DNA from: Candidatus Hydrogenedentota bacterium
Lineage (GTDB): Bacteria > Hydrogenedentota > Hydrogenedentia > Hydrogenedentales > SLHB01
Length of the DNA stretch: 41,199 nt
Direction of reading: 5' to 3'
NCBI GenBank assembly: GCA_016215105.1
Contig: JACRLJ010000130.1
Coordinates: 1 to 41,199 of the forward strand
Part shown: piece after piece, positions 1 through 41,199 of the stretch
How the letters are laid out: each line of letters starts with the position of its first letter
Position numbering within the stretch: the stretch's first letter is position 1
Translations under genes and position numbers: made by a program
The notes under the pieces: generated by a model
What the model saw: only the letters and a program-made list of their open reading frames with translations
Told to the model about the DNA's origin: nothing
The model's database searches: none

Positions 1-1
1 A

Positions 2-2140
2 CCGGAACGCGGTGGAGACCTCGAGCTGAACAGGCTATTGAGTCCCTGTCAGGGGGCGCGTCCGTTGTTCGATATCTTGGTGGTCAACGAATTCGAGCGC
101 GCCCTGCTGGACTTGAAGAATACAGACTGCGTATGGGGCCCCGTTCATTCGAGCATAGGACAGGAAGCCACGGCGGTGGGCACAGTACACGCGCTACGAA
201 AAACCGACAAGATGTTGGGGACGCATCGCTCGCACCACCACTTTCTCTCGAAGGTCATGCGGCACGCGCTTGACGACTCGTGGAATCCCGCGATTGAAGC
301 GTTGCCTCCCGAAGGAGAGAACGTGCTCCGCCGATCCCTCGCGGAAATCATGGGTTTGGCGCCGGGCTATTGCGGAGGGCGGGGCGGCTCGATGCATCTG
401 CGTTGCGCCGAAGCAGGTTTTCTGGGATCGAATGCCATTGTGGCCGGCGGCGTGCCTATTGCCACGGGAGTAGCGTTTGCGGAAAAGCGAAACGAGACGG
501 GAAACGTGGTGGTAAGTTTTCTCGGCGATGGGGCCGTGAATCAAGGCGCGTTTCACGAGGCCTGCAATTTTGCCGCGGTCTGGAACCTGCCCGTCATCTT
601 CTTCATCGAGAACAACCTGTACGCCGTGGCCACCCATATCGAGACGGCATGCGCAGTGAAAGACCTGGCCGACCGCGCACGAGGCTACGGTATGGAAAGC
701 TGCATCGTCGACGGCTCCGACGTCGTACAGATATTGGCTACAATTGGCAACATCGCGGAACGCCTTCGCGCGGGCGGACCACCGTGGCTTGTCGAAGCCA
801 AATGTTACCGCCGATACCACCACGCCGGGGAACTGCCGGGCAGCGCATTCAAGTACCGCAGCCCGGCCGAAGAAAGCGCGTGGGCGAAGCGAGAGACTGT
901 CGAACGTTTTCCGCGGAGTCTTATCGAGGCGGGAATTCTGAACGCCGGTGACGTTGAACGGATTCGACTCCTTGCGAAAGAGGCCGTCTCGAAGGCCGTG
1001 GAATGCTGTACCGAGACGGGGCCGCCGCGGAAGGTTCGCGCGGAGCTCTGGCCGGCGCCAGAAACCGCGCGCGAAGGCCTGCGCAGTTCCGGACGGGAGT
1101 GGGAGGGAGTGTCGTTTAACGAGGCCGGGGACTTCCAGGACTTCGAGGAAGTGAAATACAGCGACGCGATAGCCGCGGTAACCGGCAGGTGGCTGGAACG
1201 AGATCCCAAGGTAGTTGTTGCCGGAGAAGAGGTCGCCAATTTTGGCGGCGGAGCCTACGGGGCCACAAAGAACCTTCCCGCGAAGTTTCCGGACCGGGTA
1301 TTGAACACGCCAATCTCCGAGGCCGGTATGACGGGTTTGGCGCTGGGCGCGGCAATGTCGGGCATGAGACCGGTAATTGAGATCATGTTTCCGGACTTTG
1401 CGCTTGTCGCGGCCGATCAGCTTTTCAACCAGATTGGAAAGGCTCGCCACATGTACGGCGGTACGACGGACCTTCCTCTCGTCGTGCGCACGCGAATCGC
1501 CGCCGGGTGCGGCTACGGCGGCCAGCACAGCATGGACCCGGTGGGGCTTTACGCCCTCTTTCCTGGATGGCGCATGGTCGCCCCCTCCGACGCCTTTGAC
1601 TACATCGGGCTTTTCAATTCCGCCATGCGATCACTTGATCCAGTCGTTATTCTCGAACACCACGCGTTGTATAGCCGGCGATTCCCGGTACCCTCAGGCA
1701 ACCTGGACTACTTTGTGCCCTTTGGCAAGGCACGGCGCGTAGCGCCCGGAACCGATGTTACGCTTGTCACCTATGGTCTCATGGTAAGCCGCTGCCAAGC
1801 GCTGTTGCCGCGGTGGGATGAAGAGGGCACGTCCGTCGAAATCATCGATTTGAGAACGTTGGATGCTCTGGGTATTGACTATGACCTCATCGGAGAATCT
1901 CTGAAGAAGACGGGCGCCATGATCGTCGTCGAAGAAGCGGCGAAGGGCATGTCCCTGGGAGGCCGAGTCGCCGCGGAAGTGACCGAGCGCTTTTTTGATT
2001 ATCTGGACGGCCCAATAGCCCGGCTCGCGTCAATCGATGTGCCGCTTTCGGTTTCCCGAGTCCTCGAGGCGGAAGCTTTACTAAAGGACTCGGAGATCTT
2101 CGCTACCACGACCGCGGTCGCCAGGCGAGCCTGGAGATAG
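2..2140 (+). CDS. Fused thiamine-diphosphate 2-oxoacid dehydrogenase E1 (alpha-beta), 5' open
   Basis: E1 component of a 2-oxoacid, acetoin or branched-chain dehydrogenase: TPP-dependent oxidative decarboxylation and acyl transfer to a lipoyl partner in the cytoplasm. Counting from a TTG at 38, the alpha half covers about residues 15-330. It has the HxSIGQEA region near 37-44 and the TPP motif GDGAVNQG at 163 with its NN at 192-193. The beta half covers about 375-700, with EEVANFGGG and the PISEAGMTGLALG stretch typical of transketolase-like beta subunits. At 700 residues it matches fused alpha-beta E1 proteins. The frame has no stop between base 2 and 38, and no ATG or good ribosome site there, so the true start may lie outside the window. 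The aldehyde dehydrogenase follows after 43 bases. No E2 or E3 gene is visible. The substrate cannot be read from sequence. Confidence 0.88.
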   Translation, partial: PERGGDLELNRLLSPCQGARPLFDILVVNEFERALLDLKNTDCVWGPVHSSIGQEATAVGTVHALRKTDKMLGTHRSHHHFLSKVMRHALDDSWNPAIEALPPEGENVLRRSLAEIMGLAPGYCGGRGGSMHLRCAEAGFLGSNAIVAGGVPIATGVAFAEKRNETGNVVVSFLGDGAVNQGAFHEACNFAAVWNLPVIFFIENNLYAVATHIETACAVKDLADRARGYGMESCIVDGSDVVQILATIGNIAERLRAGGPPWLVEAKCYRRYHHAGELPGSAFKYRSPAEESAWAKRETVERFPRSLIEAGILNAGDVERIRLLAKEAVSKAVECCTETGPPRKVRAELWPAPETAREGLRSSGREWEGVSFNEAGDFQDFEEVKYSDAIAAVTGRWLERDPKVVVAGEEVANFGGGAYGATKNLPAKFPDRVLNTPISEAGMTGLALGAAMSGMRPVIEIMFPDFALVAADQLFNQIGKARHMYGGTTDLPLVVRTRIAAGCGYGGQHSMDPVGLYALFPGWRMVAPSDAFDYIGLFNSAMRSLDPVVILEHHALYSRRFPVPSGNLDYFVPFGKARRVAPGTDVTLVTYGLMVSRCQALLPRWDEEGTSVEIIDLRTLDALGIDYDLIGESLKKTGAMIVVEEAAKGMSLGGRVAAEVTERFFDYLDGPIARLASIDVPLSVSRVLEAEALLKDSEIFATTTAVARRAWR

Positions 2141-2183
2141 GCCTCGAAATACAAGGTTTCCGCGAGGCGGAAAGGAGTACTTG

Positions 2184-3641
2184 ATGTCAGTCGTCTCATG
2201 TCAGAATTACATCGGCGGTGAATGGGTAAGCGCCGAGAACGAGAAGACTTTTGAACAGCGGAATCCTGCCCGCCTGTCAGAGGTCACGGGACGGTTTGCG
2301 CTATCGAGCGCGACGGACGTCCGCCGCGCGATTGCAGCCGCCGAGGAAGCGTTTCCGAAGTGGCGATCTACTTCGCCGGCGCGCCGGGCCGAAATTCTCC
2401 GCCGCGCATGGAGGCTCCTGATCGATCGGCGGGAATCCATAGCGAAAGTGGTGACTGCCGAAAACGGCAAGACCATGGCCGAGTCCCTCGCCGAGGTGGA
2501 CTCAGCGGCACAGGAGATGGAGTACCAAATTGCCGAGGGGCTCCGAATGTTCGGGGAAACGGCGCCATCCAGGCAATCCGGTGTATTTGCCTATTCCATG
2601 AGGGAGCCGCTCGGCGTGGCAGGCATTATCAGTCCGTGGAACTTCCCATTCAACGTGCCCGTGAGAAAGTGCGTTCCCGCCCTCATATCAGGCAATACGT
2701 GCGTCTTCAAACCGGCAAGTTTGACCCCGCAGACTGGCGTGCGCTTTGTCGAATTGTTCTGTGATGCGGGGCTGCCCGCCGGAGTCCTCAATCTCGTCAC
2801 TGGGCCGGGAGGAGAAGCGGGTGATACGCTGATTTCCGACCCTCGAGTAAAGGCGATTTCGTTTACGGGCTCGACCAACGTAGGCATGGCCATCCATCAA
2901 AAGGCCGCGGCGACACTGACTCGTACTCAACTGGAAATGGGTGGAAAGAACGCGGCGGTTATTCTCGAAGACGCCGATTTGGACCTGGCCGCAGACGCAA
3001 CAGTTCTTGCGGCGTTCGCGTGCGCAGGGCAATGGTGTACATCCACGAGCCGCGCTATTGTCTCGAAGAATATTGCCGAGGAGTTTGCGGCGCGCGTGGT
3101 GGACAGAGCGGCCAGCATTTGCGTGGGCGACGGCACGGACCCCGCGACCGGCATGGGCCCGGTGTGCGGCCGCGCCCAGTTGGATGGAATTCTGAAGTAC
3201 ATCGAAAAGGGCCGTGAGGAAGGCGCCATACTGCTGACCGGAGGTGGCCGGGTTTCCGGCGCCGCCTGGGACGACGGGTGTTTCATCAGACCGACGGTTT
3301 TCGGAAACGTTACGCCCGATATGGCCATCGCGCGCGAGGAGATATTCGGGCCCGTACTCGTCTTGCTCACCGTAGCGGACCTCGATGAGGCCATCCGCGT
3401 TGCCGACGCGGTCCCGTTTGGGTTGGCTTCCTCGATATTCACAAACGACCTTAGCAAGGCCATGGCCTTTGTCGAAAGAACCGACGTCGGCTTAACGCAC
3501 GTCAACATGATGTCCGCGTACAAGGAGCCGCAACTCGCTTTTGGCGGCAGAAAGGAATCCGGGTTCGGTTTGCCCGAAGCCGGCAAGACCGGGATCGAGT
3601 TCTTTACGCAGCACAAAGTCGTTTACGTGAAATATCGATAA
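2184..3641 (+). CDS. NAD(P)-dependent aldehyde dehydrogenase, ketoglutarate-semialdehyde type
   Basis: ALDH-superfamily enzyme oxidising an aldehyde to an acid. Of 485 residues, the visible signatures are SPWNFPFN near 150, the cofactor lysine in VFKPAS (K176), FTGSTNVG near 228-234, the general-base glutamate in LEMGGKN (E251), the catalytic cysteine in AGQWCTSTSR (C285) and EEIFGPVL in the C-terminal third. The ending FFTQHKVVYVKYR resembles 2,5-dioxovalerate / alpha-ketoglutaric semialdehyde dehydrogenases of sugar-acid catabolism; that subfamily call is inference. ATG 2184 is chosen because GGAG at 2174-2177 lies 6 bases upstream; a TTG sits just before it. It is probably cotranscribed with the E1 gene and is convergent with the VOC-SDR-SSS operon. 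Confidence 0.9.
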   Translation: MSVVSCQNYIGGEWVSAENEKTFEQRNPARLSEVTGRFALSSATDVRRAIAAAEEAFPKWRSTSPARRAEILRRAWRLLIDRRESIAKVVTAENGKTMAESLAEVDSAAQEMEYQIAEGLRMFGETAPSRQSGVFAYSMREPLGVAGIISPWNFPFNVPVRKCVPALISGNTCVFKPASLTPQTGVRFVELFCDAGLPAGVLNLVTGPGGEAGDTLISDPRVKAISFTGSTNVGMAIHQKAAATLTRTQLEMGGKNAAVILEDADLDLAADATVLAAFACAGQWCTSTSRAIVSKNIAEEFAARVVDRAASICVGDGTDPATGMGPVCGRAQLDGILKYIEKGREEGAILLTGGGRVSGAAWDDGCFIRPTVFGNVTPDMAIAREEIFGPVLVLLTVADLDEAIRVADAVPFGLASSIFTNDLSKAMAFVERTDVGLTHVNMMSAYKEPQLAFGGRKESGFGLPEAGKTGIEFFTQHKVVYVKYR

Positions 3642-3657
3642 GGCGGATCGCAAGCGC

Positions 3658-4113
3658 TTACGGCGGGCGCTGAAGATCGTTCGCCGGCGTTTCACGCAAC
3701 TCGCAGATCTCCCCGTCGGGTCCACGAAAATAGACGATCCAAACACCGGGGCGGAACTCTACGGGGGCGCTGAGAAAGTGTACGCCCTTCGCCTTCAGGT
3801 CGCCATAGTCGGCTCGGACGTCGGTCGATTGGAAGCCCAGGTGAATCCAACCGTGATCCGCCTGTCTCCGTCCGGGCTCCAGGGTTTCCCCGCGCGGTTC
3901 CTTGTACTCAAACACCTCGAGCATGTTGTTTCCCATCCGAAGATGAGCAATGCGGGCGTGGCATCCCGGAAGGTTTACTACCTCGCCGAGACCCGACTCG
4001 GGCCCTGCATCGAGAACTCGGATCACCTCGAGTCCAAGCAGGTCACGGTAGAATGCGACAGATATATCCAGATCGGAAACGCTTAAGGCCATATGCTCGA
4101 GTCTTGAAATCAT
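3658..4113 (-). CDS. VOC (glyoxalase/epimerase-like) metalloprotein
   Basis: Vicinal-oxygen-chelate fold protein of 151 residues with two beta-alpha-beta-beta-beta modules. The likely metal ligands are in the expected places: H7 (LEHMALSV), E66 (NNMLEVFEY), H91 (GWIHLGF) and E138 (GEICELRE). FYRDLLGLEV at 21-30 is the classic first-module helix. The family includes lactoylglutathione lyases, methylmalonyl-CoA epimerases and ring-cleavage dioxygenases; length and motifs fit the lyase/epimerase group, but the substrate is unknown. It is the last gene of a leftward operon with SSS transporter and two SDR dehydrogenases, 22 bases after the second SDR, so it probably handles an intermediate of the same catabolic route. 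It converges with the aldehyde dehydrogenase, 16 bases away. Confidence 0.85.
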   Translation of the reverse strand: MISRLEHMALSVSDLDISVAFYRDLLGLEVIRVLDAGPESGLGEVVNLPGCHARIAHLRMGNNMLEVFEYKEPRGETLEPGRRQADHGWIHLGFQSTDVRADYGDLKAKGVHFLSAPVEFRPGVWIVYFRGPDGEICELRETPANDLQRPP

Positions 4114-4135
4114 CGCAGGTCAGCCTATCCCCGTC

Positions 4136-4861
4136 TCAATCCATCCGTAGGCCACCGTTCACGTCCAGTGTGGCGCCGGTAATGTAGGAGGCGCAATCAG
4201 ATGCAAGGAATAGAATCGGTTGGACCACTTCGGACGCGTCGCCTATCCTGCCCATCGGGATAGTCTCTTTGTACTTCTCCAATTGCGCGGCCGACGCCGC
4301 CCTCGTCATTTCCGTGTCGATGACTCCCGGCGCCACGGCGTTCACGCGGACGCCGTACGGCGCCCCGTGAAGCGCCAGCGTCTTGGTGAGACACACGAGC
4401 CCGGCTTTGCTGGCGCTGTAATGCGCCCCTACGGCAATGCCGCCGACCTTTCCGGCCAGCGACGCCATGTTGACGATCGCGCCGCCTCGCTGACTCACCA
4501 TCGCCTTCATTAGCATCTGACTCAACAGGAACGCCGAAGTCAGATTCACGTTCAGAACTTTGTCCCATTCCTCGACAGCGATGTCCATGAGCGGCGTCCG
4601 CGGGCAGATCCCGGCGCTGTTGACCAGGACGTCGATTCGATTCGTCTTGTCCAGGACGCCGTCAACCCATTCCCGCATGAAGCGGGAGTCCGTGATATCG
4701 CCTTGGGCGAAGTTGCGGGCCGCCTCGCCACGCAGGTCCGATCCGTAGACCTCGGCGCCCAGAGCCGCGAATCCCTCGCAAATCTCGCGCCCAAGGCCGC
4801 CTGCCGCTCCAGTGACCAGAACGACTTTGCCTCGAAATTCCATGGACTTGGTATGCGCCAC
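4136..4861 (-). CDS. SDR-family NAD(P) oxidoreductase
   Basis: Classical short-chain dehydrogenase/reductase of 241 residues, complete. The cofactor motif TGAAGGLG lies near residues 17-24, the structural NSAG variant of NNAG is near 85, the serine is in NMASLAG, and the catalytic YSASK follows about 13 residues later. The PG..DTEM segment and the C-terminal GGLRMD are typical of the 3-oxoacyl-reductase / sugar-dehydrogenase group. The start shown is a GTG at 4861, 1 base after the previous SDR's stop; an ATG at 4843 (MEFRGKVV) gives a more usual N terminus, and neither has a strong ribosome site. It is the third gene of the SSS-SDR-SDR-VOC operon. The substrate is unknown; sugar or hydroxy-acid oxidation is a guess from context. 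Confidence 0.85.
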   Translation of the reverse strand: MAHTKSMEFRGKVVLVTGAAGGLGREICEGFAALGAEVYGSDLRGEAARNFAQGDITDSRFMREWVDGVLDKTNRIDVLVNSAGICPRTPLMDIAVEEWDKVLNVNLTSAFLLSQMLMKAMVSQRGGAIVNMASLAGKVGGIAVGAHYSASKAGLVCLTKTLALHGAPYGVRVNAVAPGVIDTEMTRAASAAQLEKYKETIPMGRIGDASEVVQPILFLASDCASYITGATLDVNGGLRMD

Positions 4862-4862
4862 C

Positions 4863-5657
4863 CTAATACCCCAGTGTTATGCCGCCATCAATGTTGATTG
4901 TGGTACCCGTGATGAAACTCGAGTCGTCCTCGCACGCCAGGAACAAGGCCGCCTTCCCGCATTCGCGTATCGTTCCGATACGGCCAAGCGGATGCTGCCC
5001 GTAGATGTATTTTCGCGCGGCCGCCTCATCTTCCTGCTGGCCAAACCAGTCCTCGACCAAGGGGGTCTGAATCCAGCCGGGACAGATCACGTTGACGCGG
5101 ATGCCGTCCCCGGCGAAGTCAATGGCCATGCCACGGCTCATCGCGATCTGGCCGCCCTTCGTTGCGGAGTAGGCCCCCGCGTTGGGCTGGCCGACGAGTC
5201 CGACCATGCTGCTGATGTTGATGATGGCGCCGCGGGTCTTGCGCAGGTGCGGGATGGCGTACTTCGAGCACAGAAACGTGCTGCGCAAGTTGGTGTTGAT
5301 GATGAAGTCCCATTCCTCTTCCGAGGTCTGTTCCACATTCTTGGAAATGTGGTATCCGGCATTGTTCACCAGGATATCCAGTTTGCCGAACGTATCCAGC
5401 GTGGTCTTGATCATCCTCTGGATGTCCGCGCCGCTGGTGACATCGGTCTTGATGAACAGGGCTCGTCCATCCGCCGACCCGAGTTCCTGAGCGACGCGCT
5501 GTCCCTCTGGTTCCGAGCGGCACACCACTACCACGCTGGCGCCCTCTTCCGAGAAGACCTGAGCAATGCCGAGCCCAATCCGAGGGGCGCCGTCACAGGT
5601 GTCGAGCCGTCTTATCCCGATGGCGTCCCAGGCCATTCCAGGTTCATCGAAACACAA
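4863..5657 (-). CDS. SDR-family oxidoreductase with a damaged N terminus
   Basis: Short-chain dehydrogenase with intact catalytic core: VNNAG, INISSMVG serine, YSATKGG tyrosine-lysine, and the C-terminal TTINIDGG typical of bacterial SDRs. The first 25 residues are wrong for the family. Where K-x-A-L-V-T-G-x-x-x-G-I-G is expected, this frame reads DTCDGAPRIGLGIA, lacking the TG and one glycine. The ATG that overlaps the upstream transporter's stop as ATGA (5647) enters another frame that stops after 11 codons at TAA 5614-5612, and VT of the missing motif is visible in that frame. Starts available to the open frame are a TTG at 5657 (inside the transporter) or an ATG at 5636. Either the gene has recent indels or the consensus sequence has errors. 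Function is doubtful as written. Confidence 0.7.
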   Translation of the reverse strand: MCFDEPGMAWDAIGIRRLDTCDGAPRIGLGIAQVFSEEGASVVVVCRSEPEGQRVAQELGSADGRALFIKTDVTSGADIQRMIKTTLDTFGKLDILVNNAGYHISKNVEQTSEEEWDFIINTNLRSTFLCSKYAIPHLRKTRGAIINISSMVGLVGQPNAGAYSATKGGQIAMSRGMAIDFAGDGIRVNVICPGWIQTPLVEDWFGQQEDEAAARKYIYGQHPLGRIGTIRECGKAALFLACEDDSSFITGTTINIDGGITLGY

Positions 5658-7254
5658 TGTAGAGAAGGATAATCACGCCGCACAACAGGCCCGACAACAG
5701 GCGATAGTCGCCTATTCCTTCCCACGCGCCCCCCTTCACCGCTTCGAACGGGGTACGCCACACGAGTTTCGCGCTCTCTTCGGTGTGTTGGTGCGGTCTC
5801 AACCACGAAACAAAAACCAGCAACAACGAACAGATCACAAACAGGTAGAAGGCCGACATCATGAACGGAATATTCCATCCCGTCTTGTCCTTATACCAAT
5901 CGAGCAGAAAGACGATGAACCCCAGCCCAAACCCCGTCCATAGCGTCACAATAGCCGCCCGCGACGACGAGCGTTTCCAGAACACCCCCCAGACAAAAAC
6001 CACCGTGATGGGCGGCGCAATGTAACAGATCATCACGTTGAGGCCCTGAAAGATACTGTCGAAACGGCCCAGAAACGGGGACCAGATCATCGCGGCAATC
6101 ATGGCCACGAAGGTCGCCACTCGTCCGACCGCCACCAGTTTGCGCTCGGACACGTCCGGACGCCAGCGCTTATAAATATCGTAGCTGAAGAGCGTGGCGA
6201 TCGAGTTCAGCGCGCCGGACACCGTGCTCATTAGCGCTGCCAAGAGAGCGGCCGCCATCATACCGCGCAGACCAATCGGCATGAGATGGAAAATCATGAA
6301 CGCGTAGGTGCCGGAAGAATTGCTGAGTTGTTCCCCGGGCAGCAGGTGCTTGTTGATCAATCCGGCGCACAGGAGGCCCGGCAAGACAAAGATGAACACG
6401 GGAAGTATCTTGATGAACCCGCAAAACAGCGCGCCGAGCCGCGCGTTGCGCTCGTCCTTGGCTCCCAAGACACGCTGCACGATGGTCTGATCCGCGCACC
6501 AGTACCACAGACCGATCACCGGATACCCGAGCATGACCGAGTACCACGGCAAGCCCGATGAGTCGCCCGACGGGCGCAGAATCGTAAGCTTGACAGGATC
6601 TACCGATTGGACCAGTCCGTCCCAACCGCCAATCTTATAGTAGGCCACCCCCGTAATAGCGAAAGCGCCAGCCAGCAGGATACCGGTCTGGATCGCTTCG
6701 GTGACGACCACGGCCATCAATCCCCCCACGATCGTGTACAAACCTGTCAATACGGAGACAAGGATGATGCTGGTGTAGATGTCGACGCCGAACAGTCCCT
6801 CCATGACCACGGCCCCCGCGTACAGCGAAGTGCCGATATGGATAAAGATTGCCGATAGTATCGAGACGAAAGCCAGCCAGTCCCGGCAAGTCCTCGAGTA
6901 GCGCTTCTCGAGGAAATCGGGAAGGGTGGACACATTGGCCCGAATGTAGAACGGGGCGAAGAAAAGCGCCAGACACACCAACGTGAACGCCGCCATCCAT
7001 TCAAAGTTTCCGTACGCAAGCCCGTTCTTATACCCCTCTTGCGCAAGGCTGACCAAGTGAACCGTCGAAATGTTCGTCGAAAACAGCGCTAACCCAATCA
7101 CCGGCCACGGCAACTGTTTGCCGGCGAGGAAATAGCCATCACTCTTTTCGCGGAGCCGGGGGCGAATTCCCGCCCAGCAACCGAGTCCCACGATGCCAAC
7201 CAGGTAGACCACAATAACGGCCATGTCGACAGGGTCAATACGAATCTGGGGCAT
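5644..7254 (-). CDS. Sodium:solute symporter (SSS/SGLT family)
   Basis: Inner-membrane Na+-coupled uptake carrier of 536 residues with about 13-14 hydrophobic segments. Family signs include SDGYFLAGKQLPW near 40-52, the following LALFSTNIS and the VGGLMAVVVTEAIQ segment resembling SGLT sugar carriers. ATG 7254 is chosen because GAGGAG lies 7 bases upstream; a TTG two codons earlier is less likely. The stop TGA (5646-5644) overlaps an ATG of the following SDR by four bases, a coupling arrangement. It heads the operon SSS-SDR-SDR-VOC and so probably imports the compound those enzymes oxidise. Sugar or sugar acid is the most common SSS substrate in such operons, but the sequence alone does not fix it. 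Confidence 0.9.
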   Translation of the reverse strand: MPQIRIDPVDMAVIVVYLVGIVGLGCWAGIRPRLREKSDGYFLAGKQLPWPVIGLALFSTNISTVHLVSLAQEGYKNGLAYGNFEWMAAFTLVCLALFFAPFYIRANVSTLPDFLEKRYSRTCRDWLAFVSILSAIFIHIGTSLYAGAVVMEGLFGVDIYTSIILVSVLTGLYTIVGGLMAVVVTEAIQTGILLAGAFAITGVAYYKIGGWDGLVQSVDPVKLTILRPSGDSSGLPWYSVMLGYPVIGLWYWCADQTIVQRVLGAKDERNARLGALFCGFIKILPVFIFVLPGLLCAGLINKHLLPGEQLSNSSGTYAFMIFHLMPIGLRGMMAAALLAALMSTVSGALNSIATLFSYDIYKRWRPDVSERKLVAVGRVATFVAMIAAMIWSPFLGRFDSIFQGLNVMICYIAPPITVVFVWGVFWKRSSSRAAIVTLWTGFGLGFIVFLLDWYKDKTGWNIPFMMSAFYLFVICSLLLVFVSWLRPHQHTEESAKLVWRTPFEAVKGGAWEGIGDYRLLSGLLCGVIILLYIVFR

Positions 7255-7295
7255 TAACAAACTCCTCTCCGGTTCGCCCGATCCCGCGACGTACT

Positions 7296-7350
7296 ACATA
7301 ATTTCGTAATCAGCGGGGATAGTAGCACAACGGCTGGTTTGGTTTTCAAG
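7296..7350 (-). promoter_or_regulatory. Possible promoter and operator of the SSS operon
   Basis: On the minus strand TTGAAA (7350-7345) and TACTAT (7325-7320) could be -35 and -10 boxes with a slightly long 19-base spacer. Just downstream, 7296-7309 is a near-palindrome (TAC, two bases, AATT, two bases, GTA) in the position of a repressor operator. Weak evidence, by eye only. Confidence 0.25.
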
Positions 7351-7496
7351 GGGAGGTAGTGTCGCGCCAAGATCCGAAGGCAGGCGCCGCCCTCCGGCGC
7401 CCCGGCGCTTCTTTCACATCGCTTGTCCACCCGGGAGGACTGAAACTCAATGCCGCACGAATCGTTCTAATACAACCAAACCCACATCAAAAGGCA

Positions 7497-8099
7497 TCAC
7501 GACGTTCCAGTCTGAAACGTGCGGCATCCCTCTTCGAGCGTGCTCACGGTTTGTTCGATTTCTGGCGCTGATGGGAAGATGTTCGTCGTATCTTCGCTCT
7601 GAAGCGCTTTCCGGCCCCGCGCCGCCATTCGTTCCAGACTTACTGCCACCTCCACGAACGGTTTCATCCGTTCGCACAAGCCTTCTCGCGCCAGCGCATG
7701 CGCATCGAGTCCAAACGGCTTCGACGCAGAAGCGGGGCGTGCGCTCTTGGTGGTGACGCTTCGTATGTCCGATTCGAGCACTCGCAATGCTCGTTTCGCG
7801 CTCCGCATTATCAATATGACCGAGACAGCGGCGACCACGACGATTGCCGTGACCATGATCAGATTAATCTCGACGAGGGGCGGCATGATGACCTTCCACA
7901 CGTCGCGCGTCGGCATATGGGAGCGGTACATCATGTCCAAGACGGCGTTCTTGACACACACGTATACCACTCCTCCCGTGGCCGCGGAAGTTGTCACCGC
8001 CAGAAAACACAGCCACCCGATGAAACGGCCTTGATACCTTTTATTGATGAAGTAGCGTCTGCGCGGGGGACGCTGGTTTGAGCCAGTCGGCGTTTCCAT
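7497..8099 (-). CDS. Two-TM membrane protein, HAMP/chemoreceptor-like N terminus
   Basis: 200-residue inner-membrane protein. A basic N terminus (RRRYFINKRYQGRF, about 13-26) precedes TM1 (about 27-48), a short periplasmic loop of about 27 residues and TM2 (about 76-98), after which the chain looks like the start of a HAMP segment and a soluble helical tail. The R-R-R-Y-F-I-x-K-x-x-Q-x-R-F type N terminus is seen in chemoreceptor-like proteins of bacteria rich in multiheme cytochromes. No methyl-accepting, kinase or cyclase domain is present, so it is either a truncated sensor or a scaffold. It is the last gene of the leftward HAMP / heptaheme / membrane-protein operon, 41 bases after the cytochrome. 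No function can be assigned beyond a membrane partner of that cytochrome. Confidence 0.7.
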   Translation of the reverse strand: METPTGSNQRPPRRRYFINKRYQGRFIGWLCFLAVTTSAATGGVVYVCVKNAVLDMMYRSHMPTRDVWKVIMPPLVEINLIMVTAIVVVAAVSVILIMRSAKRALRVLESDIRSVTTKSARPASASKPFGLDAHALAREGLCERMKPFVEVAVSLERMAARGRKALQSEDTTNIFPSAPEIEQTVSTLEEGCRTFQTGTS

Positions 8100-8140
8100 C
8101 GTTCAGTCAATCTCCGTATCTATCGTGTTCCGAACGCCAG

Positions 8141-8989
8141 TTATTTCAAGTGGCACTGCAAACATAGGGCGCTTCGCTCGTTGCTCATCACCAATCCGTG
8201 TTTTTGCTTCGAATAGAGTTCATGACAACTGCAGCACCCGAGCTTTCCGCCGAACAGACGTATTCGTGGATCAAGCGACGCCACGTGCCGGTACTGGTTG
8301 GCGCGGCCGGTCCGGGGAGGGTAGTCCACCCCGATAGGGTGGCTGAGCCCGATCCGGGTGTGCTGCCAGCTCATCCCGTTCTCCTCTTCGCCCACGGACT
8401 TGGCTTGGGCGAGCGTGCCGTCGTGACACCCGAGACATTGCACGGACATGTCGTCAAACAACGCGCCCGCGGACGCTTTGTCGCGGACGTTACCCATATG
8501 CGATTTGTCGAGCATACCGCTGTGTGACCCTTGAGTCGCTTTCATCAAGTCATCATGGCACCGCTCACAAAGCGCGCGGCCGGCGGCTTCGCCGCGAATC
8601 ATGTTTCCCGTAACGTTCGTATGCCCCTTGCTGTGCATGTAGTGGCAAGTGGCGCACGTAATCTTGCCCGCCCAGTCCAGCGGGAATTCGGAAGGCGGTT
8701 TCTTGGCGGCCAGAACGTTCGTAGGGTGGGTAAGGCCGGTGTCTACTTTGTGACACTGCCGGCAGATCGTGTCCACGTCTTTGACCAGCTTGACCCGCTC
8801 GCCTTCGACCAATCCCTTTTCCGGGTCATCCAAATGGCAATCCGAGCATGTTCCAGCGCCGTCATGCGGCGATGTTCCTGACTTGCTCATGACGACGGAG
8901 CTAATCGCGAGAATAGCCGAGATACCCAGGAACGCCAAGACTCCCGCGATTCGGTTAGTCCGAATGTGAGCAAGGTTCTTACGATGCAT
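8141..8989 (-). CDS. Membrane-anchored heptaheme c-type cytochrome
   Basis: 282-residue c-type cytochrome with one N-terminal hydrophobic segment (about 14-32, following HRKNLAHIRTNR) acting as signal anchor, then a periplasmic domain with seven CXXCH sites in order: CSDCH, CRQCH, CATCH, CERCH, CLGCH, CCSCH, CLQCH. Many distal histidines (HPTN, HTRIGLSHP, HVAS) could be axial ligands. The CATCHYMHSKGH and CLGCHDGT pieces resemble the doubled-CXXCH group. Likely role: inner-membrane or periplasmic electron carrier passing electrons from the quinone pool or cytochromes to the rightward cytochrome cluster. ATG 8989 is chosen because it directly precedes the basic/hydrophobic leader; an upstream extension reads only arginine-rich antisense of its neighbour. 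It overlaps the HAMP gene by 11 bases, so the two are coupled. Confidence 0.9.
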   Translation of the reverse strand: MHRKNLAHIRTNRIAGVLAFLGISAILAISSVVMSKSGTSPHDGAGTCSDCHLDDPEKGLVEGERVKLVKDVDTICRQCHKVDTGLTHPTNVLAAKKPPSEFPLDWAGKITCATCHYMHSKGHTNVTGNMIRGEAAGRALCERCHDDLMKATQGSHSGMLDKSHMGNVRDKASAGALFDDMSVQCLGCHDGTLAQAKSVGEEENGMSWQHTRIGLSHPIGVDYPPRTGRANQYRHVASLDPRIRLFGGKLGCCSCHELYSKQKHGLVMSNERSALCLQCHLK

Positions 8990-9434
8990 CGGCGTCACCC
9001 GCCAGCGCTGCCGCTTGTCTAAGGCGCTTGGCGTCTTCTTGGATGCGCCGCAACAGGGGTTCCGCCTCCGCCGTGGTCCACGACCTCGTCTTCGCGTCAT
9101 CGACGAGTTGCCGAAGATCCCGCGCGGTGTCCCGTGCGGTGGCTACTCTCTGGCTAACGTCTTCGCGAAGGGCGTCAAAGGCGCCGGGCAGCGATCGATC
9201 CTGATCGCCGCGTCGAAACTGAAGTTTCGCCGTGAGGTCTCCTTGCGCCAGTCCGCGAAGACCATGTTCAAGCCGAATCAGAGGCCCGGCAATTCGGTGC
9301 GAGGCGTATAGGGCGACCCCGGATACCAGAATACCCACCAAGAGGAGCTGGCCCGCGCCGGAGAAGACGCATACCCAGATCAATTCGTGTTCAGTAGTTG
9401 ACGCAGTAAGTTGGTCACGTGGTTCTTGGGACAT
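8979..9434 (-). CDS. HAMP-domain membrane protein
   Basis: 151 residues: short cytoplasmic N terminus, one TM segment (about 19-44, WVCVFSGAGQLLLVGILV), then a HAMP module beginning SHRIAGPLIRLE and running through GDLTAKLQFRRGDQ, then a helical, probably coiled-coil tail (80-150). This is the layout of the second TM, HAMP and linker of a chemoreceptor or kinase with no output domain. GGGAG about 9 bases before ATG 9434 supports the start. It is the first gene of the operon with the heptaheme cytochrome, which overlaps it. A HAMP protein without output beside a heme protein could form a split redox sensor, or may simply assemble or anchor the cytochrome; both are inference. Confidence 0.8.
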   Translation of the reverse strand: MSQEPRDQLTASTTEHELIWVCVFSGAGQLLLVGILVSGVALYASHRIAGPLIRLEHGLRGLAQGDLTAKLQFRRGDQDRSLPGAFDALREDVSQRVATARDTARDLRQLVDDAKTRSWTTAEAEPLLRRIQEDAKRLRQAAALAGDADAS

Positions 9435-10096
9435 TACTCGCGTTCTCCCGCCATTACCCCGGCATAGACAACTGCCTCGCTTCTTCAGTTACACATTCAT
9501 ACGCGCCGGGTATAGGATTGACGCGTCCCCGCTCTTCCCCTGGCACATGCCATCCGCATATAAAACCCCGTAGGTAACCCGATACGTAGCGCTATTCAGA
9601 CTCCTACGCTCCCCAGGGCGCCGGTAGCGCGTATAGTAGAGTATACCATGCACTATTGAAAAATCTACTGTGAAAAGCGACAACACGATCGAAGCTGGCT
9701 TCTGTAGGCTTGAGAAAACGCTGACGGAGTAACCCAGCTTTCTCTAGAGGCGCCATGAAGTGCAAATCCACAAAACTGGATTCACACAATCAGTACGTGT
9801 CCTCCACGTACGACCGAGCGCGGCAATCCGGACGTCTTTCTGAATGGCGTATCTCAATGTTTAATGGGCGCTTATGGCAGGTTCGTCTCCCCGGGCCAGC
9901 GGACTCGGCGTAAGGGTTTTCCCTTACCCCAACTTCGCATGCCTACGTTATTGCCCTGATGTATTCCACTTGATATGCCGACTACACTTGGCTCGTCTAG
10001 GCTGAGAACTTGGGGCTGCGACTTCTTCTGCGGCAGGCGCCGACAACAGAATTTGTCATTGGAAAGTGTCCCATTGTCTGTAATTTGGGAGCTGTC
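9435..10096. other. Divergent intergenic region between two cytochrome operons
   Basis: 662 bases without a convincing gene, separating the leftward HAMP/heptaheme operon from the rightward multiheme operon, so it must hold at least two promoters. Its base composition is more AT-rich in places than the genes. A short minus-strand reading frame at 9604-9789 has no ribosome site or family features. The clearest element is the palindrome at 9910-9927, listed separately. TATACT-like elements occur around 9640-9647 on the minus strand, without a matching -35 box. Confidence 0.6.
9910..9927. promoter_or_regulatory. Perfect palindrome, possible regulator site or hairpin
   Basis: GTAAGGG, TTTT, CCCTTAC: a perfect 7-base inverted repeat with a 4-base centre, about 170 bases upstream of the first rightward cytochrome gene. 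The GGG-N4-CCC core with TA flanks resembles GC-rich palindromes described for NarL-family regulators such as NreC, and a NarL-type regulator is encoded at 26731-27372. It is also a possible RNA hairpin; the tail is CCCC rather than a T run, so it is not a good terminator. Confidence 0.45.
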
Positions 10097-11494
10097 ATGA
10101 GTTTACCGACTCTGCGCATACGGCGTTCAAGAATCAATTTGGGTGGCGCTGTCTTTGGACGGGTGACGCGCGCTACGGTTTGCCTGGCGTCTTTGGCTGC
10201 GGCGTCTCTTCTTTCGCTAACACCGCTTGCGGCGTGGGGCGCGGCGGCTCCCGCGACGATTGACCCCGAAGCATCGTGTACGACTGGCGGATGTCATGCC
10301 GACACGAAAGCAAAACCGAAACTTCACGGACCGGTGGCGGGTGACGCCTGCCAGGGATGTCATGAGCCCAAAGGTAAAGAGCATAACTTCGCAAAAATAA
10401 GCGATATTCCGGCTCTATGCACGAAGTGTCACGACAAAGTTGACGGGGCCGCCAATGTGCATCCGCCCGCCCAGGGAGACTGTTTGGTCTGCCACGACCC
10501 GCACGGCTCGAAGGTTGCGGGAATGCTCAAGGCCGACGATCAAAAGGCGCTGTGCTTCAGTTGCCACGAAGACGCCATTCTAAAAGGGGAGTATCAACAT
10601 GGGCCCGCGGCCGTGGGTGCGTGCAGCGTCTGTCATAATCCCCATTCCTCCGCCCAGGAAAAACTGCTCCGCAGTCCCGGCAATGAACTGTGCGCGACGT
10701 GTCACGCCGACCTCGTCAAAGACATGACGTCGGGCGCCAATGTGCACGAGCCGGTGCGCAAAGGGTGCGTATCGTGTCATAACCCGCACAGTGGTCCGAA
10801 GCCCAAGATGTTGCCAGGCTCGACTCAAGAATTGTGTGCGAAGTGTCACGAGAAACAGGTAAAGGCCGCCAAAGAGTCGGCCGTTCCCCATGGGCCTGCG
10901 GCTGAAGACGGTGGCTGCACCAAATGCCACACCCCGCACGGATCGAACAACAGGCCACTTTTGAAAGCGGCCCAGACAGACCTCTGCGTGGGGTGTCACG
11001 ACAAGCCCCTGGAGGCCGGGAAAACCAAGCTCACGAACATGAAGCAATTGCTCGCCGACAACAAGGAATGGCACGGTCCCATCCGTGACGGTGGATGCAC
11101 GGGGTGTCACGAAGCGCACGGGGGCGCGAATTTCAGGCTATTGAAGCAACCGTATCCCGCTACGTTCTACAGCGCGTACCAGCCGGACAATTATGCGCTG
11201 TGCTTTACGTGCCATGAGCCGATGATGGCGAAGGAAGAGTTCACCAAGACGCTTACCGGTTTCCGTGATGGAGATCGCAATATGCATTTCCTGCATGTGA
11301 ACAAGGCAGACCGCGGACGGACGTGCCGGGCGTGTCACGAAGTTCACGCCAGTACCCACCCGCGCCACATCCGCGAGAGTGTTCCCTACGGCAATTGGAG
11401 TCTACCGATCAACTTCGCAATTACCGAGCAGGGAGGGTCGTGTCAGCCGGGCTGTCACGCCGCCAAGACCTACGACCGAAGCAAAAAGAACTGA
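10097..11494 (+). CDS. Exported multiheme cytochrome c, 13 CXXCH plus CX4CH and CX3CH
   Basis: 465-residue periplasmic or outer-surface cytochrome made of repeated doubled-CXXCH units (pattern LCxxCH ... H.P...G.CxxCH.PHG). Signal peptide about 1-50 with an AWGA-type cleavage site. Thirteen CXXCH sites run from CQGCH to CRACH; they are flanked by CTTGGCH (CX4CH) near residue 60 and CQPGCH (CX3CH) near the C terminus, so up to 15 hemes. Highly spaced HGP and NVH histidines look like axial ligands. GGGAG at 10087-10091, 5 bases before ATG 10097, fixes the start; an upstream in-frame extension lacks signal-peptide character. First gene of the rightward cluster, followed after 37 bases by the thioredoxin-fold/TPR gene. 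Likely role: long-range electron carrier between inner membrane and the porin complex. Confidence 0.92.
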   Translation: MSLPTLRIRRSRINLGGAVFGRVTRATVCLASLAAASLLSLTPLAAWGAAAPATIDPEASCTTGGCHADTKAKPKLHGPVAGDACQGCHEPKGKEHNFAKISDIPALCTKCHDKVDGAANVHPPAQGDCLVCHDPHGSKVAGMLKADDQKALCFSCHEDAILKGEYQHGPAAVGACSVCHNPHSSAQEKLLRSPGNELCATCHADLVKDMTSGANVHEPVRKGCVSCHNPHSGPKPKMLPGSTQELCAKCHEKQVKAAKESAVPHGPAAEDGGCTKCHTPHGSNNRPLLKAAQTDLCVGCHDKPLEAGKTKLTNMKQLLADNKEWHGPIRDGGCTGCHEAHGGANFRLLKQPYPATFYSAYQPDNYALCFTCHEPMMAKEEFTKTLTGFRDGDRNMHFLHVNKADRGRTCRACHEVHASTHPRHIRESVPYGNWSLPINFAITEQGGSCQPGCHAAKTYDRSKKN

Positions 11495-11531
11495 AGATTG
11501 CCGCAGGGCGCCTTGAGTTGGACGGATTGAA

Positions 11532-12515
11532 ATGATGGGCTTGATACAGCTAACCGCGCAGCTTAGCGTCGTCGCGCTGACGACGCTGATGGCGTTCGAG
11601 GGCGTCCGTGAAGGAGACGCGGTACCGGCCTTTAGTCTGAAAAGCACCGACGGGCAGAGCTTCGATTCCACCAAGGAGTTCAACGCTCCGGCCAGTATCA
11701 TCGCCTTCTGCCGCTTGGAGCAGGAGTACTCCGAAGCGCTCCTGAAGGACCTCCAGGGGCTGTATAGTGAGGTCCAGAGCAAGGGCGTGCGGGTGGCGGC
11801 GATTTTCTCGGGCGATGCCGATCCGGCGAAGGTCGCCGAGTTGAAGAAGCGCCTCGATATACAGTTTCCCCTGCTATTGGATTCCGACCGGGCGACATAT
11901 GGGAAGTTTGGCGTGATTGTCGCGCCCGCGACCGGTTTCGTGGACGGCAAAGGTGTTCTGCGCTTCTACTACGCCAACTACCGTCGCGACTTTCCTGACA
12001 CGGCTCGTGCGAACGTCGATCTTCTGTTAGGCAAGATCTCTGAAAGCGAGCGGGCGGACCGAACCAAACCGAAGGCCGCCCCCGAGGCGAACTCGAGCCG
12101 CGCGGGAGCCCACTATCGGCTTGGCCTGCAGTTACTAAAGGCGGGCATGCGTGAAGAGGCCGAAAAGGAGCTGAATCAAGCCTGGAACAGCGAGCCCCGA
12201 TCGGCAGACGCGGGAATCGAACTGGGTCTAGTCTTGCTTCAGGAGAACAAGAACGAAGAGGCATTGAAGGCCCTCACTGACGCCGCGAAGCTGGCTCCAG
12301 ACAGTGCAAAGGCAGGCGGCGCAAGAGGGGTCGCGCTTCTGAGGACGGGTAAGGAAGACGAGGGAAAGGCGTTGCTCGAGCAAGCGATCGGCCAATCCGT
12401 AAAGACTCCACTGCTCTATTTCGAGATGGGCCTGTGGTACGAAAAGCATGGGATGGCGGACAAGGCGGCCGCGTCTTACAGGAAGGGTCTGGAAATAGCC
12501 CTTGAAGGATCGTAA
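11532..12515 (+). CDS. Thioredoxin-fold (AhpC/TlpA-like) plus TPR protein without CXXC
   Basis: 327 residues. A short hydrophobic N terminus (about 5-22) may be a signal or anchor. Residues about 26-165 form a peroxiredoxin/TlpA-like domain (GDAVPAFSLKSTDGQSF, then the beta strand IIAF and later FPLLLDSD, YGKFGV, PATGFVDGKG). Where a CXXC or peroxidatic cysteine is expected, the sequence reads LEQEYSEALL, and the only cysteine I see is C60. So the fold seems kept but the usual redox pair lost. Residues about 185-325 carry around four TPR repeats. Between two cytochrome genes it may act as a scaffold or chaperone for cytochrome assembly; that is inference. ATG 11532 has a weak ribosome site (GGA at 11524-11526). 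Confidence 0.82.
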   Translation: MMGLIQLTAQLSVVALTTLMAFEGVREGDAVPAFSLKSTDGQSFDSTKEFNAPASIIAFCRLEQEYSEALLKDLQGLYSEVQSKGVRVAAIFSGDADPAKVAELKKRLDIQFPLLLDSDRATYGKFGVIVAPATGFVDGKGVLRFYYANYRRDFPDTARANVDLLLGKISESERADRTKPKAAPEANSSRAGAHYRLGLQLLKAGMREEAEKELNQAWNSEPRSADAGIELGLVLLQENKNEEALKALTDAAKLAPDSAKAGGARGVALLRTGKEDEGKALLEQAIGQSVKTPLLYFEMGLWYEKHGMADKAAASYRKGLEIALEGS

Positions 12516-12850
12516 GGAGCGTATGAGCAACTTCCTGGAAATCGGATGCGTGTCAAGAATTTCCGATGACTTCAATAGTCTGACCAAGGCCGCAGGACGT
12601 TTGTGCGGCGCCAATTCAATGGTGGCTGTACGTCTACGCAACACTGTCTCGCTAGGTTTTATGGGTCTTTTCATTTGTATTGAAGTTGGTATCCGTAGTT
12701 TTCCCCGGGGGTATACCTGCAAAACCATCATTTTCCCTGATGCGAGGGGACTTGGTGGGCCGGTATACTCGGGATAGTAGTCTTGAATAGTTTCTTCTGG
12801 GCTGGGTTAGGGTTACTCAAGGGTTATACGAAGAAAGGAGTATTTGAGGT
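12516..12850. other. 335-base leader/intergenic region before the tetraheme gene
   Basis: No supportable gene. It contains CCCCGGGGGTATACC at 12703-12717 and a second GGTATAC at 12762-12768, an inverted pair that could be protein-binding sites, and TATACT at 12764-12769 that could be a -10 box without a clear -35 partner. The tetraheme gene downstream probably has its own promoter here and a long leader. A short frame crossing it (12502-12777) has no signal or domain features. Confidence 0.5.
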
Positions 12851-13480
12851 ATGTCAAGGAATCGGAAAGGTTTAATGGGAGTAGTCGGGGTAGCCGTCGT
12901 GGCGTTGGCGTTGTGCCTTTCGTCAACGGCTGGAACCATCGCGGGCACTGACCACGACTTCTCGTCGCAGGGATGGAGCAATGGTGAAATCTGCGTAGTA
13001 TGTCACACCCCCCACAATGCGAATACTACGGTAACTGCGGCGCCGTTGTGGAATCACCAAGTCTCGACGGCAACGTATACTGTGTACAGCAGCGGCACGT
13101 TGAATGCGACTGTTGGCCAGCCGGATGGCGCCACGAAGTTGTGCCTTTCCTGCCATGATGGCACGGTAGCGATTGACAGCTTCGGCGGACGGACGGGCAC
13201 GCAGATGATGAGCGGTGGCGCACTGGTTGGCACCAGCCTCTCGAACGACCACCCGGTATCGTTCACCTACGATTCCGCTTTGGCGACGACGGATGCCGGT
13301 CTGAAGAACCCCGCCAGCGCGACGTCGGGTCTGGGCAGCACGATTGCGGCCGACATGCTGGACGGTGGCAAGATGCAGTGCTCCTCGTGCCACGATGTTC
13401 ACAACGGGTCGGGCGTGTCGAAGCTGCTCCTGAAGTCGAATGCCGGTAGTGCGCTGTGCCTTACCTGCCACACCAAGTAG
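12851..13480 (+). CDS. Exported tetraheme cytochrome c (cytochrome c3 / doubled-CXXCH family)
   Basis: 209 residues with signal peptide (about 1-31, LSSTAGTIAG) and four hemes: CVVCHTPHNAN, CLSCHDGTVA, CSSCHDVHNG and CLTCHTK at the very C terminus. Other family marks are GWSNGEIC, PLWNHQVST, TYTVYSSGTLNA and NDHPVSFTYDSAL. It is closely related to the pentaheme protein at 20374 and to the first 210 residues of the protein at 18641. Small tetraheme proteins with this layout include polymerising extracellular cytochromes such as OmcE; whether this one polymerises is speculation. AGGAG ends 10 bases before ATG 12851. It has its own long upstream region and is followed by a strong terminator, so it is probably expressed as a single, perhaps abundant, transcript. 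Confidence 0.9.
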   Translation: MSRNRKGLMGVVGVAVVALALCLSSTAGTIAGTDHDFSSQGWSNGEICVVCHTPHNANTTVTAAPLWNHQVSTATYTVYSSGTLNATVGQPDGATKLCLSCHDGTVAIDSFGGRTGTQMMSGGALVGTSLSNDHPVSFTYDSALATTDAGLKNPASATSGLGSTIAADMLDGGKMQCSSCHDVHNGSGVSKLLLKSNAGSALCLTCHTK

Positions 13481-13513
13481 GTTTGTGTTGTTAGTGTAGG
13501 ACTCAATTCTCGA

Positions 13514-13556
13514 AAGGGCAGCGGGCGTGCCTAGGTGGCGCTCCGCTGCCTTTTCG
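13514..13556 (+). terminator. Intrinsic terminator after the tetraheme gene
   Basis: GGCAGCGG (13517-13524) pairs perfectly with CCGCTGCC (13543-13550), followed by TTTT and further T-rich sequence; the stem can extend through the AAA before it. Lies 34 bases after the stop codon. Confidence 0.8.
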
Positions 13557-13650
13557 TCTTGCCTTTTCGATGGACCGGCGTATACACTCCCGCCGCCGCG
13601 GTGGCAGCGGCTCCAGGATGCGGGTTCACATAATGACGAAGGAGAAGCAG

Positions 13651-14922
13651 GTGTTGGGTGCAGAACGACAAGAGCGCGCGGGAAGATATGTTTGGGCAAC
13701 ACGGTCAAGACGGTCGTGTCTAGTGACTGCGCTGTGTGTGATTCTTTTCGGCTTGTCAACGGTGCTTTCCGTCGCGCGGGCCGCGGAGGAAAAGGCGGCC
13801 ACCCCTGAAAAGGCCACAGAAGAAAAGGCTGCCACCCCCGAAAAGGCTGCCGAAGTAAAAGCCGCCAAGCCCGAAAAGGCTTCAGAAGAAAAGGCCGCCA
13901 AGCCCGAGAAGACCGCCAAGAAAGACAAAGAGAAGGCCGCGCCGTCGGGGCCGATCTTTTATCCCCAGGCTCCCGAGCAACCCCGCATACAGTTTCTTCG
14001 CACCTTCAGCAGCGCGAAGGACATCAAGGCCAAGGCCAGCGGGTTCAAGAAGTTCATCGTCGGTGAGGAAGAGAAAGACGAGTCGATCACGAAAGCCTAT
14101 GGAATTGCGGTCAAGAACGGTACGATTTACGTCTGTGATTCGGGGCAGAACCGAATCGCTGCGTTTGATCTAAAGGCGAAGACACTCGAATACTTTGGCA
14201 AGGGGGCATCCAGTTCGCTGAAGAAGCCCATTAACATAGCCGTGGATTCGGAAGGCTTTAGCTACGTGGCGGACAAGGGGTTGAACTGCGTGATGGTCTA
14301 TGACTCCAACGGCCAATACGCGCGCGCCCTAGGGGACTCCAAGAAGATGGGTCCCACGGACGTTGCGCTCCTGGAAGACCAACTCTACGTCTGCGATCTT
14401 GACAACGCGCAAGTGGTCATCATGGACAAGAAGACCGGACAGGAGCAGCGCCGCATTGGCAGCAAGGGGAGCGGCGATGGCCAACTATTCCAGCCGACGA
14501 ACATCGCAGTGGACGGCGACGGAAACGTATTTGTCTCTGATACCGGCAACTCGCGAGTGGTGCGCTTTGACTCGCGTGGTAATTTTGTCAAGAAGGTCGG
14601 GGAGATCGGCATAACCCCGGGCCGGTTCGTGCGCACCAAAGGCATTGCGGTGGACCGGGCCCGCCGGCGCTACGTGGTGGATGCCGCGTTCGAGAACGTC
14701 CAGCTCTTTGATCCGGAAGGGAATCTGCTGTTGTTTTTCGGAGAACCCGGCAACGTACCCGGCGGCTTGAATCTTCCGGCCAAAGTGATCGTGGACTACG
14801 ACAATGTGGATTTGTTCAAGAGCAACGTGGCCCCGGGTCACGCGCTCGAATATCTGATTTTGGTCAGCAGTAATTTCGGCGTCAACAAAGTCAACGTGTA
14901 CGGCTTCTTGAAGGAGAAGTAA
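13651..14922 (+). CDS. Exported NHL-type beta-propeller with repeat linker
   Basis: About 423 residues. Signal peptide (about 1-44) with a long basic start (RYVWATRSRRS) and VARAA cleavage region; then four 11-residue EEKAATPEKA-like repeats and a lysine-rich segment; then FYPQAPEQPRIQFLRTFSSA and a six-bladed NHL propeller (YGIAVKNGTIYVCDSGQNRI, NIAVDSEGFSYVADK, and similar). The segment DAAFENVQLFD is identical in the lipoprotein propeller at 17580, showing the two are paralogues. The start is GTG 13651, because GAAGGAG at 13638-13644 sits 6 bases upstream; ATG 13633 is possible but has no such site. The pentaheme lipoprotein follows 4 bases after its stop. Propellers of this kind probably bind protein partners; a structural role in the porin-cytochrome complex is inferred. 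Confidence 0.87.
   Translation: MLGAERQERAGRYVWATRSRRSCLVTALCVILFGLSTVLSVARAAEEKAATPEKATEEKAATPEKAAEVKAAKPEKASEEKAAKPEKTAKKDKEKAAPSGPIFYPQAPEQPRIQFLRTFSSAKDIKAKASGFKKFIVGEEEKDESITKAYGIAVKNGTIYVCDSGQNRIAAFDLKAKTLEYFGKGASSSLKKPINIAVDSEGFSYVADKGLNCVMVYDSNGQYARALGDSKKMGPTDVALLEDQLYVCDLDNAQVVIMDKKTGQEQRRIGSKGSGDGQLFQPTNIAVDGDGNVFVSDTGNSRVVRFDSRGNFVKKVGEIGITPGRFVRTKGIAVDRARRRYVVDAAFENVQLFDPEGNLLLFFGEPGNVPGGLNLPAKVIVDYDNVDLFKSNVAPGHALEYLILVSSNFGVNKVNVYGFLKEK
13786..13917 (+). repeat. 33-base tandem repeat, four copies, coding for 11-residue Lys/Glu/Ala/Pro units
   Basis: Four consecutive in-frame 33-base units encode EEKAATPEKAT, EEKAATPEKAA, EVKAAKPEKAS and EEKAAKPEKTA. The units form a charged, proline-punctuated linker between the signal peptide and the propeller. 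Copy number could vary by slippage between strains. Confidence 0.9.
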
Positions 14923-14926
14923 CTGC

Positions 14927-15520
14927 GTGGAGCGAGTCCCCAAAAGGACGGCAAGGAACTTCGCATGGGTGATGATCTTGAAACGGCTGGGATTGGCGAT
15001 GGCGCTGGTGGCCGGGAGTGTTGCGCTCGGCGCCGGATGCGCGACTCCGGAAGCCCGTTATCACGCGTTATCGGTCTTCTTCGACGGTGTGCCGGAGCCG
15101 GGCGCTGCGCCGGCTGTGGCGCCGCAGAAAACGGGAGATGCGGAGCCGGCTGCGCCCGCGCCTCAGTTTTCCCTGCACCCGCCGTACGCCGATAGAAAAT
15201 GTGATCTGTGCCACGAAAACCAATTTTCGAATCATTTGAAGATGGAGAAGTCGCTGCTGTGCGGGTCGTGTCACCAGTCGGACCAATTTACAGGCAAAGT
15301 TGTTCACGGTCCGGTGTCGTCGGGCAATTGTTACGCGTGTCACGATCCACACAAGTCACAGTATCCGCATCTGTTGCTGGAAGAGGGCTCGGCAATTTGC
15401 GGACGCTGTCATACGCCGGAGAGTTTTGAGAACCTGGAACGCCATCGTTCGGAAAAAGGCGGTGATTGCCTCAGTTGCCATACGCCCCATTCGGGTGAAA
15501 AAGAGCGCTTGCTCAAGTAG
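14927..15520 (+). CDS. Pentaheme c-type cytochrome lipoprotein
   Basis: 197 residues. The leader ends in the lipobox GAGC (cysteine near residue 38), so it should be lipid-anchored, probably in the outer membrane. Then ALSVFFDGVPEPG, a motif I recognise as common in cytochromes next to porin-like genes, a proline/alanine linker, and five CXXCH sites: CDLCHENQ, CGSCHQSD, CYACHDPHKS, CGRCHTPE, CLSCHTPHSG. The start shown is GTG 14927 with AAGGAG at 14911-14916; ATG 14972 (MILKRLGLAMAL) would give a shorter, more usual lipoprotein leader. It lies between the repeat-linker propeller and the beta-barrel gene (64 bases on), the place where porin-cytochrome operons encode the heme protein that plugs the barrel. 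Confidence 0.9.
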   Translation: MERVPKRTARNFAWVMILKRLGLAMALVAGSVALGAGCATPEARYHALSVFFDGVPEPGAAPAVAPQKTGDAEPAAPAPQFSLHPPYADRKCDLCHENQFSNHLKMEKSLLCGSCHQSDQFTGKVVHGPVSSGNCYACHDPHKSQYPHLLLEEGSAICGRCHTPESFENLERHRSEKGGDCLSCHTPHSGEKERLLK

Positions 15521-15584
15521 TCCGGGACTCCGCCAGGCCAGTTGTTGAAGCACGCACATAGAAGGAACGCGGAGTCAGAAGGCG

Positions 15585-17534
15585 GTGTCGCGAAAGTTTG
15601 GCATAGTCATTTGGGCGCTGGTGATGGGCGGACTGAACGCGCCCGCCCAGGAAGTGCGTCCATTTGCGCTGACGGATATCAGCGGCCATTTTGAATTGCG
15701 TCTAAGGAGTGAACAAGAGTCGAGAATGCGTCAGGAATCGGCTACATCGTGGGAATCGGAAGAGTTGCAGATACGCGAAGGACTGCGTCTCGACTTGGAC
15801 GGCTACGTGTACCATCCCCGCTTCGTGAAATTTCAAGTGGGCGGACTTTTCGAGGGCGTCCAAGATCAGATCTCGGAATCGGGTGTAGACACCGAGCGCA
15901 ACAGCTTTCCTCTGAGCGGTGACTTCAATTTAACTTTTCTGGAGCAACACAAGGACACCTTAACCTTGTACGGCAGCCGAAAAGAGTTGGATGTCCACCA
16001 GGCGTTCGCCCGCACGTTTCCTCTTCAGAGCAATTCATTCGGGGCCTCGCTGAGCATTCGGAACTGGGAGAGCGTTCCCGTCGAGGTGTCCTATAGCCAC
16101 AATTCACAACAGGGAAGTGGCGCCGGGTCGGACATTAACCAGACCGATGACACGTTCGCCATTCGGACCCGCTATCACATTGGCGAGCGTTCCGAAGGGG
16201 ATGCGGAATACAGCATAACCCGGACCGAAGATCTGGCTTTTCTCCGGCTCTTCGAGTTTCAGCAAATCACCCTTAATAACACGACCTATCTGGACAACGA
16301 TCGCAAAATCCGGCTTACGGGGTTCGTTCGCGTGTTTGACCAAAGCGGCGACACGAATCTAACGACGTTCTCGGCCCGTGAGACACTTGATTGGCGGCAT
16401 ACCGATCGCCTGCAAACGCGTTATTACGTCATCTACGACGACACCGAGACCGGGGGCCAAAAAGTACAAGTTTGGGACACGGGCGCTTCGCTGACGCATC
16501 GGCTGTATGAAAGCCTGCAGACGAACGCCGGCGCATACGTGCGTTTCGAGGAAGCTAGCTTCGGTACCAGCACGACATACGGGGGCACACTGACGGAGGA
16601 CTATACCAAGAAACTTGGTGATTGGGGGCAATTGGGACTCGCGGCGCGCGGCTCCACCGAGATTATCGAGACCCAGCGGACTCAGACGACCGCGACGGTC
16701 AAGGGGGAGACGCACGTCTTGACGAGGGGTGAACCGGTGACCCTCGGTCATTCCGGTATAGACACCACATCCATCGTCGTCACGGACGAACGGGGAGTGC
16801 GAATCTACTCTCTTGCTCGGGACTATACGATCGTGCCCATCAGTGACCCACCGCAAATTCTACCTCTAGCGCTCGGAAACATACCGGACGGAGCTACGGT
16901 CAAGGTCAACTACCGGTACAACCTTTCGGGAAGCGGCACGGTTCTCACGAAGGGTGGCGAATTCGATGCGCGCCTCCGAGTCGGGCAGTGGTTGTCGGTC
17001 TACGGACGATACGGCAGAACGGAACAGAGCCAAGTCGAGGGTATCCCTGCCACGCGGCTGGAGTCGCTGCAGCAGTACGCGGTGGGCGGAGTGGTGACAT
17101 GGCGCTGGGTGACGGTTGGGGCTGAATACGAAGACCGCGAGTCTGTCTTTTCCCCGTCTACCTCGCTCTCGGAATGGGTGTCGGTATCCGGAACACTCTG
17201 GCGCCGCGTCCAGGCGCAAATCTCCGCGTCCCATCGCGAATCCACCTTTGGCGAACTCACTGGACGGACACTCGAGACGCTGGACGTGAACGCGATGCTG
17301 AGCGCGCAGATAACGGACCGGAGCCAAGTGACGATGGAAGCCGAATACCGGCAGCAAACCTGGGACTTCACCAACAGTTCCAACAACCTCGAGGGGTACG
17401 GCGTGCGAATGGGCTACTCCTGGCGCTACCGCAAGGTGGCGGTGGAGGCCAACGCGCGTCTTTCCAAGGTCGAGCAGCGAGGGCAGCAGGAAGAACAGAA
17501 CCGCTTTGATCTCGTTGTGCGAAGGGATTTCTAG
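15585..17534 (+). CDS. Outer-membrane beta-barrel, porin of a porin-cytochrome complex
   Basis: 649 residues: signal peptide (about 1-22, ending NAPAQ), then alternating hydrophilic/hydrophobic strands throughout with many Tyr/Trp/Arg-rich segments (LRLRSEQESRMR, RLDLDGYVYHPRF, WRYRKVAVEANARL) and a C-terminal phenylalanine in FDLVVRRDF, the usual outer-membrane barrel end signal. No plug or TonB box is visible, and the size would allow roughly 22-28 strands. Lying between a pentaheme lipoprotein and a propeller/multiheme pair, it is the best candidate for the barrel that sheathes a cytochrome across the outer membrane. The start is GTG 15585, with GGAG 10 bases upstream. There is no clear sequence similarity that I can name to MtrB or Geobacter OmbB, so orthology is not claimed. 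Confidence 0.85.
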   Translation: MSRKFGIVIWALVMGGLNAPAQEVRPFALTDISGHFELRLRSEQESRMRQESATSWESEELQIREGLRLDLDGYVYHPRFVKFQVGGLFEGVQDQISESGVDTERNSFPLSGDFNLTFLEQHKDTLTLYGSRKELDVHQAFARTFPLQSNSFGASLSIRNWESVPVEVSYSHNSQQGSGAGSDINQTDDTFAIRTRYHIGERSEGDAEYSITRTEDLAFLRLFEFQQITLNNTTYLDNDRKIRLTGFVRVFDQSGDTNLTTFSARETLDWRHTDRLQTRYYVIYDDTETGGQKVQVWDTGASLTHRLYESLQTNAGAYVRFEEASFGTSTTYGGTLTEDYTKKLGDWGQLGLAARGSTEIIETQRTQTTATVKGETHVLTRGEPVTLGHSGIDTTSIVVTDERGVRIYSLARDYTIVPISDPPQILPLALGNIPDGATVKVNYRYNLSGSGTVLTKGGEFDARLRVGQWLSVYGRYGRTEQSQVEGIPATRLESLQQYAVGGVVTWRWVTVGAEYEDRESVFSPSTSLSEWVSVSGTLWRRVQAQISASHRESTFGELTGRTLETLDVNAMLSAQITDRSQVTMEAEYRQQTWDFTNSSNNLEGYGVRMGYSWRYRKVAVEANARLSKVEQRGQQEEQNRFDLVVRRDF

Positions 17535-17579
17535 TAACGTGACGGACAATATGCGTGAGCGCCCAAGTGGAGAGTCAGG

Positions 17580-18641
17580 ATGAGCTCCGTATCCATACGA
17601 TCTGGTTCGAGAATCGTTGTGGCGGGTCTGTTTACAGCGGCGCTACTGACAGCGCTTTCGTGTCAGAACTTGCAGAAGACCACGGTAACCTGGGATACGC
17701 CTCCCGTGCAACTGGTTTGGCCGCAGCCCCCGGATCAGCCGCGTATCCAATGGCTGGGTTCCATTCACTCCGCAGCGGACATTGGTCAAAGCCGCGCCGT
17801 CGGGCAGGGGATAGTGGAACTGGTGTTCGGTAAGAAAGAGACAGATCTGGTTAAGCCCGTGGCGGTGGCAAAGAACAGCGCGGGGTTGCTTGTGGTGGCG
17901 GACCCCGGCGTTCCTACGGTGCATTTCTTTGACTTGGCGCAGAAGAAATACACGCGTCCCAAGCAGAAGCATTCGGCGTTGCTTCAGTCCCCCGTCGGAG
18001 TCGCCGTGTCAGATGACGGCGCAGTTTATGTCGCCGATTCTGTATCGAACGAGATTCTGGTCTTCAACGTCAAGGGCGAGTTGGTGAGTCAGTTCGGCAA
18101 GGGTATCTTGACGCGACCCACCGGGCTCGCGCTCAACGCGGCTCAGGATAGGCTTTTCGCGGTAGACACCGTGGGCAATCAGGTGGTGACGTTTGACCGC
18201 GCAGGAGGTAAGCTCAGCGCGTTTGGGCGGCGCGGCAACCAGCCAGGAGAATTCAACTACCCGACCTACGTCGCCACTACTCCATCTGGAGCGCTCTGCA
18301 TTTCGGATTCCCTCAATTTCCGGGTCCAGACATTTCAGCCCGACGGCACGCTGGTCACCAGTCTTGGTCAAGCGGGCGATGTGGCGGGTTCATTCACCCG
18401 GCCCAAGGGCGTGGCAAGCGATTCGGAAGGTCGCTTCTATATCGTGGACGCCGCATTCGAAAATGTTCAATTGTTCGACACGAAGGGGGCTTTTCTGTTG
18501 GCTTTTGGGGGATCAGGGAAAGGTCCAGGCGAATTCTGCCTGCCTGCCGCGCTTCACGTCGATTCAACCAACACGATTTGGGTGGCAGACTCTTTCAATC
18601 AGCGCGTGCAGGTCTTCCGTTTGTTGGAGAACTCGGTGTAA
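17580..18641 (+). CDS. Lipoprotein NHL beta-propeller
   Basis: 353 residues. Signal peptide with lipobox LTALSC (cysteine near 28) and then the conserved WPQPPDQPRIQWLGSIHSA segment, matching PQAPEQPRIQFL in the propeller at 13651. Six NHL blades follow (VGVAVSDDGAVYVADSVSNE, THGLAL-like repeats, GVASDSEGRFYIVDAAFENV, LHVDSTNTIWVADSFNQRV). Single cysteines besides the lipobox are not in heme motifs. GGAG 7 bases before ATG 17580 fixes the start. Its stop TAA shares one base with the ATG of the 12-heme cytochrome (TAATG), so the two are translationally coupled. It is likely an outer-membrane-anchored scaffold for the cytochromes; no enzymatic residues are visible. Confidence 0.88.
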   Translation: MSSVSIRSGSRIVVAGLFTAALLTALSCQNLQKTTVTWDTPPVQLVWPQPPDQPRIQWLGSIHSAADIGQSRAVGQGIVELVFGKKETDLVKPVAVAKNSAGLLVVADPGVPTVHFFDLAQKKYTRPKQKHSALLQSPVGVAVSDDGAVYVADSVSNEILVFNVKGELVSQFGKGILTRPTGLALNAAQDRLFAVDTVGNQVVTFDRAGGKLSAFGRRGNQPGEFNYPTYVATTPSGALCISDSLNFRVQTFQPDGTLVTSLGQAGDVAGSFTRPKGVASDSEGRFYIVDAAFENVQLFDTKGAFLLAFGGSGKGPGEFCLPAALHVDSTNTIWVADSFNQRVQVFRLLENSV

Positions 18642-20338
18642 TGATTCACCACAAGATGTTCGCTTTACTATTGATTGCCGTGACGCTGGGTCTCTCCGGC
18701 TCCGTGGCTTCTGCAGGGATTGTCAACACCAAGCATAATCTCTCCGCTACCGGGCCCGGTACCGTCAAAGCCCCCAGCGAGAGCGAGGTGTGTATCTTTT
18801 GCCACACCCCTCACAATTCCTCTCCAACCGTACCGTTGTGGAATCGTAATCTGCCGGTCCTCAATTACACGCCCTATTCCAGTTCGACGATGCAGTCCTC
18901 GCCGGGCCAGCCCACCCACGCGTCCAAACTGTGCCTCAGTTGCCACGATGGAACCATCGCGCTGGGTTCGGTGTTGAGCCGCCCCACCCCCATTTCGGTG
19001 TCGGGTTCCCTCTCGAACAAAGCCAATCTGGGAACAAATCTATCCGACGACCATCCCGTTTCATTCGCCTATGATTCCGCACTGGCGGCCAAGAACACCG
19101 AATTGGTCAATCCGGCCTTGCTCACTGGCAGCGTTCACTTGGACTCGCACGGCCAGCTTCAATGTACGACCTGCCATGATCCGCATTCCGATACCTATTC
19201 GAAGTTCTTGGTAGTGGACGGCTCCAACGGAGCCCTCTGCACCAAGTGCCATACCAAGTCCGGATGGACCGGCAGCGCGCACGCGACCTCTATTGCAACC
19301 TGGAACGGGATGGGTACAACCCCTTGGCCTCATACTACGTGGACGACGGTGGCGGCCAACGGTTGCGAGAATTGCCATGCGCCTCACGCCGCCGGTACGG
19401 CAAAGGAACTGCTGAACTATTCCACCGAGGAAGGAAACTGTCTTCCATGCCATAACGGTAACGTGGATCGCAAGAACATCTCCAATGAAGTGGCGAAGCC
19501 CTACCGGCATTCCTCATCGGCCTACTTTCAAGTACACGACCCGGTCGAGAACTTTTCAATGATGGCGCGTCACGTCGAGTGCCAGGACTGCCACAACCCG
19601 CACGCGGCCGTCGCCGGTACCGCCACCGCGCCGAACGTGAGCGGTCCGCTTACGAAGGTCGCCGGGGTAACGATGGCGGGGACGCGCACGGCAAATTCCA
19701 ACTACCAGTACGAAGTGTGTCTCCGCTGCCACGCGGATAACGCCAACGTTCCGGCGCCGAATATTGCTCGGGTAATTTTGCAGCCCAATATCCGATTGAA
19801 ACTGCAAACCACCAATCCCTCGTTTCACCCGGTGCTAGGTCCGAGAAACAATACCGAAGTCACCAGCCTGATTTCGCCGTGGACCTCGTCGTCGTGGGTG
19901 TACTGCACGGACTGCCACAACAATGACTCCGGCCCGGGAGCGGGTGGTACAGGGCCGCGGGGTCCGCATGGCTCGACGTGGCGCTACCTCTTGGAGCGTC
20001 AGTATCTCACTGCGGATAACACCACCGAAAGCGTTCAGGCGTACGCCCTGTGTTACAAATGTCATGACCGCGCGAAGATTCTCGGGGACCAGACATTCCG
20101 CTACCACAACAAGCATATTGTAGGCGAACGGGCTCCGTGTTCGGCGTGTCATGACGCTCACGGGATCAGTTCCACCCAGGGTAACGCGACAAATAACTCG
20201 AATCTAATCAACTTCGACAAAACCATTGTCCTCAAAGAAACGTCAACGCAACGACTGGAGTTTCGAGATACGGGAGTGCGCCGAGGGCAGTGCTATCTGC
20301 TCTGTCATGGCGAAGCGCACAATCCATACAGCTATTGA
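18641..20338 (+). CDS. Exported multiheme cytochrome c, 11 CXXCH plus CX3CH
   Basis: 565 residues with signal peptide (about 1-25, GSVASAG). The first 210 residues repeat the tetraheme module seen at 12851 and 20374 (CIFCHTPHNSS, CLSCHDGTIA, DDHPVSFAYDSAL, CTTCHDPH, CTKCH). A long C-terminal half adds CENCHAPH, CLPCHNG, CQDCHNPH, CLRCHAD, CTDCHNND, CYKCHDR, CSACHDAH and the odd CYLLCHGEAH (CX3CH) near the end. That makes 11 canonical sites and one atypical one. ATG 18641 overlaps the upstream stop; a longer in-frame start inside the propeller gene lacks a signal peptide. The heme number, size and export suggest an extracellular or periplasmic conduit partner of the barrel. The tetraheme head may dock onto, or be exchangeable with, the small tetraheme proteins. 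Confidence 0.92.
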   Translation: MIHHKMFALLLIAVTLGLSGSVASAGIVNTKHNLSATGPGTVKAPSESEVCIFCHTPHNSSPTVPLWNRNLPVLNYTPYSSSTMQSSPGQPTHASKLCLSCHDGTIALGSVLSRPTPISVSGSLSNKANLGTNLSDDHPVSFAYDSALAAKNTELVNPALLTGSVHLDSHGQLQCTTCHDPHSDTYSKFLVVDGSNGALCTKCHTKSGWTGSAHATSIATWNGMGTTPWPHTTWTTVAANGCENCHAPHAAGTAKELLNYSTEEGNCLPCHNGNVDRKNISNEVAKPYRHSSSAYFQVHDPVENFSMMARHVECQDCHNPHAAVAGTATAPNVSGPLTKVAGVTMAGTRTANSNYQYEVCLRCHADNANVPAPNIARVILQPNIRLKLQTTNPSFHPVLGPRNNTEVTSLISPWTSSSWVYCTDCHNNDSGPGAGGTGPRGPHGSTWRYLLERQYLTADNTTESVQAYALCYKCHDRAKILGDQTFRYHNKHIVGERAPCSACHDAHGISSTQGNATNNSNLINFDKTIVLKETSTQRLEFRDTGVRRGQCYLLCHGEAHNPYSY

Positions 20339-20373
20339 TAGTTGAAACGGCTTTTCGATAAAGGAGAGTGCTC

Positions 20374-21039
20374 GTGAGAAAGATCATATCTGTCATCGTA
20401 ATTGCGTTGCTTCTGCAAGTCGCGGTTACCTCGCCCGTTTTGGGCGGCATAAGCCAGTCCCACCATGACTACAGCCGCGCGGGTTGGAGCGGCGGCGAAA
20501 TCTGTATCGTGTGTCACACGCCGCACAATGCCAATACGACGGTCGCGGACGCGCCCTTGTGGAATCGCGAAGTTAGCACGGCCACTTACACCGTGTACAC
20601 CAGTTCAACATTGAACGCCCTGCCCGGCCAGCCCAGCGGAAGTTCCAAGCTCTGTCTGTCGTGTCACGACGGGACCATAGCCGTTGACAGTTTCGCAGGG
20701 AAGACCGGTACCCGCTTTGCCGATTTCGGGAATTTCGGCACGGATCTTTCTCGACATCATCCAATCTCTTTTGCCTACGATAGCGCCTTGGCGTCCGAGG
20801 ACGGCAAACTTCACAACCCCGCGACAAAGGACTCGGGTCTCGGCGGAACCATCGAAACGGATCTGTTGGTAGACGGCCAACTCGAATGCACTTCGTGCCA
20901 TGACGTGCATGTTTCGCGCCATAGCGCGGGATGCGCCGGTTGCCACGCCGGTTCCGGTCATCCGTTCACAACGCGAAGTCTCTCGTTGAGGAAATCCAAT
21001 GCGGGCAGCGCGCTTTGTCTTACGTGCCATGCCAAATAA
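20374..21039 (+). CDS. Exported pentaheme cytochrome c, paralogue of the tetraheme protein
   Basis: 221 residues, signal peptide about 1-25 (SPVLGG). It keeps all four sites of the tetraheme family (CIVCHTPHNAN, CLSCHDGTIA, CTSCHDVH, C-terminal CLTCHAK) and has one additional heme motif, CAGCHAGSGH, inside a 20-residue insertion before the last site. GWSGGEIC, PLWNREVST and TYTVYTSSTLNA are nearly the same as in the 12851 protein. GTG 20374 is preferred because AAGGAG at 20361-20366 lies 7 bases upstream; GTG 20368 is also in frame. It follows the 12-heme gene by 35 bases and precedes the fusion cytochrome gene by 79, so it is probably in the same transcript. The insertion could alter heme packing or the subunit interface. 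Confidence 0.9.
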   Translation: MRKIISVIVIALLLQVAVTSPVLGGISQSHHDYSRAGWSGGEICIVCHTPHNANTTVADAPLWNREVSTATYTVYTSSTLNALPGQPSGSSKLCLSCHDGTIAVDSFAGKTGTRFADFGNFGTDLSRHHPISFAYDSALASEDGKLHNPATKDSGLGGTIETDLLVDGQLECTSCHDVHVSRHSAGCAGCHAGSGHPFTTRSLSLRKSNAGSALCLTCHAK

Positions 21040-21118
21040 GGGGATCAAAGTGCGGCGATCTGATAGAGCGGTCAATACGATACTACCGAAAATTGCGCGG
21101 AAAGGCGCGAGAGGACCT

Positions 21119-24058
21119 ATGAGATTAATCGCTGAGTTTGCGCTCCGGCGCTGTGTAGCGTACGTGCTCCTTGTGGCGGTCGTGGCTGCGGGCAATGCAG
21201 TGGCATTCGCCCAGGATGGAGCGCCGCGACCTCACCCCTATCAGTTGTCTGCGCCGGTGCGGATCACGTTTACTTCAGCCGGGGCCGTGCTGGTGTCCGA
21301 CCACCGGCTTCAGAAGATCCTGACGCTTGACAAGAACACCCTCGAACTTCGGAATGAATTCACTATCGCCGGAAGTCCGTCGGGGCTTGCCGTCGGCAAC
21401 GGCTTCTACTACGTGGGAAACGAGTCGGCAAAGCGCGTCGAGGTATACGATCAAGCCGGGACGTGGCAATACAATCTTGGCGGCGACTACACCATTCAAC
21501 AGCCGAACGATATCTCCGTGGACGCATCGAGCGGCCAGGTTTTCGTAGTTGACACCCAGAAGCGATGTGTCCGCGTGTTCGGGCGCGATGGGGCGTACGT
21601 GCGCTCGATTCCCGCTGGCGCCGCCGATCCGCTCGTGCTGGCCAACCCGACATGTGTCGCTTTGGACGAGACCCGCCAGGAAGTATTGGTCAGCGATTTC
21701 GGCGCGGAGGAAGCGAGCATTGGAGCGCGAGTCCAGATATTCAAGTACGATGGAACATATGCCGCCACGATTGCCGGAACGGACGCGGACCAGGGGACCC
21801 GGTTTTCCCGGCCGCAGGGGCTGGCCGCCGATGGGTACGGCCACGTGTTTCTCGTGGATAGTCTCTCCGGGTTGCTCCTCATTCTCGACCGAGAGACGGG
21901 CAAGCAATTGGGCAAATTCGGCGCCTTCGGCTCCGGCCCCGGCCAGTTGCTTCTACCCCTCGACCTTGTCATTGACCCCGTCTCCAAGGACGTTCTCGTT
22001 ACGAACAACCGGGCTCAGCGCATCGAAGTGTTCAACCAAGTGGCGGCGCAAGTTGCGGTTTCCCATGTAGGGGATGTCGACCTGTCAGGTTCCGCGAACG
22101 CAGTTGACGTGCAACTGGTGATCAATAAGGCGCTTGGCCTTGACATTGCCGGCAAGTACTATTGCGATGTTGATCAGTCCGGAAGTGTCGATGCCGTCGA
22201 CGTGCAACTCGTTACAAACGCCGCGTTGGGGCTCGTCATTGGCGCCAAAGGCAAAGCGGAAGGTTCGCCCGCCAAACCCGTAAGCACTACAAAAATGGCG
22301 CATGGAGTTTCGTCTCCAGCGACGGCCGGCGATTGGACGATGCTTGCGCTGGCTGGCGCGGTTATGATCGGTCGCTCGCGTGCGGGGTCAGGTCGAGCTG
22401 CGCGATGGGCGCGGCGGCCAAAGGTCGGGCGCCTTCTTGTGCCGGCCCTCATGGCGGGGATGTTCGCGGCTTCATCAGTGGCCTACGCCCAGACTTCTGT
22501 GCACGAATGCACGTACTGCCACGGTGTTTGGGAGCCTGGCGGACAGACCTTGTTGCACAACGCCGAGGTCGAAGTTCTCTGTCTTACCTGCCACGGTCCC
22601 GGCGGTATCTCGGTCCTCAAAGCCGATGTCCACACGAATCACGCGGGTAGCTCGCAGACGTTCCGCATGACCTGCACGGACTGCCACGACACGTACAACA
22701 ATCAGTTGAACTGGCACGGGGGCACGAACCTCAAGCTGGTCCTCTCCGAAATCGCGACGCCGAATAACGGCCCCCAGCAGGTAGCGTTCGAGAGTCTTGG
22801 CTCGACGGCCGGCGGCGCCACGCTGCATTCATTTGCTGACAACGACGAAGACGGTGACGGAATCTATGACGGCGTTTGCGAAACATGCCACACGCTCACC
22901 GGCAATCATCGCAACAACAGTACGGGCAACCATGCTCACTATGCGGGCCAGAACTGCACGTCGTGCCACCCGCATGACGGCTCCTTCTTGCCGGCGGGAG
23001 GCGCCTGCGACTCCTGTCACGGCGCGCCCCCAGCCACCGGGGCCCACTTGAAGCACTTTGGCGGCGTGGCCGGCTTGGCTACGTACGGTGGCGTCGAGAA
23101 TCTCTCGACCTCGACCGACTACGTATTCGATTGCGGCTCCTGTCACCCGATATCGTTCGACAAACACCGGAACGGCGTGGTGGATATTGAGCTCTACAAC
23201 GCTGCAGCGCCCGCCACGAGTTTGAAGGCCAGAAATCCGTCCAATGCATCCTACGTTCCTGGACAGACCACCTTCACCGACTCGAACGGGATCGACTACT
23301 CGCTTGGAACGTGTTCGAATGTCTATTGCCATAGCAAGACCAGTTGGTCTTCCCCGAACCCGATTTCTGATCCGCTGGTTGATTCTCTAACCGGTATATA
23401 CATCGGGGATGCCAACGGCAATCTTACGTACAACCCCTACACAGTCACGCAAAGCACCATCTATACCTCAATGGGGTGGGGCGACTCTCCGCTTACCTGC
23501 AACGGATGCCACCGCAACGGACCACAAAACTCGGCTCCGGGAGTCCAGGCCGGGGTCGGCGATTCCCACTCCTGGATAGATGAATACGGCTACGATAACC
23601 TTCATGCGTGGAATATGGGTTTTGATCCTCTGACGTGCCGAACGTGCCACTACGATACCGTGACCTCGAGCATGACGTGGACCCGCGATGCCAACGGTGT
23701 AGCTACGTACAGCGATGTTCCCATTGCCAATAAGGCAAAGCATGTCAATGGCGCAAAGGACGTTGCGTTTGATCGGATCGACCCAGTTGTCTACAACAGC
23801 ACGTTCAGTCTTGCGGCCAGTACGTACAACCCGGCGGACAAGACGTGTTCTTCCGTGCCTTGCCACGTGAGTCAAGCGAGACCGCAATGGGGTAAGCCCT
23901 ATCGTTGGTACACCAACGAATGCGACTACTGCCATCAATACAGCGGGAAGTTCCCGCCACCGCCTGCAAAGGCGGCTCTGGCGCCACATAAAGTGTCGCC
24001 AATCCATGCAGCTCCAGTGGCGCAAGACTGCAAGAAGTGCCACAGCGGAATTCGCTGA
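21119..24058 (+). CDS. Propeller-dockerin-multiheme cytochrome fusion protein
   Basis: 979 residues in one frame. Order: signal peptide (1-31, NAVAFAQ); NHL propeller (about 35-315); two dockerin-like calcium loops (GDVDLSGSANAVD near 318, CDVDQSGSVDAVD near 348); a short hydrophobic stretch with arginines (GDWTMLALAGAVMIGRSRAG, about 404-423) that looks like a C-terminal sorting signal; a basic segment and second hydrophobic stretch ending SSVAYAQ (about 438-458) that looks like a fresh signal peptide; then a heme domain with 11 CXXCH (CTYCH to CKKCH) and two CX4CH (CSNVYCH, CSSVPCH). CSNVYCH followed by CNGCH is the CxxxxCH...CXXCH pattern described from Geobacter. ATG 21119 has GAGGA just upstream. 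No stop or frameshift is visible at the junction. Read as one polypeptide, both functional halves would lie outside the membrane with the basic loop inside. Confidence 0.85.
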   Translation: MRLIAEFALRRCVAYVLLVAVVAAGNAVAFAQDGAPRPHPYQLSAPVRITFTSAGAVLVSDHRLQKILTLDKNTLELRNEFTIAGSPSGLAVGNGFYYVGNESAKRVEVYDQAGTWQYNLGGDYTIQQPNDISVDASSGQVFVVDTQKRCVRVFGRDGAYVRSIPAGAADPLVLANPTCVALDETRQEVLVSDFGAEEASIGARVQIFKYDGTYAATIAGTDADQGTRFSRPQGLAADGYGHVFLVDSLSGLLLILDRETGKQLGKFGAFGSGPGQLLLPLDLVIDPVSKDVLVTNNRAQRIEVFNQVAAQVAVSHVGDVDLSGSANAVDVQLVINKALGLDIAGKYYCDVDQSGSVDAVDVQLVTNAALGLVIGAKGKAEGSPAKPVSTTKMAHGVSSPATAGDWTMLALAGAVMIGRSRAGSGRAARWARRPKVGRLLVPALMAGMFAASSVAYAQTSVHECTYCHGVWEPGGQTLLHNAEVEVLCLTCHGPGGISVLKADVHTNHAGSSQTFRMTCTDCHDTYNNQLNWHGGTNLKLVLSEIATPNNGPQQVAFESLGSTAGGATLHSFADNDEDGDGIYDGVCETCHTLTGNHRNNSTGNHAHYAGQNCTSCHPHDGSFLPAGGACDSCHGAPPATGAHLKHFGGVAGLATYGGVENLSTSTDYVFDCGSCHPISFDKHRNGVVDIELYNAAAPATSLKARNPSNASYVPGQTTFTDSNGIDYSLGTCSNVYCHSKTSWSSPNPISDPLVDSLTGIYIGDANGNLTYNPYTVTQSTIYTSMGWGDSPLTCNGCHRNGPQNSAPGVQAGVGDSHSWIDEYGYDNLHAWNMGFDPLTCRTCHYDTVTSSMTWTRDANGVATYSDVPIANKAKHVNGAKDVAFDRIDPVVYNSTFSLAASTYNPADKTCSSVPCHVSQARPQWGKPYRWYTNECDYCHQYSGKFPPPPAKAALAPHKVSPIHAAPVAQDCKKCHSGIR

Positions 24059-24067
24059 ACTGGGTGA

Positions 24068-24108
24068 GCGCGGGAAGGGTGATTTCCATGAGTCACCCGT
24101 TCGCGCGC
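24068..24108 (+). terminator. Hairpin after the fusion cytochrome gene, possible terminator
   Basis: GGGTGA (24077-24082) pairs with TCACCC (24093-24098); flanking GCGCG and CGCGC can extend the stem with small bulges. It starts 9 bases after the stop codon. No T run follows, so termination is uncertain; it may instead stabilise the transcript end. Confidence 0.4.
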
Positions 24109-24258
24109 GATGCCGCGCCGGCCAGAACGCCGCCCATGGGCCACGGATTCTGGGCCATTTTGGAGAGCCGTGGGCGCCGTGGTAAACTGTGTGGCGGACA
24201 GATGGGGCCAAGATCAGGCGTATCGTAGTACGGTAGCGGTTTGTAATGGAGTTTGTGC

Positions 24259-25293
24259 GTGGCGGGAAAGAAGTTAGGATTACCCTCAGAATCTGACCGG
24301 CCCCTATCCGGATTCAGTTTCTTTCTGCGGGGGCCCGTGTTTTCGGCGTTCCTCATTCTGTTGATTGGGGGCGTTCTTCTCTTCTCATACGAAATGCTCG
24401 AACCCGTGCTTACGATGTACGCAGGCGCCCCCAGTGTGGCCGCGCGCGAAGTTAGCCTCAGCGAACCTACGGTTCCGGAAACGGACAAACCCGACCCAAA
24501 CGCTACCGGGGAGAAGTTTCTTCGCGTCGCAGTCGCTCCGCTATTGTCTCCCCGGCGAACGATGGAGTTGTACGGACCGCTTACCGAATTCCTGGCGCGC
24601 CGAGTTGGCCGGACACCGATGTTACTCCAGCGTCACTGCTACGGGGATATCAACGAGCTACTGCGCTGGGGGCAATGCGATGTTGCGGTGGTAGGAACCT
24701 ATGCGCTGGTGCAGGGTGAACGAGACTTTGGCATGGAGATACTGGCCGTGCCCGAAGCCGGCGGAATCGGCGGCCACTGTTCCTATATCATTGCGCCGCA
24801 GTCTAGCACGGCGTCGTCGCTCTTGGATTTGCGCGGCAAGCGCTTTGCATTCGTGGATTTTCTGTCCGACACGGGGTGGCTTTTTCCTGCAACGTGGTTG
24901 ATAGAGCATGCGGAGGATCCGCGCAACTTCTTCCGTGAGCAGGTCATTACCGAAGCCCACGACACCTCTATTCGTGCGGTGGCGAAGGGTTTCGTGGATG
25001 CCGCGGCGGTGGACAGCGTTATCTATGACCGCATGCTCAAAGAGCACAACTGGACCGAACGGGACACGAAGGTGATCACGGTATCGCCGGCCTTCGGGCT
25101 TCCGCCGCTCGTAGTGCATCCGGCTCTCGACCCAATTCTGCGGCAGATGTTGGGAGAGGCCTTGTTTGAGATGGGCGGTGACGAGGACGGGCGCAAGGCG
25201 CTGTCTCTTCTCGGGGTGGACCGTTTTGTTCCCGGCAACCCCTCGGCCTACGACGACGTGCGGCGGCAAGCTGACAAAGTGGAGAAGTATTGA
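24259..25293 (+). CDS. Membrane-anchored PhnD-like substrate-binding protein
   Basis: 344 residues. A TM segment (about 27-45, FSAFLILLIGGVLLFSY) follows a short cytoplasmic start, then a linker and a type-2 periplasmic-binding domain of the PhnD/phosphonate family (about 88-330): LRVAVAPLLSPRR, YGPLTEFLARR, CDVAVVGTYALVQGE, the GGHCSYIIAP strand, DLRGKRFAFVDFLSDTGW and the AVAKGFVDAAAVDS motif. No ABC permease or ATPase accompanies it. Instead its stop overlaps the start of a sensor kinase (TGATG), so it probably works as a sensor partner presenting a small anion or other ligand to the kinase rather than as a transporter component. GTG 24259 is chosen because GGAG lies 7 bases upstream; a TTG at 24253 is an alternative. 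The ligand is unknown. Confidence 0.85.
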   Translation: MAGKKLGLPSESDRPLSGFSFFLRGPVFSAFLILLIGGVLLFSYEMLEPVLTMYAGAPSVAAREVSLSEPTVPETDKPDPNATGEKFLRVAVAPLLSPRRTMELYGPLTEFLARRVGRTPMLLQRHCYGDINELLRWGQCDVAVVGTYALVQGERDFGMEILAVPEAGGIGGHCSYIIAPQSSTASSLLDLRGKRFAFVDFLSDTGWLFPATWLIEHAEDPRNFFREQVITEAHDTSIRAVAKGFVDAAAVDSVIYDRMLKEHNWTERDTKVITVSPAFGLPPLVVHPALDPILRQMLGEALFEMGGDEDGRKALSLLGVDRFVPGNPSAYDDVRRQADKVEKY

Positions 25294-26756
25294 TGGCTGA
25301 GCTTGCCAACACGCGGGGCTGGGCCAGTGGGGGTATCCGTTGGCTGCTCTCCGTGCCAATCTTCTTCAAGGTGCTCGGTATTGGCGCGCTAGTGGCGGTT
25401 GTCTTCGGAAGCGTCATGCTCTACTTGCTCGAAACCAGCACGCGCGACCTGCACCGCAAAGTGCTGGTTCGGCGTGTAACCACGGTCGCGATGAACCTCG
25501 CCGAGAGCATCGAAGACCCCCTAATCACCGGTGACGAAATATCCATCGCCCACGCGATTGAACGGACCCGCCGGTCCATGCCTGACCTGCGCTACGTTGT
25601 GGTCAGGGACCGATACGGACGGGTTGTCTCGCACTCCTTTCAGAGGGCAGTGCCGCCCGACATTTTGGCTGTGTCAGCGAGCGCCCCGCGAAGCAAGTCC
25701 AAGGTTGAAGCGCTATCCAGCAACGAAGGCCTAATTTACGACATCTGCACGCCGATACTGAGGGGCGAAGCGGGAATGATCCAGACAGGTATATCGGACC
25801 GGAGCTTAGGCGAGCAGAGGCGAGTCCTCGTGCGCCTGGTTCTCGGCGCGTTGGGAATCAGCGTGGCCGGTGGAATCACGTGTACGCTCTTGCTGACTCA
25901 CCTCATGACCCGTCCCATCCACCTTCTGCGCGAGACGGCGGAGCGTGTTCGCGCCGGTGATTTTACCGCACGAGCCCTTGTCTTTTCGGAAGATGAAATT
26001 GGCGAATTAGCTCGGACTATGAACCGGTTGGCCCAAAGCCTGGAAGAGTACCGGCGTGAAGTAGACGAGAAGGAGGCCGCCCGCGCGTCATTGATCGGAA
26101 AGATCGTTCAGATTCAGGAAGAGGAGCGCAAATACGTGGCCCAGGAACTGCACGACCAACTCGGGCAATCCATCTCGCACGTACTGCTGACGTTTCAAGG
26201 CGCGCGCAAGGGGTGTGGCTGCTGTGACGTGAAGTGCGGCGACCTCGAGAACGAGATGCGTGGGCTAATTGATGAGGTCCGGCGGCTGGCGTGGGATATG
26301 CGCCCCGCGGCGCTGGATGACCTCGGGCTGGACTCTGCCCTGGATCGCTATGTGAAGGATGTCTCGGCGCGTCTGGGCATTCCAATCGAGTACGAGTGTG
26401 TAATCCCACCAGAATCTGGACGCCTGCCCAGCAAGGTCGAGGTGACGCTCTATCGAATTGTTCAGGAGGCCTTGACCAACGTAATTCGTCATGCGCATGC
26501 CAGCCGCGTCAGCGTGGTCGTCTTGCGCCACGACGCGCACGTGACGCTCGTCGTCGAAGACAATGGCCGCGGTTTCGATCTTGAATCGGTTCGATCTCGA
26601 GGCAGCAAGAGTCTGGGATTGGTAGGTATCCGGGAACGGGCGGCCCTTATCGGGGGCGACGTCGAGTTTGAGTCCCATCCAGGGAAAGGCACTGAGGTGT
26701 TGGTCAGTATACCATTGGAAACGCAACAATATGACGATCAAGATAGCAATCGCTGA
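25293..26756 (+). CDS. HAMP / HisKA_3 sensor histidine kinase with cysteine cluster
   Basis: 487-residue inner-membrane kinase of the NarX/NreB/DegS type. TM1 about 22-45, periplasmic domain about 46-180, TM2 about 181-203, HAMP about 204-256. The phospho-acceptor box is VAQELHDQLGQS with H287, the N box is EALTNVIRHAHA (N396), and the ATP-binding G boxes are EDNGRGFD (422-429) and LGLVGIRERA. Between the His box and the next helix is RKGCGCCDVKCGD with C308, C310, C311 and C315, which is not usual for this region; it could bind a metal or Fe-S cluster or form disulphides. The ATG overlaps the upstream stop by one base and has GGAG 8 bases before it. The response regulator starts inside its 3' end (26-base overlap). 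It likely phosphorylates that regulator. Confidence 0.92.
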   Translation: MAELANTRGWASGGIRWLLSVPIFFKVLGIGALVAVVFGSVMLYLLETSTRDLHRKVLVRRVTTVAMNLAESIEDPLITGDEISIAHAIERTRRSMPDLRYVVVRDRYGRVVSHSFQRAVPPDILAVSASAPRSKSKVEALSSNEGLIYDICTPILRGEAGMIQTGISDRSLGEQRRVLVRLVLGALGISVAGGITCTLLLTHLMTRPIHLLRETAERVRAGDFTARALVFSEDEIGELARTMNRLAQSLEEYRREVDEKEAARASLIGKIVQIQEEERKYVAQELHDQLGQSISHVLLTFQGARKGCGCCDVKCGDLENEMRGLIDEVRRLAWDMRPAALDDLGLDSALDRYVKDVSARLGIPIEYECVIPPESGRLPSKVEVTLYRIVQEALTNVIRHAHASRVSVVVLRHDAHVTLVVEDNGRGFDLESVRSRGSKSLGLVGIRERAALIGGDVEFESHPGKGTEVLVSIPLETQQYDDQDSNR

Positions 26757-27372
26757 CGACCACGCCGTATTTCGCAGTGGCCTCCGCGCACTCCTTGAGA
26801 AGGAGGCCGACTTCGATGTCATCGGCGAAGCGGGGTCGGGCGAAGAAACGCTCAAGATGCTCGAGAGCCGAGACTCCGATATTCTTATTCTGGACATCAA
26901 CATGCCGGGGCTGTCCGGCTCAAAACTGGCCGAGCGGGTGCTCAAGAAGTACCCGAGGTTGGCGATCGTGATCCTGACAATGCATGAGGACGAGCACTAT
27001 CTTCAGGAATTGTTCAGAACAGGCGTGCGCGGGTATGTACTCAAGAAGTCCACGGGAACCGATCTCCTGCAAGCCTTGCGGGCCGCCTACCGGGGCGAGA
27101 AGTACATCGATCCGGCGTTGGTGGACTTGGTCGTCTCTCCCTACGTGGGCAAGCCGGTCTCCAAAGACTCCGGGAGACTGGGATTGCTCACCGACCGGGA
27201 GAAGGAAGTTTGCCGCCTCTTGGCCTGCGGCTACTCGCATTCCCGAGTCGCCGATAAGCTCTGTATCTCCCCCCGAACCGTCGAGAGTCACCGCTCGAAT
27301 ATCATGACCAAGCTCGGCCTTGAGAACCGCGCGGATCTCATCCACTTCGCGATGTCCAACGGACTCTTGTAG
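26731..27372 (+). CDS. NarL/FixJ-family response regulator (REC + LuxR HTH)
   Basis: 213 residues. The receiver domain (1-120) has acidic D9/D10, phospho-acceptor D55 in ILDINMPG, T83 in ILTMHED and K105 in GYVLKKS. The LuxR-type helix-turn-helix (about 148-205) starts LTDREKEVCRLLACG and has VADKLCISPRTVESHRSNI as recognition region. ATG 26731 is chosen because it begins the receiver domain directly; it overlaps the kinase gene by 26 bases, as is usual for such pairs. It is 2.7 kb downstream of the cytochrome cluster, so those genes are candidate targets, along with the palindrome at 9910-9927. No other response regulator is in the window. Confidence 0.93.
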   Translation: MTIKIAIADDHAVFRSGLRALLEKEADFDVIGEAGSGEETLKMLESRDSDILILDINMPGLSGSKLAERVLKKYPRLAIVILTMHEDEHYLQELFRTGVRGYVLKKSTGTDLLQALRAAYRGEKYIDPALVDLVVSPYVGKPVSKDSGRLGLLTDREKEVCRLLACGYSHSRVADKLCISPRTVESHRSNIMTKLGLENRADLIHFAMSNGLL

Positions 27373-27578
27373 AACAGCCAGCGAAGTACCTCGCGCCACC
27401 AGCCCGGCATTCGATACGATCAGAAAGCCCACAAGAGTGGTCCCGCGTCAATTAACCGGCATTCTCGCCAAACTCGTAGCGTGCGTATCCTGTGTGCAGC
27501 CACTTCGGGATTCCGGCCAAGTTGGCCGTCCACGAATGGCTAATTCACAACGTATACAACAGCTCGCTCACAATAGAC

Positions 27579-27584
27579 TATAAT
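27579..27584 (+). promoter_or_regulatory. Consensus -10 box upstream of the cNMP-binding protein gene
   Basis: TATAAT, a perfect -10 hexamer, 72 bases before ATG 27657. The -35 region (ACAACA/TACAAC, 17-18 bases upstream) is a poor match, so activation by a regulator is possible. The 284-base gap after the response regulator makes a separate promoter here plausible. Confidence 0.5.
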
Positions 27585-27656
27585 GAATGGGTGGACGTAG
27601 TGGTTTCATTGGCCATGCTGGCGAGAACATTCAAAATAGACGAGGAGATCAGCGCA

Positions 27657-28094
27657 ATGGACCGGAATATAGTGATTGAATGCATCGGGAAGATAGGAAT
27701 ACTCAAGGAACTCGCAACAGACCTCAGAACAGAAATGGCGGAAATTCTTGCCGGGATATCTGATTTGCGAAAGGTGCCAATGGGCAAATGCTGGATCCAT
27801 GAGCACGAGAAGGCCCCGAACAACGGCTACGTCCTGCTGGAGGGCTCCGTGATCGTACGCAAGAGCGGAACCCCCGACATCGAGTGTGAGGCGCCCGAGT
27901 TCCTCGGTGAAATGATGCAGTTCATGCCGTCGCACGAACGAACCGCTAGTGTTACCGCGCTGTCCGATTGCGCCGTGCTGCGATTTCAATGGGATGACTT
28001 CTGGAAGGAGATAAGCGCTAAGCTGTCTCCTGAGCACCAGGAAAAGATCAAGGAAGCGATCAAGAACACCACTTGGGCGCATTTTGCCCAATAG
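27657..28094 (+). CDS. Stand-alone cyclic-nucleotide-binding domain protein
   Basis: 145 residues. A beta-roll matching CRP/PKA regulatory cNMP domains spans about 20-125: GYVLLEGSVIVRKSG, then PEFLGEMMQF and, after a short loop, RTASVTALSDCAVLRF, which gives the GE...R-A pattern of the phosphate-binding cassette, followed by a final helix. There is no helix-turn-helix, kinase or transporter domain, so it is not a CRP-type transcription factor as it stands. ATG 27657 is preferred because GAGGAG (27642-27647) lies 9 bases upstream and residues before it show no features. It may relay a cyclic nucleotide signal by protein contact; the partner is unknown. It follows the two-component genes but has its own -10 box, and a large hairpin begins right after its stop. 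Confidence 0.8.
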   Translation: MDRNIVIECIGKIGILKELATDLRTEMAEILAGISDLRKVPMGKCWIHEHEKAPNNGYVLLEGSVIVRKSGTPDIECEAPEFLGEMMQFMPSHERTASVTALSDCAVLRFQWDDFWKEISAKLSPEHQEKIKEAIKNTTWAHFAQ

Positions 28095-28147
28095 CTTCTT
28101 TGTCCGCAACCTCCACGTTGTTCGCGTAGATGTTGCGTACAAAGAAG
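28095..28147. repeat. 23-base imperfect inverted repeat (large hairpin)
   Basis: Arms 28095-28117 and 28125-28147 pair at 20 of 23 positions around a 7-base loop (TTGTTCG), starting 1 base after the stop of the cNMP gene. The arms begin CTTCTTTGT and end ACAAAGAAG. There is no T run after it. It could be a processing or stabilising hairpin, a Rho-type terminator or a small palindromic element. The rest of the gap to 28421 shows nothing I can identify. Confidence 0.75.
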
Positions 28148-28421
28148 TCATACCAATAACTCTGCCGTTGCGGCCGTGCCGCCTTAGGGGTGAGGGTGAA
28201 TCCTGGCTAGGACAGGCCAAAGATGGCGCGCGGGTAAAGGGCGCAAGAAAGCTAGTGTAATGGTTCAAAATTGAAGCAACGTAAGCGGACACCACAGTCG
28301 AGCGAAAACCGGGGACTGACTCGCTTTTCGGCAGTTTGAAAAGCGTGTCTGTCCACGCATTTCGCGGCTTTCGTGTCCAAAGATAAGCTGCCAACAGCAT
28401 GAATCAATACTTTAGAGACTC

Positions 28422-28862
28422 TCACTTAGCAGTCGCAGCTTCTACACTGATTCGGATTGTCGTTGGCGCGATCACTCGCCACCTGCAGTTGTTCTGGGCG
28501 CAGAACGAGTCAAGGATGGATTTCCACGCCACGCCTCGCCAATCGCCACCCAAATTTCCCTGCACGTCTTCGTCAACTTCCACCCGGATGCCGCGGCTCC
28601 CCGGATGTCCGTACTTGTTCTGGTATCGGAAGAAGGCGTGGACGTCTTGCGGCGGCTTAATCATGATATGTGTCGACGGTTCGTAGAGCCAGCTCTGGAG
28701 TTCTCTGCTTGCGGCTATCGTCTCATCAGTCCTCTCGACGGTGGCGGGCGCAGTTGCTTCCGGGCGCCCTTCTTTGGCGGGCGACTTCAGCCTCGATAGA
28801 AGAATCGGCGCCAGAAGGAGACAGCCTATCCCGACAACCAATAGTACGTTCTTCTTATCCAT
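28422..28862 (-). CDS. Membrane-anchored protein with STN (secretin/TonB N-terminal) domain
   Basis: 146 residues. One N-terminal TM or uncleaved signal segment (about 5-23, NVLLVVGIGCLLLAPILL), a Glu/Pro/Ala linker (25-50) and a soluble domain (about 65-146). RVEVDEDVQGNLGG, then VAWKSILDSF, then NNCRWRVIAPTTIRI match the beta-alpha-beta pattern of the STN domain at the start of secretins and TonB-dependent receptors. Here it stands alone without a secretin or barrel. GGGGGAG 8 bases before ATG 28862 supports the start; an upstream extension is not leader-like. It may interact with a secretin or receptor encoded elsewhere. The neighbours (cNMP protein, small lipoprotein on the other strand) give no firm hint. 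C-terminal cysteines (two, 5 apart) may form a disulphide. Confidence 0.65.
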   Translation of the reverse strand: MDKKNVLLVVGIGCLLLAPILLSRLKSPAKEGRPEATAPATVERTDETIAASRELQSWLYEPSTHIMIKPPQDVHAFFRYQNKYGHPGSRGIRVEVDEDVQGNLGGDWRGVAWKSILDSFCAQNNCRWRVIAPTTIRISVEAATAK

Positions 28863-29077
28863 GAGCTTTGCTCCCCCACGGCTTCCGACCCATCCAAAGG
28901 TGACTTTTGGTTTCACCAATAGGAGCAAGAGTTTCACTCTGCCCGCCGGCCTAACGTGCATACAAGCAGGCCTTGAGGCATCGCGCCACTGTCTGAGTAT
29001 ACACCCGTTCATCTCGACTTGTGGCTACGCCCCAAATACCTAAGTGAGCCGGCCCCGGCAAATCCGCCAACAAAACA

Positions 29078-29467
29078 CTCCCGCCGGGCGGAGTCCGTTT
29101 ACCGAATCTTTACCGTTTCCTTGCTTGCTATTCACACCAATCTGGCCAAATGACCATCAAGTCATAGTGTGTCGCGGCGAAAGTCGCCATAGCGAAACCG
29201 ACTTGCGAGGAAACGCCGCCCGCGAATCGGGTGATTCCAGCGCGGCCGAAATTCCGCCCTTAATGGTCGAACCCACTTCGAAGGAGGTAACTGAGAATGA
29301 AGTTCCTAGCGCTGCTCATGACCGCTCTTCTCGTCACCGTGATGTCGCTGAGCGCCACCGGTTGCAGGAGCAAAGTAACCAAGACCGAGAAGATTACGAC
29401 ACAGGTCAATCCCGTCTCAGGCACGGAGACCGTTCAAAAGGAGACCACGACCAAGTCAAAGAAATAG
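29078..29467 (+). repeat. Duplicated lipoprotein gene block, copy A (leader plus gene)
   Basis: About 390 bases similar to 30897-31308. Shared stretches in the leader include ATCTTTACC, TTCAC, CTGGC/TAAATGA and the TATAG/CATAG element before TCGCGGCG-like sequence, then ACTTCGAAGGAGGTA before the ATG. Similarity extends well upstream of the coding part, so promoter and leader were duplicated with the gene. Confidence 0.75.
29297..29467 (+). CDS. Tiny lipoprotein with one NPVSGTETV unit
   Basis: 56 residues, encoded by a frame too short for many gene finders. The signal peptide MKFLALLMTALLVTV ends in a lipobox-like SATGC (cysteine 23), then RSKVTKTEKITTQ, VNPVSGTETVQKETTTKSKK. AAGGAGG at 29281-29287 stands 9 bases before ATG 29297. 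It is a paralogue of the 71-residue protein at 31093, sharing GCxSKVT, TETV and ETTT segments. Charged, threonine-rich and unstructured after the lipid anchor; function unknown. An overlapping longer frame on the same strand (29044-29556) has no such features and is rejected. Confidence 0.75.
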   Translation: MKFLALLMTALLVTVMSLSATGCRSKVTKTEKITTQVNPVSGTETVQKETTTKSKK

Positions 29468-29810
29468 AGACGTGTTACCGCTGCCCTGGAGGTGTTAGCA
29501 TATTCGGACGGCAGGAAGGCTCGGGAACGGCAAGCTGCCGCCAAGGGTGCGGTTGAAAGCGCCTTTCGGTTCCTAAGGCTTCGCGCCACAATAAACGCAT
29601 CAAGTCGAAATCGGCGGCCACAATTGCACGCTACGTTCGCAAACTAACTTGGCAAAGTAGGTTCGATCAAAGTCCTAAGAGGTAAGCGGGGTAAAGTAAT
29701 CGGCCAGAACGTCTAGGTGTTCCGCCTCGCGCAGACGTACGGTAAGACGGCGGCCAAACCGCGTAAGGCGGCAGGCAAAGAGCAGTTGATGGCCTCTGAT
29801 CGATCCCCGT
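29468..29810. other. 343-base intergenic region, nothing identified
   Basis: Between the tiny lipoprotein gene and the convergent lipid-kinase gene. No reading frame with start, ribosome site and family features, no clear terminator and no recognisable mobile element. A CTGCC...GGCAG pair soon after the lipoprotein stop might form a weak hairpin. Confidence 0.4.
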
Positions 29811-30728
29811 CTACCTCTGTTCTGCTGGCGGGGCGGCGAGCGGGAGGATGACCTTCAGCGCCAACGGGCGGATTCTGTAGTGCAGGGGCGGTACGAGGCG
29901 GAACACTTCGCCATCGACGGAGACATGGAGGCTGCGTCTGCGGTGCTCGATCCACACTTCTGTGGCTACCCTTGATTCGAAGTCCCGCGTTTGCTCCAAG
30001 CGCCCAACGACAAAACGACAGAATAGGCGAATCATGCGCCATCGGCTGTCGCTGTTGGCGATATAGAGAGATAGATGCCCGCTGTCCAGCTTGGCGCGGG
30101 AACCTTGTTTGAACAGTTCCATTTGGTACTCGTTGTTCCCGACGAAAACGATGGGGGTGCGCCGACGAATGGGGGCGCCGTCAACTTCCAGCCGCACGTG
30201 AAGGACGCGGAACCGCCGAAAGACGCGCAATCCAGCCCGTAGCATCGCAGACCATTTTCCCTGGCCTGTCTGTTTCTGCAGCGCGTCTCGGGCCTGGACC
30301 AGCGCGGTATACGCGCCGACGGAGGAGTTGTTGATGAATGGTACTCCGTTCACTTCGGCAAGGTCGATAGGTGTGGCTACGCCCATGACGACGGTTCGGA
30401 CCGCGTCCTCGAGGGCGAAAGGGATGCCGGCGTCCTTGGCAAAGTGATTCAGCGTGCCGAGCGGAAGTACGCCAAGGGGAGTCTCGCGGCCAATAAGTCC
30501 GCGGACTACGGAACTGATCGTGCCGTCTCCGCCACCCGCGACCACGGCGTCCACGCCCGAATCCAGCGCTCGCCTGACCGTGGACACGATCGTCTCGCCG
30601 TCGGCCACGTAAATGACGGCCTCGCAATCGAGTGCGGCGAAGAGTTCGCGGACGCGGTCGGGAGCGTTAGCGCCCTTTTCCGGTTGCGACGAACCGGCAG
30701 CGGCATTCAAGATGACGGCTACTTTCAT
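29811..30728 (-). CDS. Diacylglycerol-kinase-family lipid kinase
   Basis: 305 residues, the usual length of bacterial DagK/YegS-type lipid kinases. It starts MKVAVILNAAAGS, has the nucleotide-binding AGGGDGTISSVV near 64-75 and GVLPLGTLNHFAKDAGIP near 85-102, both diagnostic. The C-terminal beta-rich domain carries FVGNNEYQMELF and the VSVDGE motif. The expected reaction is ATP-dependent phosphorylation of diacylglycerol, sphingosine-like base or another lipid alcohol at the inner membrane; the exact lipid is not predictable. ATG 30728 has a weak ribosome site. Its gene lies between the two duplicated lipoprotein blocks and reads against both of them, with divergent leaders between it and copy B. 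Regulation cannot be read beyond that. Confidence 0.9.
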   Translation of the reverse strand: MKVAVILNAAAGSSQPEKGANAPDRVRELFAALDCEAVIYVADGETIVSTVRRALDSGVDAVVAGGGDGTISSVVRGLIGRETPLGVLPLGTLNHFAKDAGIPFALEDAVRTVVMGVATPIDLAEVNGVPFINNSSVGAYTALVQARDALQKQTGQGKWSAMLRAGLRVFRRFRVLHVRLEVDGAPIRRRTPIVFVGNNEYQMELFKQGSRAKLDSGHLSLYIANSDSRWRMIRLFCRFVVGRLEQTRDFESRVATEVWIEHRRRSLHVSVDGEVFRLVPPLHYRIRPLALKVILPLAAPPAEQR

Positions 30729-30896
30729 GCAGGGGTGCTCTCATTCTGTGCGCCGGAAAAAGAACCGGTGACGGCGGCCTTGGGGGAATACTATAGGCCC
30801 TGCCACGAAAAAGGAAGCGCGCTGGCGTGCAGTATAGGTTTGATCCACCGCCTACCCTATCTATGTGGCCGGCCTATGACGCGCCTAAAGGGCCGC

Positions 30897-31308
30897 TCTC
30901 CCGGCGAGGAATCCGTTTGCTAGATCTTTACCAGTTCTTTTCCAGGGATTCACTTCAGTCTGGCTAAATGATGGTCAGGTTATAGCGCGTCTCGGCGGCA
31001 GGCGACGGGACGAAACAGGCTCGAGCGGAAACACCGCCGAAGTCAAGAGCATTAGCCCTTGCGGCTTAGCACTTCGAAGGAGGTATCGGAAAATGAAGTA
31101 TCAAGGACCGCTCATGACAGTCCTTCTCACCGCGGTGATGTCGTTCAGCGTCATCGGGTGCGGTTCCAAAGTTACGTCGAGCGAGAAGACGACGGTACAT
31201 ACCAATCCTGTTTCGGGTACTGAGACCGTTCGCAAGGAAAGCACCACGGTCAATCCGGTCTCGGGCACGGAGACCGTTCACAAGGAAACCACTACCACGT
31301 CGAAATAG
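30897..31308 (+). repeat. Duplicated lipoprotein gene block, copy B (leader plus gene)
   Basis: Similar to 29078-29467 from the CTCCCGGCG region through the coding sequence. It differs by leader indels and by an internal duplication of the NPVSGTETV unit in the protein. Lies in a 364-base gap upstream of 31093, which otherwise holds the divergent start of the lipid-kinase gene. Confidence 0.75.
31093..31308 (+). CDS. Small lipoprotein with two NPVSGTETV units
   Basis: 71 residues. Signal peptide about 1-22 with lipobox-like SVIGC (cysteine 23), then GSKVTSSEKTTVH and two copies of a 14-residue unit, TNPVSGTETVRKES and VNPVSGTETVHKET, ending TTTSK. The paralogue at 29297 has one unit. AAGGAGG at 31077-31083, 9 bases before the ATG, is a strong ribosome site, and the leader is conserved between the paralogues, suggesting considerable and regulated expression. 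Two hairpins follow the stop. No known function; a surface or periplasmic lipid-anchored, probably unfolded peptide is all that can be said. Confidence 0.85.
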   Translation: MKYQGPLMTVLLTAVMSFSVIGCGSKVTSSEKTTVHTNPVSGTETVRKESTTVNPVSGTETVHKETTTTSK

Positions 31309-31355
31309 TGATTTGGTCAAAGCAAGTTCATGGTTCAATGAAACCAAGTCCTTAC

Positions 31356-31373
31356 GAGGCAAATTATTGCCTC
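31356..31373 (+). other. Small hairpin after the lipoprotein gene
   Basis: GAGGCAA, ATTA, TTGCCTC: perfect 7-base stem, 4-base loop, 47 bases after the stop codon and followed by TTCT. May act with the next hairpin. Confidence 0.55.
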
Positions 31374-31381
31374 TTCTGCCA

Positions 31382-31420
31382 GCCCGCTTAGCCCTCCCCC
31401 CGCGCTAAGCGGGCCATTTC
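31382..31420 (+). terminator. Probable intrinsic terminator
   Basis: GCCCGCTTAGC (31382-31392) pairs perfectly with GCTAAGCGGGC (31404-31414) around an 11-base C-rich loop, followed by CATTTCT. The T run is weak, but the 11-base GC-rich stem is strong. It could work for both strands between the convergent lipoprotein and MORN genes. Confidence 0.65.
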
Positions 31421-31510
31421 TACGTCGCATACGTAACGCGCGGCTAAGTTGCGGGACTTGAGCTATCGGTGGAGAAGCAGGTCGCCGACGGCCTCGCTAA
31501 TACCGTTTGG

Positions 31511-31918
31511 TCATTTCGTGGGTTTGTGGTGAGTTGTCTTCGTAAGCTTACCCTTGGTGTCGTGCGTCCGCCACTCGCCAACCTTCTTGTTGGCGGCATA
31601 TTCGCCCTCATCTAACAGCGCTCCATTCGGGTGGTACCTTTTCCAAAGGCCCGATTTTCGCTCCTGATCGTCAAACGATCCGGTCTGCATCAGCTTCCCG
31701 TTCTCGCGATACCATTTCCATTCACCAACTAGTTTTCCGAATCTGTACTCGCCTATCGCCTTCAGATTTCCGTTGACCAGGTAGTACTTCCACTCGCCGG
31801 TCTTCTCACCATCAACGAATGCGCCCTCGCTGGAGACTGAGCCATCCTTGAAGTATTCGGTAACGGCGCCGTTCTTGAGTTTTCCATGCGCGTCGCACTT
31901 GCTGTTGTCCATTTTCAT
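31511..31918 (-). CDS. MORN-repeat (YwqK-like) protein
   Basis: 135 residues made almost entirely of MORN-variant repeats of about 23 residues: NGAVTEYFKDGSVSSEG, TGEWKYYLVNGNLKAIGEY, VGEWKWYRENGKLMQTG, SGLWKRYHPNGALLDEGEY and VGEWRTHDTKGKL. No signal peptide, so probably cytoplasmic. AAAGGAGGG 8 bases before ATG 31918 is a strong start. Proteins of this type act as beta-sheet scaffolds, and some are immunity or antitoxin partners; no toxin gene is next to this one, so no such role is claimed. The gene is convergent with the lipoprotein and divergent from the lactonase gene. Confidence 0.85.
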   Translation of the reverse strand: MKMDNSKCDAHGKLKNGAVTEYFKDGSVSSEGAFVDGEKTGEWKYYLVNGNLKAIGEYRFGKLVGEWKWYRENGKLMQTGSFDDQERKSGLWKRYHPNGALLDEGEYAANKKVGEWRTHDTKGKLTKTTHHKPTK

Positions 31919-32283
31919 TGTTGAAGCCCTCCTTTGGCGCCGGGCATGCGCATCGTGCTATTCCGAGACCCCAGACCCGTCGCTCGCGTTCGGAATGATA
32001 AACACTGTCCGTGGGCATTTCTAATCCTCGTTTGAGCGTGCAAGACGGGAGCCCGCGGCGCCGCCAAGGCCCCGCTGCTGCTTTTCTGTTATCTGGCAAG
32101 TCACAATTTCCTTCCGTGCTATGGGTTCACCTGCGGCTGATCGCCTGTAGGAACTGCTACTCCGCTCTGTTTTTTCCAAGGAGAGCTTGCCGATACACTC
32201 CCCAAACGATAAGATACGTCGTTGTGCCTGGGGCCCCTTGACCCTACGTGACGAACAATGATTTCGCAACGCGGAGATTTGCC
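31919..32283. other. 365-base divergent region before the lactonase operon
   Basis: No supportable gene. It holds the divergent starts of the MORN gene and the lactonase gene. The only element noted is the promoter-like pair at 32187-32215. Confidence 0.45.
32187..32215 (+). promoter_or_regulatory. Possible sigma-70 promoter of the lactonase operon
   Basis: TTGCCG (32187-32192) and TAAGAT (32210-32215) separated by exactly 17 bases, each matching four of six consensus positions, 69 bases upstream of GTG 32284. By-eye prediction only. Confidence 0.35.
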
Positions 32284-33420
32284 GTGCTAACCACTCAACT
32301 CATAGCCATCGCGCTCATACCCATGGCGGCCGCGGCCGCGCCGGCGGATCAGACCAACACGGCGCAGCCTGCCGGGAGTCCTGTCTCGCGTATATACGTC
32401 GGCTCCGCCAAAGCGATATTCCTCGTCAATTTCGACCCGGCAACCGGCCGCTTGGAGGATCGGGGCGTCGTCTGCGAAACGGAGGACCCAAGTTTCCTTG
32501 CGCTTCATCCAACGATGCCGGTGTTATACGCGGTGGGAGAGGCCAAGGAAGGGTTTGTGGCCTCATTCCGAATGGACGCCAAGTCCGGTCTGCTAAGCTT
32601 ACTCAATCGCCAGCCATCCAAGGGCGGGGGACCGTGCCATGTGAGCGTAGCGCCGTCCGGGCGCCACGTTGCGGTCGCGAATTATGGGAGCGGCAGCGTC
32701 GCGCTCTTGCCCGTTCTGGACGACGGGCGTCTCGGCGAGGCATCAGGCTTCTTCCAGCACCAGGGAAGCAGCGCGAACCCGCAACGGCAAACTGGGCCCC
32801 ACGCGCACGGTGTAACCTTTGACATCGCCGGGCGTTTCCTATTCGCGCCCGATCTTGGAATCGACAAGGTGTGTGCGTACCGGTACGACGAAAATGCCCG
32901 CGAACTTCCGCCGAACGACCCCGCCTTCGCGTCCCTGGCACCAGGAGCTGGACCGCGCCATATCGCGTTCCACCCCTCGGGCCGATTTGCCTACGTGGTC
33001 AACGAAATGGGCAACACCGTATCCGCCTTTACCTACGATGCCGAGAAAGGACGCCTGGCGCCCCTGCAGATCACGGGGACCCTTCCGGAATCCTTCAAAG
33101 GCGACTCGACCACCGCAGAAATTGTGGCGCATCCCTCAGGACACTTCCTCTACGCGTCCAACCGCGGACACGACAGCATTACCACGTTCTCGGTCAACCC
33201 CGAAACCGGAACTCTGACTCGGGCGGGTGACACCCCCACCGGCGGACGGACCCCGCGCAGCTTTGCAGTCGACCCGTCAGGGAAATACCTCCTGGCCGCT
33301 AATCAGGGATCCGGCGATATTATTCTCTTCAAAATCGACCCCAATAACGGTGCGCTGCAAAGCGCCAATCAGCGCGTTCGTGTTCCGAGCCCGGCCTGCG
33401 TCATCTTCGCCAGACCGTAG
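32284..33420 (+). CDS. Exported lactonase-family (YbhE/Pgl-like) seven-bladed propeller
   Basis: 378 residues. Signal peptide about 1-19 (LIAIALIPMAAAAAPA), then the lactonase propeller: SRIYVGSAKAIFLVNFDPAT, PSFLALHPTMPVLYAV, GPCHVSVAPSGRHVAVANYG, TGPHAHGVTFDIAGRFLFAP, GPRHIAFHPSGRFAYVVNEM, EIVAHPSGHFLYASNRGHDS, and a final TPRSFAVDPSGKYLLAANQ. The family contains 6-phosphogluconolactonase and carboxy-cis,cis-muconate cyclase; the exported form suggests action on an extracytoplasmic sugar lactone or a binding role. GTG 32284 is chosen because GGAG lies 7 bases upstream and the signal peptide then starts correctly; a GTG at 32248 adds 12 residues. First gene of a likely unit with the acyltransferase (97 bases on), the propeller-barrel protein and the MFS transporter. 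Confidence 0.87.
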   Translation: MLTTQLIAIALIPMAAAAAPADQTNTAQPAGSPVSRIYVGSAKAIFLVNFDPATGRLEDRGVVCETEDPSFLALHPTMPVLYAVGEAKEGFVASFRMDAKSGLLSLLNRQPSKGGGPCHVSVAPSGRHVAVANYGSGSVALLPVLDDGRLGEASGFFQHQGSSANPQRQTGPHAHGVTFDIAGRFLFAPDLGIDKVCAYRYDENARELPPNDPAFASLAPGAGPRHIAFHPSGRFAYVVNEMGNTVSAFTYDAEKGRLAPLQITGTLPESFKGDSTTAEIVAHPSGHFLYASNRGHDSITTFSVNPETGTLTRAGDTPTGGRTPRSFAVDPSGKYLLAANQGSGDIILFKIDPNNGALQSANQRVRVPSPACVIFARP

Positions 33421-33517
33421 GCGCGCAAAAAAGTCATGGCGCCTCCGGCTTGGATTCTTCGGCGCTTCTCTGATAGCCTGCGTCCTTCGCAACGGGGATG
33501 TCCAAAGGAGAGAAGTT

Positions 33518-34570
33518 ATGCCGCCGCAGAATTCCGCGCCAGATCCATCCAAGGGCCGCATCGCGTCCATGGACCAAGTCCGTGGCTATGCCATATTCGG
33601 GATGCTCCTCGTCGACTACTTCGAGTGTTTCAAGATAACGACTCAGCAATTGCATCATCACACCGAGTATATGACCTTCGCGGATACCATCGCGCCCATG
33701 TTTATGTTCGTGGTGGGGATGGGCATGCGGCTTTCCATGAAACGCCGCATCGAGCACGTTGGCCTGCGCGAAGCGCGCCGCGGCCTGCTCAAGCGCTATG
33801 CGCTTCTGGTCCTAATCGCGTTCACCCTCTACACCGGCTATCTCTGGGACGCGCTTATGAATATCGGTTTGGCCGGACTACTCGCTCTCTGGGTGGTGGA
33901 CAAGAAGCCCGCCACTCGCATCTCGGCGGGTCTTCTCATGTTGGCGGCATACCAAGCTGTCGTTTCCTTTACAAGCTACGGCCCTTGGCTGCACGGAGCG
34001 ATCAAGTACCGTGACGATACCATGCCGATCATCTGGAAGGTCATCCCCTTCGGTCCGGAGTTGGTTAATGCTTCGCTGAACGGAGGTCCCATCGGTCACT
34101 GGAGCTGGCTCTTGATGCTGCTTTGCGGGACTATCGGCTACGACATCCTGGCCACCCAGGACAGGCGCCGGATTGTCCTTCGCTGTCTCGCATGGGGGAT
34201 AGCTCTCTCCGTCGCGGGCTGGGCGCTGCACGCGGCATGGCCCGGTGTCAAAGAGGCGTGGCCGTTCTCCAAGCGTTGGGTGACGGCGCCCTACGCGCTC
34301 TGGTCCTCGGGACTCTGCTTTTTCGTCTTGCTTGCATTCTATCTTGTGTGCGATGTGGGGAAGCTGAGAATTCCCCATCTCACCGTACTGGGGCTGAACC
34401 CACTCTTCATCTACATCCTTCAGTGGTGCATCATGGAATCCGCCGAACGCTTCATCCCGGACAAGACCGCAAACTGGTTCGGTATCATGGGTGGCTTCGC
34501 CGTGTTCTACGCGGTACTATACGGGACGGCGTACGCCATGTACCGCCGAAACATCTTCATCAAATTGTGA
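33518..34570 (+). CDS. Membrane acyltransferase-like protein (DUF5009/HGSNAT-like)
   Basis: 350 residues with about 9-10 TM helices. The N-terminal KGRIASMDQVRGYAIFGMLL is the conserved start of the DUF5009 / heparan-alpha-glucosaminide N-acetyltransferase-like family, which moves acetyl groups across membranes onto sugars; other family marks are MFMFVVGMGMRLSMKRR and the C-terminal LGLNPLFIYILQW. AAAGGAG (33504-33510), 7 bases before ATG 33518, fixes the start; a longer in-frame extension into the lactonase gene is rejected. Its place before a glycan-type propeller-barrel protein suggests sugar or glycan acetylation or transport. The actual substrate is unknown and catalytic residues cannot be assigned by eye. 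Confidence 0.85.
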   Translation: MPPQNSAPDPSKGRIASMDQVRGYAIFGMLLVDYFECFKITTQQLHHHTEYMTFADTIAPMFMFVVGMGMRLSMKRRIEHVGLREARRGLLKRYALLVLIAFTLYTGYLWDALMNIGLAGLLALWVVDKKPATRISAGLLMLAAYQAVVSFTSYGPWLHGAIKYRDDTMPIIWKVIPFGPELVNASLNGGPIGHWSWLLMLLCGTIGYDILATQDRRRIVLRCLAWGIALSVAGWALHAAWPGVKEAWPFSKRWVTAPYALWSSGLCFFVLLAFYLVCDVGKLRIPHLTVLGLNPLFIYILQWCIMESAERFIPDKTANWFGIMGGFAVFYAVLYGTAYAMYRRNIFIKL

Positions 34571-34611
34571 GTCAAGAACTCTCTCGCGCTTTACGTACGG
34601 AGGACTACAGC

Positions 34612-36951
34612 ATGACTCGTTCGAGTGTCTGCCTCATTCTTGCGCTATCGGCATTCGTTAGCGCATATGCGCTGCCCGCGATGGGCGGCCAGTTCAAAGT
34701 GGATCAGAAGTTGTGGAAACCTGTCCCCGACGATGTCTATCTCCAAGAAATAAACGGGAAAGTCGTCTCCGACCAACCCGTGACGTCGCTCGCCCTCTTC
34801 AACGACGCGGCCTATGCGGTGGTCGGTGGCGGCGTTAGCGTGATCCAAGGGGAGAAGCTGCAAGCGGTTCCCGATGCGCCAAAGGATGTGCTCCGTGTGC
34901 AAGTCGTCGGCGGGTCGTTGTGGGCGCTGGCCAAATCCGGGCTCTATCAATTCGCCGATGGCAAGTGGCGGGGCTTCGATTCCCGCGAGTTCGTGGATCT
35001 CTGTGTTCACCAGGGCGCGGTCCACGCCGCCACGCGAGACGACGTCTTCCGGATCGAGAAGGACGCATTGGTAAACATCGAGCCGAAAGGCGGCTACCAG
35101 TCCAACGACTCGACGGTCGTGATGGCGGATGGCACGCAAGTATTGGCCGACCCTGTCCACATCGGCCCTATTTCGCGGCTTGCCTCGTACTGCGGAACGC
35201 TCTACGTCCTGCGTCCGAATGGGCTGGCGCTGCTGGACGGCCGCCGGGTCGTGCCGAATCCCATTGATTGGGGAACGCTTCCATCCCGGCACGTTCAGGC
35301 TATATGTTCGCTCGGAAGCTGCCTGTACATTACCACCGATAAAGGTCTTGCTGTGTTGCGTGGCATGGCCATGACCACCCTGCGTGGCCAAGACGGTCTA
35401 CCCTATGAGGACACCACCTGCGTGACGCCCGGTTTCGACGGGGATCTCTGGATCGGCACGACCCGAGGAGCCATCCGCAAGACGCGGGACGAGTACCAGT
35501 ATCTCGGAGCGCAACACTGGCTGCCCGGTAATAACGTTCACGACATCGCCGTCGGCAAGAACGTGGTCTACGTGGCCACTGATAAGGGCATAGGAGTCAT
35601 TCGCTACGAGCCTTTCACTCTGCAGAAGAAGGCGGATTATTTTGAGAAGAGCCTGAGCGAGTGGGGGATGAAGCGCCTCGGTTTCATCCACATGCTGTAT
35701 TGGTCCGGCGACAAAGACGGCTGGCTACGAGAAATCAGCGATAACGACGGCGGTCACACGGCGCACTACCTCGCCGCGATGTCGTTCAAGTACGCCGCCA
35801 CCGGCGACGAAAAAGCGCGGGAACAGGCCGTAGACGCCTTCAAAGCGATGATCTGGCTCGAAGAAATCACCAAGAACCCCGGATTCATTGCGCGCGCGGT
35901 CTGGGCAAACAACGTTGATAAGGGGCAACGCTCGGAACGCGGCTCCGGCGGACTACCTGCCAAGTGGTACTACACGCCCGACAAACTTTTTGCATTCAAA
36001 GGCGACACCTCAAGTGATGAAGTGGATGGGCACTTCTATTCCGTTTCTATCTTCCACGACCTCGCTGCGAAAGGTCCCGAGAAGGATCGCGCCGCGCAAC
36101 ACCTTGCCCGCATCGCCTCCCACATCATGGACCACGGCTGGGTGCTGCAGGACATGGATGGCAAACCAACCCGCTGGGGCCGATGGGACCCCGAGTACCT
36201 CTTGCGGCCCTACGGCTACATCGCGCGCGGACTCAACGGCATGCAGGCGCAGACCTATATGCGCGCGGCGTACGGCGTTACCGGTGACGCAAAGTACGAG
36301 CAAGGATTTCAGCAACTGGTGAAGTGGGGATACCCCTCGTACACGGTTCGTCAAAAACTCACTTTCCCGCCGGATGAGGTCGTGCCCTCGTACGATGAGC
36401 TGGCGTTCCGCTGCTATTACACGCTTCTGCGCTTTACGGACGCCCCCGAATATCGTTCGATATACTTGCGCAGTATTACGCGGAGTTGGGAAGTCAAACG
36501 CATGGAGCACGTGCCGTGGTTTAACTTCATCTACGGCGCCGCGACCGGCAACGATTGTGAAGTGGACCGCGCCGCGAAGCATCTGCGCGAGTGGTCGCTC
36601 GACTTGAGGAATTGGAGCTACGAGAACTCGTTCCGAAGCGACCTCGCGCCCGAGCCCGGCTACGTGCCCTACCAAGGTGGAACGCGCGCCATGTCGCCGC
36701 GGGAAACCACCGCGAAGGGCGGCAGCCGCTCCGCCCTCGAGTACGATGGAGGCGGTAGTGGCCGTAGTGTTACCCCGCCCATCGGCTGGCTCGAGGACTA
36801 TTGGATGGGCCGCTATCACGGATTCATCGAAGCGCCCAAGACGCAAGATGCCGCGCTGCTAACCGTTGACCACGGCGCCAATCCGCAGCCCGGAGCGAAA
36901 CCGTATGACGGTCCTCCGCGCCCGTCAAATCTCGTCCCAGGTGAGCCGTAG
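34612..36951 (+). CDS. Exported propeller plus alpha/alpha-barrel protein, possible glycan enzyme
   Basis: 779 residues. Signal peptide about 1-25 (SAYALPAMGG). The N-terminal half (about 30-330) is a propeller like two-component-regulator propellers: AAYAVVGGGVSVIQG, SLWALAKSGLYQF, TLYVLRPNGLALL, CLYITTDKGLAVLRG, DLWIGTTRGAIRK, VVYVATDKGIGVIRY. The C-terminal half (about 345-740) is helical with a repeated aromatic, acidic pattern (GGHTAHYLAAMSFKYAATGD, VDGHFYSVSIFHDLA, DPEYLLRPYGYIARGLN, YDELAFRCYYTLLRF) resembling (alpha/alpha)6 glycoside hydrolase or lyase barrels. No catalytic pair can be assigned. GGAGGA 7 bases before ATG 34612. The MFS gene follows 11 bases after its stop. A role in binding and cleaving an uronic-type glycan is plausible but unproven. 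Confidence 0.78.
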   Translation: MTRSSVCLILALSAFVSAYALPAMGGQFKVDQKLWKPVPDDVYLQEINGKVVSDQPVTSLALFNDAAYAVVGGGVSVIQGEKLQAVPDAPKDVLRVQVVGGSLWALAKSGLYQFADGKWRGFDSREFVDLCVHQGAVHAATRDDVFRIEKDALVNIEPKGGYQSNDSTVVMADGTQVLADPVHIGPISRLASYCGTLYVLRPNGLALLDGRRVVPNPIDWGTLPSRHVQAICSLGSCLYITTDKGLAVLRGMAMTTLRGQDGLPYEDTTCVTPGFDGDLWIGTTRGAIRKTRDEYQYLGAQHWLPGNNVHDIAVGKNVVYVATDKGIGVIRYEPFTLQKKADYFEKSLSEWGMKRLGFIHMLYWSGDKDGWLREISDNDGGHTAHYLAAMSFKYAATGDEKAREQAVDAFKAMIWLEEITKNPGFIARAVWANNVDKGQRSERGSGGLPAKWYYTPDKLFAFKGDTSSDEVDGHFYSVSIFHDLAAKGPEKDRAAQHLARIASHIMDHGWVLQDMDGKPTRWGRWDPEYLLRPYGYIARGLNGMQAQTYMRAAYGVTGDAKYEQGFQQLVKWGYPSYTVRQKLTFPPDEVVPSYDELAFRCYYTLLRFTDAPEYRSIYLRSITRSWEVKRMEHVPWFNFIYGAATGNDCEVDRAAKHLREWSLDLRNWSYENSFRSDLAPEPGYVPYQGGTRAMSPRETTAKGGSRSALEYDGGGSGRSVTPPIGWLEDYWMGRYHGFIEAPKTQDAALLTVDHGANPQPGAKPYDGPPRPSNLVPGEP

Positions 36952-36962
36952 CAGCGGGATCT

Positions 36963-38153
36963 ATGACCAACAACTCATCGCTTGCTAGATCGTCTCGTTG
37001 GGCGACCGCCGTCTGCTACGGCGGTATGACCTGCCTTGCCATCGGCGCAAATCTTGCGCCGGTGTATCTGACGACCTTTCGCGATGCGTTTGCGACTGTT
37101 CTAACCGGCGAACAACAGGGACGTATCCCCGGCGTAACCTTCGCCGCCATGGTCCTCGGTATAGTAGTGAGCGGTCCCCTGGCCGATCGCTGGGGAGCAA
37201 AGTTTTTCGCCATGCTCGGTCTCGCCGCGACCTCCGCGGGCCTGTGCGCGTTGGCCACCGTCACCCGCTACTCCGGACTGCTCTGCGCGTGCGCCGTCAT
37301 GGGATTTGGCGGCGGCGTTCTCGACATGGTGCTCAGTCCCATCATCTGCGCAGTTCACCCGCAGCAGCGGACCAAAGCGCTGAACTGGCTCCACTCATTC
37401 TATTGCATTGGCGCCCTTGCCGTAGTCCTGATCTGCGCCCTGGCGTTCCACTTCCAAGTGTCGTGGCGCGCCATCGCGCTCGGCTTGAACGTGGTGCCCC
37501 TCGTTTTGTTCCTCGCCTTCATTCCCTTGCGTATTCCGCCGCTGGTTCACGAGGACGCTGAGCGCACCCCCGTCAAGGCGCTCATGACGCGGCCGTTCTT
37601 CCTCGCGGCGGTTATCGCCATCACGCTATGCGGAGCCACCGAGCAAGGCATGGCCCAATGGTTGCCGGCCTACGCGGAAACCTGGCTTGGTTATGACAAG
37701 ACGGTTAGCGCTCTCGCCCTCGCCGGATTCTCTATCGGCATGGCCATCGGCCGCGGCGCCGCGGGTAACACTGCCCACCGCATCAAGACGATTCCCATGC
37801 TGTTGTTTGCCTGCGCGGGGTGTGTGACGTGCTACCTCGTGGCCTGCTTTTTCCCAGTCTCCGGGATTGCTTTGGCCGCCTGCGTCACCATGGGCCTCGC
37901 GGTCAGTTGTCTCTGGCCCAACACCCTGAGCCTCATAGCCGACTACTTTCCCCACGGCGGCGCCTCCATGTTCAGCATCATGGCCGCCGGCGGAAACGTC
38001 GGATGTTTCGTTACGCCATGGCTCATCGGAGCCATCGCGCAACAATCCGACATCCGTTGGGGATTGGCCAGCGCCACCGTATGTCCCCTAATGCTCGGCG
38101 CCATTGTCCTGGGAATAAGCCACCGCCATCCCGCCAAGAGCGTTTCCCAATAG
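36963..38153 (+). CDS. MFS transporter, sugar/FHS-like
   Basis: 396 residues, 12 TM helices in two halves with a central charged loop (VHEDAERTPVKALM, about 193-206). The GPLADRWGAKFFAMLGL segment after TM2 is the MFS signature loop, and the second half opens with EQGMAQWLPAYAET, which resembles the start of the second half in glucose/galactose and fucose carriers (FHS family). The N-terminal TM1 region GMTCLAIGANLAPVYLTTF also fits. ATG 36963 lies 11 bases after the propeller-barrel stop, so the two are cotranscribed. It probably exports or imports the sugar released by the upstream enzymes. Substrate unproven. Confidence 0.88.
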   Translation: MTNNSSLARSSRWATAVCYGGMTCLAIGANLAPVYLTTFRDAFATVLTGEQQGRIPGVTFAAMVLGIVVSGPLADRWGAKFFAMLGLAATSAGLCALATVTRYSGLLCACAVMGFGGGVLDMVLSPIICAVHPQQRTKALNWLHSFYCIGALAVVLICALAFHFQVSWRAIALGLNVVPLVLFLAFIPLRIPPLVHEDAERTPVKALMTRPFFLAAVIAITLCGATEQGMAQWLPAYAETWLGYDKTVSALALAGFSIGMAIGRGAAGNTAHRIKTIPMLLFACAGCVTCYLVACFFPVSGIALAACVTMGLAVSCLWPNTLSLIADYFPHGGASMFSIMAAGGNVGCFVTPWLIGAIAQQSDIRWGLASATVCPLMLGAIVLGISHRHPAKSVSQ

Positions 38154-38356
38154 TAGACGCGCCGTATCGCCGCGTCGGCCGGAACGCCATAAACCCGACC
38201 CACACCAACACATGTCCTTGACGAAAATCGCCGTACACCGGCTTTCCCGCGTCGTAATTCTTCCCCGCGCACAACCTAAATGGTGTACAATAACGTTATC
38301 CTCATACGCAGTCGTAAACTGTGGCCATAAACGGGGCTATTTTGGGAGGACCTGCA

Positions 38357-39148
38357 ATGCCATCAAGCACGCGTACTCGAATCAGTCTGCTCATGGGGCT
38401 GTCCGTCTGCATCATACTGCCGGCGGCGGGCTGGGCGGACTGTGGCTCGATTCCCTATTCATCTCCGCTCGAACTCATGGGTGGCATGACTATCCTGAAA
38501 ACGGAAAAAGGTATCACGGATGTGCGCTTCGATCCGATGGATGTCGTCGTTTTCGAACCCGGCCAGCGGGCCATTATTCTGTGGAACGGCCGGGAGGAAA
38601 TCCTCCTGCTATCCACCGACATCAAGACCAATCGGGCCGTCTCGCTGCTCGAAGTAATCCCCTTACCCGGCGAGCCCGCCGTTCGACTGGGAGACTTCGA
38701 TTGGTTCATGACCATGCAGCGGCTTCTGATCGACAAGTCCATGTGGCGGGTCGCATCGGGCGGAGGGGTAGCAGGAGTGCGCGCGCCGGAACGCGCTGCG
38801 GAGATCACCTTCCATAAGAAGATGGGGGTCCATGACATCTCCGTAGCGCACGTATTGAATCGCGACGGGTTCACGGGCTGGGTGGAAGAGTTCATGACAG
38901 CGAAGAAGGCTGTGAACCCCAAGGTCGATCCGGCTTTCGCGGGTATCATTGGCAACTATCTCGAACGTGGAACACAGTGGTTTGTCTTTGACTCGCTGCA
39001 AGCGGACAACCAACTCCAGAGCCGGCAGCCGGTCGAATACCGCTTTAAGACCGATCACCTTTACTATCCGCTTGAAATCTCCTCACGGGAATCCGGCAAG
39101 ACAAACATCGACTTGCTGGTAGTGACCACGCAGCCACGTTCGGACTAG
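38357..39148 (+). CDS. Exported protein of unknown function
   Basis: 263 residues with a signal peptide (about 1-27, IILPAAGWADC); the mature part begins ADCGSIPYSSPLELM. After it comes FEPGQRAIILWNGREEILLLST followed by LLEVIPLPGEPAV, a pattern I have seen in exported proteins of unknown function in planctomycete-like and archaeal genomes, but I cannot name a family with confidence. The C-terminal half (HDISVAHVLNRDGFTGWV, TDHLYYPLEISSRESG) has no catalytic motif I recognise. GGGAGGA 6 bases before ATG 38357 fixes the start. It has a 203-base gap from the MFS gene, so probably its own promoter. It is 96 bases before the M50-like gene. Confidence 0.7.
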   Translation: MPSSTRTRISLLMGLSVCIILPAAGWADCGSIPYSSPLELMGGMTILKTEKGITDVRFDPMDVVVFEPGQRAIILWNGREEILLLSTDIKTNRAVSLLEVIPLPGEPAVRLGDFDWFMTMQRLLIDKSMWRVASGGGVAGVRAPERAAEITFHKKMGVHDISVAHVLNRDGFTGWVEEFMTAKKAVNPKVDPAFAGIIGNYLERGTQWFVFDSLQADNQLQSRQPVEYRFKTDHLYYPLEISSRESGKTNIDLLVVTTQPRSD

Positions 39149-39244
39149 CCCAAAGTGAAGTTTGCGGTCAAGAAGGAACCGCGCCGCTGACGATGCAGCG
39201 GATTCGTATTCGGGGTGACATGCAGAAGATGACGGTGGACTTCA

Positions 39245-40093
39245 TTGCACGGTGAGCGCACACACGGCGGCTCAGCTCACGAGAGCCGGACCTCCGCGCG
39301 CCGCGAACGGTGGCGGCGTCATTTCGATAAGCATTGGACACGGCTGCTGTACTACCAACTGGGGGCTTACGGCGTAGTACTGCTCCTGTGGCTGGCGCCT
39401 ATACCCAATCCCATCAAACTGCTCGCGGTTACCTTCCACGAGTTCTCGCACGGTGTCGCGGGCTATCTCACCGGCGGCCGTGTCTTCGGTATGGCGATTG
39501 CCCCGAACGGGGGCGGGGTCACCATGGGAGTCGGCGGTAGCATGCCGATAATTCTAGTTTCCGGCTACATCGGCAGCGTGCTCTGGGGCGCCGCGCTCTA
39601 CTACGCAAGCGTTCGGTACCGCGCCCGTCACGCGCTCCTGGTCCTGATGTTGCTCGTGTTCGCGTCTGCGCTGATCGGATGGCTGAACGGTTACGCAATC
39701 CTCTTTGGTCTGGGATCCCTGATTGTGATGAACCTATTGTTCCTGCTCCCCGAGGAATTTCAGCGCTTCTTTGTGATGATGGTCGGCTCCGCGTGCTGCC
39801 TCTATGCCCCGCTTGACGTGCTTGGCGACGCGGTCAGCGCGAGTCCCCTCAGCGTGATGGGTGTCAGCACCGGAAATGATGTGTCCCAACTCGCGGCCTT
39901 GCTCAACGTATCTCCCGTCCTTGTAGGAGCTGTTGTGTTGGCCATACAGGCTTTCATTCTCGTGGTTCTTGTGCGCTGGGCCTGTACATGGGGCGCCAAG
40001 TTCGCGCTTCAACGGGAAAGTAGATTACACAAGATGCGCGCGCATCTGCAGCGCGACCTCCATCCGGAAGATCGCCGCATTACTCTCGAATAG
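39245..40093 (+). CDS. M50-like membrane metalloprotease (HEFSH)
   Basis: 282 residues with about 6-8 TM segments. The zinc motif HEFSH (H65-H69, in AVTFHEFSHGVAGYLTGG) follows TM1, as in the M50B-like family, and the GGRVFGMAIAPNGGGVTMG segment after it matches that group. No PDZ domain and no second aspartate motif identified with confidence. Likely an intramembrane protease or a related scaffold; the substrate is unknown. Start TTG 39245 is the only start candidate before the basic N terminus, because an in-frame stop lies at 39230; the ribosome site is weak, so the start is uncertain. It is probably separate from the upstream unit. Its stop is 36 bases before the rearranged asparagine synthase piece. 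Confidence 0.8.
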   Translation: MHGERTHGGSAHESRTSARRERWRRHFDKHWTRLLYYQLGAYGVVLLLWLAPIPNPIKLLAVTFHEFSHGVAGYLTGGRVFGMAIAPNGGGVTMGVGGSMPIILVSGYIGSVLWGAALYYASVRYRARHALLVLMLLVFASALIGWLNGYAILFGLGSLIVMNLLFLLPEEFQRFFVMMVGSACCLYAPLDVLGDAVSASPLSVMGVSTGNDVSQLAALLNVSPVLVGAVVLAIQAFILVVLVRWACTWGAKFALQRESRLHKMRAHLQRDLHPEDRRITLE

Positions 40094-40129
40094 ACTGCCG
40101 CGCCGCTTCGACACGTCCACGTGGTCTAC

Positions 40130-40771
40130 TCAGTCTACGCCTTCGTTTGCCAGGATCTTTCCCTTATCCGGACTGTACTGGACTGCCCGACCATACTTTT
40201 GCAGACTAGCTTCGAAATTCTGCGCATACAAATGGTCCAAAATATGAACCGTCAGCATCGCAGTCAGCAGACTGTTCAAACCGCGTTTCAAGCGGCAGTC
40301 GAAGAACAGCGCTTTTGAAAGACATTGGGCCGTGCAAACAACCCAGTAACCGAACAGGCCGCTCTTTTCGAAGGCGTCGTGCGAAAGATACTGCTTGATA
40401 AGCCGGTCGAGCGCGTCGATGCGTCCCTTTCGTATCCACAACGGCGGAGCGGAATACGGCCACTTCTCGCGGCGGTAGATCTCGTCCGTAAGATCTTCCC
40501 TGAACGCCTCCCGAAGTACATATTTCTCGACTCCGTCGTGGATCTTGAAGGAATCTGGTATACGACGAACCTGCTCGAACAACTGATGGTCGAGAAAAGG
40601 CGTACGCCCTTCAATCGAATGCGCCATCTCCATGCGATCTCCCAGCATGGTCAAGATATAAGGCGCCAGCATGGACTTGATCCAAAAGTATTGAATCTGC
40701 CGTGCCTCGGGAAGCGCGTCGGTTCGGCTACGGTCGATTCTGCTTTTCAGACAATTGATGACGGGATTGTG
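40130..40771 (-). pseudogene. Asparagine synthase C-terminal part, separated from its middle
   Basis: Reads leftward and contains the asparagine synthase C-terminal half: YFWIKSMLAPYILTMLGDRM, EMAHSIEGRTPFLDHQLFEQ, KIHDGVEKYVLREAFREDL, YRREKWPYSAPPLWIRKGR, ending about 210 residues after the junction. The glutaminase domain and ATP-binding loop are missing from this frame; upstream of about 40771 the frame reads antisense to a second asparagine synthase piece on the plus strand. So the gene is broken here. Family role if intact: ATP-dependent amidation of aspartate or amide transfer to a precursor. The stop is at 40130. It could be a remnant, an invertible arrangement or an assembly error. 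Confidence 0.75.
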
Positions 40772-41199
40772 ACGAAGAAGAGAACGGTGTCTTTTCCCGA
40801 AGAAGAAGCGTTCAACGAGTACCAACTCGCCAAGAATATGGCCGCAAAGATTGGCGCGGAGTTTCACTCGGTCACCTGTGACCCCGAGACACTCATCGAG
40901 AACACCGAAGAATCGCTGTGGGTCTCGGAATTGCCGTTCATCAACTTTCATGGTGTGGGCAAGTTCATCCTGTCGCGTCTGGCGCGGACACAGGTAACCG
41001 TCGTGCTAACCGGAGAGGGCTCCGACGAACTCTTTCTCGGTTACGTCGTGTTTCAGCCGGGAAAAGGCGACGCATCCGATCAGATGATGGATCGGTTGAA
41101 GCCAACAAAGCCCCCGCGGGGCCGCACTGTGCGCAGGACTATCAGGGCATTGGGCTTCCTTCCAATGAGTGAATATGCCATTACGCTCTCCACGAGATA
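40772..41199 (+). pseudogene. Asparagine synthase middle part on the opposite strand, runs off the edge
   Basis: Plus-strand frame open to the right edge, beginning near RTVSFPEEEAFNEYQLAKNM (after about 40781) and continuing AAKIGAEFHSVTCDPETLIE, WVSELPFINFHGVGKFILSR and VVLTGEGSDELFLGYVVFQ, the middle of the asparagine synthase domain just after the SGG-D-S loop. The loop itself and the N-terminal glutaminase are absent to its left; the sequence there is unrelated to the family in this frame. Together with the leftward C-terminal piece this is the layout left by inverting the middle segment of a leftward gene. No stop in the window. Confidence 0.75.

Follow-up and report, generated by a model that had tools for sequence, protein, structure and literature searches.

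The locus described here, from a Hydrogenedentota genome, probably encodes a cytochrome nanowire of the OmcE type together with an outer-membrane conduit dedicated to it. It lies at positions 8141-24058 of the stretch of DNA that was analysed (the window, 41,199 nucleotides). Three of its proteins are, by sequence comparison, homologues of OmcE, the filament cytochrome of Geobacter (PDB 7TFS). The first-pass annotation had missed them, and their recognition turns the conduit that it had sensed into a conduit with its own putative nanowire. This reading draws on homologies, conservation of heme ligands, gene order in three phyla and co-occurrence of genes.

Composition of the locus

Heme motifs were counted on translated ORFs, domains were assigned with Pfam and folds were predicted with AlphaFold2. 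The features are as follows.

7497..8099, minus strand: two-TM membrane protein of 200 aa, third gene of a minus-strand trio (hydropathy)
8141..8989, minus strand: heptaheme cytochrome with N-terminal signal or anchor (7 CxxCH; start more likely 8989)
8979..9434, minus strand: two-TM protein related to HAMP-like proteins, first gene of the trio (sequence comparison)
10010..11494, plus strand: 15-heme soluble cytochrome of periplasmic type (13 CxxCH, one CxxxxCH, one CxxxCH; Paired_CXXCH_1 seven times)
11532..12515, plus strand: exported AhpC/TSA-TPR protein (Pfam)
12851..13480, plus strand: tetraheme OmcE-family cytochrome, candidate filament subunit (4 CxxCH; matches 9yuq_N and 7tfs_A; 8 ligand His)
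13570..14922, plus strand: NHL six-bladed propeller 1, exported (Pfam; orthologues in the cassette)
14927..15520, plus strand: pentaheme lipoprotein with conserved FFDGVP motif (5 CxxCH; lipobox Cys and motif in orthologues)
15585..17534, plus strand: outer-membrane beta-barrel, 649 aa, about 28 predicted strands, Ig-like domain inserted at about 380-450 (AlphaFold2, NF052337)
17580..18641, plus strand: NHL propeller 2, lipoprotein (Pfam; lipobox-like Cys retained in orthologues)
18641..20338, plus strand: 12-heme cytochrome with OmcE-like N-terminal domain and 8-heme extension, candidate wire base or adaptor (11 CxxCH; profile against 7tfs_A; 18641 is the likelier start)
20368..21039, plus strand: 5-heme OmcE-family variant with an extra CxxCH insert (5 CxxCH; 7tfs_A match)
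20999..24058, plus strand: NHL propeller, dockerin and 11-13-heme cytochrome in one frame, possibly two proteins (11 CxxCH; likely start 21119)
24253..25293, plus strand: PhnD-type substrate-binding protein (Pfam)
25290..26756, plus strand: sensor histidine kinase with sCache and HAMP (Pfam)
26668..27372, plus strand: LuxR-type response regulator (Pfam)

The seven c-type cytochromes with 56-61 hemes announced by the first-pass annotation are borne out by an exact count on the window proteins, which gives 56 CxxCH and 5 CxxxCH or CxxxxCH motifs; residue-shuffled versions of the same seven proteins contain on average 0.36 CxxCH and never more than 3 (500 trials). The five non-canonical motifs (CTTGGCH and CQPGCH, CYLLCH, CSNVYCH and CSSVPCH) look real, since the set of 13+2 motifs, kept by the orthologues of the 15-heme protein, and the set of 11+1 are retained in most orthologues of three phyla. 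The single beta-barrel and the two propellers are likewise recovered by Pfam and AlphaFold2, which also identify the scaffold-like protein of the earlier description as the AhpC/TSA-TPR protein. As for the third propeller, described as fused to a cytochrome, the single open frame 20999-24058 stands but a single protein is doubtful: a tail resembling a C-terminal sorting signal is followed, in mid-frame, by a new signal peptide, and in the related genome G030 two adjoining ORFs encode a propeller of 384 aa and a cytochrome of 748 aa separately. This frame may thus encode two proteins.

The locus extends past 8141-24058, as related loci hold homologues of the minus-strand trio (7497-9434) and of the two-component pair (25290-27372). 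In G011, G030 and G047, proteins encoded beside the 7-heme gene match the 7497-8099 protein at 28-33%, and the 8979-9434 protein matches L016:8192-8866 and L015:8127-8894 at 38-39%. In three other Hydrogenedentota, orthologues of the heptaheme cytochrome sit between the barrel and the second propeller. The AhpC/TSA-TPR gene adjoins the 15-heme gene in G011, G030, G047, G061 and some Myxococcota and Verrucomicrobiota. The histidine kinase matches at 40-41% those found beside the cassette described below (G047) and beside the 5-heme module (G030), and the response regulator has counterparts at 52% and 58% in these two genomes, respectively. The PhnD-type protein was set aside as part of the system, being without homologue at the relatives' loci examined. 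A scan for sigma-70 promoters returned fewer sites than expected by chance, and its sites were left aside.

The three OmcE-family proteins

The 4-heme protein matches 9yuq_N (phmmer E 5e-28) and OmcE 7tfs_A (E 7.8e-23) over positions 12-209 of 209, i.e., its full length, with about 40% identity across the alignment; OmcS is absent from the phmmer listing for this protein. As in the OmcE filament of Geobacter sulfurreducens (7TFS) and in the OmcE-like structure 9YUQ, its four CxxCH and four distal His are in register. The best OmcE identity found was 53%, and L022 falls within the Myxococcota. The 5-heme variant also matches 7tfs_A (E 5e-19) and is 64-65% to the 5-heme forms of G011, G030 and G047. 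In the 12-heme protein, the homology is confined to the N-terminal third (family profile against 7tfs_A, E 6e-44, profile positions 9-210), and the 12 heme sites of the family are invariant in 13 sequences. Across the OmcE domains aligned, OmcE included, each of the eight heme-ligand His (four CxxCH and four distal) is kept in at least 51 of 52. In the tree, the OmcE domain of the 9/12-heme proteins splits from the free 4-heme subunits, pointing to a single ancient fusion.

Homologues of filament proteins may not polymerise, and the locus could be a porin-cytochrome conduit only, with its OmcE-like proteins acting as monomeric carriers at the surface or in the periplasm. This seems quite improbable, considering that each of the eight ligand His has its counterpart in OmcE, in whose filament a neighbouring subunit supplies the ligand of one heme (PMC12954529), and that the free subunit and the OmcE-fused protein are found together across three phyla. 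A nanowire with its own conduit is the preferred reading. Unlike OmcE, the subunit is accompanied here by a barrel, propellers and an OmcE-fused 12-heme protein, and the filament is a predicted one.

The barrel, its cytochromes and their recurrence

Genomes of Hydrogenedentota, Verrucomicrobiota and Myxococcota, the phyla covered by the surveys, share the same cassette, made of a free OmcE-like subunit, a propeller, a lipoprotein cytochrome, the barrel, a propeller and an OmcE-fused 9/12-heme protein; Geobacter, outside these surveys, may have a counterpart. In all 27 loci whose sequence extends far enough, the OmcE-fused 9- or 12-heme gene lies just 3' of the barrel gene; in 25 loci, the gene directly 5' of the barrel codes for a multiheme cytochrome, usually the lipoprotein. 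The first-pass annotation considered that its reading would fall if the barrel never occurred near cytochrome genes; these are present at all full-length barrel loci examined. At the 25 loci the barrel gene adjoins a multiheme cytochrome gene across genomes, as in porin-cytochrome (Pcc-type) gene clusters.

Barrel and OmcE-like genes are limited to nearly identical small sets of genomes, each being found in 5/68 genomes of Hydrogenedentota and 6/289 of Verrucomicrobiota. Among 284 genomes of Myxococcota, 15 have the barrel and 17 the OmcE-like gene, the barrel being present in 15 of the 17 OmcE-positive ones (Fisher p 4e-23; the co-occurrence counts take no account of phylogeny). The two exceptions are G200, where a weak barrel fragment (16.6 bits) lies at a contig edge beside the OmcE-like gene, and G238, where an unassigned gap separates a 17-heme from a 12-heme gene. 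Weak barrel matches in G075 and G167 were dropped, as they concern the Ig-like insert only and nearby cytochromes are absent.

The AlphaFold2 model of the barrel, a single chain without heme, has a pLDDT of 84.8, and NF052337 matches its Ig-like insert. Compared over its full length, it is closest in structure to MtrB (Z 19.2, with 443 residues aligned at an rmsd of 9.2), FhuA being level with it (Z 19.0). Given this tie and this rmsd, the model leaves a heme protein in the pore as a proposal. The MtrB/PioB family model is not among the Pfam or curated-model matches of the barrel, and its profile retrieves nothing from PDB sequences at E<=1. For both the pentaheme lipoprotein (E 7e-6) and the 15-heme protein (6r2q_A, E 2.7e-16), the best solved relative is MtrA. 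The lipobox Cys and the FFDGVP motif are retained across pentaheme orthologues while heme number ranges from 3 to 21. Five hemes are few for crossing an outer membrane, which counts against a pentaheme conduit.

The cytochrome upstream of the barrel at these 25 loci, the MtrA-related pentaheme and the MtrB-matching model together support the initial proposal that the locus follows a porin-cytochrome logic and is a candidate for extracellular electron transfer. The likeness to MtrAB of Shewanella (6R2Q) lies in the large barrel and these MtrA-related cytochromes, whereas the barrel has no MtrB/PioB sequence match, the cytochrome is a 5-heme lipoprotein instead of a soluble decaheme, and MtrC is absent. 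Both the 15-heme protein (149 bits) and the pentaheme (38.5 bits) fall below the 192-bit cut-off of the MtrA/DmsE family TIGR03508. The earlier statement that no MtrCAB orthologue is obvious was thus right at family level. The locus shares the same logic with the Geobacter Pcc conduits (OmbB/OmaB/OmcB, Ext) and OmcK/OmcL, but the 15-heme protein matches the OmcK/GSU2203 family NF041028 weakly, at 115.5 bits, well short of the 325 bits set as its curated cut-off.

Another relative to consider is the OetABI/osc (omcS-companion) cluster of Geobacter and syntrophic sulfate reducers. Its core consists of a PPIase, 16- and 26-heme cytochromes and an OmcS-type wire, and it likewise groups a wire cytochrome with propellers and channel-like proteins (PMC10553843, PMC5539420, PMC13194489). 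Pfam searches that covered the genes of the window and the relatives' extra genes found no PPIase, which belongs to the core as defined in PMC5539420. Neither the 16- and 26-heme cytochromes nor an OmcS-type wire were found, heme counts in the window being 7, 15, 4, 5, 12, 5 and 11-13. Identity with this cluster, the first idea considered, was dropped for the missing PPIase, the different cytochromes and the OmcE-type wire. By the tests run, which drew on Pfam and curated family models, heme counts and solved structures, the locus is neither MtrCAB, nor OetABI/Osc, nor the Geobacter Pcc set.

Alternatively, the barrel might serve as a pore through which OmcE-like filaments are secreted or assembled, with lipoproteins and propellers as assembly factors and electrons reaching the wire otherwise. 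Barrel and OmcE-like genes do co-occur, usher and LptD barrels also rank high in Foldseek, and PMC13194489 relates the proposal that OmcS wires of Geobacter are shaped and secreted with the help of propellers and channel-like proteins, channel-like OscEFG offering a parallel. However, a pure secretion pore needs no multiheme cytochrome, usually an MtrA-like lipoprotein, encoded directly 5' of it as at 25 loci, and an OscH-like PPIase was not found in the locus by Pfam. This role for the barrel is considered unlikely.

It is far less probable still that a Verrucomicrobia-type porin-multiheme system, described in 2017 by He et al., spread to Hydrogenedentota. The excerpts of that paper (PMC5615132) report a porin of at least 20 strands beside an 8-heme cytochrome, in humic-rich anoxic settings, and the large porin beside a multiheme cytochrome recalls the present locus. 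However, they state that Geobacter-homologous surface cytochromes are absent from the genomes studied and mention neither propeller nor OmcE-like protein, the likeness being by description only.

A proposed joint between wire and conduit

From these data we infer that the subunits polymerise, that the barrel houses a heme protein and that docking falls to the 12-heme protein, as well as the direction of flow. Inner-membrane or periplasmic donors (the heptaheme unit) would pass electrons to the 15-heme protein, a putative periplasmic wire, and from there to the pentaheme lipoprotein, lodged within the MtrB-like barrel. The next carrier would be the 12-heme protein at the surface, its 8-heme part meeting the conduit and its OmcE-like domain presenting a filament-end interface to a polymer of tetraheme subunits. 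The 5-heme form could be a variant, tip or branch of the filament. The polymer would then deliver electrons to an extracellular acceptor, the opposite direction being also possible. The NHL propellers, one of them a lipoprotein, may aid secretion or assembly at the surface, and the two-component pair may set expression.

More tentatively, the 12-heme protein could be a dedicated nanowire base whose heme chain plugs into a cytochrome-filled barrel, so that the wire would be grown from, anchored to and charged by its own conduit, in a wire-and-socket module common to Hydrogenedentota, Verrucomicrobiota and Myxococcota. Its AlphaFold2 model has a pLDDT of only 32, and it is therefore the fusion of domains and the order of genes that suggest the docking role.

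Even in Geobacter, the link between extracellular cytochrome filaments and the cell interior is described as poorly understood (PMC10553843). Since a wire subunit, an OmcE-fused adaptor, a barrel and a lipoprotein cytochrome appear co-inherited in three phyla, the joint between wire and cell becomes open to reconstitution and testing. Candidate OmcE-type wires and probable EET are now extended to Hydrogenedentota, and the association of an OmcE-fused 9/12-heme protein, the barrel and an FFDGVP lipoprotein provides a gene signature for finding wired bacteria.

Heme inventory and genome setting

The window is one entire contig (C88), and the draft genome to which it belongs measures 6.7 Mb; the nearest relatives of its barrel among public sequence records bear the title Candidatus Hydrogenedentota. 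Re-examination recovered the seven cytochromes, the barrel, the propellers and the AhpC/TSA-TPR protein, all as claimed by the first-pass annotation, which called the last of these scaffold-like. The cytochromes carry 7, 13, 4, 5, 11, 5 and 11 CxxCH motifs (56 in total) and five extra motifs whose two cysteines are separated by 3 or 4 residues; residue shuffling of the same seven proteins leaves a mean of 0.36 CxxCH. Most 15-heme orthologues retain the 13+2 motif pattern, and nearly all orthologues of the 12-heme protein retain the 11+1 pattern; in this 12-heme family, 12 of 12 heme sites are invariant (13 sequences, three phyla). Concerning cytochrome c maturation, the genome of the organism encodes at least one ResB-family gene. 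In G047, another Hydrogenedentota genome, ResB and CcsA genes (System II maturation; L016:14614-17734) lie downstream of the cassette and are followed by a two-component pair.

The window organism also harbours a second, different multiheme cluster on contig C43 (L017:580-15697), with ORFs carrying 4, 14, 8, 11, 19, 10 and 5 CxxCH; no match from the family of the window barrel was found in it.

Cassette order, variants and co-inheritance

Thirty-two loci were scored with models built from Hydrogenedentota proteins. The genes usually run 4-heme, NHL1, lipoprotein cytochrome, barrel, NHL2 and OmcE-fused 12-heme gene (OmcE being the Geobacter filament cytochrome), and the 15-heme and AhpC/TSA-TPR genes adjoin this cassette in many loci. 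The gene order that the first-pass annotation proposed to seek in other genomes recurs: in 25 loci the gene immediately upstream of the barrel encodes a multiheme cytochrome, and each of the 27 loci with sufficient sequence has an OmcE-fused 9- or 12-heme protein after the barrel, as counted from the locus table. Some Myxococcota genomes have two barrel-locus copies. The second, divergent loci of G069 (L062) and G068 (L063) include an extra cytochrome with several CxxxCH/CxxxxCH motifs (5-6 + 3-4).

Other genes vary in position. A trio consisting of a two-TM, a 7-heme and a two-TM gene sits between the barrel and NHL2 in three other Hydrogenedentota; in the window, it is located as follows:

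7497-9434, minus strand: two-TM/7-heme/two-TM trio, upstream of the cassette

The 5-heme, propeller and 13-heme genes of G030 (Hydrogenedentota) form, with a homologous two-component pair, a separate locus, whose counterparts are joined to the main cassette in the window. There, a single frame (20999-24058) holds a propeller-dockerin half and a multiheme half; at their junction (about 22319-22500) lie a stretch resembling a sorting tail and a second signal peptide. Its dockerin-like pieces match many places in its own and related genomes. A PhnD-type binding protein (24253-25293), specific to the window genome among those examined, overlaps the start of the sensor kinase by 4 bases and is perhaps a ligand-binding part of the sensor.

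Barrel and OmcE-like genes were searched in identical genome sets, counting strong matches only (some clipped by contig ends). Both occur in the same 5 of the 68 genomes of the Hydrogenedentota sample (Fisher p 1e-7) and in the same 6 of 289 Verrucomicrobiota (p 1e-12); in Myxococcota, the 15 barrel genomes of 284 all fall within the 17 that are OmcE-positive (p 4e-23), all three values being uncorrected for phylogeny. The two remaining Myxococcota, G200 and G238, gave no strong barrel match. In G200, a weak barrel-like fragment (16.6 bits) adjoins the OmcE-like gene where the contig ends, and in G238 a 1.4 kb gap with no assigned gene separates 17-heme and 12-heme genes. Some record titles disagree with placement (L021, L018): "Proteobacteria Glo_12" falls in the Myxococcota sample, and "Nitrospiraceae OTbin.67" in the family of the window, where its contig seems identical with that of G011 (Hydrogenedentota).

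OmcE-type cytochromes

The profile of the 12-heme family matches OmcE (7tfs_A, E 6e-44) and an OmcE-related solved structure (9yuq_N, E 2e-35), in both cases limited to profile positions 9-210. For the free 4-heme protein, the match to each of the two is full-length (E 8e-23 to OmcE, 5e-28 to 9yuq_N), and the same holds for the 5-heme protein. Eight His, four of them heme-binding and the other four at 36, 56, 135 and 185 (ORF numbering), are kept in at least 51 of 52 OmcE-type domains, OmcE included. In OmcE, a neighbouring subunit supplies the second His of one heme (PMC12954529, PMC9473688). In the tree, the domains fused into 9/12-heme proteins split from the free subunits (99/96 for the fused set, 89/60 for the free subunits), a separation consistent with a single old fusion retained in three phyla. 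The 5-heme form, marked by an additional CxxCH insert, is a conserved paralogue in its own right, found once each in G011, G030 and G047 (64-65% identity), on other contigs.

Barrel, lipoprotein and a putative conduit

The AlphaFold2 model of the barrel (15 sequences) has about 28 strands (pLDDT 84.8, pTM 0.67) and a small domain inserted at residues 380-450, which would lie outside the cell, judging from strands counted back from the C-terminal one. This domain (residues 363-467 of the barrel protein encoded at 15585-17534) matches the NCBIfam phage tail tube model NF052337 at E 5.5e-10, below its cut-off; by itself, the insert region gives weak matches in unrelated genomes. Curated family models and a solved-structure sequence search place the barrel in no curated porin family. 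Its best structural alignment is with MtrB of the Shewanella Mtr complex (Z 19.2, 443 residues, model 24-649, rmsd 9.2), which also has the highest Foldseek TM-score among the matches listed (0.46). With FhuA level on Z (19.0), the model speaks for an MtrB-like role but stops short of proof.

In the pentaheme protein, a conserved lipobox Cys precedes an FFDGVP motif that is conserved as well; behind this same anchor, the heme number of the orthologues ranges from 3 to 21. The best solved relative of the pentaheme protein is MtrA, chain A of the Mtr complex (E 7e-6), which the 15-heme protein also matches (E 3e-16); the PDB label of this chain reads "Cystathionine beta-synthase". Some Verrucomicrobiota have, in place of the pentaheme protein, one lipoprotein that carries up to 21 hemes and is a strong match to the 15-heme model.

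By the tests run, the system is a member of the OmcE cytochrome family only, the window proteins falling short of the curated cut-offs for the MtrB, DmsE and GSU2203 families. Identity with OetABI/osc was rejected since no PPIase, 16/26-heme pair or OmcS was found in the locus. The Verrucomicrobia porin-multiheme clusters described in 2017 may be related to the window system. Among the papers searched, none describes this combination of parts, and novelty is claimed within that limit.

The best-supported reading is that the locus encodes a nanowire with its own socket. OmcE homology, ligand conservation, conserved order, co-inheritance and the MtrA-like lipoprotein gene adjoining an MtrB-like barrel gene are its observed basis. 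The 15-heme protein would bridge the periplasm and the pentaheme protein would cross the barrel; the 12-heme protein would be the joint between conduit and wire, and the 4-heme protein the polymer subunit. The 5-heme form could be a variant, tip or branch, and the propellers may help assembly. The system would work like MtrAB and OmcE combined.

Follow-up and report, generated by a model that had tools for sequence, protein, structure and literature searches.

A single open frame joins an NHL propeller–dockerin protein to a 13-haem cytochrome through a predicted membrane hairpin: a putative Sec-exported polyprotein

The window analysed here is the whole of a 41,199-nucleotide stretch from a Candidatus Hydrogenedentota bacterium (contig JACRLJ010000130.1 of assembly GCA_016215105.1). 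On its forward strand, a single open frame (21119–24058) encodes a chain of 979 residues arranged as propeller, dockerin, hairpin and cytochrome, with the stop codon at 24058 (Table 1). The reading frame (frame 2) is free of stops from 20990 to 24058 and no stop separates the two halves, which bears out the proposal of an earlier sequence-only reading that two exported proteins are joined here in frame. The ATG at 21119, which is preceded by GAGAGGA, is the likely start of the fused frame, more so than the ATG at 20999, which would give the longest version of the chain.

The propeller shares 47–49% identity with the unfused propeller proteins of loci L005 and L006, and the dockerin scores 26.7 bits against a Pfam cut-off of 22.9 for Dockerin_1. 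The cytochrome half carries 11 CxxCH and two CxxxxCH motifs, confirming the count of 13 haems made earlier from the letters, and its first five haems form a conserved domain common to L005, L006, L088 and other loci. HMMs built from the two parts matched the window frame with values of 6.7e-131 and 9.4e-88, the window itself being a row in both alignments. Structure prediction gave low-confidence models for both the junction and the haem domain (mean pLDDT 49 and 50), and modelling of this quality does not allow comparison with the OmcS fold. The sequence lends no support to an identity as an OmcS-type nanowire; the profile match to OmcS (E 0.0026 over ~50 positions) lies below those to several other multihaem proteins.

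The region upstream of the fused frame (10010–20338) has the appearance of a porin-cytochrome cluster forming an electron conduit. Besides several multihaem cytochromes it encodes NHL proteins, a protein of thioredoxin/TPR-like type and a likely outer-membrane barrel. In NCBIfam the barrel candidate (15585–17534) weakly matches a phage tail tube family, at 39.1 bits for a cut-off of 60.

Table 1 Features of the fused frame and its nearest neighbours in the window.
Feature	Position	Strand	Basis or remark
Second propeller and cytochrome pair, two separate genes	17580..20338	+	TAATG overlap at 18639-18643
Upstream cytochrome, five CxxCH	20368..21039	+	G030 has a counterpart ahead of its unfused pair
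N-terminal signal peptide, end AFA↓Q	21119..21211	+	Hydropathy segment 21137-21211 and sequence reading
NHL beta-propeller	21212..22060	+	Pfam NHL
Type I dockerin repeat pair	22070..22222	+	Pfam Dockerin_1
Post-dockerin linker, 37 residues	22223..22333	+	Codon signal of the frame fades past about 22286
Helix 1, short, hydrophobic, anchor- or sorting-signal-like, WTMLALAGAVMIG	22334..22372	+	Hydropathy
Basic loop RSRAGSGRAARWARRPKVG, 19 aa, 7 K/R, 0 D/E, predicted cytoplasmic	22373..22429	+	Charge count
Internal signal peptide, end AYA↓Q	22430..22489	+	Hydropathy and sequence reading
Cytochrome, 13 haem motifs	22490..24055	+	Pfam cytochrome c7/c3 matches and motif count

The two-helix hairpin with a basic loop and a following signal peptide, as described in the sequence-only reading, was recovered from hydropathy and from the charge of the loop. 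The second hydrophobic segment (22430–22483) reads RLLVPALMAGMFAASSVA and, by sequence reading, hydropathy and charge counts, has the basic n-region and A-x-A site of a signal peptide; it occupies the position at which the separate cytochromes have their N-terminal signal peptide. Two such helices around an equally basic loop were found in none of 216 other genes sampled across 369 kb of this genome. The hydrophobicity of helix 1 was equalled by 21 of 654 stop-free shuffles of the region, and helix 1 taken alone is modest evidence, weaker than the helix pair with its basic loop.

Codon usage agrees with the frame up to ~22286 and again from ~22478, but not in between. The intervening stretch (22286–22478) falls in the lowest 1.4% of 1096 windows of the same genome, and 22364–22489 ranks second lowest when compared with 51 signal-peptide regions. 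The basic loop has the worst codon usage of the junction, while the helices are normal in third-position GC (0.71 and 0.74). Such poor usage means that the stretch is either newly recruited or untranslated. A coding model placed no frameshift within the window frame at any of three penalties; this model was noisy, with many shadow calls, and was used solely for the absence of a shift inside that frame. Frame 0 upstream of the TGA at 22365 scores as non-coding (−11.7 over 22294–22366), which leaves the idea of a fossil ATGA at 22364 combined with an upstream frame shift unsupported. Neither an RNA signal (folding z 1.28) nor a promoter-like site was found at the junction. Run-through of a non-coding frame, known in some high-GC genomes and exemplified by long upstream frames at L166 and L168 that are not coding-like, was ruled out for the window, where the propeller and dockerin themselves lie in the frame in question.

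Comparison with homologues, a check that the sequence-only reading had itself proposed, showed that the propeller and cytochrome parts occur as adjacent genes, with 33 separate pairs found in two sets (19 and 14). The first set began with 38 cytochrome frames, 18 of which lacked a propeller frame within a distance of 400 bases, several of them in loci that are short or start near a contig end; L114, the gene downstream of a fused frame, was also excluded, leaving 19 pairs. Loci L110 and L111 have identical junctions in two genomes and were each counted. All 14 loci of the second set were paired, although the propeller scores of L169, L170 and L172 were weaker (E 1e-10 to 1e-13). The start and stop codons overlap as ATGA or GTGA in 20 of the 33 pairs and abut as TGATG or TAATG in three more. 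This predominance of overlapping or abutting genes suggests that translational coupling of propeller and cytochrome is probably the common state.

The genomes behind these comparisons were scanned with two alignments. That of the first haem domain had matches in 8 of 386 genomes across the domain, the window's order included (E 1e-12), in 16 of 395 genomes from the phylum of a Nitrospiraceae relative (1e-20) and in 8 of 396 genomes from the phylum of a Candidatus Aminicenantes relative; the second alignment had matches in 15 of 396 genomes from the phylum of genome G988 (1e-15). The Aminicenantes and Nitrospiraceae assemblies, two closer relatives found in a scan of named genomes, both have two genes with an ATGA overlap. 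Within the window's order, a related cytochrome was found at the threshold used in G030 only, among 68 genomes including the window's own, and none of the other genomes among these 68 has the fusion. The locus in G030 has a like layout, with a five-haem cytochrome, a propeller and then a multihaem cytochrome; its propeller gene ends in a membrane anchor of its own, ADLTLLIIALAVLGWKAKPGRTPSAS, followed by a stop codon that overlaps the cytochrome start as ATGA.

Against the 33 separate pairs, only three pairs lie in a single frame, namely those of the window and of the distantly related genomes G988 and G081. The clearest in-frame case is that of G988, in which the chain runs from a propeller through Ig-like domains to ASIPTVGPWGLALMAMLLALAGWAALRRR and then TLVLVFIGVFLAGTATVQA↓VDPPHW and five haems. 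Here ASIPTVGPWGLALMAMLLALAGWAALRRR is an IPTL-CTERM signal in mid-protein (TIGR04174, 26.3 bits, cut-off 20.5; PF18203, 29.9 bits, over the Pfam cut-off). The RRR that ends it abuts the signal peptide and haem domain directly and would double as the basic start of that signal peptide. Codon usage at the G988 junction is normal (12.9 against a median of 13.0 for 22 windows of its own frame), and the genome encodes, above the cut-off, exosortase H (XrtH), the partner enzyme of the IPTL-CTERM signal, as the model names also have it. In G081, the chain consists of a propeller, further domains, a helix, a short loop, a signal peptide and five haems; no recognised sorting signal was found in this chain and no XrtH in this genome, and codon usage at its junction is weak. 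In a tree of 31 haem domains the fused rows stand apart from one another, with the window among separate-gene rows and nearest to L006. The fused state needs three changes on this tree. Two of them at least are forced by branches with good support, so that fusion arose no fewer than twice; three origins are likely, though short of certain given the low support within the groups.

The sequence-only reading had also taken helix 1 for a C-terminal sorting anchor. Its anchor-like character stands, since it is similar to the anchor that ends the unfused propeller of G030 and lies where G988 has its sorting signal, but no sorting-signal model matches it: none of the NCBIfam families hit the window tail at E up to 10, and the chain has no PEP motif. 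The window genome (G000) encodes an EpsH-type exosortase (183.4 bits), together with an XrtH-like exosortase that scores below the cut-off (81.5 against 86). An exosortase gene on contig C68 (L140, about 1960; G000:C68:12958) has a frame that is broken just past the ACSGIR region, and represents either a pseudogene or an assembly error. The genome has 50 dockerin matches. In 27 of the 30 dockerin loci read (L008–L037) the dockerin pair forms the very C-terminus of the protein, which makes the linker and helix past the dockerin of the fused chain unusual.

The explanation that we favour, and hold to be on balance probable, is that a stop codon was lost between two translationally coupled genes, one for an exported NHL propeller and one for an exported multihaem cytochrome, giving a Sec-exported polyprotein that would form a membrane hairpin and be cut by signal peptidase into two proteins. 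That the two-gene state is the rule, and that what lies inside the fused chain is precisely the second gene's signal peptide, supports the loss of a stop. In the proposed sequence of events, the first signal peptide would begin export of the propeller–dockerin part. Basic loops are held in the cytoplasm by the positive-inside rule; the loop would therefore stay there, with helix 1 halting transfer and helix 2, as a second signal peptide, resuming it. If the second signal peptide were missing, the haem domain would remain in the cytoplasm, where haem is not attached to c-type cytochromes; its resumed export would bring the cytochrome to the periplasm for haem attachment. Cleavage by signal peptidase is predicted from the A-Y-A↓Q site and would free the 13-haem cytochrome, while the propeller–dockerin protein may retain its membrane tail or lose it to an exosortase-type enzyme. 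The outcome would be two exported proteins in a one-to-one ratio. A plausible role for them lies in extracellular electron transfer, as the cytochrome cluster hints, with the dockerin perhaps docking the propeller to a surface scaffold through a cohesin partner.

Three other accounts of the locus were weighed. The locus may really be two genes whose stop was erased by a wrong base or small indel in the contig, an error of assembly or sequencing that we regard as rather unlikely. The excess of separate over in-frame pairs (33 versus 3), the poor codon usage of the window junction and the stops in another frame just upstream of and within it all fit such an error, and a stop soon past the dockerin would be ordinary in a genome where most dockerins end the protein; the broken exosortase gene on contig C68 belongs to the same assembly. 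Yet the helix, the basic loop and the signal peptide all make sense in one open frame, the coding model requires no frameshift, frame 0, in which the TGA at 22365 would act as the stop, scores as non-coding upstream of it, and two other assemblies (G988 and G081) show a matching architecture. If the frame is real, the cytochrome could also or mainly be initiated internally, for example at the ATG at 22364, and be made as a separate protein without cleavage. This ATG lies in frame immediately ahead of the basic loop; a start there would give the signal peptide a long basic N-terminus, and the ATGA at 22364 resembles the overlap in relatives. We nevertheless judge internal initiation to be distinctly improbable, given a weak signal for ribosome binding (−3.3 kcal/mol, where five of the seven other window starts tested reach −5.5 to −7.1), the lack of a promoter-like site at the junction and the expectation that coupled restart needs an upstream stop.

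It is also improbable that the chain stays uncleaved, with the membrane hairpin keeping propeller and cytochrome together. There is no stop, placement of both parts on the same side of the membrane needs no cut, and a tether would presumably keep the electron carrier next to the propeller; however, the end of helix 2 is a textbook signal peptidase site of the A-x-A form (A-Y-A↓Q), and the separate cytochromes have signal-peptide-like N-termini at the same place. With that site, cleavage of the fused chain appears more likely than the single joined polypeptide that the sequence-only reading had envisaged. An ordinary single folded protein was ruled out, as the two halves come from separate genes in relatives and the junction is not bridged by any known domain. 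For the polyprotein formed by stop loss, the occurrence of the pair as neighbouring genes elsewhere and the recurrence of the fusion in two distant genomes suggest that one precursor probably yields both proteins.

A bacterial polyprotein divided by signal peptidase is already known in FbcH of Bradyrhizobium, the cytochrome b/c1 precursor. As in the window, one frame of FbcH encodes two proteins, the second of them a c-type cytochrome behind an internal signal peptide that can be cleaved, but the parts joined in FbcH are both bc1 complex subunits, whereas the window frame joins an NHL–dockerin protein to a 13-haem cytochrome. Mid-protein sorting signals likewise seem to have been noted already by the curators of NCBIfam, whose model NF033207, 'midcut-by-XrtH protein', implies by its name a mid-protein cut by exosortase H. 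Residues 729–807 of the G988 chain, which span the IPTL signal and the following signal peptide, match model positions 14–90 of 175 with 42.1 bits (cut-off 45), and the window protein has no match. The term 'midcut-by-XrtH' was not found in the literature searched, which covered few subscription papers, and within the same coverage no paper was found on propeller and cytochrome pairs fused in this way.

Proteins sorted by the PEP-CTERM/exosortase system resemble the window chain: an exported domain, headed by a signal peptide, is followed by a helix and then a basic cluster (PMC1569441). According to that paper, the PEP-CTERM signal lies near the C-terminus, with fewer than ten further residues in 87% of proteins, and the very few long-tailed examples were suggested to be non-functional; by comparison, the window chain has no PEP motif and continues after the helix and basic cluster into a signal peptide and a cytochrome. 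Clusters of the OetABI porin-cytochrome type with extra extracellular cytochromes likewise combine several multihaem cytochromes with a barrel gene, as the window appears to do with its barrel-like gene at 15585–17534, although neither 'NHL' nor 'propeller' occurs in the main text of the paper on them (PMC10553843). ANME archaea, which move electrons outside the cell, have multihaem cytochromes with S-layer domains as well as dockerin and cohesin proteins, and share surface domains and dockerins with the window; their S-layer domains are part of the cytochrome polypeptide, and an internal signal peptide is not described in the available part of that study (PMC9012536).

Taken over all loci, the NHL propeller and multihaem cytochrome form a conserved pair whose product ratio is apparently fixed, usually by gene overlap and rarely by fusion, and a fixed ratio argues for a joint role of both in moving electrons out of the cell. 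The fused arrangement also suggests that sorting signals are not bound to the C-terminus and that a signal peptide may directly follow one, in which case automatic annotation would call one odd giant protein. It is possible, though short of probable, that repeated stop loss between overlapping genes for exported proteins has given rise to a class of Sec polyproteins, with a cleavable hairpin of sorting or anchor helix and signal peptide and a fixed one-to-one ratio of propeller to cytochrome.

Relatives of the window's first haem domain also occur in other settings. At L089:2410-3132, a small haem protein related to this domain has a run of ~20 glycines between two haem motifs. On the Nitrospirota side (L093–L107), relatives of the domain head very long cytochromes, in frames of up to 2216 aa, with many further haem-domain matches.

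Follow-up and report, generated by a model that had tools for sequence, protein, structure and literature searches.

The asparagine-synthase-type gene whose opposite-strand pieces lie at one end of the window (the entire 41,199 bp of contig C88, from a draft genome of 171 contigs) is probably an ordinary and intact gene of about 660 codons that was split across contig ends in assembly, one part being joined in the wrong orientation. The order of the gene is the end of a second contig, C78, then window positions 40784-41199, then window positions 40783-40133 on the minus strand. The features of the locus are as follows.

40130-40783, minus strand: C-terminal piece of the asparagine-synthase-type gene; matches PF00733 and TIGR01536, with 52-57% identity to four orthologues.
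40784-41199, plus strand: middle piece, spanning the region immediately behind the PP loop up to and including GEGSDELF; matches PF00733 and TIGR01536, is flipped, and reaches the contig end.
40783-40784, no strand: inverted junction of both pieces, from direct reading and alignment to intact orthologues.
40784-40804, no strand: candidate shared inverted sequence, suggested by a profile test on random peptides rather than seen directly.
41199, no strand: contig end; ~40-43 bp of the gene due between 41199 and 40783 (minus strand) are absent from both contigs.

The preliminary description had reported an asparagine synthase gene in two pieces on opposite strands, and both lie where it placed them; its approximate breakpoint, 40771/40781, falls within a few bases of the actual 40783/40784. 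The C-terminal piece (coding part 40133-40783, minus strand; stop codon 40130-40132) matches profile positions 199-319 of PF00733 (101 bits; 40352-40729, minus strand) and positions 429-517 of TIGR01536 (E=3e-20). The flipped middle piece, 416 bp at the tip of C88, matches profile positions 49-143 of PF00733 (71 bits; 40784-41068, plus strand) and positions 284-378 of TIGR01536 (E=1e-17). Given these TIGR01536 E-values and 52-64% identity to four orthologues in common, the assignment of the pieces is far beyond chance. Direct reading and alignment to intact orthologues reveal neither Ns nor foreign sequence at 40783/40784. Elsewhere in the window, an open frame of 960 codons (34069-36951, plus strand) has no Pfam match at E <= 0.001.

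It had also been proposed that only the middle of a leftward gene was flipped, and that the N-terminal glutaminase and PP-loop part should lie on the minus strand beyond 41199. That part was found in the same bin at the very end of C78 (22,315 bp), whose last base falls inside the gene and runs exactly into window position 40784. Specifically, i) the end of C78 encodes a class II glutaminase domain starting MCGIVGSVGH (Met-Cys-Gly; PF13537, E=1.5e-43), the PP loop SGGIDSS, and sequence ending in RLKVF; ii) the in-frame continuation from C78 into the window reads RLKVF followed by TVSFPEEEAFNEY, with ACG at 40784 as the next codon and zero residues missing, and the residues on either side of this join are directly adjacent in the four orthologues (same family or order); iii) a PF00733 search of the genome returned several copies on other contigs, five of which span most or all of the domain, unlike three partial matches that fit together, namely C78:22175-22315 (profile 2-48), the window plus strand (49-143), and the window minus strand (199-319); and iv) all three pieces share as best matches the same four orthologues, each a contiguous gene, the C78 piece being 57-64% identical to them. 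The exact complementarity of the partial matches and their common best orthologues rule out pieces from different paralogues. Wider searches across the order and phylum found no closer orthologues, and a fifth orthologue lacks the relevant part of the gene; no conserved neighbors were found around the orthologues, leaving synteny neutral on the link between C78 and C88.

The best NCBIfam match is TIGR01536, whose curated cut-off is exceeded by the N-terminal piece alone (282.6 vs 267.1 bits), and the score for TIGR03108 (XrtA/PEP-CTERM amidotransferase) is far under its own cut-off. By this family match the gene is of asparagine-synthase type, and asparagine would be its putative product; relatives involved in exopolysaccharide or peptide modification make another amide. 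The Asn_synthase domain extends over the three pieces (profile 2-48, 49-143, and about 199-319) with a gap of ~14 residues relative to the orthologues: the middle piece ends in LSTR followed by TA, the C-terminal piece starts SLLRHNPV, and 14 further residues lie between them in 4 of 4 orthologues. The reading frame demands one extra base plus whole codons, consistent with this gap, and we conclude from the gap and the agreeing frame that both contigs lack ~40-43 bp of the gene. Searching the bin with 500 bp of sequence from across the junction gave no second copy.

A misjoin could have arisen if the gene carried a short inverted repeat, one copy opening the middle piece and the other immediately preceding the C-terminal piece (~20 bp each, perhaps as long as ~40); the assembly would have taken the wrong path out of the repeat, included a single copy in place of two, and halted near where the second was due. 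Within the contig, only imperfect inverted pairs of 13-19 nt at chance level were found near the junctions, and no long inverted repeats bound the flipped piece in the assembled sequence. The minus-strand frame of the C-terminal piece stays open past 40783, giving FFGKRHR before SLLRHNPV. When the peptide ending in FFGKRHR is taken as the missing linker, it scores 11 bits above random peptides with the four-orthologue profile, a value reached by 3 of 6000 such peptides (p about 5e-4), and true linkers gain 11-20 bits in the same comparison by leave-one-out. Only the ~7 residues closest to the junction (about 21 bp) contribute to this fit; the fit weakens to p about 0.02 with a profile of all 36 homologues, and the resemblance, in a weakly conserved region, had been spotted by eye before being tested. 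Read on the plus strand, the same 40784-40804 interval fits the start of the middle piece at 9 SD above random. That one interval fits both the start of the middle piece (plus strand) and the end of the missing linker (minus strand) suggests that the gene contains a short inverted repeat, and on the simplest reading of these fits the gene would hold two copies of ~20 bp, inverted relative to each other, of which the assembly has one. A perfect repeat of 39-42 bp is ruled out, the distal half of the minus-strand reading adding nothing (p=0.34) and only ~20 bp being supported. Similarity to the PP-loop region leftward of 40784 (plus strand), seen by BLAST, is a chance match (p=0.13), and there is no DNA match to the end of C78. 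No convincing equivalent of the repeat was found in the orthologues.

Several observations favor a misjoin. A flip at a contig end, with one repeat copy lost and the partner contig ending at the edge of the repeat, is what mis-resolution of an inverted repeat would leave; the flip is no more than 416 bp from the contig end, and another contig carries its partner at the very tip; the three partial matches complement each other exactly and their common best orthologues are all contiguous genes; 40784-40804 fits the gene on both strands; the draft is fragmented and of short-read type; and neither C88 nor C78 carries a recombinase of the two main families (no match to PF00589 or PF00239 on either contig; elsewhere the genome has six PF00589 matches on other contigs and zero for PF00239). 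Frames are open in all three pieces, with no further decay seen, and the family to which the gene belongs is an ordinary biosynthetic one. The draft also shows contig ends that have 138-141 bp in common, and N gaps of 3-90 bp, some with unmerged duplicates on their flanks. At G000 contig ends, for example C5 left, C9 right, and C41 left, the same 11-21 bp stand on both sides of scaffold N gaps, and these flanks look like overlapping contigs placed side by side without being merged. Of the three readings offered in the preliminary description, a chimeric assembly at a contig end is the best fit and the most likely. Read as a misjoin, the flip implies no biological function.

Other observations argue against a misjoin: reads of ~150 bp, if such were used, should cross a repeat of 20-40 bp; C78 halts exactly one base short of the middle piece without overlap, a stop that a simple repeat tangle would not lead one to expect; the join contains no Ns; and the shared repeat comes from a weakly conserved linker, where its fit is weaker with 36 homologues. 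Nor does the flip look like a systematic fault of the assembly, since none was seen at the 162 other ends sampled in a coding-strand survey of 163 contig ends, a survey of low sensitivity (an earlier strand-profile survey of contig ends was too noisy for use). Two other ends flagged as flips were ruled out, both reading as ordinary convergent gene pairs.

The strongest rival, which we consider unlikely, is a real inversion allele in part of the population, in which recombination or template switching at a short inverted repeat has reversed an intragenic piece of ~416-460 bp, and intact and broken alleles coexist so that the assembly breaks at the fork. C78 stops a single base short of the middle piece, the end of C88 is at most a few tens of bases from the other breakpoint, and neither end keeps a k-mer overlap; by de Bruijn graph logic such ends are expected at a fork of two coexisting orientations, and they differ from the other ends of the draft that retain overlaps of 138-141 bp. 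The lack of Ns at the junction is also in keeping with a real inversion, and the gene may be dispensable, one related genome having a large internal in-frame deletion in it. On the other hand, long inverted repeats, a recombinase on either contig, and an equivalent repeat in orthologues are all missing, and the loss of ~40 bp at one junction is not that of a conservative inversion. The orthologue in that related genome (L237:5859-6749, on G009:C118) is an open frame of 297 aa that joins the first ~93 residues of the gene in frame to its C-terminal part, the PP loop and the entire middle being absent; either this internal deletion is genuine or the assembly collapsed here too.

Improbable, in our estimate, is a library artefact in which the assembler followed molecules, formed by fold-back or as PCR chimeras, that linked the C-terminal piece with the beginning of the middle piece: a single fold-back at a short shared sequence would yield the identical order of pieces, but a single chimeric junction should extend C78 about one k-mer into the middle piece, and C78 stops just before it. 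We are similarly doubtful of a reversible intragenic inversion at short inverted repeats, switching an asparagine-synthase-type amidotransferase between intact and broken in an uncultured bacterium; the anatomy of the locus does not support the invertible switch entertained in the preliminary description, since neither long inverted repeats on the flanks nor a recombinase on C78 or C88 were found and one junction lacks ~40 bp. More remote still is a fixed inversion, which would make the gene a pseudogene that has lost ~40 bp and carries its middle piece in reverse, the contigs breaking at the second junction for an unrelated cause. This takes the assembled order at face value, but does not explain why the assembler stopped precisely at the second junction, across which C78 would be expected to continue into C88, and sits poorly with three pieces that are all open in frame and otherwise undecayed. 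A mobile-element scar, also suggested beforehand, is ruled out, since no mobile-element or other foreign sequence lies at any junction and gene sequence reaches the last codon at both contig ends.

We wish to caution that opposite-strand gene pieces near a contig end, with the remainder at the extreme end of a different contig, can represent a join error at a short inverted repeat. Invertons often lie near surface-structure genes (PMC11892184); if the inversion here were real, it would be an intragenic inverton at a different kind of site, within an enzyme of biosynthetic type.

Compared with known systems, the gene agrees with asparagine synthase (glutamine-hydrolysing), TIGR01536 with GATase_7 (PF13537) and Asn_synthase (PF00733), in that all three pieces match in order and the domain order, the PP loop SGGIDSS, and the length are those of the orthologues; the gene itself shows no differences, and only the assembled order and the ~40 bp gap deviate. 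A site-specific recombinase commonly adjoins an intragenic inverton, but is not required. As far as intragenic invertons are represented by the citation of Chanin et al. (2024, Nature 634:234) in PMC11868660, the likeness would be an invertible segment within one gene; the differences are that here the assembled sequence has no repeat pair, a pair of ~20 bp being suggested by the linker fit, that neither contig has a recombinase, and that bases are missing at one junction. Apart from the failure of C78 to overlap the repeat, the locus resembles a mis-resolved repeat in short-read drafts in its flip at a contig end, its partner at another contig tip, the apparent loss of one repeat copy, and the fragmentation and N gaps of the draft.
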